A stretch of 64,000 nt of DNA from Nautilus pompilius (Eukaryota > Mollusca > Cephalopoda > Nautilida > Nautilidae): assembly GCA_018389105.1 (NCBI GenBank), contig JACATO010000091.1, positions 930,001-994,000 on the forward strand. Reading direction: 5' to 3'. Both the position numbers and the translations under genes were made by a program. A model generated the notes under the pieces. That model searched no databases, was not told the DNA's origin, and saw only the letters and a list, made by a program, of their open reading frames with translations. The first letter of the stretch is position 1, and each line of letters starts with the position of its first letter. Of this stretch, positions 1-64,000 are shown piece after piece.

Positions 1-164
1 TTAATTTTTGATTTGTTTAAGTAATAATGGAGTCTGCAAATACGTTTTACTTATTTTATATTATAGAAACTCGCATTGTATGTAGACTGTTCGCAATAGG
101 AGAGCAATGGCGTTGACTGCTCACCAACAGCATCCCACATAGATGTGCCTAATGGTTGATGTAG

Positions 165-247
165 CAAAAATTCCTACACTTTTAGATGTGAGAGAAAGCC
201 CATTTGGCTGGCTGGCTGGCTGCTGAAGAGAAGATAGCATGGCAGGG
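165..247 (-). mobile_element. Partial SINE-like repeat (family A) in an ITPA intron
   Basis: This lies in the ITPA intron that fills the left edge (1-360). A stretch reading TTTTAGATGTG, then CCATTTGGCTGGC, GAAGAGAAGA and TGGCAGGG follows the same order of words as the copy at 63036-63205, and more weakly the copies at 54775-54915 and 45166-45335. Only the body is visible, with no tRNA-like head. The call rests on eye alignment between copies. The (TGGC)n expansion inside it blurs the match. Confidence 0.4.
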
Positions 248-360
248 CCCCCCCCTCAACTGTAGCAGTCAAGATTTCTCCTATGGGTGGTAATTTTAAA
301 TATGTTTCATTAATTTAGAGAAAATGTATTGAATGAATGTTGATTTTTTTTTTTTGTCAG

Positions 361-1430
361 GTTGTTTATAAAAGCATTGACCTTCCAGAATGCCAAGGAG
401 ACTCAGATGAAATCTCAGTAGACAAATGTAAGGTTGCATTTAAAATTGTCAAGGGCCCAGTGATTGTAGAAGATACATGTTTATGTTTCAATGCTCTTTG
501 TGGTCTCCCTGGCCCTTATATAAAGTGGTTTTTGCAGAAAATTGGACCGGAAGGTAACTTTTAAAATCTTTTTTTTTGATTGGAAAGTATAACAGCAGCA
601 TTCGTATATATATATATATATTTATCTCCCTTTGACTCAGAAGTTTTGCTATTGTTGATGAAAGAGATAGTACCTTATTTTGCAGAAGAACCCTTAACCG
701 ACTGTCACTCTGACAATTTATTGTATTATTATTGTTTTCTGCTGTCATCCCTATTTTGTATTTAGCAGACTTTCTAGTTTATCGTGACAGAGCCAGGACT
801 CCCGCTAGCATTAAGGGCATGACAAACTATTCATAAATATTTTGAATGTTTTTTTTTTTTTTGTACATAGAATGATTGGTGGTGGTTGTACAGTTTATTT
901 TAATGAAGCCAATAGGGATGTGTTAATGGCAACATAAAATATAATTTTTGTTGTTGGTGTGCCCATTATCTCTTCTAAGAAACACTTTAAATTACTGAAA
1001 TCATTTACACTTTAAAAAAATATATATATTACGTGTTGGTCGGTTTAAAACATTAAGAATAATGTACAGTAGAAATTACTTGAATCTGCTGCCATATTTA
1101 ATTTCACATCTACTCTCCTAAATGACTCTTTCCTCTCCACCATCAGGTCTATACAAACTGCTAGAAGGATTTGAAGACAAAACAGCTGTGGCCAAAACTA
1201 TTCTGGCCTATTCTGCTGGAGGAGATGATCCGTCGATTCAGCTCTTTAAGGGAATCACACACGGCACTATTGTAGAACCCCGGGGGCCAAGGGACTTTGG
1301 CTGGGATCCTTGTTTCCTACCTGAAGGTCATTTTAAAACTTTTGCTGAGATGACTAAGGATGTGAAAAACAGCATCTCTCATAGGAATGAAGCATTTCAG
1401 ATGTTCAAGAACTTTATGGGAGGATATTGA
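361..1430 (+). CDS. ITPA: Inosine triphosphate pyrophosphatase, last two exons (5' part outside window)
   Basis: Exons are 361-553 and 1147-1430. ITPA is a cytosolic homodimeric Mg-dependent enzyme that hydrolyses ITP, dITP and XTP to the monophosphate plus pyrophosphate, clearing deaminated purines. Acceptor TTTTTGTCAG precedes 361 and donor GTAACT follows 553. The exon ends in phase 1 and the next supplies GT to make Gly. The translation carries the family signatures [34 protein letters not shown] and the C-terminal SHR loop that helps bind the base. The stop is TGA 1428-1430. About 158 residues are present. The human protein has 194, so roughly the first 35-40 lie left of the window. Intron 554-1146 shows a TA microsatellite near 608-622 and nothing else recognisable. 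The gene runs tail to tail with ZGLP1. Confidence 0.95.
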
Positions 1431-2755
1431 AGATAATGTTAACAGTTTCTGTAATTCAGACTTAGAAGACAACTTATCATACAGTTGAATAAATGAAATG
1501 TGTACTGCATTGGCCTATTTGTAATTTTCTTCCCTCTCAATAAATTCAGGCACAGACTCTAGGATGGATGAGAAGAATTTGAAAAACATTTGGATTATAC
1601 AAAAAAGAAAATCATCTCAGTTTGGACTAAATTTCATTTAAATCCCTATGATTCTGCACATTTTAAAGTCCATCTGTCCATCCATTTTTATTCCACTAAT
1701 GGCTATCCTAACATGTGGACTAATCTGATAATCACTGATATCAGATGTTTAGTTAATGCTGCCTCTCCACCACACAGTGCCAGCTGATCACAGAAAAGCA
1801 ACCAAACATTCAATGAATGTTGCTTCCTTTGATAACTTAACATTAATCCTTGGTAATAGTGATAAACGTTTCTATGAAAAAAAAACAAATTGCAGATAAT
1901 TGGGAATTCCATAAAAATTTACAGTAAATATTGTACTTTCTAGATTTTTCATACTATAAGAAAAATACCAACCTTAATTTATGTACAGTGAATAAACCAA
2001 ATTAGAATTGGTTTGAATTTGGATTTTTGTACTAAGCAAAATAGTAAAAATTTTAGTGCCCCTTGAGAATAACTATTTTAATGTTTGGTACCAATGCTAT
2101 GTACATTAAATATTTTTGTAGAAAAGGTGGCAACACAAGACTGACTGCGTGCAAATATTTCTGGTTGTAGCAAGTACAGCACTCAGATTTCTATTTATGA
2201 TGTGGGAGATCTGGCTTATTTTTGTTTTTAGAAAGAGGCAAGGGCTGCATCAATAGAGAATCTAGAATCTTAACTAAAGAAACCCAACTTTCAGCAACAA
2301 TAGTGTACTTCCAGGAGTAATCCATTCAAATTAAACAACTCTGTCTTTTAAAAATAAAATTTACTTGATTGTCATCCGTTATAAAAAATTAATTATGCTT
2401 GTTAAAAAAGGCAACTGCTAACATTACACTTAGAACTTTCAAGAGAATTATAATGTTGGTGTATAATCCATTTTACACCCAAAATTACTAGGAAGGAAAA
2501 AAAAAAAAATTTAACTGAACCTTGACTTTAAAAATAAAACAAATTTAAAATTTAGGCATATCAATTACATACATACATACATACTGTGGCAGGTCTCAAA
2601 CCTTTGTTATGTACAAACTGAACTTTGTTAGACTTAACTATTGGAGAATACATTGCTCCAAAATGGCCAAAGCAGCTGTTAACAGTTTTAAATATGGTGA
2701 GTTAGCCTTTATAAAGCAATAAAAAAAAAAAAATTGGACTAAGGATTTTTTTTTG
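1431..2755. other. Tail-to-tail interval between ITPA and ZGLP1
   Basis: This is AT-rich 3'-flanking sequence. Apart from the ITPA poly(A) signals it holds a short CATA repeat at 2567-2584 and poly(A) or poly(T) runs. No further exon could be supported on either strand. A clear ZGLP1 poly(A) signal close to its stop was not found. Confidence 0.6.
1488..1544 (+). terminator. Polyadenylation signals of ITPA
   Basis: Two AATAAA hexamers, at 1488-1493 and 1539-1544, lie 58 and 109 bases past the ITPA stop codon in AT-rich sequence. Either would give a very short 3' UTR. The motif is direct; which one is used cannot be told from sequence. Confidence 0.6.
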
Positions 2756-5700
2756 TTAGATTTTACCATTTTTGATAAAACCAAGTATAGCCCCACAGCG
2801 GAGACAATTAGGATATGTTTTGTCATCTTTCTTTGGGATGTGCCAACATCGGCTGCAGCGAACCCGATATTTCTTGTACCTGAAAGCATAAAACAAGTTT
2901 TTTTTTTCCAGCAAGCATCTATAAGGATGGAACATTATTGGTGTTGATTTATCATAAGGTCAACCATTACGTCTTGTATTTAATACCGGGATTAGAAAAA
3001 CAGGAGGAGAGAACTCATTTGGCTTCTATTTCTCCTGTACTTGTCAAGATTAAACCACAAGAAAACAATTGAAGGGGGGGTGTTTAAGTCACATTTTAAA
3101 CTTTGGATTATTGGCTGCTTTCCTTCATCTTCCCATCACCGTTTGGGTTTTCCGTACGAATGTAATATCCCAACAATTCGTGTAAAGAACGATAACATAG
3201 GAACTCGCCCCTATTTTCGATTCTAATCATGGTGAATTCTGAACTTTTTGTTCACGCTGTGCGTTTTCACAGTAATAGTGTATTAAAAAAAAAATACAAA
3301 CAAAAAAGTCCACCTTATACCACAGGCATTGCACAGAGGGGTCCCATCTTCCGCATCTCGCCACAAGGGAGTTTTCTTCGTGTTGCAAGATGCACAGACT
3401 TTCACTGGAAATAAAAACGAACAATAAATGGGCATCCCTTATTGTTGTGGACACCCGTCATCAATTTGGTCCACTTCCTCGAAAGGTCGCCAGTGCGTCC
3501 ATTTCACTATTTACCGCCCACATATAAAAGATAAAGTTTTACAATGTTCTTTTGTTTTGAAGAGTCACCCCTCCCCCCAACCAGTGCTAATAACACTTTC
3601 GCCGTCGGGTGTAGTCACCCCTCCCCCCCAGTTAATAACACTTTCGCCGTCGGGCGTAGTCCCCCCTCCCCCCAACCAGTGCTAATAACACTTTCGCCGT
3701 CGGGCGTAGTCACCCCTCCCCCCAACCAGTGCTAATAACACTTTCGCCGTCGGGCGTAGTCACCCCTCCCCCCAAGTAAATAACACTTTCGCCGTCGGGC
3801 GTAGTCACCCCTCCCCCCAAGTTAATAACACTTTCGCCGTCGGGCGTAGTCACCCCTCCCCCCAACCAGTGCTAATAACACTTTCGCCGCCGTCGGGCGT
3901 AGTCACCCCTCCCCCCAACCAGTGCTAATAACACTTTCGCCGTCGGGCGTAGTCACCCCTCCCCCCAACCAGTGCTAATAACACTTTCGCCGTCGGGCGT
4001 AGTCACCCCTCCCCCCAACCAGTGCTAATAACACTTTCGCCGTCGGGTGTAGTCACCTCCCCCCCCCCCAAGTTAATAACACTTTCGCCGCCGTCGGGCG
4101 TAGTCACCCCTCCCCCCAAGTTAATAACACTTTCGCCGTCGGGCGTAGTCACCCCCCCCCCAACCAGTGCTAATAACACTTTCGCCGTCGGGTGTAGTCA
4201 CCCCTCCCCCCAACCAGTGCTAATAACACTTTCGCGCCGTCGGGCGTAGTCACCCCTCCCCCCAACCAGTGCTAATAACACTTTCGCCGTCGGGCGTAGT
4301 CACCCCCCCCCCCCCCAAGTAAATAACACTTTCGCCGTCGGGTGTAGTCACCCCTCCCCCCAAGTTAATAACACTTTCGCCGTCGGGCGTAGTCACCCCT
4401 CCCCCCAACCAGTGTTAATAACACTTTCGCCGTCGGGCGTAGTCACCCCTCCCCCCCCAAACCAGTGTTAATAACACTTTCGCCGTCGGGCGTAGTCAAC
4501 CCCTCACCCCCTCCCCCCAAGTTAATAACACTTTCGCCGTCGGGCGTAGTCACCCCTCCCCCCAACCAGTGCTAATAACACTTTCGCCGTCGGGTGTAGT
4601 CACCCCTCCCCCCAAGTTAATAACACTTTCGCTTTCGCCGTCGGGCGTAGTCACACCCCCCCCCCAAGTTAATAACACTTTCGCGCCGTCGGGCGTAGTC
4701 ACCCCTCCCCCCAAGCAGTGCTAATAACACTTTCGCCGTCGGGTGTAGTCACCTCCCCCCCCCCCAAGCAGTGCTAATAACACTTTCGCGCCGTCGGGCG
4801 TAGTCACCCCTCCCCCAAAACTAGTGCTAATAACACTTTCGCCGTCGGGCGTAGTCACCCCTCCCCCCAAGTTAATAACACTTTCGCCGTCGGGTGTAGT
4901 CACCCCCCCAATCCAGTGTTAGTAACACTTTCGCCGTCGGGTGTAGTTACCTCCCCTTAGACCAAAACTGACCATGCCCGTCAACGAGTTACGACCCGAA
5001 CTATTTATCCGCGTTACAAAGTAACAGCGACCCACCTGGACTGGGGTAGAGCCCCGTGTCTCGCGCCAGCGCCGTCTCTTCTGCATCAGTGTCGCTGAAA
5101 GAATCCGAGGGGAAGTCCTCGCTGTCCCGTCGACGCTGCTGCCTCTTCGCCGACCTGGCGGTGCTTTAAACGAGACAAAGGCAAACACTTGACTTCGGAA
5201 CAAAACGGAAAGCTGCCAAAACAATGATGGAGAGGGAGGGAGAGATGCCGAAGAAGCCAGATCCCTCTGGAGACCCGATCTTCGCCCGACTTACTTGAAG
5301 AACGACTTCACCACCAGCTGACTTCCTCCATCACTCGTCAGCTTCGTCTGCAGGACGAAGGAGACCCCGCGGAAGTGGGGGTCGAATCGGGCCGCGCTTC
5401 TCCGGGGAGCCAGCGCCTTCCGACCCCTCCTCCTCCCCTCGGCTTCGGCGTCCAGCGACCGCGCCCAGCCCTCCTCGTCGCGGCTCCTCTTCCCAGGGCC
5501 CAGATCGCCCGCCCGCGGCCTCCAGGTCCGGTGCCGTTCCCTGGAACAGAACAACAACAACTCGCCTCGCTGAAGAAGTTCGTTTTAAGAGAGACCGGGG
5601 GGGGTGGGAAAAGGGCCGAAACCTTTCGCATCAAACATACATTTTCGAATATTTAATAAATAGACACGAAGGCGGCCGGGGCCCCGTACAGCCCCGGTAG

Positions 5701-5874
5701 GGACGGGGGTAATGGAAGGTAAGCCGGCCGGGTCGTACTTTCCTCGGTGCTCGGAATTGACTAATGGCCGCGGGGTCGGGGGTCGGGGAGAGAGAGACGG
5801 AGAGGTTTACCTTACAGCGTTGTCCCGTCTCCGACCGAGCCTGAGCGCGGTCGAGTCCCGGTTATCCGACTCAT
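2756..5874 (-). CDS. ZGLP1: Zinc finger GATA-like protein 1, five-exon model
   Basis: Exons on the minus strand: 5874-5816, 5540-5295, 5163-5036, 3404-3314 and 2879-2756. All phases join, giving 648 nt and 215 residues. Exon 4 encodes a type IV GATA finger, C-X2-C-X17-C-X2-C (CASC ... CNAC), with TPLWRDAEDGTPLCNACGIR. Splicing then gives YKKY and a second C-X2-C-X13-C-X2-C motif (CSRC ... CLRC), the ZGLP1 arrangement. Exon 2 carries the family block around FDPHFRGVSFVLQ. Donors GTAAGG, GTAAGT, GTGGGT and GTGGAC and their acceptors are all GT/AG. In mammals ZGLP1 is a nuclear regulator of germ-cell, especially oogenic, fate; that role here is inference. The start is the least certain part: ATG 5874 is the only ATG in its open stretch, its -3 context is weak, and a different first exon is possible. 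Intron 3 (3405-5035) is almost entirely a minisatellite. Confidence 0.87.
3563..4957. repeat. GC-rich minisatellite, 28 copies of a 45/50-bp unit
   Basis: This array sits inside ZGLP1 intron 3. I counted 28 copies of the core TAACACTTTCGCCG, each followed by TCGGGCGTAGTCACC or a close variant and a run of C. Two linkers occur: a long form with CCAGTGC (unit about 50 bp, 17 copies) and a short form with AAGTTAA or AAGTAAA (about 45 bp, 11 copies). Short units often come in pairs. The core holds a CGCC/GGCG hairpin. The ZGLP1 sense strand is rich in G runs. Open frames through the array are artefacts of the repeat. Confidence 0.95.
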
Positions 5875-6470
5875 CAGGCGTCTGCGAGACGTCGGGGGGG
5901 CGCTCGAATCTGACGCTCATCCCGTCCACCCCGGCGGAGAGGGAGACATCCACCCGACCAGTCAACGGCTCCCGACGCAGACGTCCGTTTTTCTCGGGAG
6001 CCCCTTAGCACGAGCTCCATGCTTTCCGCGCTTCCCACGCCCGCCTCCATTACCAACGCGAGCTGTGGGGGGTGGGGGGGGGGGACACGAAAATGAAGGT
6101 GTGCGAGTCGCCGGACTCCATTATTAAAAAAGGGTTTTATTCTCTCCCTCCCCCTAAATTATCACGAAACCCCCTTCCATTCCGTCGCAGTCTCTTCTCC
6201 GGACGACCGCAGTCCATCTTGTTCCTCGGGGTCGGAGACGCGAGTTCCGATGCCCGCAACCTTTCCGTAGATCGAAGGTGGGGGTGGGAGGGGACGTAGA
6301 AGAAATGTCGGGCCGGCGGCGGGACCGGAACTCTCCGGATCGCTGTCAGACCGTCAGGGGGAGTGTTTGTATGGCCTTGGTCGGTCAGTCGAGCCTAATT
6401 GCTATGTTGTATAGTAATCCAGCAATGGCGGAGACAGAGAACTCTCGACCTCTCTCATGACAAATATTTT
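4960..6470. promoter_or_regulatory. CpG-rich island covering the ZGLP1 5' end
   Basis: GC and CpG content are far above the AT-rich surroundings from about 4960 to 6470. The island covers ZGLP1 coding exons 1 to 3 and sequence upstream, so it probably contains the ZGLP1 promoter. No TATA box was evident. Island borders are judged by eye. Open frames on the plus strand here (for example 5375-5656 and 5712-6008) show no recognisable protein. Confidence 0.6.
5874..6050 (-). other. Possible upstream ORF ending in TGATG over the ZGLP1 start
   Basis: On the minus strand an ATG at 6050-6048 opens a frame of 58 residues. Its TGA stop (5876-5874) shares the A with the proposed ZGLP1 ATG (5874-5872), giving TGATG. 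If the transcript begins upstream of 6050, this layout would suit termination and reinitiation. The peptide resembles nothing I know and could be chance in GC-rich DNA. Confidence 0.3.
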
Positions 6471-6764
6471 ATAAATCGCGTTGAATTTTACTCCCACCAC
6501 ATGGAGCGTTTACTACTGATTAAAAAAAAATGCTTATTTTTTCCTCTCCAAATTTCAGACTAAAAACGGCCTTTCTACCAAAAAAAGACACCACCACCTT
6601 AACGCCCGAAGAAAATCCCGTTTCTATTAGCAACCAGGAAACCAGTTGTTTGTTGTTGTTGTTGTTGCCGTAGTGACATGGTGAACCTTGTTTCTGTTCT
6701 GTTCGTTTTGTTTTAATAAGTTTATTTAGCTTTATTTCTGCCACAATAATGTACGCTTCTACAG

Positions 6765-6808
6765 TGTGTGTGTGTGTGTGGGGGGGGTCTCTCTCTCTCT
6801 CTCTCTGT
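6765..6808. repeat. Compound microsatellite (GT)n-G7-(TC)n
   Basis: A GT run is followed by seven G and then a TC run on the plus strand. The minus-strand reading frames through it are artefacts. Confidence 0.9.
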
Positions 6809-6964
6809 ATCATATAAACTGGTGCAGTTGCCAGTCATTTTCGGCCAACCTTTTCTTATCAGAAATCTGAATGGCTGAGTTTTAATGATAATAGCGACAT
6901 CAAAGCAAATTATAAGAAGCAGGCATATATATATATATATATTACCGGCTGTCGTCTGCTTAAA

Positions 6965-7066
6965 ACGTCTAAAATAATGAGCGGAAGTTACCGAAGACAC
7001 CCGAGCATATATATATATATATATATACGTCTAAAATAATGAGCGGAAGTTACCGAAGACACCCGA
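6965..7066. repeat. 40-bp direct duplication separated by a TA repeat
   Basis: Positions 6965-7004 and 7027-7066 are identical over 40 bases, starting ACGTCTAAAATAATG and ending AGACACCCGA. The spacer is a 22-bp GCATATAT run, and a similar GCATATAT run lies just before the first copy (about 6924-6943). Each copy contains GCGGAAGT, an ETS-type core. The duplication looks recent because it carries no mismatch. Confidence 0.9.
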
Positions 7067-7240
7067 ATAGAAGGCTATTGAAGAAAACAAACAAACGGAC
7101 GGACGGAATCAGAAACAGGATTTTCTTCCGTTCGGGGCGGGGGGAAAGAAGAAGAAAACGGCGAAAAATGAAGTTAGTTTCGTTATAATCTGTTGTTTAG
7201 CGCTGCTGCAGGAACCACCGAAATGCTCTGCGCTACACAG

Positions 7241-7253
7241 GTTGCTAGGCAAC
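7241..7253. promoter_or_regulatory. Palindromic RFX-type X-box
   Basis: GTTGCTAGGCAAC has perfect GTTGC/GCAAC arms around TAG and fits the X-box bound by RFX factors (GTNRCC spacer RGYAAC) with one mismatch. It lies between the divergent ZGLP1 and UBE2U genes. RFX factors drive ciliary and spermatogenic programmes in animals. Function here is inferred from the motif only. Confidence 0.4.
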
Positions 7254-7830
7254 ACCGATGACCGTCAGTGTGTAGCTCACAGGTTGGCGGCGTCTGTCGT
7301 TCGTATGTAAAAGAATTTGTGTCTGATGCGCTTATTTCCGAATTTTCACCAATGAATATCCCGCTTAAAAACTAAAATAATAATAATAAAACAACAACAA
7401 CAACAGGCATCGTTGTTACTTATGGAGAGAAAAGATGTGATTCTTAGTAATATTTCAGCCACGGTAAACGGAGATGCTGTGCATTAACCCTCCCCCCCCC
7501 CCCCGCCGGCCGCCGTCGAGCGATCGAACCCCCGTTGTGTTTTATCCCTCAACTTGTCCCAGGATCTCGTGATTTCGGCTTCTACTGACTCGGTCCTAAG
7601 CCTCGGTGGTTGACAACTGGCGGGAGTCCCATCACCTCTCGGCCCATCGCTTCCGTAGCCAGCGAACACGCGCGCGCGCGGTGTTGGTCTTCGAGGGGAT
7701 CCAAGAGAAAAAACACGATCCCGCCATTACCCTGTGCGATTAATTACCGACCCACCCGTCCATTCCCCATTCTACAGTTATCAGTTAGCCTTCTTCCTAA
7801 ATCTACCTGTTGTATCTACCTGTCCCACCA

Positions 7831-8262
7831 ATCCACCCATCCATCCATCCATGCATCCATCCATCCACCCACCCACCCATCCATGCACCATTCACCCATC
7901 CATCCATGCATCCACCCACCCATCCATCCATTCACCCACCCATCCATGCATCCATCCATCCATCCATCCACCACCATCCATGCATCCACCCACCCATCCA
8001 CCCATCCATCCACCCATTCACCCACCCACCCATCCATCCACGCATCCACCCATCCATGCATCCACCCACCCATCCATCCATGCATCCACCCACCCATCCA
8101 CCCATCCACCCATTCACCCACCCATCCATCCATGCATCCACCCATCCATCCACCCATCCACCCATCCATGCATCCACCCACCCATCCATCCATGCATCCA
8201 CCCACCCATCCACCCATCCACCCATTCACCCACCCATTCACCCACCCACCCATTCACCCATA
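7831..8262. repeat. CAYC tetranucleotide block (CCAT/CCAC variants)
   Basis: About 430 bp built from CATC and CACC tetramers with interspersed CATG and CATT. Because the unit is 4 bp, all frames stay open and give His/Pro/Thr/Ser/Ile-rich peptides on the plus strand and Trp/Gly/Asp/Met-rich ones on the minus strand. None is a credible protein. Confidence 0.95.
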
Positions 8263-8605
8263 CCCGCCCAATACGGTAAAGCGCTGTTGCTAACTTGTTA
8301 AGACCCTGATACATCAGACTGGAGATTCTATGGAAAATCCCCCTTCCAGTCCATCTGTGCATAAAGCATTACATTTGTGGGGGGCTATCAGGTTTATAAT
8401 AGGGGAAGACCTAATAAATAAACCTACGGAGATGGCAGGTATTTGCTGAGATTCCACACCAGCCTCAACTTTGAATGACAAGAAATTTTTACAGTTTTTT
8501 TTATTTCAGTCCTGATCACAGTTGAGTAGTTACCCTGATTCTCCCTAAATCAAACTTTACAAAACATTTGCCACAACACTTTGGAGTCATTTGTTTTCAT
8601 CATCA

Positions 8606-8680
<75 letters not shown>

Positions 8681-8681
8681 T
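8606..8681. repeat. (TTA)n microsatellite
   Basis: About 25 uninterrupted TTA units follow a short CATCATCATT lead-in. The length suggests it varies between individuals. Confidence 0.97.
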
Positions 8682-9041
8682 CATAAGATAAGGACTCAAA
8701 ATCTTAAGTTTAAAACTACCAGATTTGTTTATTTAAAAAAAAAAATTATATTGTATACTATAAATTATATTTATAGTTTTCTTCTTAATAATCAAATAGT
8801 TTAGTTATTGCAAGGATCATAGCTTATGCTAGATTCCCCCAGGGAAGATAAATATTGATCAGATAAATTTTAAAATTGATTTATACTATCACCCTCAACT
8901 ACATTTGTGAGTATAATTTTTGGCATCACTTTGCTCCATTTGTAGGTCTTCAGAGAGATTACCATAATATAAATATTATTATTGTTGATGTTGTTGTTAT
9001 CGTATATATTTTTCATTTAAACCAGTAATTAAAAGAACAAG

Positions 9042-12000
9042 ATGTATTCACGAGCTCATATCTTAATACAGAGAGAATTTGAAAATCTTCAGAAGGATTG
9101 TCCTTGGGTAAGTTCACATTACGATGTTCCGGCAAACATTTTCTTCCTGCCAAAACAAAACTACTGCAGTCTCATTGTTATGAACCCAGAAAATATAATG
9201 ATAACTGAATGATTGAAAACTAACAAAAACACAATAAACAGCATAAATTCTTAGGTTTTAAAATTAAACCAGAGTTTCTATGGAATTCGAAACAATCTTT
9301 CCTTTTCCATTAATAAAGGATACTTTGCTGCAATGCAATGGTGTGAAAATTGACTAACTCCCTCCCCCCCAGTCATCATGAACTAAACATGGACTGCATC
9401 CATGGGTGGTATTTGAATGAGTTCTGCTAGTGCTTTCATTGTTGCAAAAACAATTTTGTATTATCTGCATCTCGAAACTTGCTTCAGATTCCGTGTCTAT
9501 GTCTGCCACACTGTTACAAGACTTTTAATCATTCTTCACATCCATCAACATGGGATATTTGTTGTCATCCTTGACAGTGATAAACTGTTACATTAATTTT
9601 AAATGTTAAATGTTTCTTTTTTCTAATATTTGAAATGCATTTTGCTTATAAGCATCACCAACTTGCGGCATAGCTTTGTTGGTGCCCCTAATGTAAAATA
9701 AATTTTGTTAAAATTGTGTTTTGCTGTTTTAGGGTACAATTATTCCACTTGCTCTTACTGTGTTCAGATACTGATGAGTGTTCAGTTTGATTTTTTTCTG
9801 TATAATTCATGTGTGTGTTCATTTATTCACAGGGCCTGGAAGTTGATCCACTTGTAGAAGACAATGTGTTTGAATGGGTGGTGAGAATGAAAGGATTGAA
9901 AGACACGATATGGGAAGGTACTGTAAATAGCTTGCTGAATATTCTCAGACCATAGAGATACTGTGCCAGGTCATTTTAAAAAATGGTGATGTTTGAATTT
10001 AATGTTTTACAAATCTGCATCATTTTAATGAAAATCATTGTCTTGAAATACAGGACAGTTGAAGGAAAAGTTTACAGCGTTTGTAAGTGCTGTTGTTGTT
10101 TCTCTTGTTTTTTAGACTTATAATTCTGATGTAAAGTAATTAATACATTTACAGATATACAATTTTCTGGTGGAATTTAGTTGGTGACACTTAATTCACT
10201 CGTCTGGAGGGAGGGATTTGAATGATTTAAAGAAATTCTGAGAAGTTGGTTAATTATTCCACAGAGGAAAACATTTTCTTATACCTCAGCTGTATCATTA
10301 CTTCTAAGGGCATTTTAGTAAATTCAAACTTTTGAAACATATATAGGATCAAATAGCAGAGCTCTCCTGTGACAAAGACCATAAACACCTTTGTGTGTAT
10401 CATAGTTGTGCAAGATGTCATTTGCATATGTTTTGGTAATTATGAGTGTAATTATTTCTTATATGCATTTAATAGTTATTATAGTAGTTTAAGCATTGAA
10501 ATAGAACCATAAATAGTATTAATGGTGATTAACCTTAACGAATTCCTAGTGAAAGATGAACTAGATGACCTCTTAGTTAATGAGATAATTTTTTCAGTGA
10601 TGAGTATATTACTGCAGTTAGGTTTATAGTTATTTTCTCTGAAAGTTTAATTTAAAAAAAAAGAAGCAAGGAGTGTATTTTATGGATGTGAGGATGATGA
10701 TGGCAAGTTATAGATGACGGTATACACACTAGCTGCCATAATCGTAGACTTGCCAATAAAATAAACAACAAGCATTAAGGAGGGCATTCCAATGGAAATA
10801 AAGAAAAAATTGAAAAGAATTTTTTTTTACATTTCTTGACTTTTTAACAATTGTATTCTAATACACATGCACTAATAAATTACTTTCTGTTGGGATATGT
10901 CATTGTTGAGGCCACAATTATTAATTGTTCAACAATTTTATTTTAGCTGATGTCAGCAACTGAAAACTCTGTCTTTATTGTTTAGTCTCATCCCCCCCCC
11001 TTTTGTAATATAGTAGCTCTATTTTATTTTTCAAACAGTTAAATCAGTGGTTCCCAAACTCCTTGGGGTTTGATAAATGTTTAGGGGCTTCTCGGGAGAA
11101 ATTCCATAATGACTTAGGCAAAAGTGTTTGCAAGCCAAAATTCCTAATTTACAGGAAATTGACAGTTGGTACTTTTTTCATGAACTATGAAGGAATTGGT
11201 GTTCATTGTGGATACAGTTAATTTGACTTGTGCATAAATAAATAATTAAATGTAATTATGGAAACACAAAGCTAATAAAAGAACACTGGCACAACTAAGC
11301 TACTTAATTCTTATTTGTGTTATTCAGAAGCAGCTGTTGGTTTTGCACTCAACAAATGAGCAAATACACTCAATAACAGACAACTATTTTGACACCTCGA
11401 GGGCCGAATGGAGCCAGGTCACTGTAGCCAATGCAGTGGCAGTGTAGTCCATCAGTTGGTCATTACTCAGTCACTCTCAGAGCTATGCTATTTTTCTCTG
11501 GTGAGATGTGAGTGAATGTTCTCATTTACTAGTTGTTGTTTTTTGTTTGGACCGTTCTACATCCCATAATGGACAAGTGGCTGAAAATAATCTTCTGGGA
11601 TTACGAACTGAAAATGAGTTTCAGAAGTCTGACATTGATCAACTTTCGGATGAGTTTAAGAAATGAGTGGTGCCCTCTGCTGGCAGAAAAAGTTACTGTA
11701 GTTTTGTTATCATTTTCAACAGCATACTTACGTGAGAAAGCATTTTCATTGAATGTGCATCTGAAAACCAAATTCAGAAGCAGACTCATTGCCAAACAAG
11801 ACCCGAGACCTTATCTTTCTTCAATGGTTCTGGATTTCAAGAGCTGTGCCAAGCAAAGCAACCACATCCATCACACCGAGTAGATTGAAACTCCCAGTTT
11901 AACTACAAGTTTAGGCTCAATCAAAGTGATACGAGTTACGAAAGTGAAATCTTGGAAGAGGTCTTCAAATGTAATAAAATTAATACTGTAGAGATAAATA

Positions 12001-15000
12001 ATAGTGTGTAATATAAGTGTCATAAGAAAAACAAATTTTATGTTTCCAACATCACTGCTTCTATAATTTATACTCAGGTAAGGGAGAAATTCCCTGGGAA
12101 ATATTTATTTTTAGGAGGGAGGTTCACAAGAAGGGACATGGGATGTTAAAGTTTTTTTGGAACCACTGAGTTAAATGATTTAGGATATTTTGAAACATCT
12201 GTACATTAGATATACTGTTTGTCTTTTTTTTTTTTAGGAGGAATTCTCATGTTGCACCTACAGTTCGATGAACACTTTAATGCACGCCCACCAGATGTGT
12301 ACTTTTATACAATTCCTTTTCATCCAAATGGTGAGTTGTCAGGCACAGAGTTATTCATGTTTAATTGCTCAAACTGCTGTTGCCATTACAGTTATTCTGC
12401 TCAGGCTTGAATTTCCCATGAGGAATCACCTGGATGGTAGAATTTGATAATTTTTTTGCAATCTTTTTTCCATCCAGAAACTACTTTTGCTGGATTTTCC
12501 GTATTTATTTAGTATGAGCTGGCAGGTTAGAGTAATGTGTAGCAGGCTTATCTGTCATGGTGGAGCTGCTCTCAGTTGCCTTCTCCAGTGGTGTGGCTTC
12601 TTTTTTGTTTCCTCTACTAGGCTGTTCCCTGCAGTCTCCTGTGGACAGATTGGCTTGCTCCCTTCCACTTCTAATTACTAATTAGACCTGGTCCATCTCT
12701 AAAGCTCATATTATCATTATTTAGTTATTGCAGATGTCCAAGATTGAGGGTCCAAGTTTGAAACACAGTTGGTTCCAGCTTTGTTTGGCACACCTCCTTG
12801 GCATGGTTTTTCTTGCTTTTCATCACCATTTTGGGTTTCCTTTCACATCTAAATATGAAAATTTCTAGTATTGACTTCTAATAGGTTTATTTACTGAGCT
12901 GGTGATGCAAAAAATAAAACTGTCTTGGAAGGACCAGGGACTATTTGGCCAAGAATGATGACCTGTTGTTGTGTCATCAGTGCAACAGCACAGTACCTTA
13001 CTCTGTATTATTATTGTAACAGCAAAACAACCTGGAGATACATATGTCTTACCACCTCTGAGTTACAGGTCAATGTGGAGTTCTGTACATGAGGTCTTAG
13101 CATGTCTAAATGCTGCAAGCCATTTAAGATCTGCATCTCTATCATTGAAAACATAGCACCGGTCACATAGACTTTTCTGTTGCAGTGGACATGATTACAG
13201 GGAAACCTTGTCTGTCAATTCTCGATGACTCCTCAGAGTGGAATCAGTCATACAGTGTTGCTTCTATTTTGCTAAGCATTCAGGTTGGTAGCCATATTTT
13301 TCTTTCTAAATACAGAATGATAACAAAATTAATTAACTTTAAAAATTGCATAATAAAAACAAATTTAGGAGCATGAAAGTTTGTGCATCATGTATTTCTA
13401 AGTTGCTTTTTTGTCAGTTACAGGAAATAAACATAAGAATAAAAGAATTTGAATATTTACTAAAAAATATGTTGTAGATTGTTGATGAAAACATAAAATT
13501 TGGATGAATTGAATCTGAAACAAGTTTATATCTGCTGATGATTATGAAAACATAGCATTGCAGAACTCTATACCTGCTAATAATTGTGTACATTCTCATA
13601 ACACAGTGCTACACAAGCTGAGCCTCAAAGAGTATACCACCTAAAAATGTCAGCTGAAAACACTTTTGTGGTATTGTAAAACAATTTCACAACCATGAAA
13701 ATAAGTGCCTGTCTAGTTTATCTTCCAGTGATGTCTACACCTCACAAAAAAATAAGCACCAAATATTTCCAAGTCTGTAGTGTTTCTTGACATATTTCGG
13801 TTGATGATGACCTGCATAGAAAAACCAACTTGATATCAGTGAAAACTAAGATTGTTTGGTCTAAACAAAATGGTTGTCTGGAATGAGTGTGCAAAATTGC
13901 AATGGCATCAGTCTAAAATGATCATAGATAAATTGACGCTGCCAGAAAAAATGTCCATAGCATGTGAGACCAAGCTTGTACACATCTTGGTATTGACCAA
14001 GTCAGATGTTCCAACTGTCATTTCAGGATGCTGCACCATTTTTCGACTAGGGCTACTCAGGTTGGACTTAGCAACCACAAACATGGCTTCTTCAGTCAAA
14101 GATTATGCAAGTCAGATGCAGTGATGTTGTGAACTGGAAGTGCGGTATTGCCAACATGCATGGTGCAGACAAACATTATTATCTGTAAGGATGAAGTTTG
14201 GATTTTTCCATTAGGCCATAGTGAAGACTACATGCATAATGATCTCATCCCTGTATCTGACACCAGTCATGGCACAGCCCTCTTAATGATAACATCATCA
14301 GTTCTTTGGAAAACTTGAATGCCAGCCCATACCATCAGGCCACTTCCATCAAATCAATCTTGTTAGGTATTAGCACAATTACCAAAAATCATTCCCTATC
14401 TTGTCTCCAGACTCTAACCCACTCATCATTGATATTTGGACAGAATCTGGACTTCTCATCATTTAACTTCCAGATGTGATGTGTCTCATATTGCATGTGA
14501 AGTAGTCAGTGGCACCATGTTAGAAGGCTGTGCAGCAGTGGTATTTTGGACTGCATACCACTAGCATAAAGTTTGTTATGTCAAAACTTTATAGTTAGTT
14601 TTCCTTTGGAGATCATAGGCAATGGTTCTCTATGGGGCTATAACCTTTGGGAATCCTGAATGAGGTCTTTTCATAAACTGGACAGTCTGACAAGAATCTT
14701 ATTAGTGCCCTAGAAATGCGTACTGATAAGAACATTGTACTGGAAAGCAGTAACAATCTGTATCATTCTTCTTGAATCATCGCGATGGCCTAAGCCACTA
14801 CATTTGATGTTAAATGACATTAAGGCATTCCCAAACTAAATGAAACCATGATGTGCATGGCCAGTTTATAGAGGAAATGGGAATGGGTTGTATACAAAGA
14901 TGTACATAAACTAAGATTCCAAGTTCTTTTGAACAATGTACCAACAGACTTGGAAATGCTTGTTACTTATTTTCTTATGAAGAGTATATGATTAGATGCT

Positions 15001-18000
15001 GATGCACTTTGTAATATATTTAAAGCTTAATCAGCTTATGAATTTCAGGATGCACTGGCTGATGTGTATGTGAATTATCCCTGGCTGAAGACTATCATGA
15101 GCATTTCTTCAATGATTGACATTATACAGATGGAATATTATTTGTTAAGTTTTACTCTACACTTTGAAGGTTATATGTTAATTGCATTCTTTGTTTGAAG
15201 AGAATTGTTTATATTATAGTTTTTCACCTGTAGCTCAATATTCAATAACTGTTACTTCTACACATTTTGAATAGATGGTTTTGTCTTTGCTTTTTTCTAG
15301 TCACTGTTGTCATACCCAGTTATAGAGGGTGCTGTGAACACCAAGGCTGTGGAGATGTTTGTCCACTTTCCTCACACCTATCAGCAGATCATTCTCAATT
15401 GCATCATAGCAAGTCAGAAAATTGATAGTGAGTTGGCAAATCAACTGTCTATGCAACATTTTGTTTTCTTTCTTGAAACTACACATTTTATTTCGGCCCT
15501 TTCCTCACAACATCAACGTTACCTTGCCTTTTAAAAATAGCAACAATAATACAGAAGCAATGGATTAAAACAAGTCTTTAATTAATGTGTCTGTAAAAGA
15601 TGGGCTTATCTTTACTTGATAAATACTTCACAGTTGTTTTCATGGATTAGAATCAGTTTGAAACCCACTGAACACTAAAACCTCTTTCATTATTCTTTTA
15701 ATACAATCAGGATAAAACAACACATACTATAGGATGTTTTACAAATAATCTAAGATTTTTATAATTATACTTTATTTGTAGAAAAAAAAAATTGGCTGCC
15801 TTTCAATCTCCACTGCCAGTCAGTTACTAGACCAACTGAATGTATCAAAAAGGATAATTCATGGCTACTACTAATGGAGCAGTAGGGTTAGGGTTATGTC
15901 AGACTTATGGTTAACAATGCAAATGGGATTTTTCTATATAACGATGAATGTAGAATATTTTATAATTAAATATGCTAATAAGTTCTTGAGATTTCTCAGT
16001 ATTGCACAATGCTAGTACATTCTTTAATCAGGAATAAAACACCATGAGATATGGAGGCGATTAAGCTTTTTTTTTAGACAGCTTCGTCAAAGCAATGATG
16101 AAAGTAGAATGACAAAAATAATATTCAAAGAAAAAGAAGTTATGATTTGATGATGCAGGAGAAAAATAAGAGTAGATAGTTTTAAATGGTTCTAATTGTG
16201 TGGAACTTGTTATAACTTGAGTATTAGAGGATTTTCTGTTAATAAGGTTATCATGTAGGGAAATGAGAATAGACAAATTTTTGTTGGATTCATATATTAA
16301 GAATTTAGCATCAGTCTAAATGCAATATCTTTTATGACTTACAGTTAAGATTTTACTTAAGTACATTAAATATAATGCTCAACATTGTATGCTTTATATT
16401 TTCATGCTGGGCCAAAAAAAGTAGAAAAATGAAGTAAAAATAAAAAAAATCTCATCTACAATTCATCTAAATTAAAGTGGTCTTGTAATCAATCCACTGG
16501 ACCTATGTATATACACTGTGAGTGTTGTATGCGACTGATCAGCAATGGTCATGCAAAAGTGAGCATAATAGTGGATATCTGTGCAGCTAACTCTACCCTC
16601 AATGCTGTGGCTACATTGAACACCATGTCCATCAGTGGCAGTCAGACCAGCCGTAACACATGAAGCCTGCAGACATGCTACAGTGGCCCAAGTCCTGATC
16701 TCAGCCCATTGAGCATCTGTGGGACATCTTGAAACAATGCATCAGAGGCTGTCTATCTGCATGGTAATGATGGATGAATGTTTGCAAATGCCTTGTAAAT
16801 TCATGCAGTGATTAGCTGAAGCTCTCATTCAGGCTAAGGGTAGTCCTATCATCTCTATAATCTCAAATATTTTGGTCAGGCAATTTATAAATATACAATT
16901 TTTTTTTCTTTTTCTGCATTAATTGAATTTATTTACAAAGAGCTTGTTTATTATGATTAACAAGATCTTTGTTGCTGTTATTTTCTTTTAGGAATTAATG
17001 TCGTTCTTTGTTTGCATATTATTTTAGTAAACCACATTATTATTAATAGTAGTACAAATCTCCTCTGTATTTTAGCAGGCTCATATCCATACTCAGAGAG
17101 TGAAGTGATGTTGACTCCATGTGTATCAGATCAGAAATTGATAGAGTTTACACCACCAGAGTCATCAGCTCCTAGAACTTTAAAAGTCTCGTTTGATGAT
17201 TACCACTTGTTGTGGTCAAATATCGCCACATCTAAGGTCACTCCAAAGTCACTCAATTCTTGTATGTTTTATTTCTCTTATTATTATTACCATATAGAAA
17301 GAAATATTTCATCCATAAGCTGCTGGTTAATCCAGTGAATAATAAGAAAAATCAAAATCAAATTATCTGTTCTGATACTAAAAGTAATTTCGCCAACAAG
17401 GAAATAGCAGTAACTATGCTTTAGACTGAATGAATAGTATATATAGATGATAACTCTATAATACAAGGTGTGCAACTCTGGTTGATTTGTTAATTTTCTG
17501 ACCAAAGAACCTTAGCAACTGTGTGTGGTTTTGGTAATATAATGTACTTGCATAACTAGGCCAACACAAGCATGTTACAATATTAACCACATCTTTATTA
17601 TGTACCTTGGCCATGGAAGTCTACTCTGCATTTCCTCATAACAACAATCAGTTGGCCTAAGAAATATGTTTGCCATGTTACTACATCCTCTCCATCTTCA
17701 GGACAGTTTTAACACTGACCCTTTTTTTTTTGGTAGCTCAGGGGTTAGGATGTTGAATTTTCAACTAAAATTATAAAGTTTCAAAAATACATTATCTTAT
17801 ACAGATCCAAATAAATAAATAATTTCAGATTGTGCTTCATAATCTTAACTGAAAAGTCAAGTTAAAATTAACCTTCTAACAAAGTCTTTGTCAGGACTAT
17901 CTTGAAGACAATGGAAAGAAGAGTTTCTTTGGAAACATCAGTGAAGATTATTGTAGATGGCGATAAAATCTTGTTGTTTCAGTTTAGTTTCAAAGCCAGT

Positions 18001-19612
18001 CAAGGTTGCTTACCAATAGTGTTATGATTTAACCAAAAAGCTGCTTTTAAAATTATTTCTACATCTGATGTTTATCGTAACAACGTGTGTTCTTTTTATT
18101 TTTTAGATGTAGAAAAAATAAAAAATAATTCAGAGTTACTTAGCATTCATTTGGGCCTCAGTCCTAGAGCAGAGATTGAGAAAGAAGGTCGCCAAAAAGA
18201 TTTGTAAGTATTGCACATCGTTGAAGTAGCAAAAAAAAAAAAGTATTTAAAAAAATTTCATTGTAAATTGTGGATAAAACTGTTTTCTATACAATCTCTC
18301 TACAGCCTTGGTAACCCCTATCCTTATGATGCTCGAATAATAATAATAATAATAATATAAACAAAGAAAATGAATGATACAGAAAGATTCGTTATCTGTT
18401 AAACATTTCACACACACACACACACACACACACAACACACAAAATGGCTTATGAAAAGCAGCAGTATTCTGACTTTTTTTGTTTTAATCTGGTCTTTAGT
18501 AAAAAGTAAGATTCCTCATGTGCTTCCTGCATGACATAACTTATTAGTTATTTTGTTCAACCGTTTAAGATCAGAATATTCATTTTTTATTTTATTCTTG
18601 AAAATGTCTTTTCATTTAGAGCGCACAAAAAGACGCATATATGAGGAGTTTAGCATATTAAGATGGCAGCTCATTTTGAAATACTCATCTTTATGTTTTT
18701 AAAATGATTACTATCCTCACTAAAAATTTGATATGAAAAAGAAATGCTATTAAAAAAACAGCTTTGGCTGATTGATACCATACTCCTGTTCATCTTTGAT
18801 TGTTTGAGGGCTTTTTCCCCATCAGGCTTGCCACACTAATGTACGGAAATTTTAAAAGGAAGGACGAAGATGCAAAGAGAGTGAACAGAAACCTGGAACA
18901 GCTACAGAAGAAGAAGCAGATGTATTTGTCTCGCAAAATATTTTCAGGTGGGTGACACAGTCTTTGGTTCAAATGCTGTGAAAAAGCAACATCAAAATAT
19001 TTACAGCTAAAACGTACCTATGAAAAAACTAGTTTTCATTCTCCCATCTCTCATGTTCATGTGTGTGCATAGTGTAAAATTGTTGCTCATGCTAAGAATG
19101 TGCCCAGCCCACTCATAGTTACTTTGCTGACAGATATTATTCTTGGAGTTAATTAATTACTAGCATATATGTAATTGTCAAAAAAAAAAAAGAAAACATC
19201 TGTTGAACTTGTTCATCAAAGAGTTTACAGCTGAACATTTATATCAGAATGGTTTTAAAAATACTTCAAATTAGGAGCCTTTATAACCTCCTAAGTTATT
19301 TTTGCAAGTAAAACTGCTGTCATGCAGATGGAGTTAACTTTCACATTTCTAATACTTGTTCATTGCATTATGACCTCTGACTTGATAATGCAATTGCTTA
19401 TATGTAATACAAAACAAATAAATATCTAAATAATGCCTTAGCTGATGAAGGTGAACATATCATTAGGGACATGTACAATTAATATCATTATTTCAGGTAA
19501 CACCATAAAACATGCTAACAGCCTACAGATGGTTGCAGATCCCCCAGATCTTGAAGTTGATGATTTAGTTGCCTGGACAACGAATTTGAATGAAGAAGTG
19601 CTTGACATATAA
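9042..19612 (+). CDS. UBE2U: Ubiquitin-conjugating enzyme E2 U, nine exons
   Basis: Exons: 9042-9107, 9833-9917, 12238-12330, 13186-13283, 15301-15427, 17076-17261, 18107-18203, 18826-18947 and 19497-19612. They sum to 990 nt (329 residues), every phase joining. E2 enzymes carry ubiquitin as a thioester and pass it on with an E3. The UBC fold spans roughly residues 1-150, with the helix start MYSRAHILIQREF, the HPN motif at 79-81 and catalytic Cys90 in GKPCLSILDD. UBE2U-specific features follow: a long C-terminal tail with FDDYHLLWSNIATSK, a basic Lys/Arg-rich helix in exon 8, and the terminal VDDLVAWTTNLNEE block also present in human UBE2U. Length is close to the human long form (about 320). 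Vertebrate UBE2U is largely testis-expressed; its substrates are poorly known. Introns 2, 4 and 5 hold transposons. The tail faces FDX2. Confidence 0.95.
11045..12168 (+). mobile_element. hAT-family transposon, truncated, with 8-bp target duplication
   Basis: This lies in UBE2U intron 2. The left end reads CAGTGGTTCCCAAAC and the right end GGAACCACTG, its inverted match. Both sides are flanked by AGTTAAAT (11037-11044 and 12169-12176), an exact 8-bp duplication typical of hAT insertion. Inside, 11533-11883 encodes a plus-strand remnant of a ZBED/FAM200-type hAT transposase C-terminus, including the dimerisation segment AYLREKAFSLN and the TKFRSRL motif. At 1,124 bp it lacks the BED finger and most of the catalytic core, so it could not move by itself. 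Confidence 0.92.
13738..14984 (+). mobile_element. Old Tc1/mariner-like element with ~41-bp inverted ends
   Basis: This lies in UBE2U intron 4. The left end (from 13738) and the reverse complement of the right end (to 14984) match at about 33 of 41 positions and share TTTCCAAGTCTGT. Both are flanked by TA (13736-13737; 14985-14986), the target of this superfamily. At 1.25 kb the size fits a full Tc1 copy. The interior is badly decayed: a DEVWIF-like stretch near 14190 and SPDSNPL near 14409 resemble the DDE blocks, but no frame survives. Confidence 0.75.
16500..16880 (+). mobile_element. Tc1-like transposase C-terminal fragment
   Basis: This lies in UBE2U intron 5. Around 16680-16745 the plus strand reads QWPKS, a stop, then SQPIEHLWDILK, which is the third catalytic block (SPDLSPIEHLWD in Tc1 relatives) with stops and a frame slip. 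No inverted ends were recognised. It is a degenerate fragment unrelated to the intact Tc1 copy at 41708. Confidence 0.6.
17074..17079 (+). other. NAGNAG tandem splice acceptor of UBE2U exon 6
   Basis: The exon 6 acceptor reads TAGCAGG. Splicing after the first AG starts the exon at 17076 and gives Thr-Gly at the junction. Splicing after the second starts it at 17079, gives Ser and loses one residue. Both keep the frame, so two isoforms differing by one residue are possible. Confidence 0.6.
18409..18434. repeat. (CA)n microsatellite in UBE2U intron 7
   Basis: About 13 CA units. A short AAT run lies nearby at 18341-18356. Confidence 0.95.
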
Positions 19613-21691
19613 CTTTCATTCTGCATGAAACAAATACTATCCATCATGTAAATACAAAAAATCATGAACATAAGCTAGTGGTTCTTAGATTTATAGGATT
19701 GGCAGGGGGGGATAATCATGTAAAGGTTTAATTGCCTCTCTTGCAAAATACATCAAATCTCATTGATGTATTTAAATAAACAAATTTAAATGTATACGAG
19801 AATTTGAGTATATATACCTTAATATTCTACAAACTTGTCCATCTAAAAAGGCAATCTGTTAGCAAAAGAAAAGATTACTTTAACCTTTTCTTATCTGAAA
19901 TACTTAGCATTAAACAGATTTTGTTGGAGTTGTACTTGATGTTTGCAGGTGTTAATGGACATGAATTCAGATGCATTCTTTTTTTAAAAAAAAAACTTTA
20001 CCAGTTTACTATAGCAAAATGAAGAAAAGTTAATCAATTTTGTAGTATAAGGAGATGGTCACTGATTTAATAATAATAAATATCAAGGCAAAAACATCAT
20101 AGCATTTTTGTAGTAGTAATTTTACTAAACTTGTTGAAATCATGAGCCAGCTATCAAAACCACCATGACAAAATTTAAAGAGAACTCTGGAGTTGTAGCA
20201 ATTTTGCTACAAACTACACTTTCATAGCAAATTCCACTTGATACCAGTAAGAAAATTTAAGTATAACCATGCAATAATTTCATGAGAATGAGCACAGAAG
20301 GCAGCCATTTAACAGTATCACTTGTCAAGTGCTGTCATGTTACCAGAGTTTGTGACACACTCCCTACAACCGAGCAGTCCCATAATGCAACACAAATGTA
20401 GCAGCTTCCAAACAGTTTCATTCAAAATGTTCTTGCTGCTTTACTCCTTCCCCCCACCCAAGTAAAAGTTGTTTTCACTTTACTTTTTTGCTGTGGTTTG
20501 CCATATTTGAGCCCAAATCTCTAACAGTGACCAATGTACAGTACTTTCATGGAATTCTGTGGAGCTGAGTGATTATATTTAACAAAGTTGCAGTTTTTGT
20601 AATTTTTATTTATATCTTTCTTTTTTCTTTTACTTAGGTGTAGTTAGTCTACGTGAGTTACTATGCAAAATTTTATCACAACTGCGTTGTTCTCCTTTAA
20701 TATAGATGCATTAATAAAAGCACTTGCTTTAAATTTTCAATGGTTTTAACAATAAAATAATGCAGTTCTAGTTTCTTCTTTTCATTAATACACACACAAT
20801 TAGTTATTACCCTAAACAAAACCAAAGAATCTGAATACAATATTTCCAAATAACACTTCTTTAACAAGATCATTTCAGCTATTACTATATATATATATAT
20901 AATATCCTGGTTGTTTCCTTTCCTATACACCAAAATCAAAACAGGGAGAAATTTTTTGGGGTTATATATTATACCTGTTAAAAACAAAAAAAAAAGAACC
21001 TTATTCAGTTGTCAGTCAGAATATCATGAAGGCCACTAAGTAATACAGTGAAAATATACTTTAATACAGTATACTGTAAGGAAAAAATAGGTATTCCAAA
21101 ATCAAATATTATTTTTTGTTGATAGAAAGATAGATGGTTAGTTTGGAGAGAAGTGTGCTCTAAATAGAGACTAATATTAATATTCTTTGAGCATTTTATT
21201 ACAATTTATTTTTAGCTGAAGTATTTTATTGTAACTTGTTTTGCTCTGATATATGTTTGACAAAACACTTGTCAGCCATGCCTGAACCAAGGGAAAAAAA
21301 ATCATTTCTGATTTTTATATATGTATTTTTAAAATAAAAAGCAGCTTTTAATCTACATTACCTCATTACCTCCCTTTTCTGTAGTACCGAGTTCAGATAA
21401 CTTTTAAATTAGAAAAGTGTAATCAAGGCGAGTCAGCATACATTAGACTAACTATTGTGTGCTTCATAAATTTAAAAAAAAACAAAAAATGGCTTGATTC
21501 TTGACTCTGAAGTTCAGTATTTTCCTTCCATAGATGACAAATCTCAAAGCTGACTACCTAACACCTGTAGTTCACACAAAGAAGAAGAATACAATTCCAA
21601 TTTTGAGTGAGTTTTCTGCCTGCCAGTTAAGGAAAGAAGTTTAGTGAACCCCACAGTTGGAGCCTGAAACATATCACAGATGGCAAAGCCT
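19613..21691. other. Tail-to-tail interval between UBE2U and FDX2
   Basis: About 2.1 kb of AT-rich sequence. An AATAAA at 19775-19780 could end UBE2U. On the minus strand AATAAA near 21195-21200 and further copies to about 21230 could end FDX2. A TA repeat sits at 20886-20901. No exon could be supported. Confidence 0.55.
19775..19780 (+). terminator. Candidate UBE2U polyadenylation signal
   Basis: AATAAA about 160 bases past the UBE2U stop. It is the first clear hexamer downstream. Confidence 0.5.
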
Positions 21692-25506
<3,815 letters not shown>

Positions 25507-25912
25507 TTTAATTGTTTATTATTTCGGGGCTGAACTTTCGTAAACATATTGCTAAAAAAAAAAACCAGAAGCAAAAACAAACAAAATATAATAAATTAAC
25601 AAATAGATTGCATAAATTAATTAAATAAAATTAAAATAATTAGCATAAATAATTTTTAAAAAAACAAAACAACTACAAAGCTCGGCCAGTGCAGAGACCA
25701 GCTCTGTATGGGATGTTTTAATGGTTTTACGAATGACAACAGATGGGAAAAGTCGTCCTCGGATATCTGCGGCCTTTTCCCGGACGGGTGTCGAGCACTG
25801 ATACACCGCGTGGAGAAGCGAGGGGCTGAAGAAGGAGTCAAAGCGCGAATCTGGATCGGGGGCTGAGAGTTTTGCGGAGGGGAGATCGTTCGATGGTGAG
25901 AGTTGGTCCAAG
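25507..25912. promoter_or_regulatory. Divergent promoter between FDX2 and CACHD1
   Basis: Only 406 bp separate the FDX2 ATG (25506, minus) and the CACHD1 ATG (25913, plus). The CACHD1 side is strongly CpG-rich, and the FDX2 first exon (25350-25506) is also GC-rich. The middle (25550-25660) is A/T-rich. Both start codons sit in AANATGGCG, which fits the YY1 site often found just downstream of TATA-less starts. That the promoter serves both genes is inference from spacing. Confidence 0.65.
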
Positions 25913-25955
25913 ATGGCGGTCATCGCGCGTCTGTCGGTGGTCGGACTGGTGGTGA
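25893..25955 (+). other. Overlapping upstream ORF at the CACHD1 start
   Basis: An ATG at 25893 opens a 20-residue frame that ends at TGA 25953-25955, past the CACHD1 ATG at 25913 and out of frame with it. Its context is weak (T at -3) while the main ATG has A at -3 and G at +4. Leaky scanning could therefore still reach CACHD1. It matters only if transcription begins upstream of 25893. Confidence 0.4.
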
Positions 25956-28900
25956 GATGTATGGCGCTGTTCGTCCCCGTCCCGGCCCGCAACTCCTCGT
26001 CCAACGGGGCCGACTGGCCGCGCAAGGACGCCGTGTACAACGGCGGGATCAGCCTGAAGCACCTGGAGCTGCTGGAGAAGGAGAGGCAGGTGTACGAGGA
26101 GGACGGGTACAGCCGAGGAGACAATAGCTTGAGACAGGAGCCCGTCAGGGTTTTCGGGGGAGGGATCGTTATCGAGCACGAGGCGCAGAAACTGTCGGCG
26201 CATCTGCGGCGTTTGACGAACGAGGAGATAGGAGCTACCACGATGCAGGTACGTGTCGCAGTCCCTAACCCCTTAAGGAGAGGACGAAATTAAATTCCCT
26301 CGCTCGGTTCCTTCGGACGAACGTCTGTCGTCGTCGTCGTCGATGATGATGATGTTGATGTTAATGGTCTCGTCTACCGATTTCTGGTCTCCCTCCTCTC
26401 TCTCTCTCTCTGTGTACCTACGCCCTTCTACCAGCGGCCCGACCGACGACATCTACAGATCCAAAGTAGCGATTGTATTTTCTGTTTTCTTAATTAACAC
26501 ACACACACACACACACACACCCACACCCCCTCCCATCTCCCCTCCCCTCCCCTCCCCTCCCCGCCCCTCCGATAAGTCGCTTTTCGGATGGGAAAAAAAG
26601 AGTGGTAACAGTTCATTTCTTGCCCGGAATCACTAAGAAACACGCATCTCCCAAGCTGTATTATTTAAACAGTCGCATCTTTCTGGGTGAGTTCTCTAGA
26701 AAACAGCACCCACAGACAGAGGGGTAAATTACGAGCCTAATATCAGTTAAAGAATCGGTGGGTGGTGGTGGTGGTGGTGGTCTGCTGGCCCTTTTTTATT
26801 TATTTATTTATTTATTTATTTTTTTTAAAACAATCTTCCCTCACGGTAAGAACGGAAGCTTTCTCTGTACTGTTGATGTTTTAGTACTCAAATTTAACTT
26901 AAAACGTAAACAAGACTCTTATGGTTAAAACCGAAGGGTCGTATAATGAATGCCCCTGTCTGCGATTGCCGAAAAGGGGTCGGTAAAAGGAACCCGTCAG
27001 AACGTTTATGCTGATGTGTTGCTTAAGTTCGTTTGATGAAGTCGTCATATATATATATATATTGTTGGAAAAATGTAACTCCCACCCCAAGAGGCAAAAT
27101 TTATTATAGAAAATTGTTTGTAAGCAGCTTGTGGTACACAGTCGGGGTCGGGACCTCTGACGAAGGGGACCGACACGGGTGTAGATTTCGAAATAAATCG
27201 CCCACATGGTGCTTTCAGACTTGTTTACAGGAGCTGAAATATAATTAAAAAATTTTTTTCCCCCTCTTTTTTTCTGCCAAGATCTATGGAAAAAGTCCAA
27301 ATTAAACAATTATTATGCCAATTTTTGTGATTTGATTTAGTAACCTGGCTTAAAAAAAAACCTTAGCGGAACTTGTCATATGGAGGTATTTATGTATTTT
27401 CCTGAGTGGGTAATAGCAGCTGGAGTACAAAGAAAGGGCATCTCTGGCCAGTCAGTCAGTCAAAGATAGACAGACAAACAGCTAATTTTATTATGTTTGA
27501 ATGATGTTATGACTGTAATTTGTTTAGATGAGTATAAATGCCTTATCCTTATACACTTCGAGGTAGAAATCATACGTTTTGAGGTGAAAAGGGATTAAAT
27601 TTAATGTCAGAGCTGAACTAGTAAACTCTACTGCACTTGCCTGAACTGGTAGGTTGGTGCGATGACACCAGTTTGTGCTGAAGCATTCGTTGGGAAAAGT
27701 TTTTTTTTTTAAACCTGAAATCTTGGCATTGGTTAGTATGCTTGTTTGTGTTAGTGTAACAATACGGTCAATTTTATTTGGAAACCAGCCTTTAATAAGA
27801 CAGTGAAGTGGATTAAATGTTTTGTCAGTGATATTTATAGTAGAAGTTATTATTTAAGAACATGCTTTCTTTTTAAAATATGGATGAAATTTATTCTTAT
27901 TCCATTTGATTTATCTGATTAGTTTAATAATCTAATTAGTAATGACATCTGAAGGCAATGAAAAATGTTTAAATGTGTAAATATAGAGTGCTATCATTGC
28001 TAACATTCAGGAAATAAAACTACTGTTAAGTGGAATATTTCACTATTTGTTCTTTAAGAATCAACTTAAAAACCCTTGGATTTATTGTAAAACATGAACA
28101 TTAATCTCACTCTAACTTCATCAGTTGCTGCTCTGTTAATTGTAGATAAAAGTTGCTACAAAAGCATTCTTTTACATAGCATTTAACCATGATCAGCTTC
28201 AGAAAAATCCCTCTATCTAGATTCTTTGTGCCTAGAATTAGTATATATATACACAAAATTGTTTGATATATGAAATAAATAATGCAAACTTGCTTTTTTT
28301 TTTGTTCTAAATATTTCTCTATAATTAATCAAAATAATTAATGCAAATTTATCCCCTAGCACGAAATGATTGAGAATTGCTGTTGACAAAGATGAAGCAT
28401 ATTTTTTCTTACTAAACCTCTGCCGAATGAGATTATTTTATTTCCTTATTTTCCAACACCCCAAGTTGGAAGCCATTCTTTGTAGTCTCCCAGGCTCGCT
28501 CTGTCTGTTGTTTGTCAGAGGCATTGACACGGCCAATTTACCAAAGATCCCCATCCAACCAACCCACTGCTGTCTATGGCCCAGGCCGGGTGTTGAGCTA
28601 ATAATACATTTTAACGTATTTGCCAAATTCGCAGGTTAAAAGAAAAAAAAAACGAAAGAAATAATAATGCTGACTTTGACAGTATATTTGTGTGACTCAT
28701 ATAGCAGTTTTTATCTACAGTGTAGTGGCTAAACTTGTTTTTTTTTATATTTAATTTGCATGCAGCAGTAGTTTGTTTTTATAGCAAAATGTCCATGCAC
28801 TTTCCTATAATCTTTTGAATTTTGTCGTCATAGCAGTGTCCTCGGGTATAAAAAGAAAAAGGATTCAGATATTAATTAGGACTATGTTTAGTGAATAATA

Positions 28901-31900
28901 ATAATAATTTTTAAAAAAATGCATTTTTGATATTTGTTCTTTATAAGAATGAAGAATTATTGTTGGAGGTGGGGTGATCTGCTTCCTTCTGATACTAAGA
29001 TGACAGGAAATGCCTAAAGTGATCTACTTACTGTAATTGCTCTTAATTTACTTAAGATAGGATTGAATTCTGTAGTTTGATTTGGTATTCATGCTCCCTA
29101 AACTCTTTGATGTAAGTACTCTTTAGTACATGATTGGGCATTTATGTTGATTGTGTAATTGATTTTAAAAATCGGTTTTTGCTCATTTTAAAGCAAAAGG
29201 AGTCATAAGTTGAAAACTTCTTGCTGCTCATTATGTATGAATGGGACTTTTCAGTTTTATATGTATTTTAGTTATTCTTCAGTGCTTAAAGTTCCATTAA
29301 ACTAGGAAAATGCTGCTATGGTAAACTAATATGGAATTTTAAAAAAAGAAACAAAAACTTTGAATATTTTACTTTGGCTTTTACCATGTAGAGAAGTTGT
29401 ATTTATTTTAAAAAAGTCATGGAAATGTAAAGGAGAAAGATACATAATTGAATTGTGGTAAAAAAGAACGCTGGAGGAACTTGCGTCTGCTTTCCCGGTA
29501 TGTATACAAATAATTTGGGGATGCAAACTGGCATTAACTGAAAGAATGATTAGAACAAGTCTTTTAGGAAAAGTGAGAACCACTGGTTTGTTGTTATTGC
29601 AAGGATATTAAAAGGAAAATGCTCATGCACGTTTACTGAATTGATGTTAAAGGAACTCTGGAGTCCAGTTTTAGCTCTACGCTACAATCCAGTAATACTA
29701 AATACATGTGGTCTCTGCTAGCGTTGAGGCTGTGGCTTCACAGAAAACTGGAGAGGAAGGAAAATCCAGTTCAGGTTTTGCAACACCTGAGCCAACAAAT
29801 GCGTGTCTAGGTTGATAAGTTTACAGAAAAGTGGTCCAAAACACATGAAGGTGAAGAAGCAGCCCAGAATGGCCAGAGGCGAGATGTAAAATCTCTGAGG
29901 TCTAACTTAGAGGAAAAATGTTTTTATTAGCCGTGTTTATTTGGCATCCAAGCTTCAGAACATCTTTGTTGTGGCCAGATGTAATAAGATTGCTTGTTTG
30001 ACTACATCAATTTCATTAGCACTAGCTTGGTAAAATATTTTCTTTGTAAACATGGAAGGGGCACAGCCAGATACCATATTACACTGTATATCTCACAAAC
30101 CTGTTGTTTTTTTTTTGGTCTTCTCAACCAAAGAACTATAGAGCACCTTCAAAAAAAGTAGAATTTTAAATCATCTGAAAATCCTTTGAAAATTAACGAT
30201 AGAGATTACAACAACAAAAAAAAAACAAACTAAATTTATTAACCAACCAAATGAAGTCTGCTTATTAACACAGCTTTTAAGAAAAGATTTGTCAGTTTAC
30301 CCACGTTCTTTCTCAGTAATCAAAGTGGAGGGTATTGTTGTGTGGGTAGCATACTTAAGATTGTAAGAGAGAGCTGTACTACACTCTAAAGGTTAGTGGG
30401 GAGTGATGATTTATTGGCAGGCCAGCAGGTATCTCTCTCTCAATGGAGGAGTGAAAGGCAGTAGATAGGAATATAAAGACCACACTAGAAAACTTTCATT
30501 ACTTGAAGATGCCTTGTACTTTTTTTCCTCCTTCTTTTATGGTTGATTAAATGTAAAACAACACTGGTACTTCCAGAATTTCTTGACTATCCAACAGAAC
30601 CTTGCTATATACAGGGTGTCCGTAAAGTTACTATACAGTTTACCAGTTTACGATCACGTCCCAATTGAACCAGCCTGGAATAACTGTCTGGCAGGAATAT
30701 CGTCTGATGGAATTGTTCCACAGTTCTTCGACGGAACTGTTACAGGAGAAAAAAAGGTACCTGGACAAACTGAGAAATGTCATCGTACCGGCATTGAAAC
30801 AACGACCAGTACTTGTAAGACTGTAATAGTAACTTTACGGACACCTGTATACAAGATTGTCAGTTCACTTTGTGCGTTCAAGCTTATAAGCTTTTTAAAA
30901 TGGAAAAAAAACAGTTACTTGTTTGCTTCAAGTTGTGTTCCTCGTTGTTACACAGGTACAGCACTTGCTACATTTGAAATTGCTTTCCAACTGTTAGTAA
31001 GCATCAGGGGTTCTAAGATGTTTGAAATCAGTCAAGTTGGGAAAAAGTGAGGGGGGGTAAAATTAAAAAACCAAATAGTCAGTCATACCGAAGTAACACG
31101 TGGATAGTAATGTGTTCACTGTTGGTCGACAGTTTGTGGGTAAACTTTGCCAATTGTAGCAGTTCTCTACTTACTCCTCGCGGAGTTGTGAAGTATTTTT
31201 CTTCAATACTACCTGTTTACCAGTAATGAAAATAACAATGACAGAAATCTGAAGGAAGCGCGCACAAATCCTGCATGGACTATGGTACTATATAGAAAGC
31301 CGGCTCTGTTGATTGCCTAAAGTAGTGCCCATACAGTAGGAAATATGACAGCTGCCTTCGAGCTTGCGCAGAAAATAGTGTTCATACATTGGACCTTTGA
31401 TGGAGAAAAAAATGTAGCCTTTTACTGCTCTGTAGATATGTTTTATTGGCTGTATTTTTCGGTGTATAGGTCGGTATATTTTCTTCAGAAGTCCAGGTTT
31501 TGACCTATGCTCCATATTACTTTAACCTACTGTGGATAGTCAATGAAATTACTTTAACAAAAACAAACAGGAAAGAAACGATTGTAGCTTGTTTCAGAAA
31601 ATAACAGACATTATTGCTGGGAGTGTTTGCTAATTGGTTGAGCAATTCATCATTAATGCGCTCGCTGAAGCATGTAAAGTTATCCAATCAATAACAAGTG
31701 CATGCTCATCACCAATTGCATTTTATCTATCCTTTTCATTTTTAATTATATGTATAAATGTCCCCAACAAATCTTGTATCTAATTTAAAAATGCCTTCTG
31801 TACAGTGACGCAAGTTGTACACGGCAGCTTTTAAACTGGTGGTTAAGTTCACTGTGGTAATCTGGCCGCACACAGGAAATTATATGGTCAGTAAGAAATG

Positions 31901-34900
31901 CTACAGACCAGTGTAAACCAAAGGTTATGTTACAGACTATGAAGGAAACAAAGAAGTTAAATTATGGCTGCAAATCTGTGTGGTCTAAATTTGAGGAATA
32001 TGTGCTAACCCAGTGTGTTGCATGTTTAGTACTGTATAGCTGGGGCTAAGGCCAAACAAATTACAATTGATGATTGCTGTCTTTACGTTTCTGCCCCCTT
32101 TCTTTTGCTGGTGTACGGTATTTACTACGGATGCTGTGGTACACACCTTCAGGAAACCACCAGTCAGAGAATAGCTGAGTGTCCTGGCCTGGTTGTATAC
32201 CTCAAATATCAGACAACCTGAAACAGCTAAATATTTCCTCGTACTCTCAAAAATGAAATTGTGAGTTGAATTTCCAAATTTGAGTGTTGTAGTATCACAA
32301 AATCAAATAAGTGTCAAAGACACAAAACTGACACATTTGACATTTTTAACAATTCATCTCCATGTAAATGTCATGGGATCACCCGATGATCACTGTCATC
32401 CTGCGACTTCAAAAAGACACTGGGCTTTTGATACCAGAACCAATGATAACGTTTACAGTTTGTTTCAAGTATCTCTCCATGATTATAAACATGTTTAAAA
32501 ACTATTTCAACACCTCATTTATCCAGAAGATTGTCCCACAAAGTAGTTTAATTATATGCACAAACATCTAATTAATATTCATGAGCTTGGAAGTACTGTA
32601 GACAGGAACATGATGTGACGGGGTTATGAAGAATTTGACAAATTGTTCTGACTGGTTGAAAGTTTGGCTGACTGCCATAGGTGATTTGGCCTCCCGTTAT
32701 ACTCCAGCTCAACTTATCTTTGAATGATGGAAAGGAAAATGGGAAAATTAGCCAATCTGACTTGTACTCCACATCAACTTTTAGGCTGAAAAATATGATA
32801 GTTTAAACTTGGGAAATATGGGAAAACATTTTTAAAACTACAATTTCTAAAATTGTTTGTATCACATGTGATGCAAAAGGCATATGTAATGAAAATTATA
32901 TTCTGCCTTCAACTACTGTCGGTTGAAGGCTTTTTTAACCAAATGCCATTAGTGATGTGTATAAATAACATTTAAGCTATAGTTATATGGTGTTATGACA
33001 CTTTCCTGTCGACATTTGCATGCTGTGCCAGGGTGTTTCCCCCCAAAAAACAAAGAAATGCAACAACAAAGCATTTATTTTCACGAGGTAAAGCAATAAC
33101 TGATGATCTACAGGTATGTGATTATTTCACAAATATGCACCACTCACTTGGCAGGGATTTGATTTTGATTGCTCTCACACGTAAAAGTGTATATCTTGGA
33201 TTTCCATGATTGTAAACATGTCCCTCATGCGCAGCTTTCGCATATTTTCTTGCTACTTGAATCCACTTTGCTTCTGTCATTTTGTGCCGATTCAGGAAGC
33301 AGCGCTTTAAATTTTATAAATCCAGATGCTGCATCATCAGTTCAGCGCTTGAAATACTAGATAATCAAAGTAATAAATTCTAGAAAATTTATGCACACTT
33401 AAATGCTAGATTTAAGACAATGACCAATTCCTAACTTTATGAAAATAAATGCTCTGCTAGCATTTCTTTATGGGGAACATGTTGGCAGAGAGTAAATGGT
33501 TTTTAAATGTTTATAAATCATCTGTCCATGTAACAGTGGACAGTCTCATGGAACAGAGGTGGTGACGCTTGTTTAAAACTTTTTTAAAATCTGATCATAG
33601 CTTTTTTTTTCTCTATATTTTGATTTGTCATCATCACTAGTTTGTACCTAATTTGTTAGTAATGTACTCTGAAGAAGTAGGAACAGACGAAGAGCAGATA
33701 TACATGTCTTATTGGATTTTTGTTATGTATAAAATCAATAGCAGTCACGTATGGTGACAGACTGTCTCACATCTGTTGGCAAAGAAGCGTAAAATAATTT
33801 GCAATCGGATGTTTTAATTTCCAGAGGAATACTGATGTCGCTATCTCTGCTTTAGATTTAAAGCGATAAGTTCAGAAGTATTCCATCTTAGCATGAGTAC
33901 AGTGAATTTACTTGGAAGGCTGAACTTTGGAGCAGCTTTGGGTGGTGGCCTGCTGTGATTCTGAAGAAATACAGAACAAGGTACTCGGATTGCTGTAGGA
34001 AGACTAGCGAAGTATTGGCTTAAAATTTTTGTTCATTGGCCCATCCATTATTCCAGATGTCAGTACTGTTGCTTTTGGAAATGTTTTTAAAAAAGAGAGA
34101 GATCTCTGATCGTTCAACTAATGAACTTACCGTTGTTGGAAAAAATTATCTTGAGTATCTATCAAGTGTTCAGGTTTTTTATAATTGAAGTTAAAACTTT
34201 TCTCAACTTAACTTAATTCAAACAAAGGAATGTTTCAAAATTTAAGTGATAAAATTAAGGATCATTGCAACAGAGCCTTTAAAATGATCGTTTAGCTTCT
34301 GGAAACATTTGCAGCACTAGCTGTGTCACTTAAGACACACAGGGTCAGCATTAGCAGACCTGAGAGTTGTGTTTATTTGTTGCTCTTTTAAATTACAAAT
34401 TCTCCTGCATCAATTTTTAAAATGTTACCAGATGTTTAAATAGCTTAGCGCCCTTTTTAACTGTAGCTTTGCCAGTTTCCTAGCACATGGATTTTTATCA
34501 TAAATTATCACCAACTAAAACTTTAAGGAATACAAATGTTATATACTTTGTTTTACCTTTTTCATTACTAATAGTAACAAATTGTATTTTTCCAATCACC
34601 TGATTATTTTTTTAATATAGAAATTATGCCTAAGTTCTTCAAAATTGCTTTTTTATAGTAGATGGTGAGATGTTTATTTTTTTCCATAAAAATGTAGTAA
34701 CCAGATTAAAGGAAGTTGCTGTTTACAGCAGTTCGACTTGCCTTTGGCTAAGGCCCCCTGTGTAACATGCCAAAGGCATAGTCTACATCTACTTGTTCTC
34801 ATCACGACATCTTGAAGCTTCAGGATAGCTTTGATGTAATTGTCAGTCACCGAGGCTTTTCACAAGCAAACCTCTGTGTATCTCTCTTGTCTTGGCACAC

Positions 34901-37900
34901 GTGAAAAAAATGACAAAGATAACTTGCGCGTGGCATCCAATCTGTGACGACATTACATCTCTGAACTCGTATAAGTTGCTGCTAACATGTATGACAAGAA
35001 ATATGTTAATTTGGCAGCAGTAACATACAAGTAATTTCTCTGAAAGAGTGTTACATTTGATAGTGTTATAAAATTATATATAGCAGCATTCAGTGAAACC
35101 TATGACACACTTTGTAATATTCATTAATTTTCATTGCTTAAGCTTGTATGTACTTTGTATGGTATTTGCTTTTTGTTTTTGCTAAAGTACAGGTATGGGA
35201 AATCAATCTTTTGCTACTAATAATAAGTAACATAGCCAAAAATCAAACATTGAAACACTACATTAAGGATTTTTATGGGAATTTTAAGCTTTTCTTCTCT
35301 CTTTGCAGTTCCACTCCAATTCTTAGTGATTTCTGATAAATAAATAGTTTTAAATTGTGATTTTTCTGTGGCAAAAAACTAATCTAATGCAAATGTTTTC
35401 AAGCCAACATAGCTCTAAAATTTATTTGTAAACAGCTGTAGTATTAATGTAGTTCTTGCTGAGTAAAGATGTCTTCTTCACTTGTCCCATAACCCATAGG
35501 TCTCTGGGGCACCTTGAGAAGTGTCTAGGGCAGGGGTCGGCAACCTTTTGGGGTCTGCGGGCCGGATAGCTATGCAGTGTACGATATATACTACTAATAT
35601 ACATTTAAGTTCAGATTACATACATCCTACGTATAAAAGAATATATACATTCTGTATTAATACTATAGCAAATTGTCTGGACTTCAGAGGGGTCTGTCCA
35701 GAAAGTTACTTTTTCCGTAGGTTTAAAGGAAAAACAACGAATTTTATGTAATTTTAGGTTAAAAAAAAAAGGTAGACTATTGTACTGCAAGAATAGCAGG
35801 TTAAGGACTAATGCAGTCAACGAAAAACAAAATACTGTTAGAATAGGCAATTTTTTAATGAGACACCTGATTCTGTTTATATTTTGATAATTTCTCAACA
35901 TCAGGTGAAATAGTTGTCGATGACAGGAGCAAAACATCATCCAGGTGGTCATCGCGCAACCTTGTTCTTAACCGATTTTTTGTGTATTTCATTTTCGAAA
36001 AAAGTTGTTCACAGTACCTCCAAACAATGATGCCATCAACTGCGCATTATGCAATAAGCTTTTATACTTTCCGCTGGGTAAAACATACTTTTTGTAGAAG
36101 TCAGCGGTTGATTCGGAATAAAATTTGATTTCAAAATATCGTCGCATTGTAAATCTATTAACTCAAGCTGATATTTTCTGCCACTTTCTCCACATCTATG
36201 TTGAAAGGAGATCCAAATAGTTTAAATTGGTATTCATAGTGCCGGAGTCAGCGAAACGGGAAGAAAACTCACTTCTCAAATCCTTAATAGACCTCACAAA
36301 CATGTCTTGTAGTATTTCTTCTTTGTGATTTTGTAGATTTGGAAAATGAGAGTAATTTCCTTCCTGAAGTTGTAATTCCCACAATTTAAGTTTTCTTTCA
36401 AAAGCTGTAATATGACCAAACATCCAAATATCAGCTTATATTCTTCCCTTGAAGCTCGCGATTCAAAGAATTCATGTGGATCGTGATATCCACCAAAAAT
36501 GCTAATTTGACAATCCACTGTGAATCCTGAAAGTATGAAGTATCTTGGCCTTTGCTCTCCAAAATCTGGCAATCTCTCCCTCAATACATAGACTTGTTCT
36601 AGCATTTTTTCCGCGGCTAAGCCATCGGACGTTTGAGAAAAATGTAAGGTCGCCATACTTTGCTTCAACCTGTTTTAGGAATTCCTGAAACTGGCGATGA
36701 TTTAGTCCTCTTGACAGGATAAAATTCACCGTTTTCGTGACCACTGTCATAATCTCCTTAAAATTCAATGACTTGGCACATAATGCATCCTGATGGATGA
36801 TGCAATGAAATCTGATTAATTTGTGCTCAAGACCAAGGTGGTTTTGGAGTAATGTTACAAACCCCTTTTTCTCTCCGATCATCACTAGAGCTCCATCTGT
36901 GGTTACTCCTATAAGCTTTGATAAATCAAGATTCTTTTTCATCATCCAGTTTATGACACTTTCAAAAATATCTGCTCCTGTACTAGTGTCCTTCATTGGA
37001 ATTGATTGTATGAATTCTTCCACAATATCAAAAGCTGGTGTTACACCTCTCACAAATACGAGTTGACAGGTATCAGTCATATCCGTGGCTTCATCGATAG
37101 CAATGGAAAAGTAATCCAGATTTTTTAAAATGCTGCCTAACCCATTTCTGACATTTGTTGCCATTTCTTCAATTCGCCTGGTTACTGATGCTGCCGATAC
37201 ACTAATTGAAGAGAATAATTGCTTTTTTTCTGGACAAACAACATCAACTACCTTCAACATGCATTCTTTGAAGAACTCTCCATCAGTAAATGGTTTCATC
37301 CTTTCTGCTATTAGTTTCGACACCTTGTAGCCAGCCAGTGTGTTCCTGTATGTTTCTGTAACCTTTCTAGTGAAAAAGGATGACTGCTTTGTAAGATGGT
37401 TTCTCAGCCGTTCAACTTCCTCTTCTCGTGCTTTCCCAGTGAAATTGTCATAATGGTTATGACGGGTTTGATAATGCCGTTTAATGTTTGAAACTTTCTT
37501 CACAGCAACGGTTTCTTGACAAATTAGGCAAACACATTTTCTTAGGTGCTCAATGAAAAAGTAGCTTAGAGTCCATTCTTCGTTAAAAATGCGGCACTCA
37601 AAATCAACTTTCCTTTTCTTAGTTTCCATGGACTTGTTTTTATTCAGACAAAACAGAATGGTGGAAAGGAAAGCAAAAAATGGATAACTGAGGATGAAAG
37701 AGTTCAAATGAAAATGCAATTAATCTGATAGAATAATACGATAATTGTGAATAGAATGTGATCAAACCACGCTATCCGACGAGCTCTTTTACTAGGTCAG
37801 GCTAACCATTTGGCTTTTCGAAACTAATGCTGCGCTAATTGTTGTAACAGTCTATATGTTTTTATATGAATACTCTGGATAAACAGCGATTATTGATGGA

Positions 37901-40900
37901 TCCAACTACTAACTGGGCTGTTATCACTAGAAAGTAAACTCAAATGAGCAACTTTGAGTAGGACAAGAAGTAAAATTTACCAAGGATATCGTTAAACACT
38001 GAAATGGTGAGAAGGTGAAATCTGCGATGTACACCCGCACAGATGCGATGATAACAGGCGATTCAGTGAGCTGGTATAGAACACGTTCGTGCGTCCTTGC
38101 CATAGGCATCCAATCAGCTCTGGATGCCGCGGTAGTGAGACGGCAGGCGTGTGCGCGCATAGCATGGGAGTACTCACGTGAGTTGGAGTAGGGCAGGTGA
38201 GCGCACGCACGGGGGAGCTTGGGTGTGCGTTTGTTGAGCGAGCAACGAGGCACGCGCAATAAAGACATTAAAGTCCGCGTGTTAGGTTGGCGGGCCGGGG
38301 GTTGCCGACCCCTGGTCTAGGGCATTTTAAAACCTGGCAGAGCCCAACCCTCTCCAGGTTGAGAGTCGAGGTGAATGTTGGTGTCCAGAGGATGGCTGTA
38401 CAGCTGTTTTGGACTTTTGACCCTCATCAACAGGACTTAACTCCGGCCTCCACCTGGAGTCGAACCCACGATACAAAGATTGACGAGCAAAGTCTCTACC
38501 CACTGCGCCACAACACCATTAAAGATGTAGTTTTGTAAATAAGTGTAATGTGAATGCACCAGGTGAAAATTTAGATTTGTACTCATACTGCTCTACATAA
38601 GGGCTGACTGGGGGTGGGGGGAGTCCAAATAATTTTTAAGAAAAAGAAACAGTACCTTGAAACATTAACAAAAAAGAGAAAATGTTTAAAAGTTTTAGAA
38701 TATGATAGACATAAGCTGAAATCAATCTCTCCTTTTTCTTGAAATTCTGCTATTTAGTCATTCTTTATTTTGTAATAATCGAACTATGGCAGCTCTCCTT
38801 TAGCTAAGTACGAGTCTTATCGTATAACACTTTGTTACTAGAATTACACTTTTTAGTTTGTTGGGTGGTACTTACTTGATTCCATCTAATAATTTCGTTG
38901 TGCTGAATGTTATTGTTGGATAGGCTCTTTGATATCTGAATTGGTAAAAACAACAGAAGTGATTATCATGTTAAAACCTATAAACTATATACTTATTATC
39001 AGCTTTTTAAAATTTGTATAAACTTGTTCATACGAGCCATTGTACTCGCATAATATATTATGTTAAGAAATTTTAAGAAAAGGTTGTACTAGGAGAAAGT
39101 AAAGATCTTGATGTGCTGTTGCTATAAAACAGATTGTATTTATTCTTTAGTCTACATTTGATATGAAGTACTCAGTAAATGGTAACTATTTTAACCTCTC
39201 CCCACTCAAGTTTTGACCTTATACCACATTTGGTACCCCCAACTTAGAACTAATATTTGTTGAACAAGCTGTATGTTTAATCAAATATAGTTGTAATGCG
39301 AAACGTTGTCGGAATGATATGGGGTTTGTTGTAATAAAAGAGTTATGCTAATGAGGAAGTACCATAGCCCCTATTGCTCAACCAACACTAAGTAATACAG
39401 ATTTGAAGGGTGGTGGGATGAAAATGCATTCACAAGATGCCATAAAAGTTGATGTCTTCAGTATCTAATTGATTTTAAATCTCTAAGCCCCACAATCTTT
39501 GATTAACTAACACATTGCAGGATTCTGATATAGTATGTTTACATAATGATTTTTACAAAATGAAAATTCAACTATTTATAGGTAATAAAATTCTGATTCC
39601 ATTCCATTGAAACCGAGTGAGCTTGGGTTTATTTAACATGCTGTCTCTCTTCAATTGAACATATATGATTCTGTTCTGTTTTCTTATAAAAGAGGAAAAT
39701 CGCTCTTTTTTTAAAAAAGTTGCAGATAATAAATGTATAAATTTTAGCACTTATTGTTTCAGTCTGAATTATGATTAAAATTGCAGTTGTTTTGTAGATG
39801 ATGCTTTAATTCTTTTCCATTCCACTGACTGTTAATGCTTATAGGTATCAAATATGAAATAAATTAAGCATGTGGTCAGTATTATTATATTAGGGGCTAC
39901 TACCTCTCATGGAGCAAACAAATGTAGACCATGTTGTCATCATCATCATCCTCATCAGGTGAGGAGTTTGGCAGATGCAAATTGTTGGTATCTCTTTATC
40001 GCACTTCCAATTCTGCAGTATAGTCTGGAGAGGAATTTGTTTTAATTTTTTAAAAGCATTTCTTTAGCGTGACGTTTATGTGTAGACATTGGTAGGAGAG
40101 AATTATTAAAGTTAGGGAAAAAAAAATCCTGACAATGCTGTTATAATGTGTGCATGATTGGTTGTCAGCATCCATGGTTCATTAGACAAGATACAAAACC
40201 AGCAGCAATTGTATTTCCTACACATTTTTGTTACCAATTTTTGTTGGCATGCGCACCGATGAATATCCCGTAATTCATATATGAATCAATATAAATGCAT
40301 GTAGCTTCATTGTATATAATTACGTTAGAAAAGCCACGCATATAGCAAAAAATGAAGCTTTTTTATCGAAATATTCTTGTTTGACACATTATTGTTCATT
40401 TGGAAAGTCTACAGTTATGGCTGCTAGTGCACATTCGTGTATTATGGCTTCAGAAGGATGAGATAACCAAATAGAATTTCTCATGCTTCATGAATTACAT
40501 AAATCAAGATGCATCATTAGGTTTAGGTTTTTAAAAAATATTTGAAACTGTGAGAAAATGGCTTTATAAATACCAAAGGTATTTTTTTGATTTTTTGATA
40601 ACCTTAAAAATCCCTAATGTTTCTAATCACCGTCTTAGCTATATCACCAGAATTTTTAAACTAATTTTTTTGTATTTACATGAACTCTGAATGGCCAGAC
40701 TGCTGTGCAGTAGTAGCCCTGTTTGGGATCTCAGTTACTACTTGGGTCTCTGGTTCACTGGCAATTTTTTTGGGAACCCATCTAAAGTAGCAGCTTGCCT
40801 TTGTGGTCGTAGGGCCGCCTTTCCTTGTTTATTAGAAAACAAGAAAGTTGCTAACCAAACAAAGTTGCTAATCCTTGGGCATGTTTCAGAAAAAAAAAAT

Positions 40901-43900
40901 CACCTCAGGTTTGTTTACTCTGCCCCACTCTCCTGTTTGTGGAAGCTTACTTATCTGGGTCATTGATTCAGTCTGTTTATTAGAAACTAGCCAGAGAAAT
41001 TCCGCTGTTGCAAGTAACTAAGCCGCAGTCCCTGCCTTTTTTGGGTGCTAAATAATATTAATTTTGACCATGAAAGAGGTTTAAAAAAAAAAGAGAGAGA
41101 GAGGGGGTTTGTTTGTTTTGGCTGGGCGCAGAGTTCTTGGATAGTTTGAAACGAGAAGCAATCGGGTGAGGAGGAATTTTAAGTACCGTTTCCACAAGAT
41201 GATGTAGTTGGGTGTCCGTACAACCTTGTAATTAGACTGGTTGTTGAATTAAGCATTTAATATGGTTGGGTTCGCTTCTTTTGATCACTTGTGTCAATAA
41301 ACTCCCTAGCCAAGCTGATACACAACAGTCCGAAGCTTTGTCTTTTCTGTTTGCTTGGAAGTCTAGCATTTTCTTTTTTTTTGTCAATTTTCTCTTGCTA
41401 GTGATACTATTATTTTGATGGCTGTTCAGAAGTTGAAGAATTATGGTTCCACATGATTTTTATTTGGTGTACTCGCTTAGCTCCAGCACATTTCCTAGAG
41501 TCTCTTTCAAACAGTTACTGTTGATGACGTAGATACTGGCTGGCTGATAAGCTCTCTTTCTAAAGCTCTACAATGATGTAGCTTATCGTGTAGGAATTAT
41601 TTTCTTTATAACTTGTAATCGTTGTTTGTGGGAAAATTTTCCTCAGACTGTGCTGTTAGGAACATAAATTCCAGGTGCCCAATAAAATTCTCTATTGAAG
41701 TTTGAAAATGGTGCATCTCTAAAAATTAGAATATCGTGGAAGAGTTCAATATTTTTTGTCAGTTGTTTCAGAAAGTGAAAATTGTATATATTCTAGACTC
41801 ATTACATGTAAATTAAAATGTTTTAATTTTAATAATTACGGTCTACAGCTCAAAAAAATAGAAAAAAAGTATCGCAAAATATTAGAATATTCCGTTTAGA
41901 GTAAATCGCTATTTATGCAGTATAAATACTATGAATCTCTCAGTCTGGTTCAGTACACACAAACACAATCATGGGGAAGACTGCCGACTTGACAGTTGTC
42001 CAGAAGACACTCATTGACACCCCCCCACAAGGAGGGTAAGCTACAGAGGTAATTGCTGAAAGGGCTGGCTGTTCGCAGAGTGCTGTATCAAAGCATATTC
42101 ATGGAAAGTTGACTGGAAGGGAAAAGTGTGGTAGGAAAAGGTGCACAAGCAAGAGGGACGACCGCAGCCTTGAGAGGATTGTCAAACAATGCCGATTCAA
42201 GAACTTGGGGTAGCTTCACAAGGAGTGGACTGAGGCTGGAGTCAGTGCATCAACAGCCACCACGCACAGATGTGTCCAGGAAATGGGCTACAAGTGTTGC
42301 ATTCCTCGTGTCAAGCCACTCCTGAACCAGAGACAAAATCAGAAGCATCTTACCTGGGCTAAGGAGAAAAAGAACTGGACCGTTGCTCAGTGGTCAAAAT
42401 TCCTCTTTTCAGATGAAAGTAAATTTTGCATTTCACTTGGAAATCAAGGTCCCACAGTCTGGAGGAAGAGCGGAGAGGCACAGAATCCAAGTTTCTTGAA
42501 GTTTCCACAGTCAGTAATGATTTGGGGTGCCATGTCATCTGCTGGTGTTGGTCCACTGTGTTTTATCAAGTTCAAAGTCAACACAGTCATCTACCAAGAG
42601 ATTTTAGAGCACTTCATGCTTCCATCTGCTGACAAGCTTTATGGAGATGCTGATTTCCTTTTCCAGCAGGACTTGGCACCTGCCCACAGTGCCAAAACTA
42701 CTAGTAAGTGGTTTGCTGACCATGGTACTACTGTGCTTGATTGGCCAGTCAACTCACCTGACCTGAACCCCATAGAGAATCTATGGGGTATTGTCAAGAG
42801 GAAGATGAGAGACACCAGACCCAACAATACAGATGAGCTGAAGGCCACTATCAGAGCAACCTGGGCTTCCATAACGCCTCAGCAATGCCACAGGCTGATC
42901 GCCTCCATCCTACACCGCACTGATGCAGTGATTCGTGCAAAAGGAGCCCCAACCAAGTATTGAGTGCATAAATGAACATACTTTTCAGAAGTCGACATTT
43001 CTGTATTATAAATCCTTTTTTTATTATGAAATATTCTAATATTTTGAGAGATGTTTTTTTTCTATTTTTTTTAGCTGTAGGCCGTAATTATCAGAATTAA
43101 ATTTAAAAAATGCTTGAAACATTTTAGTTTACATGTAATGAATCTATAATATATACAATTTTCTGAAATAAACTGACAAAAAATATTGAACTCTCCTACA
43201 ATATTCTAATTTTTTGAGATGCACCTGTATATAAAAATCAGAATGAACTTTAGCTAGGTGATCCCATGAACAATGTGCTGCCAATCTCCTATGAGCATTA
43301 GCATTCTTTTTAAATAAATATTTAATATGGTAATCGTCATCAAACAATAAGGTGATCTGATCTAAATACAAAAGGTAAAATGTTTTTACTTACTGTATGC
43401 ATTATTATATAGTTTAAGTACCAGCAAGCTGCTACCAATGTGTACCGCTGGAGTTCGAAGATGCTTGGGGTATGGCCTTTCTCAGCAATGGCAAAATTCT
43501 GAAAGCTTGTACAGAGTTACTCTCATATATTCTCTAACTTGATTTTTTTTCTTCTTTTCTTTTAAATTGGGCACTTTTCCCTGCTTTGTTTTGTCTTGAA
43601 AATATTTGCATTAATGTTTATACACTTCTATGATGCTAATTTGAAAAGGTCAAGTCCTCTTTCTACTCATTTCACATGCACAGCTTTTGGTGATGGTGGG
43701 AGATGATTTCCAGAGGATGAAAGCTCCCAGTCAACTAAAATTCTGCTGCAAGTTTCAACACAATTCCTTTTAGGCAAAGGAAGTTCCCAGACGTTTATGA
43801 GAATGAATGCTGCTGTTTTTCTTTTAAACTCTTTTGAGGAAGATCATGACTGTCAAGAAAAACTGGAACATGGATTTAAATAATCTTTTGTTAAAGCAGA

Positions 43901-46900
43901 AATTACAAAACTTTAACCCTTTACTTGGCGACCGCTCAGAAAATTGTCAGAATCCTCTGGCTGGTGTTCTCTGATTTTATATTGTTCTTAGTACAATAAT
44001 GTTTATTATTTGCAATGCTTTTTTTAAAAAAAATTATTTATATAATTAATACACTAAATAATGTTTGCAAAGTCAGTAGATACCATGATATTATTTCACA
44101 TAGAAAAGAAATTCCATTGGATCACATTAATAATTTTACTCAATAAATTTGAATTCTTTGCATTCTTTGAAATGATAAATGGTCCAGAATTTGCTCTTGT
44201 GTTCTTTTAGTATAGTCCATATTAAAAATGCACAGGCTGGGAATGTAGTGTCATAGTTAGCCACTAGAAAGCGTTACCCTACTCGAAGAGGGCTTGGCAC
44301 TGGACGGACCGCCGCAGTAAACCTTTCACGGTTGGCTGCTGAAGAGGGACAAGACTGGGCCAAACATAGCTGGCTCCAAACCTCGGCCTTCCACCTGTGA
44401 TCGCTCTTGAATTGATTTCTTCTCATCTTAAAAATCTGCCTTGTTTTTCTTTTCTTTAAGCATTTTTGTGCTGTAGGCTGTGAAGAATGTTTAAAATTCT
44501 TTGTTGTGTTTTAACATCCAACTATTTAGTAATAAGAACTTATTGTCTGCCTGTTTTAATTTGAGTTTACTGGTTCCTGGCCTGGTGCCATTGACAAGTG
44601 AATAAGAAGCTGTCAAAACTAGAAGTTATCAATTTGTAAACCAGCTGGTAAATTCTGTATTTTATAATCATTTGTTGAATAATAGTGTGATATTTCTTCT
44701 TTCTTCTTATTAGTTGCCTTCATAATCATTTCCAAAAAAAAAAAACCACTCCAGCCAGAGAAATCTGAACAAATGGCATGGCAGGGAAAGCTTTGGAATG
44801 GTCAGCAGTATTTATTGCCAGATGTTATTTTGAGTTCATTTAGCTCATACACACACCTAAAATGGCTAAATCGTAGATAATCAACAAAAAAAAAAAAAAC
44901 ATATTAAAGAAATGATGATGCTAAATAAACCAAAATTAAAGATAATAAACAAGCATAAGTGTTCCTTAAACAAATAAGGTGGCAAACAATCGCAGAAACT
45001 GAATATCTTTTTAATAGTGAACTCTAGATAAAATTATTATTAAATGAGAAGAAATCAAGAAGAATGAGATGCATACAAATCGCTCCTTTTGTAATGAAAA
45101 ATCTAGCCATGCCTGCTATGCATTTAAATATTTTCTTCATTTAATTCTGTTATTTAGGACAGTAAACCACTGGATTGCTATGGTCGAGCGCTCAGAGTTT
45201 GCTTCCGGTGTGGATGGCTCAGTTTGGCGATTCGATTCTTACTGTCATGGTTTCTTTTCGTTCTTCCTTATGCCAGCTGGCCATCACATCCGAAAAAATT
45301 AAGAGCTCTAGTAGGGTTTTCTCTGCGTGTCAGAACATGACCTAGCAGATAACTGTGACACTACGTTCCTTCGCCAGAGCTGTCTGCTTTGTAAGGCATC
45401 TGCATATACCCTCCCTCTCAAATAAAACAGAATTCTGTTTTCTTTTCCAAATCCATCCTGATTTTTCCATTCTTAGGCCAGAGGTGAATGAATACGCAAT
45501 TGTGAATGTTTTAGCATGGAATGAAAAAGATTTATGATAAATAATCTCTCAAATATCTGTAATTTGTACAATTTTGAGGATGCTGATGTTTTGTAATTAA
45601 CTTTACTTTATTATTATTATCATCAAAGTAACCAAAGATTTAAAATTAGTTCTTTGTGCAGTCGCCATAGTATTCAACTGAGAGAAGAGAATAAGACACA
45701 AACACATTTCTTACGGTGGCTAGGTTTCACCATACCTCTAATATTTGTGAAAATTGAGAGTTTTGGAAAAGATGATTATTGGATTAAATAAAGGAAATAT
45801 CCAAACTAATAACAGGAGGAATATATGTATTTTGATGTGTTGCTATTTCGAAGGAAAAACATGGGGTATAAGTAAAGCAAGATTCAAAAAAGTTAACCTA
45901 ATCAGCTAGGATTTAGCATAAGGATAGTGTAGAATAATCTTCAGAAAGTAGATTATTAGTTTGTAATATTCTGTACCGTTGTCTTATTAGATGGCAACTG
46001 GATTAACTAATAGGTGATGGAAAAATGCCTGAGCTAATCATCTACTTCCTCCTGTAAATAATACATCAATGGCAACTCTGCATTCTTATTTATAGAATAA
46101 TCTTGATTAAAAGGGACAAATCTGACAAACCACCATAAAGCTTTTGCTAAAAATGGCTTTATACGCTTTTGTCTGCTGTCGTTTTTCTTGGCGCACACCA
46201 GATTTCTTCGGTAACAACGGCAGCAGTAACCAAAAAAGGATAATAGGATTTCTCCTACTGTTATTCCATTAAATGAGAGGGGCATCGTCTTTGCATTGTT
46301 ACGCTTCAACCTCGATTTTATTATTAAGTTTTAAGAATATTAGGTAAATAATGGAAGCATTGGATTATAATTTCTTGTGGCGGGGTATTTCATACCCTAT
46401 TATCTCTGTTGCTGATGTGAATGCTAGATAGCTTGAAAGGACCAATTCCCCGACTGTTTCAACCATTTCTAATTAAGCTGGGCGCTCAAAGCGTCCGCCC
46501 TCCCTGAGCTAAGCACTGGTGCAGATTTTACCTGTAAAATCATAGGGAGTAGTAGCTTGAGAGGGTCAGGTGGTGGGGAGGTGGGAGGGAACTGCTGGGT
46601 TGGAAATAGTCTTGGGGAGCTGGAGCCTTTGAAGTACATACCCAGTGGCCCCCTTATGAAGAGAACACTTCAGTAAGAGGATATGGGATAATCATCTGAA
46701 AAGACATGCTGTTTGTTTGATCAGCCAACTTGAATGCCTCACCCAGAAAGGGGTCACCTCTGTGTTGTTGTTTTTCCATCCCCAGTGAAATTAAAAACAC
46801 TCTCAGCAAAGTTGGGGGTGGGTGGGGAGTAGTTCCCCCTCCCCTGTCTATGAAAACTGTAGGGTTTGTGTTTTCTTGTAAAACAGCTTTATCTCGAGGT

Positions 46901-49900
46901 TAGTTTTTGTTTTAAATGTTTTTCTTAATTGTTGCTTTGTATTTTTAGTAAGAAATATTGAGTTTACTTAAAAAAAACAAAAAAAAAGCCTATAAACAGA
47001 ACTAAACAGATTAAGGGTTTTGGTTAATTTACCTGTCTTTAGATTTTTCTTATTGTAGTTTTCAAACAGTGTGCGCCTTTGTGTAAGAAACAATTATGAG
47101 CCCAGCCTGGGTGATCATCTCCCCACTGTCCATCAGCTTAGCTGGGCATCCTCCACACTCCATATATAAACTTCTAATGCTCCTTCATTCAGACATTTTA
47201 ATTCCGTTTTGCGCTGTTTAGATGAGGAGCCAGTGGTTCTCGCTGTTTTCCCCTCGATCTTCTCAGTAGTTTTTGGCGCCTGCCGAGGGAACTCCTCTCT
47301 CTATTCTTTCCACCCCAATTTCTTGGCGCAAGTCTTCACGCTTTGTCCTTTTGTTTACCTCTTCTGTTGTCTTTTCTCGGGACAATTAACTCCCATTAAA
47401 CAAAACCTGCCCTGTTGTCTTGATCTCTGGTTTTTTAAACTTATAGATCTTGAAGGAATATCAACTTCTATGCTCCATCTATTCTCCAGTCAGCAGTACT
47501 TTCCTATGGGTTTGTTGCTTTCTATTTCTGTTTTTAGTAAGAAATACAATTATGCTCCCTTATTTCCCCCTATAGAACAAAATAAGTGGTAATTCCTGGT
47601 TGATTCTACTTAATTAATGCCTTAACTCTTGTATAAACAAAAATGCCCTAATGAATGAAGAAACAATTTTTAGTCGTGAAATTTGTCTTCTGTATCAGGT
47701 TAAGTGGAAGATAAAGGCCTCATATTTAGCTTTAATTCTTATATATATATAAAGTTGGAAAAAATTAATGATGATAAAGCTCTGAGAAGATATTGACATA
47801 AAAGTTAAATTCCTGCAACCATTCTTGTAGTTGATGTGCTATTTGGTAAACATACTTGGATTCTTAAATTTGCTTCACAAAAGTTAGTCTGCTTTATATG
47901 GATTGGGTATGGCATTAAAAAAAGGGTTCTAGAGGCTGGCAAAAGAGGGTACTGTTGTAAGGAGTAAGTAATAATCAATACTTGTGTCATAACTGCATGA
48001 AGCTGTAGTGTCGACAGTACACAGCATTTGACAAGGGCTCATGGGCAAGGAAGGCATGGAGTTAGAAAATAGAGATAGAAATACAATGTAAAAGTTGTAA
48101 TGAGTTTTTGTTGCTTCCAGGCCTAGCAAATTTATTATTTTTTATAACATCAGCTGGTGCATATTGAGTTTCTTTTTGTTTTTGATTTTTTTCATCAAAG
48201 ACTAATTCTTTCATGGCACTCTCCAAAAGAATTCCATTCTCTCTCTCTCTCTTTCTAGCAGGCTTGACAGTTCAACTTAATCAGACAGAATATTAATCAA
48301 TATAAATCTGATAGCCTACTTTCTGATGTTCCTTTAACTCTCGATTGTTATTAGACTTGTGGCTGTTTTCCTTGTCATCTCAACTTTGAAGTTGAGTCGA
48401 TTAGGGAGAGCGAGTGGCAGAGAGCTATGTTTTGTGGAGGGTAATGCATTTTTCTTTCTTTTTGCTGAATTTCAATGCTCATCTGAAAATGGTTGAGAGC
48501 TGTTGGTCTGATCTCCCTAGCATTCATTTGAAAATATGCTGTTAAGCAGGCGTTGGTTCTCATTGGCTTTTTCTTTTTAAATGAAAGATGCAGCATTTTA
48601 AAAAGAGTTAGGGCTTGTTTTTTTGTCGTTGTTTTTTTAATCCCTAAATAAATAACAATAAAAAAGGATGCCAGAAAAAACAACATCTGGTTGTAGGTGA
48701 TGGGAGGGAAGAAGAGGAGAATCTGAGGATGAACGTTGTGACTGCAAAAAGTGGAACCCACAGCTGGGTTGTTGTCATTGACAGCAAAAAAAAAAAAAAG
48801 ATCACATTCATAAACCCTGTCTTGCCAAATTTCAGGTGTCTCCCAACCCCACGTACACCCCTTTTTTTAAAGGGTGGTAAGTTGTTTTTTTTTTTGCTTT
48901 AATCTAGGAAGTTCTCACATTTTGCCTGTAAGTATCGATACAAATCTCTCTTAGCCAGCATGGTGTTCTGTTGGAGTTAGACTGGATATTAAAGTTTTTA
49001 TACAAATTTAATAATTTTACAAATATATGTTTGCATATTTAAAAAATCTACTACAGGAGGAGGATTAGCTTTGCATCTTGAATGGTCCAGAATAATTCCC
49101 AATCTTCTTTTAATTTTCATGTAACAGATAGATTTTGATTATGATAAATTTCGTACTTTGTACAAGATATTCATTAAAAAGTGAAGAAAAATTAGCTACC
49201 TACTGGCAATAACTTCTTTTGAAAGTTGAAATATTCTGAATTTATTTAAAAATTAAAGTAAATTATGTAGAATTGGTGGAATAAGCTGTAAATTTGTTAC
49301 ACGACCTTTCCTGTTCCATGCACGCACAAGCACGTGTGCCTGCCATTGGCACTGACATGGCTGCCAGTCTAGCCAGAACTTTTGACTAAAGAGTGCAAAC
49401 AGAAAAATAGCTTAGTACTCAGAGGAAACTTCTACGAGAAGAATTGTGAGCAGTGCAGTGCTGAAGCAAAGAGTAATGTCTCCCCGCCATTGCTGCTAAT
49501 GCCTTTTTGTAAGTTTGATTTTGCCACCAAGATGCAAAATGGATTTGCACTTTGATTGCCCAATTGTACGCCAGTAATCGTCATCTTGGCTGTTTTTTGT
49601 TGCCAGTTTAACTGGCAACATTTTTGTTTTGGCCAAACTTCATTGGCTACTCCATGACAAGGTTAAAATCATATGGGAGGGGGCCCTAATCTGCAAAATA
49701 CACTCACCCAGTGACTTGCTGGAGCTTGCATCACTATGTTTACCATTGTTGCTAACCTTTGCTCCGACTTGGCCACGGTGGATGAATTTTGCTAATTGTG
49801 TGGTGAGCTGCCAGGATCCAGGTTTGATGGGCCTATCTCTGCTTCTTGTAGTTGCTCAACAGAGGAATTTTTTTTGATGAATGCATCAAGTGTTGACTCT

Positions 49901-52900
49901 TTCCTCCTTTCTTTTAAAATCTCGTGATAGCAGGAGATTTCTTTCAACACTACTTTCCTAAAAGCACTGCTGTGTTCCCAGTCTGGGTCATTATTTGAGA
50001 AGGCCTTCTCCATTGCTTCTATAATCTTTGTGATATTTTCAGACAAAAATTTTGTAGTTAACCTTTTCTGGCATCTCACTGGAAACCGGGTCTTGTTCAT
50101 CTCTCATTGGCTGTTCCTGTTGTGTTAGTTCTTTCAAATCTTCATTGGTAAGTAATTCCTCATGAGAGTCAAGAAGCTCTTGCACATCATCAACATCTAC
50201 TTCATTGAATCCTACTTCCTTTGTTAGCTTAACGTCATTTTTAATTGATGGCATCTCAATCTCAAAGCCAGCAAAGTCACTGACTGACATCTGCCCACAG
50301 CTTACGCCACACCGTTCATGCACTAGTTTGTCACCTCTTGTCAGGAGTCTCTGATGTGCTCAATCAATTTCAGTGTTATAACATTTCCAAAAATCTTTAA
50401 TTCTCCATTATGCTGCTGCTCGTGCAAGTTAATTCCTTAGCAGTTGATACACCTGCCATTTTAACTGAAGCTTTCATACTGCCTGCTTGATTTAAGATGG
50501 TTTTCAGTGTGGACCGAGCTGTACCTAACAAGTGAGCCACACTGCACTTCTCCCCTGCCTCAACTCATCGTATGGCCTACATTTTTTACATCCAGCGTGA
50601 TAGACTGCCCATTCTTTTTAGGCACCCACACATCACTACCACTTGATGGCCGCTTGGCTCGCATAGGAATAGCTAATACTGAATATTTTCGATAAAAAAA
50701 GGGAAATGGCGAGATTACAATCTGTACATATATGCCAGGCACTAGGTTTGAACTGATGGCAGGTTTTTGTGTGGTGCACTTTGTTCTGATCAGCTGAAAT
50801 CAAAACAAAAAACTATGGTGATCCATTCTTGTTGTGATTTCATTAGTTTTTTTAAATTTTAAGCAAAAAAGGGGGAGGTTGGGAAAAACGAACGTTGTGA
50901 TAAAGAAGCTTTGTTATCGGAGGCTTCGTTGCCAGAGGTATACCACCTGTACATGCGAATCCATGCAGCCATGGGGCAGGGAAAGAGTGCGTGCGGCATG
51001 TAGGGGGGGGATTTATAGTATGTGGCAAACCAAATTTTATTATAACAAGCCAGGCAGAAAAATACCTTGTGAATAGAAGAAGTCTGCATGGATAATAGAG
51101 GCTTCATACTTTCTAAACAACTAGATACATTGAACTAGACAGCTGACAAAAGACCTGCCGAGCTGGGGGTGGGGGCTGTACTGGATAATGGCAGTTTGGC
51201 TCTTGTCATTTGAACTGAAGAGGGCTTGCAGATAAGATGCTTGATATAACCATGACACTGGGGTCAGAGCTCATCAGGTTTCTAGCAGGAGATCAATGGC
51301 TTTCTTAGCCACTGTTGAAGTAGGTTATTTCTGTCTGGGTAGCTTTCAGGTGAAGTTTCTTTGATAAACTTGTAATAAATACGTAGGTAAACCTCTTAAT
51401 CAAAGTTACATGGCTTATTATCTCCTTTAATGGCTTGAGTCTTACAAACAGTAATGCCCACAAGTGGATGGGACATGTTCTTGTTTTACTGTCCCCTTCC
51501 CTCCCTCATGTGCATGCCATGACTCATCTGCATAAAGTCATCTTAACAATTGCTGCCGCGATGCATCTGGTGCGAGTGAGAGGAGCTCTCAGGGTGTTTT
51601 AAGCTTTTAAGAAAACCTCAGATTGTATAGACCTTTGCGCATGCTTGTGATGTAAAGTCGTATATTATGATAGCTGCACAGTAATCTGAATACCACACCA
51701 TATAAAAAAATATATAAATGCATTAGGCCTTTTTGTTTTCCAAATAAGGTAAATTTAATCCTTAGTTTTCTGACATCCATTGCTGATCACTGCAGATATA
51801 CCACATTGCCACACCAAGACCACATGGCATAACCAATTTGCATGAGCTCCTTAAGGCCATTTAAAAGCTGGAATTGGCGTTTGTGATGTAGCTGCTGCTG
51901 CTGCTGCTGTTTGTGTTGTTGTTCTACATTCTGAAGGCAAAGTTTCAGAAATGAACTTTGTAACTTCATTGAGATCGCTGCATACAAAAAAATTAGCTTT
52001 TTTTTTAATATAGTCTTTCACCTTAGATAAAGAATACCCTGTTTTGTTTTTTGTACTGTCTGAATATTTGTAAAGTGACAGGAATTAGTATATATTTTCA
52101 TTTTGAGAGAGAGAGAGAGAGAGAGATTGACAATAACTGTGATTAGAAGCCATGTTTATAAATCTAGAGCTAGAAGTGTAGGTTTGGAAGAAAGAAGTTT
52201 AAGGCACATCAGTTAGGGGGGGCTCCATAGAGGTTTAGGTTATAATCTGTGGATATAAGAGATTTACAGTTGTCCTAGGGTGGTAATTGTTCTCCAGAAT
52301 GGAAGGGCATTATCTATGCTTGGTTGGGTCCAGAACCCCTGAGCAACAGTAAATCAGTTCACACCCACACACACACAACCTTTCAGGCCTTTGTGAGCTG
52401 GGGGGAGGGGATGGTGCTGGAGCCTGAATCCCAGATGACGTCCTTTCCAGCTCTCCCTCCCTCCTAGGGGTGGGTATCCAGCCTATAAAGACTGTTCTAA
52501 TTTATTCATGGTTAAATGATTTGCCAGCCAGTTGTGGGAATCTGTCTGTCAGAAGTTTTAGAGATCTAAGAGTCTCTCCAGGCCCATGTGTAAATATTTA
52601 TTAGGTGGAGATGGTTCAGATGGGGGCCTGAAACAGTAGGACTAGTGTTTGTTTGTTTTCATACTTTAACTCTTAAGTGATAACATTATCAGGCATTAAA
52701 AGCATTGTCTAACAACCACCCCTCCCCACCCCACACACACACACCACACACACACCAACAAACAAACAACAAAAATCAAACAAACTGGTAGTAATCCTTA
52801 ATTGATAAGAGAATTTTGTTGGTGTGGCTACCCAGCTAGATTTTTCTCTGGCACCAGATGTACCTAAGGCACTTATTTTATCTTAATCCTTTTTTGATAG

Positions 52901-55900
52901 AAAATAGCAATGCAGTCCAACGCCTCTCTTTCACTTTATCTAAAATTGGATATACATTTTGTTGTTTACTTTTTCCATCTTATGTTAGCTCTTTAGCTGC
53001 TGAAGCTGTATTTATTTCCTGGCCTCATGTGGCATTATAGTTCTTTGTCGATGTATTCTAAGCCTGACCTGCTACTCTGGTAGTCTTTTGGTTACTGCCT
53101 TGAGTTGGTTATTTTGTCAGGGATGATCTAAAGCCTGGTTCCAAATTTGTTTTTTTATTTAATTATGCTAATTATCACCTTTCCTTGTTTTTTCTTGAAT
53201 TTCTAGACAGCTTCTGTTACATGGAAACATTCTTTTCCTTCCTAGATAGTGTCTCTAAAACTCCAGCAATCACAGTAAGTAAGCTCAAGCTTGATATAAT
53301 TCTCAGACACTGTCAAAAGAAAAGGGAGGTAATTTATTAACTCATTGAACTTTCAGTCGGAATAGACCTTGTCCATGGTTCCTGAGGCAAAACCACCAAG
53401 AACTAATTTTAAGCTGAAACAATGCTGTAATGCATGCATTTATACATTCCAAGAGAAATTGTAAAATAGCTGGTTCCTACATCCATCTAACAGAGGTAAA
53501 TGTTTTTGACGAATCTGTATCAAGTTTATGAAAATTGTTTTTTTTTTTAGTCTGCTGGTGCTGCACTCATCAACTTTTTGATCGCTAAACCCATCAACAT
53601 CACTTTCTTCCTCTGATGAAGACTAAGTCATTTCATCAGATGGATAACTGTCATCAATTTTCCTCCATATTCATTGTTTCCAGAGTCAGTTTAATTGAGG
53701 AGTTGCCGTAAACTTTCAGGTCATGCCTGCCCTGTTTTTTTTTTTATAAATTTTGATTGCAAACTGGTCGACAGCTGCTTTTTGAGAAAGAAGGCTGCTG
53801 CAGTCAGTGCTTTAGTAACGAGAGTGCTGGTTAGCCAATAGGTTTCAAGGAAATGCAGGAAGATGCTGTTATATTGGTCTTGTGGGATATAGACAGATTT
53901 GTTGCAGACCGATGTTTTGATCTGAGGACCTCAAAAGGCTAGAAGCTACAATAATAACGTGGGGCAGAGTTACAAATTCAAAAAGAGATAAAACCGCACT
54001 GTTTTGAGTTTCTTTGATTTTTCTGACTCACTGCAAGTCCGTGCTTTTTTAGAAATGACAAACTGCTTGCAGGATAAACCATTTTAATCTCCCCCCCTTG
54101 TTTTGTGCAACGCCTGGTCGGATACTGGAAGATGTGTCATACTGACATCAGATTTGTTGCATTTCAGGGTGGTTGTATTCACTTTATAGCTGGAAATCTG
54201 GGAGCATAGCTCAAAAAAGATTTTTTTTTTTTTGTAAAGAATATTCTTATCGTTGGACCGTAACTGTGCCCGAAGAAACTATTTTACAGACTAATTTCCC
54301 ATAGAGAGATTAAATAAACGTGGCTCGTTTTGTTGTTTTCAGTGGAAGAAAACCACAATGTTTGACGAGTGACTTTCTATTTAAAAATTATAACTTTTCT
54401 GATGGGTACAGAAACTTTGTTCTGGCATCATATAAAAGATCATTTTGCCATTGGCTTACGTTTACACATGGACTTGAAACCTCACCCGCTCACTTTTTAA
54501 TGTTTCTTTAGCTCTTTGGATGCTGGTAACTAAAAGTTTTCACGCTTATTTTGGTTAGTAAGATTCTTGTTTCTGGAGAAGACCAGATCTGTACGTCTTT
54601 TGTTGGCGCTGTTGTACACTATTTGGCAACTAGTTCATCTGATTTCTCTTCCTTTGTTTCAGGCCATCTATGACTCCTTGCCATATGCCACAACCAGCAG
54701 AGATGACGAGAAGAAACTCCAGTCGGTAAGTGTGAACATCATTTGAAAGTTTGTTCTCCTAACCCGCAGCAGGGCATTGCCATTGCATGAGGCATCATCT
54801 GCTAAAGAAAACCTAACATCGTTTTTGAGATGTGGGGGGAAACTGGAGTCTACATGGCTGACTGGTGAAGGAGAAACCATGCTGAAGAGGTACCACGAAC
54901 TGAGCCAAGGCCCATGGCGGATTAATCTGAGGGCAGGGTACAGAGAAGAGACATACACGACACAGGATAGATTCTTAAACAGATCTTACTATAATTGAAA
55001 GCGGATGGATAGGTATGCATATATAGATGAATATATTAATACTCTCTCTGCCTCTCTATGAGAAACTGACTGAAGCGATGATAAATTAAAGTTAGCTTAA
55101 GTAGAGCTAGTTGAGATTAATGTGACTGGATATTCTCATTTCTTTTTGAATTGATTTTCGCATGGATATTAGCGTACCAGTTGAATAAATTGTTTTTTGA
55201 GAATGCTGTTTTAATTCTTTTCAGCCTGTTGCTTTTTTGTCTGTCTGACTTTGCTCTTTTGTAATTAAGTATGCCTTTTTGTCAATACGATGCTCTTCAC
55301 TGCTGCTGCCTTGCTTGTTTTTTTTAGCTTAAAATTTAGTTTCTATTAAGCGACTGTATTTGAATGATGTGTGGCACCAGCATCATCAGGGAAGGCACGG
55401 TCCTTTCTCGTTGGAAACTTTTTGCTCATTGCTCATGGGTGGAGGAAACAAGAGATGAAAAATGCACTGAAGAGTTTTTTGGTGATTAAGAAGATTCGAA
55501 ATAAACTCTGCTTTTTTTAACTGAAGTGGCAAATATCGTTAGTTTTCATACTCCAAATCAGGATTCCTGGTTCTGGCGGAGTTAGGGGTTGTCATCTAGA
55601 ACTGCAGAGATAATGAGTTGGTCTAAGCAGGGAGTATAGTCAAGTAGTATTAGCTGAGAGGTTCTCACCTGCTCTAGTACAAGAGCTAACTAGATCCTTA
55701 AAATGCTTGACCCCTGCACTGAGGGCAGATGGGGAGAGGAAAGCCCACAGAAATGTAGGGGCATGATATCATGCACAGGAGAAATTCAGTATTTTCTGTT
55801 TTGCTAGCGAAGGTTGGTCACTACTTGGTTTAATCACTTCCAATTTGTGAAAAAGCTGTAGCCATGGTAATAGAATGGGGGACACCTTGTGGTCTGTTTA

Positions 55901-56662
55901 CTAACAGCTTTCATTTGTTTCACTTTTGGGGAATTGAGGTGAAGGGAAACAAGACCAGCCAAAGGTTCCAAATGCAAGTACTTGGCAGAACTAAGCACAC
56001 CAATTATAGTGAAGTTCTGCTGCTGTTGGTGTACTTTGATGGTAAAAAAGGGCAGTTAAGTTTTTGTAGATTAAGCGCCAGTTTATCCCTGGATGGTGGA
56101 AAGGAAAGCAAAGTGCCCTGCCTTGCTGAAAAAAAAAGGGGGGGGACTCTGTTAAAATTATATCTACAAATGGTTTGACGCTGCTACTAACTAACCAGGC
56201 AGAAATTCTGAAGAAACAGTAAACTGCCTGGCTCTGGCAAGAACAGCTACAGAATCCAAGAAGTGAGCTTTTACGGAGAACGACCATCCTTACCCCAGGG
56301 ATTCATTAAGATGCCAGTGTAGCTGCTCAACAACAACAAAAAAAAAAAACAACAACCAAAATTCGTAGTTCCGAGCCGGCTTGTTTTATGATTTGTTCTA
56401 TGAATTCTCCGATAGCTCGCCTTCAACACGAAAATATATAAGTAAACATAAATGTATATAAATTTCCGTTGGCTTTCCTATACATAGAGTTATTTGAGAG
56501 AGAGAGGGAGGTGTATATTTGTTGGTGTACATGCAAACGAAGAAAGTAGACTTTCACCACTGCGGCTGTCTCTTAGTTCAGGACTAACTTTGACATGATC
56601 GGGCAAAACTCAGTTTCCTTTAGTTAACGTGAAATCATTTGTTCTAGTAAAATTGATTTAAG

Positions 56663-56693
<31 letters not shown>

Positions 56694-59514
56694 TTTAACT
56701 TCAATTTAAATTGTTCTTTCCAATTTGCCCGAATCATACACAACCTGTTGTAGTCAGTCCTCAGTGGTGGTTTTATCCAAACCCCCACCTTTTTTTAAAG
56801 TGGAGATTAGGGAACTTGCACTTGCCGCCGCAACAGAAACGTTTGGTTTTTTTCCCTGCATTTGGTGGCAGTTGGTGCCAGCAGTGTTGGGGGGGGGTCT
56901 AAAATTCACTGGCGTTTCTAGGTTATTAATATGGGAGGTTGGGAAAATTTGCCATTGAAAACGAAGACAGGCTTCTCTACCAGAATGCTTCTTAGTATCG
57001 AGAGTTCCGTTTTCAAAGAAAGGTCAGCTTGATTGATGGAGAGAGAATACCAGCTCTAAGCCTCTGGTTCAAGTGGTGTGATTTGGCAGCAGCATCTGTC
57101 AAGCTTCGCAGCTGTAAAGATGCATATTGATGATGATGTAGTAGTTTTCTGGGTTTTTTTTCCCTTTGTTTTCCTACCTTGTGTTTTTATGGAGATTAAA
57201 TTGCCAGAGGATAAACAGAAATCTACTATATCAATCTGATGTCACTGGGCTTTATACTAGGGCGATGAGCATACTTTCCAACAATGCTTTTAATTCTGAT
57301 TTGCTCTCTGCATAATAGGTGGACTGTAATAAGGTTTTGTTTTTCTTTTAGGTTAGTTTATAAGACGTCACTTAATATATAGACTTTTTCTTTCTCCTGC
57401 ATGCTGCAAACACTAGTGAGACTCCTCCTCTAGGAGAGGGGCAGAACAGGTATTGTTAAACGAACCGAGTCTGAGGTCTAAATTAACATTACTTCATTAT
57501 TTTATTGACTTGCTTGAACCACCCCTTCTTATCAACGTACAGATATAACATCTGTGTGCCCCATGTAGAAAAGTCAGATAAAGTAAATCTCAGCAAGGAC
57601 TCTATATATATATATATATATATATTCATTATTTTCTCAAGTCTTATGTCTCCACAGCGGCAGGACAGCTCAGTAAATCACCGAGAAAACATCAGCAACA
57701 AGCTGATTGCCCGAATTGAAATTTTGTTACAATAGCCGCAATAGCGCTATATAAATTCCATCTTGTTGTTTTTTTTTTTACATTGAAGGTTAATGAATGG
57801 AGTGTCAGCCTAAAAAGTTTGGTTTTTTTGTTTCTTTTCTTAAGCTTTGGTTAAACTGACATCAATTTGTGGGATGGCAGTTCATATTTTATAATCTGCA
57901 CTAGGGTTTTGTGGCCTCCACTTAGTTTCACGGGACTTTCACTCATTGATGGTAAGTGAACAGAAATTTGGAGGACAATAGTGAAAGCTTTGTTTAAATT
58001 TGTACTTAATTTTAGAAATTTTTATTAACAAAGGTAATATGATTTACTGAAATAATGGAACAGGATCATTGTGGGAGGGGTGTTATTGAGGCTGATGTAT
58101 TGTAGACGGATGTTGAGAAGGGGATGCTGTATAGAATTAGCCACTTTCAGCATGGTAAGGGTTAAAGATACTTAAATACTATGTCCACTTTGACATTTAT
58201 AGCAATTTGATGCTGGAAGCACAGCTTTAAAAAAAAAAAAAAACTTTCCCCTCTATTGCGATAAGTGGAAATATCCTCATGTCTTTGAAAGACCCACAAT
58301 TTCTCTGATCAAATTCCTGAATTCATTTTTTGGTGGATAATTGAAATTTTCCAACCCAAAATTTAATTAAGTGTCGAAAGGAATGAGATACTTGTGGTAT
58401 TTTAATTTTTAGAATTTTTGGAAAGTGAAAATAATTATTCATATATAAATATGATTCCCCTTGACAAATTATCTGGAGAAACAGCCTGCATGTTTATTGG
58501 AAACATCCATGTTACATAGATTTGTATGTATCTATATATGTACAGGTATCACTATAGCTTCTTTTTTTTTCTTCTCTAGATTGCCAAGCGGCTGAAGGAC
58601 CGGTTCCACAACTACTTACAGGTTCTTAGAACCAATAAGATCACTGTGGAGCATCTCTACAAGTTTCATGTGAAGCAGCCAGTCACGCAGAAACTTGATT
58701 GCTGCACATTGTCATTCAAGGATCTGGGGTGAGTTCACCATCCAGAGGAGCAGCATCTTCTAACCCAACCTGCTCATCTTAACTACTTTTAACTTATAGT
58801 CACATATTAGTGCTCATCAAACCAAATATGATGTCTGAGTTGTGATTTTGAAAATTCCTTAGGAAATCAACAGTGAATTGTACCTGTTTATTTTGGCTAA
58901 CTGCAGTTTATTTTCCCCTGTTATCCGTTGAAAAAGTTAACTGTCTTTTCCAAGATTAATATTAAAGTTGAAAAGTGTTTTATTGTCTGGTGTGCAGAGA
59001 AGTTCCAAGTAATGTAGTGAATGGTTTAATTAAATTCAGCATAATTCTCAGTTTTCAGCTAATCAAGTTTTGTGAAGTGCATTGTTCAGAACAAATATTA
59101 TTATGATCTCCCTAACTTGGCTAATGCTTCATAGTTTTATTCTCAGCTCAAAATCGTGTAAAGCTGCTAAGTGCTGTATAGTACTTGTGCTTTGCATCTC
59201 TCTCTCTCTCTCTCTCTCGGATCTTGACCAGACTGCAGGTGTAGCCATGATGAGTGAGCATGCTACACTTAGAGAACTGATCTACAAGCATAGCTGATGA
59301 TTTTTTATTTTATGCACTGCAAATGCTGCTACAAGATGCCCGTCTTAGATAAACTTTAAACAGTGGTACTGACGATAACTTTGTAATACATCCTAATTCA
59401 TTTTCAGAACTCTGAACCAGTATCGATGCAAGATCTCTGTTCATACCAGCTGCGATCTGATCCCACCCAACCTCCCACATGGTTCTTTTAATCCTGGACG
59501 GAACCTGACTGATG
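25913..59514 (+). CDS. CACHD1: VWFA and cache domain-containing protein 1, first four exons (gene continues right)
   Basis: Exons: 25913-26248, 54663-54725, 58580-58728 and 59408-59514, with phases 0, 0, 2 and 1 joining correctly; about 218 residues. CACHD1 is a single-pass cell-surface protein related to calcium-channel alpha2delta subunits. In vertebrates it modulates T-type channels and Frizzled/LRP Wnt receptors. Only the extracellular N-terminus before the VWA domain is seen. It includes a signal peptide (roughly residues 1-25), the block HLRRLTNEEIGATTMQ, the segment LKDRFHNYLQVLRTNK, a DCCT Cys pair, and SFNPGRNLTD. The order and length between these blocks match human CACHD1. Sequence after the signal peptide (about 26-75) has no match I recognise. 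Intron 1 is 28.4 kb. VWA, cache and transmembrane parts lie beyond the edge. Confidence 0.93.
26497..26570. repeat. (AC)n followed by polypyrimidine tract
   Basis: Twelve AC units (26497-26520) run into CCCTC-rich sequence to about 26570. Nearby are a TC run (about 26396-26411), a GGT run (about 26758-26781) and a TTTA run (about 26794-26822), all just inside CACHD1 intron 1. Confidence 0.9.
30612..30847 (+). mobile_element. 236-bp TA-flanked MITE of the Tc1/mariner superfamily
   Basis: The left end CAGGGTGTCCGTAAAGTTAC and the right end, read inverted as CAGGTGTCCGTAAAGTTAC, match over about 27 bp. Both sides have TA (30610-30611 and 30848-30849). The inside keeps a shred of transposase on the plus strand: FFDGTVTGEK and, after a one-base slip in an A run, YLDKLRNVIVPALKQRP. 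That is a recognisable piece between the first two catalytic Asp of IS630/Tc1/mariner enzymes. It is therefore an internal deletion derivative. Confidence 0.85.
35531..38314 (-). mobile_element. Near full-length hAT transposon with exact 8-bp target duplication
   Basis: The plus-strand left end is CAGGGGTCGGCAACC and the right end GGTTGCCGACCCCTG, a perfect 15-bp inverted repeat. GTCTAGGG flanks both sides (35523-35530 and 38315-38322). The 2,784-bp element encodes a broken hAT transposase on the minus strand. The exact target duplication and short decay history suggest a fairly recent insertion. It lies in CACHD1 intron 1, opposite to the gene. Confidence 0.95.
35900..37629 (-). pseudogene. 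hAT transposase with BED finger, frameshifted
   Basis: ATG at 37629 on the minus strand. The N-terminus has a BED-type zinc finger (CLIC, then H-X4-H in RHYQTRH), followed by the RNase-H-like core with IAIDEATDMTD, TTDGALVMIGEKKG and RFHCIIHQDALCAK, and SNVRWLSRGK. The frame breaks at an A run near 36605-36610 (one extra A) and again near 36420. A third small indel near 36025 precedes the hAT dimerisation motif CEQLFSKMKYTK. The family is the GTF2IRD2/FAM200/ZBED-like group. At least three frame breaks make it inactive. Confidence 0.9.
41708..43227 (+). mobile_element. Young Tc1-like (DD34E) transposon with long inverted repeats
   Basis: Inverted ends begin GGTGCATCTC (left) and, inverted, CAGGTGCATCTC (right). 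They stay alignable for about 190 bp (roughly 41708-41895 against 43036-43227), sharing TTAGAATAT and TTCAATATTTTTTGTCAG. The right side has the TA target (43228-43229). On the left, the first two bases and the TA have mutated. The transposase frame fills the centre. The close similarity to Tc1 copies of fish and other aquatic animals suggests horizontal spread, which I infer and cannot test here. Confidence 0.92.
41971..42963 (+). pseudogene. Tc1-like transposase, one frame with two in-frame stop codons
   Basis: ATG 41971 to TGA 42961-42963 is one continuous frame of 330 codons plus stop. It is interrupted only by TAA at 42037-42039 and TAG at 42211-42213. A helix-turn-helix (VIAERAGCSQSAVSKHI) lies in the N-terminal half. 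The catalytic triad is intact: D in FLFSDESKF, D in FQQDLAPAH and E in NPIENLWG, with 34 residues between the second Asp and Glu. Around the first stop the reading differs from relatives over about nine residues, as if two small indels cancelled out. Confidence 0.93.
44240..44405. mobile_element. Candidate SINE-like repeat
   Basis: AGTTAGCCACTAGAAAGCG resembles 22555 onward, GGTTGGCTGCTGAAGAG resembles 218-233, and CTCGGCCTTCCACCTG resembles the body of the SINE at 38440. CG density is above the surroundings. It could be a mosaic or a chance match; I could not define ends. Confidence 0.3.
45166..45335 (+). mobile_element. SINE-like repeat, family A
   Basis: The plus strand has a tRNA-like head (GGTCGAGCGCTC, then GCGATTCGATTC as a possible B-box). 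It is followed by a body with CATGGTTTCTT, GCCAGCTGGCCATCACATC and GAAAAAATTAAGAG. Inverted copies with the same word order lie at 54775-54915 and 63036-63205. The body resembles the TTTCC(T/C)CCCACATC-type core spread widely in animal SINEs. Confidence 0.5.
49598..49620. repeat. 23-bp perfect palindrome
   Basis: TGTTGCCAGTT, then T, then AACTGGCAACA: two 11-bp arms that are exact inverses around one base. It lies about 170 bp outside the Tigger-like coding remnant. It may be a hairpin, a factor site or a chance remnant of a transposon end. Confidence 0.85.
49792..50742 (-). pseudogene. Tigger/pogo-like transposase remnant with internal deletion
   Basis: On the minus strand, from about 50660, the start AKRPSSGSDVWVPKKNGQSI and, near 50535-50450, LLGTARSTLKTILN match the N-terminal helix-turn-helix of Tigger (TIGD/jerky-like) proteins. 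At 50323-50039 and 50100-49792 comes the C-terminal tail, with VDVDDVQELLDSHEELLTNE, then LTTKFL, DPDWEHSSAF and ESTLDAFIKK, also in Tigger order. The DDE catalytic core that should lie between is absent. Frame breaks occur near 50070 and 50300. No inverted ends were recognised. Confidence 0.8.
52105..52127. repeat. (GA)n microsatellite
   Basis: About ten GA units in CACHD1 intron 1. Confidence 0.9.
54775..54915 (-). mobile_element. SINE-like repeat, family A
   Basis: This starts about 50 bp past CACHD1 exon 2. Read on the minus strand it gives CATGGTTTCTCC, CAGTCAGCCATG, TCCAGTTTCCCCCCACATCT and AAAAACG, in the same order as 63036-63205. The plus strand therefore shows the GGGGGGAAACTGGAG form of the core. 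No clear tRNA head was seen. Confidence 0.5.
56663..56685. repeat. (TA)n microsatellite
   Basis: About eleven TA units followed by a T run, in CACHD1 intron 2 (54726-58579). A second (TA)n block lies at 57603-57625. The intron otherwise shows only the SINE copy near its start and a GA run near 56498. Confidence 0.95.
57603..57625. repeat. (TA)n microsatellite
   Basis: About eleven TA units in CACHD1 intron 2. Confidence 0.95.
59197..59218. repeat. (TC)n microsatellite in CACHD1 intron 3
   Basis: About eleven TC units, 190 bp before exon 4. Intron 3 (58729-59407) shows nothing else. Confidence 0.93.
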
Positions 59515-62500
59515 GTAAGTTATTGCTTTAGTTGTTTCTTTTTGCCTGCTAGATGTGCTATCCGACCTGTGACGGGTGAAATAATACTTGTCTTGCACTG
59601 GAGTAAAATCAGGTCTGTTTGAGCTCTATGTGCTTCTGTGGTCGGTCAGTCAGTCATCCTCTCTTGCTCTCTCCATGTTTTGGGTTTGTGAGACTAGTGG
59701 TTACTATAAGTAACCCTGAAGCCATCTACCCAGATCAGATCTGATGTAATTGCAATCATTGGCATAATTACTTAGAGGAATTTATGAATGACAGAATTCT
59801 GATTTTAGATAACAAAAACAAATTTAAGAGTAAAATATAACAGGTTTCTCTTTTCCGTGCTCTATATTTCTATCGCATTATCTAGACCCAAGTGGCTTCC
59901 TTATGTGATTTAGTATCTAAGAAACAAGATCAAATTAATATATAGTAAAAAAACCAGCAAGAAACAAATGGCAGTTTCAAACATATCAAACAAGATGGGA
60001 AAAAGAATTTTTTTCAAAAATTAAAGGGAGAGATACACTGAATCATCAGTTTCATTATTCATGTGATGAGATGTAATTGTGTTGAAGGTCTCTTCTCTTT
60101 CTTTCTTTCTTTCTCTCTTTGTTTAAACTAAATCACTAAGAATTTTTACTATACAATAAAACGGGGAAATTTATTTGAAATAGTGAAAAAAAAAACCAAA
60201 CAAAAACTGTTTTATATGAACTTCCAGGCTAATGATTGCTATCCTCTAACTTTTTATCAAGTAGTGGCTCAAAAGTGCAGCCATAGCAGTGTCCATATCG
60301 ATCGAGGAATTGTAAGTATAGAGATGGATCAAACACGATGGAAGATTTAATCTGTTAGATCATGGACAGGCTGTATTTTCAGGAATGGGAGCAGTCAGTA
60401 ACAATGTTTGTTGGTATTAAATGGCACGAAGAGTTCTTGTACCTTTTTTCTTCCTAATCTGTAGTGTTTGGGCTCCATTCTACAGGAAACAGCTGGTATG
60501 ATGTTGTATATGCATCTTTCACTTGAAAAATAGTCTGTTAAGTTGTGATTATATTTTAAATTGGATAGGAATTTGCTGCTATCTGAGTGAAGTGGCTCAG
60601 TTTTTTAAACAGATTTATAGTTGGAAACAATCGCTGTTATGTGTGTAGGATTTGAGCAGTTTAAATGTCAGATAGCTACATTACTTATGCCATTAACAAG
60701 AGACAAAATTGAAAGGAAAAGAGAGGGGCAGGCAACTAGCAGGTATTTGGTACCTTTGAGAATTTCTAGATTTTTTCTTTGAGTCTTAGAAAATATTAAC
60801 ATGTGCAATTCTTGTTGAAGAATACATCTGTCACAGTATATATGGCAGCATGTTAGAAATGACTAGGTCTATCAGCGGGCTACTTCGGTAGATCTATCCT
60901 GTACATCTTTGTGTGTGTTTGTGCTAATGGCCAAAGTGCAGTTCATCTGTAACCTATTTGGATTTCCTCTGTCTACCAAACATTTTAGCTAACGACTAGT
61001 TTGAACGCTAACTCCAAATTACGACCACAGAAACTTTCTCATCAATTCTATGAATGCCCACCTATTAGAACTTTTCTGATTAATAGTGGCATAAAATTGG
61101 AGTATTGTAGGCTCCTTCCAGGAGCAGAATCCCACTGAGCAAACACACCATGATAACCACTTAATTGTCTGGGTAGAACAGCAAGATGGAAGCTTTTAGT
61201 GCCACTAACAGAAAGGGAGTGGATAAATACTGCATCATACTCAAGAGAAAGTCATCCCTGAGTATGTGTGCATTGTTAGGTATTTGTAGTGAGATGGTAT
61301 CCTAAATACGCCAGCTACTTAGTCAGTACTGGAACATGCGAGCTCAGAACTTGCCACAATCAAAGTGAAGGAGTTACCAGAGTTAAAGGGGGGGAGAAAT
61401 AATCAGATTTCTTCTAACCCCTAAAATAGGCAAGCACTCTTCCAGATTAGATTTGCTAAGTCACCTAATGGACCCGAAGTACCCAGTTACTTGATTTGAA
61501 TGTTGGCAAGCAACAGAGAACTGAGCTCTAAGTTTCCCTGCAGCAAAGGCAGGTTCAGACTAAAACTAGAAGCTTTTGAAAAGAAGCCTGGTGGCCGTCT
61601 TCCAGCTATGAAAACTTAAGTTTTATTGGTGAGTGTTTCTCTTGACTCATTGTGCCAGATCATATCTGTTATCAGGAGAGTCACGCTTCATGGACACCCT
61701 GAAAAAGGACATTTGGTTAGTGTGGCCGCTTGTTGAAGAGCGACTGAGTTTGTATATTTTTTTAAAAATAAAATTGCATGCCTGTCTTTCACAGCGGCAT
61801 TAACTAATAGCAGCCAGTTTGTATGAAATAGTTCACATCGCTCTTGGTTCTCAGCATAAATGTTCTCGTGATATAACAAACTGTAGCGGGGTTTATAATC
61901 AATACAGAAGCCTGTACTGAAAGGAAGATGCTTTATAGGTTGCTTGTAAAAATTTCTATGGCTGCCCTGTTGGCTGGACAAAGTTACTGAAGTGTTGCTA
62001 ATGAGCCAGTGAATATTTGTTGCTTCGTGGAGATGCTAAGACAAAATAAGTATTTGTATGTTTTGGGATTGTTTTTTGGTTTCATAACAGGCTTTATTTA
62101 ATTAAATTTTGCTTCCACGGGGCAGAAGTAGGATGGATGGGGTGAGAACCATCAAGAACATGTACACTTAAGGCTTCCTCCATAGTGCTGAAGTCTTTGT
62201 TTGATAGCAGGATAAACTGTAAAATAAAAGGAAAGCTGCTGACTAGGATTCTGAAGAACTTTTGTAACCTGACCATTAACCGTCATTAGATCTCTAACCA
62301 AAGCAGTTATAACATCTTTATGAAGGCATATATCTCTCTCTGGCTCACTCTCTGACAGAGGAAAAGGAGAAGTGTTTGTTTTGCTGCCACTTGATACAGC
62401 TAAGTGGAGATCAAATCCAACATAGCAGGATAGAATACTTCAACCAGGTGGCAGGAGTGACTTCCAGGGCTCTTGAGAGTAGATATAGACCTTTGCTGTT

Positions 62501-63035
62501 CTACTTCAGTGCAGGAAGTTGTTCACTTGGTCCTTTGTCAGTTCATTTACATCTTTGCTGTTGATGCAATCTTGATCCTGAGGCAAATGCCCGTCTTGGA
62601 CAATGGTGGAGAGTAAAGAGGAAAATAACAGCTGGCTAATAATAATAATAAAAATTTTATAGTATTTTTTATTATTATCATTATTTTGAAGTTGTAAGCA
62701 AAAATGTATAAAACTGAAAATTGCAAATAAAAGCTTACTTTTAAAGGATTTTAAACAGGGCAACTACATAGTTTTAGACGGATCTTCGTTATTTACATTG
62801 GAAAAAAGTGGGATGGGGAGCTTTTCCAAATTTGTCTTTTTTTTAATAGATATAAATAAATAAATATCTACCTGTTTTATTTTTAAAAAAAGCTTGGGTG
62901 GGGGTCAGTTATGTTTACGGTAACCAGGATTTGTTATCTAGATGGTTGTTGCTCTGGTTCAATTTTGAGCTTACTGCATTTGTTCATAGGGTTGTTTGTA
63001 AGGAGATAGATATATTTTTGGGGAGTTAGTCCTTA

Positions 63036-63205
63036 CTAGAATTCACGGTTTTTAGATGTGGGGGGGTAAAAAAATCCATGTGGCTGGCAGAGAAGAAACC
63101 CTGCCAGGGAAGTACACCAGACCAAGTGGATTCTGACTGGGATTTGATTTTTGGTTTCGAACTGCATTTATCTACCACTGGACTTCTGCGGTGCTTGCCA
63201 CTAAT
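63036..63205 (-). mobile_element. SINE-like repeat, family A, with tRNA-like head
   Basis: On the minus strand the head reads AAGTCCAGTGGTAGATAAAT (A-box-like) and, about 30 bases on, ATCAAATCCCAGTC (B-box-like). The body follows with CTGGCAGGGTTTCTTCTC, GCCAGCCACATGG and CCCCCCCACATCTAAAAACC. This is the most complete family A copy in the window. Confidence 0.55.
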
Positions 63206-63983
63206 ATGATGCAAAATGCCACCAAACTGATCCTTTACTTTTTGTGAATAGCATTTTATGGAGTTTCTTCCCCAGTCAGAACCATGCGTTTGTGCCTATT
63301 AACAAAGGTTTGCTCTTTTACCTGGTGGATATTAGGGGTGTTGAAGATTCTCTGTTGTGAGAATAGTGCGCAAACTATTTTGTTGAGTTCGCAACTTGTC
63401 ATATTTTGGCTTATTTAAAAAAAAAAAGTGTGCACACGCATGGAGGGAGGGCATCATTTGTCATCAAAGGCGAAAGGTCGCTGATTGGTAAGACCCTTCT
63501 TAAAGCTGCCTGTTCATGACAACTCTGGTTTTGGGTTTCTTACTATTGCATTGATGGAGTTTGGTGTACTTCTTCTGGAAACATTAGGTTTGCTACAATT
63601 TCTTTCTTTTCACGGTGCTTTTTTTTTTTAAGTGTGTGTTTGAGATTCTTTTGAAAGAATTTGAACCAATTTTGTCCACCCAAAATGTGATGCTACAAAA
63701 ATTGATATTGCTCAACTGTAGTAAAATGGTATTGTTAAATTTGAACACCAAAAATAGCCTGTTAAAGTTGATGCTGCAAATTCCGAATGCGCATCTGCAG
63801 TGATGAAAAAGCGGAAAGAGTGGAGGATTACATCCTGCTTAGTTTGGGGTCGATTTGCCTATCTTTACTGCATTTGGAGAGAAGTGTTAGTTTTTATTCT
63901 ATACACACCCCGCTTTAACTACAAGTTTTCAGTTTATCAGTGGATCTTCATGGGAGTGAGAAAAGGTGCTAGAATATCTCTGA

Positions 63984-64000
63984 AGACAAGACAAGACAAG
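63984..64000. repeat. (ACAAG)n repeat at the right edge
   Basis: At least three pentamer units, cut off by the window end. Confidence 0.85.

Follow-up and report, generated by a model that had tools for sequence, protein, structure and literature searches.

Unrelated genes that have stayed adjacent since the bilaterian ancestor form ancestral microsyntenic blocks, which are well kept in lophotrochozoans. As reported, 256 new blocks were inferred for the bilaterian ancestor in a study of 49 animal genomes, with lophotrochozoans keeping 93% (PMC8851819), and 275 metazoan microsyntenies were recognized in squid (PMC9023564). Deep microsynteny is well known already, and the locus of Nautilus pompilius described here is a clean instance of it. 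It resembles the known blocks in its unrelated genes, which would have been adjacent since the same ancestor, but its vertebrate side is split over two duplicated loci, so that a comparison with a single human region sees only two of its four genes. The other close parallel is the reciprocal gene loss between human 1p31.3 and 19p13.2, ohnologous regions which we take to be tied together by the paralogues RAVER1/RAVER2 and TYK2/JAK1. Single-copy neighbours are divided there between paralogous regions in the same way, whereas the nautilus locus has the undivided order of four single-copy genes plus GAK, without RAVER and JAK. With regard to the content of these regions, MRPL4, ZGLP1, FDX2, ICAM3 and TYK (printed so) are placed at 19p13.2, where they surround a locus with an effect on RAVER1 (PMC8731227), and RAVER2, JAK1, UBE2U and CACHD1 are given together at 1p31.3 (PMC5904227); UBE2U and CACHD1 are also both named in another gene list (PMC1877820). 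In human and most vertebrates studied, the LEPR region contains ROR1, CACHD1, RAVER2, JAK1, AK4, DNAJC6, LEPROT and PDE4B among others, and the DNAJC6 tree was rooted with GAK (PMC4422726).

The window, i.e. the whole stretch of 64,000 bases that was analysed, covers positions 930001-994000 of one contig (JACATO010000091.1, here C91; 1,220,742 bases or 1.22 Mb) in an assembly of 727.6 Mb and 2,558 contigs. Its G+C content is 37%, CpG is depleted (observed/expected 0.49 overall) and the introns of its genes are long. The first-pass annotation had named four genes in the order ZGLP1(-), UBE2U(+), FDX2(-) and CACHD1(+), and this order was confirmed by exon models with structure or motif matches. 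The block spans 2756-59514 in spliced exon models whose splice sites and phases were checked, and 59514, also the end coordinate in the first-pass annotation, is the end of the fourth CACHD1 exon. ITPA(+), absent from that annotation, lies directly left of ZGLP1, and by eye, a 5' exon of it was placed outside the window on that side, at about -451..-199. The gene models are as follows.

361-553 and 1147-1430, plus strand: ITPA, last two coding exons (exon model; Pfam Ham1p_like, E=1.9e-44)
2756-2879, 3314-3404, 5036-5163 and, tentatively, 5295-5584, minus strand: ZGLP1 (GATA-like zinc finger protein 1), exons (exon model)
9042-9107, 9833-9917, 12238-12330, 13186-13283, 15301-15427, 17079-17261, 18107-18203, 18826-18947 and 19497-19612, plus strand: UBE2U, nine coding exons (spliced model)
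25350-25506, 24910-24964, 23438-23544, 22819-22906, 22118-22170 and 21692-21795, minus strand: FDX2, six coding exons (spliced model)
25913-26248, 54663-54725, 58580-58728 and 59408-59514, plus strand: CACHD1, first four coding exons (exon model; start codon at 25913)

The UBE2U model (9042-19612) encodes 328 aa in a frame open throughout and contains a UQ_con domain (Pfam, E=2.1e-30). Among the best 60 of 270 distinct sequences of solved chains at E<0.001, the highest score was that of 1yrv (123.6 bits), followed by the next E2 at 94.2 bits; the identity to 1yrv was 41% over 145 aligned positions, with the HPN motif and the catalytic cysteine aligned. The record of 1yrv is titled 'ubiquitin-conjugating ligase MGC351130', and we take it to be the structure of UBE2U. 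The gene, being nearer to UBE2U than to other E2s, is a probable UBE2U orthologue.

Similarly, the FDX2 model (25506-21692) encodes 187 aa, open throughout, and its best match among 38 distinct sequences was Ferredoxin-2 (8rmc; 177.6 bits, 63% identity over 118 aa). The weaker matches were a yeast-type adrenodoxin homologue (101.4 bits), the best adrenodoxin-named chain (90.4 bits) and mitochondrial adrenodoxin 3p1m (84.1 bits). The C-terminal 11 aa align with FYVDGHVPKPH, and this FDX2-type C-terminus together with the scores points to an orthologue of ferredoxin-2 rather than of adrenodoxin. The CACHD1 part in the window encodes 218 aa, and the gene runs on beyond it after a first intron of 28 kb. 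The sole distinct structure matched by these N-terminal 218 aa at E<=0.01 was 8s7c, CACHD1 itself (E=2.7e-22); a downstream Cache-domain exon at about 95.4-95.9 kb on the window scale also matched 8s7c only (E=2.8e-7), and the probable C-terminus was placed by eye near 111 kb. Matching CACHD1 and no calcium-channel alpha2delta chains, the gene is likely to be a CACHD1 orthologue.

ZGLP1 is defined by a single GATA finger followed at the C-terminus by a second C-X2-C...C-X2-C motif. The minus-strand gene, which ends at 2756, encodes a GATA finger (PF00320, E=1.7e-16), and a second cysteine motif was read in the translation at its C-terminus; its 5' end is uncertain, as the tentative first exon (5295-5584) has no start codon. 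Among four matches in the genome, the C-terminal motif was matched on C91 only, and the two other GATA fingers were at 49-50% identity. Solved chains matched at E<=1 (22 distinct sequences) were GATA fingers with no ZGLP1 structure among them, and comparison of the C-terminus with an approximate human ZGLP1 sequence gave 65% identity over 66 aa, which serves as a lead only. The name and the putative orthology are based on this architecture, the C91-only motif and the tentative likeness to the human protein. A report on pearl-oyster gonad also names a zglp1 gene (PMC4082630).

No additional host gene was found among the four, only repeats, mainly by reading the sequence of the window except for 3601-4899. 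A splice-aware exon scan gave no further convincing exon while recovering just one of nine UBE2U, two of six FDX2 and one of four CACHD1 exons; because the scan was so insensitive, a small host gene inside the block could have been missed. The repeats include 28 CpG-rich copies of a 50-bp tandem unit at 3563-4951, within a ZGLP1 intron, and an open reading frame of 116 aa in a UBE2U intron (11533-11883, plus strand), which looked by eye like a transposase remnant. Two further elements lie in CACHD1 intron 1, outside the block proper.

36505-37719, minus strand: open reading frame of a hAT-like element (zf-C2H2_12, E=1.9e-11; DUF4371, E=8e-5, below cut-off)
42214-42960, plus strand: open reading frame of a Tc1/mariner transposase (DDE_3, E=6.1e-15; HTH_Tnp_Tc3_2, E=7.9e-8)

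The hAT-like frame had at least 40 matches in the genome including itself (40 of 145 candidates scored), nearly all of them 94-97% identical, and the family was apparently active recently.

When the window is compared with human, the strands appear to be kept: we take ZGLP1 and FDX2 to share the minus strand in human too, and UBE2U and CACHD1 the plus strand, with human UBE2U exactly adjacent to CACHD1. The window interleaves the 19p13.2 set (ZGLP1/FDX2) with the 1p31.3 set (UBE2U/CACHD1) gene by gene. In a random four-gene run, two disjoint pairs that are adjacent in human would occur by chance at about 3 x (2/20,000)^2 = 3e-8, and the same coincidence over 20,000 runs at about 6e-4, assuming random gene order and a total of 20,000 genes. 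The placing of human ZGLP1/FDX2 with RAVER1/TYK2 at 19p13.2 and of UBE2U/CACHD1 with RAVER2/JAK1 at 1p31.3, stated in the first-pass annotation, agrees with the papers cited above (PMC8731227; PMC5904227). With human as the one distant animal compared, and as far as these sources go, linkage is found for ZGLP1 with FDX2, UBE2U with CACHD1 and CACHD1 with DNAJC6.

The analysis was continued along C91 for 200 kb past the downstream end of the window and for 20 kb past its upstream end. The downstream gene order is CACHD1, GAK, HSDL2-like, tubulin and HAUS3-like, plus repeats, with GAK(-) as the next gene after CACHD1, at about 124.6-158.7 kb on the window scale. A 72-aa kinase exon scored 69.5 bits to GAK and 42.5 bits to AAK1; the joined exon pieces matched a kinase domain (E=2.1e-13), with DnaJ and PTEN_C2 below the curated cut-offs, and a single stretch again gave DnaJ below cut-off. 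GAK is a paralogue of DNAJC6, a gene close to CACHD1 and JAK1 in human, and the position of GAK beside CACHD1 provides a further neighbour with a paralogue in the human loci and an independent, unpredicted support for the block. GAK and HAUS3 are both at human 4p16.3, so that the block, counting GAK, maps to three human regions. Moreover, the orientation of GAK relative to CACHD1 presumably differs from that of human DNAJC6. The three genes after GAK lie at about 1094-1154 kb of C91: the HSDL2-like gene has SCP2 and short-chain-dehydrogenase exons, the tubulin gene gave E=6.3e-29, and in the HAUS3-like gene one of two tested exons matched HAUS-augmin3 (E=1.7e-5, below cut-off) and the other had no match. 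A second conserved linkage, GAK-HAUS3, is possible.

The window carries these identified genes contiguously, in one order and on alternating strands, with GAK as the outer neighbour. We consider it very probable that this is an ancestral bilaterian microsynteny block, which was resolved by reciprocal gene loss after vertebrate genome duplication. The bilaterian ancestor would have had ZGLP1(-), UBE2U(+), FDX2(-) and CACHD1(+), then GAK(-), and the vertebrate ancestor would have inherited this order and duplicated the block in the whole-genome duplications. The copies may then have lost complementary genes, the one at 19p13.2 keeping ZGLP1 and FDX2 and the other, now 1p31.3, keeping UBE2U, CACHD1 and the GAK paralogue DNAJC6. 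The strongest point for the ancestral order is the interleaving: each pair has one locus in common in human, RAVER1/2 and TYK2/JAK1 join the two loci to each other, and the genes alternate here. That the order is ancient and not a recent assembly, and that duplication and loss followed, are both our inference; for the ancestral status two animals were compared, this one and human. No report of this linkage in invertebrates was found among open-licence PMC papers.

Against the ancestral block, RAVER and JAK, whose paralogues join the two human loci, gave no match on C91. The first-pass annotation had proposed to look past the window end for a RAVER orthologue and a JAK-family kinase, and neither was found on C91. 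With an approximate RAVER1 query (25 of 25 candidates scored), there was no match on C91 and the only two matches were at C2035:239671 and C1439:237268; an alignment of 3,240 bases shows 98.8% identity between these loci, which are probably uncollapsed alleles of one gene. For JAK, 137 of 158 candidates were scored with an approximate JAK2 kinase-domain query; none of the 70 matches was on C91, and the top three were judged by eye to be other receptor-type kinases (ROR-like on C2084, MuSK-like on C2099 and another on C222). A FERM_F2 search for JAK gave no match anywhere, and its 14 controls were equally without match. A RAVER or JAK gene just downstream was rejected since the next 200 kb were read and hold different genes; a scan for RRM and kinase motifs there in open reading frames of at least 25 aa picked 12 frames, the GAK exon alone being convincing. 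Likewise, none of 33 PDEase_I matches and none of 13 adenylate kinase matches was on C91. Because C91 has 1,220,742 bases, the RAVER, JAK-query, PDE and adenylate-kinase genes are no close neighbours of the block, though they may lie on the same chromosome.

The first-pass idea of an unsplit pre-duplication order accordingly stands for the four genes plus GAK and falls for the whole RAVER/JAK neighbourhood: no RAVER or JAK-family gene was found beside the block on C91, as would be expected of an undivided paralogon segment, and with no match to either on the contig the wider neighbourhood is not intact. The ROR-like receptor kinase seen by eye at C2084:4598616-4599431 is one long open frame, with three PDE matches about 2.5 Mb away on C2084. 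This contig may derive from the same ancestral chromosome as the block, since human ROR1 and PDE4B share one region (PMC4422726).

The ancestral-block explanation is compatible with a further possibility, which we regard as tentative, that the block was kept as one regulatory unit through shared promoters or long-range enhancers, in line with the hint of shared regulation in the first-pass annotation. Both neighbouring minus/plus pairs, ZGLP1/UBE2U and FDX2/CACHD1, are divergent, each with CpG-rich DNA at or close to its start.

3501-8000, no strand: CpG-rich DNA between the ZGLP1 and UBE2U coding starts (observed/expected 0.93-1.31 in eight of nine 500-bp bins; mean 0.49)
25001-26500, no strand: CpG-rich DNA over the FDX2/CACHD1 divergent start (observed/expected 0.96-1.35 against the mean of 0.49)

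FDX2 and CACHD1 lie head to head with 406 bp (25507-25912) between their start codons, which, together with the CpG-rich DNA, makes them similar to gene pairs with bidirectional promoters; the promoter is putative, known from layout, and human FDX2 and CACHD1, unlike such pairs, are on different chromosomes. One study of a squid reports stronger co-expression in conserved metazoan microsyntenies than in simulated ones (PMC9023564). On the other hand, the 3.5-8 kb stretch is partly tandem repeat (3563-4951 and 7831-8261), its bin 6501-7000 failed the threshold, leaving qualifying stretches of 3.5-6.5 and 7-8 kb, and one further bin beside the hAT frame (38001-38500) passed the threshold too. 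Moreover, vertebrates can do without the shared starts: the partners of both divergent pairs are on separate chromosomes there, and none of the four genes was lost. Shared promoters for both pairs are possible as candidates, with which layout and CpG content fit. Retention through cis-regulatory entanglement is a putative but the most likely reason for the linkage, given that both divergent pairs have their starts within or close to CpG-rich DNA, and the 28-kb first intron of CACHD1 could hold control elements for neighbours.

A bolder form, which we think doubtful, is that the ancestral block consisted of two head-to-head pairs and that each vertebrate copy kept one partner per pair, the minus-strand genes in one and the plus-strand genes in the other, with splitting of bidirectional promoters as a rule. 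Such a rule is only suggestive because random loss would give this pattern with a chance of about 1 in 8. If it is true, the invertebrate order would be the starting state before promoter splitting.

Two readings would deny that the four-gene order is ancestral. ZGLP1-FDX2 and UBE2U-CACHD1 may be ancient pairs that were conserved separately and united by rearrangement in this lineage alone, and rearrangement round the block may well have occurred, as the matches to RAVER, JAK, PDE and adenylate-kinase queries fall outside C91. Such a union would, however, require two or more insertions, each exactly between genes, to interleave the pairs gene by gene, while the human loci are already linked by their RAVER and JAK/TYK2 paralogues and GAK is a further tie to the CACHD1/JAK1 region; we find this quite unlikely. 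A chimeric contig, in which an assembly error joined unrelated loci, has a negligible probability, even with 2,558 contigs, at least one probable allelic duplicate kept (the RAVER loci) and an FDX2/CACHD1 start region without a second copy in the assembly (1 kb around it matched itself alone), because a misjoin would not recreate a gene set also linked in human, and the UBE2U, FDX2 and CACHD1 exons run in order across the window with GAK fitting outside it.

Finally, the ancestral block would give two intensively studied human neighbourhoods, those of JAK1 at 1p31.3 and TYK2 at 19p13.2, an outgroup in which the order is undivided, and would show how the two came to divide four single-copy genes. 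Complementary splits of this kind hide deep linkage from comparisons with one human region, and more of them could come to light if interleaved blocks were sought across ohnologous regions. The split pairs of vertebrates would also be a natural experiment, by which retention of the block through regulation becomes testable.
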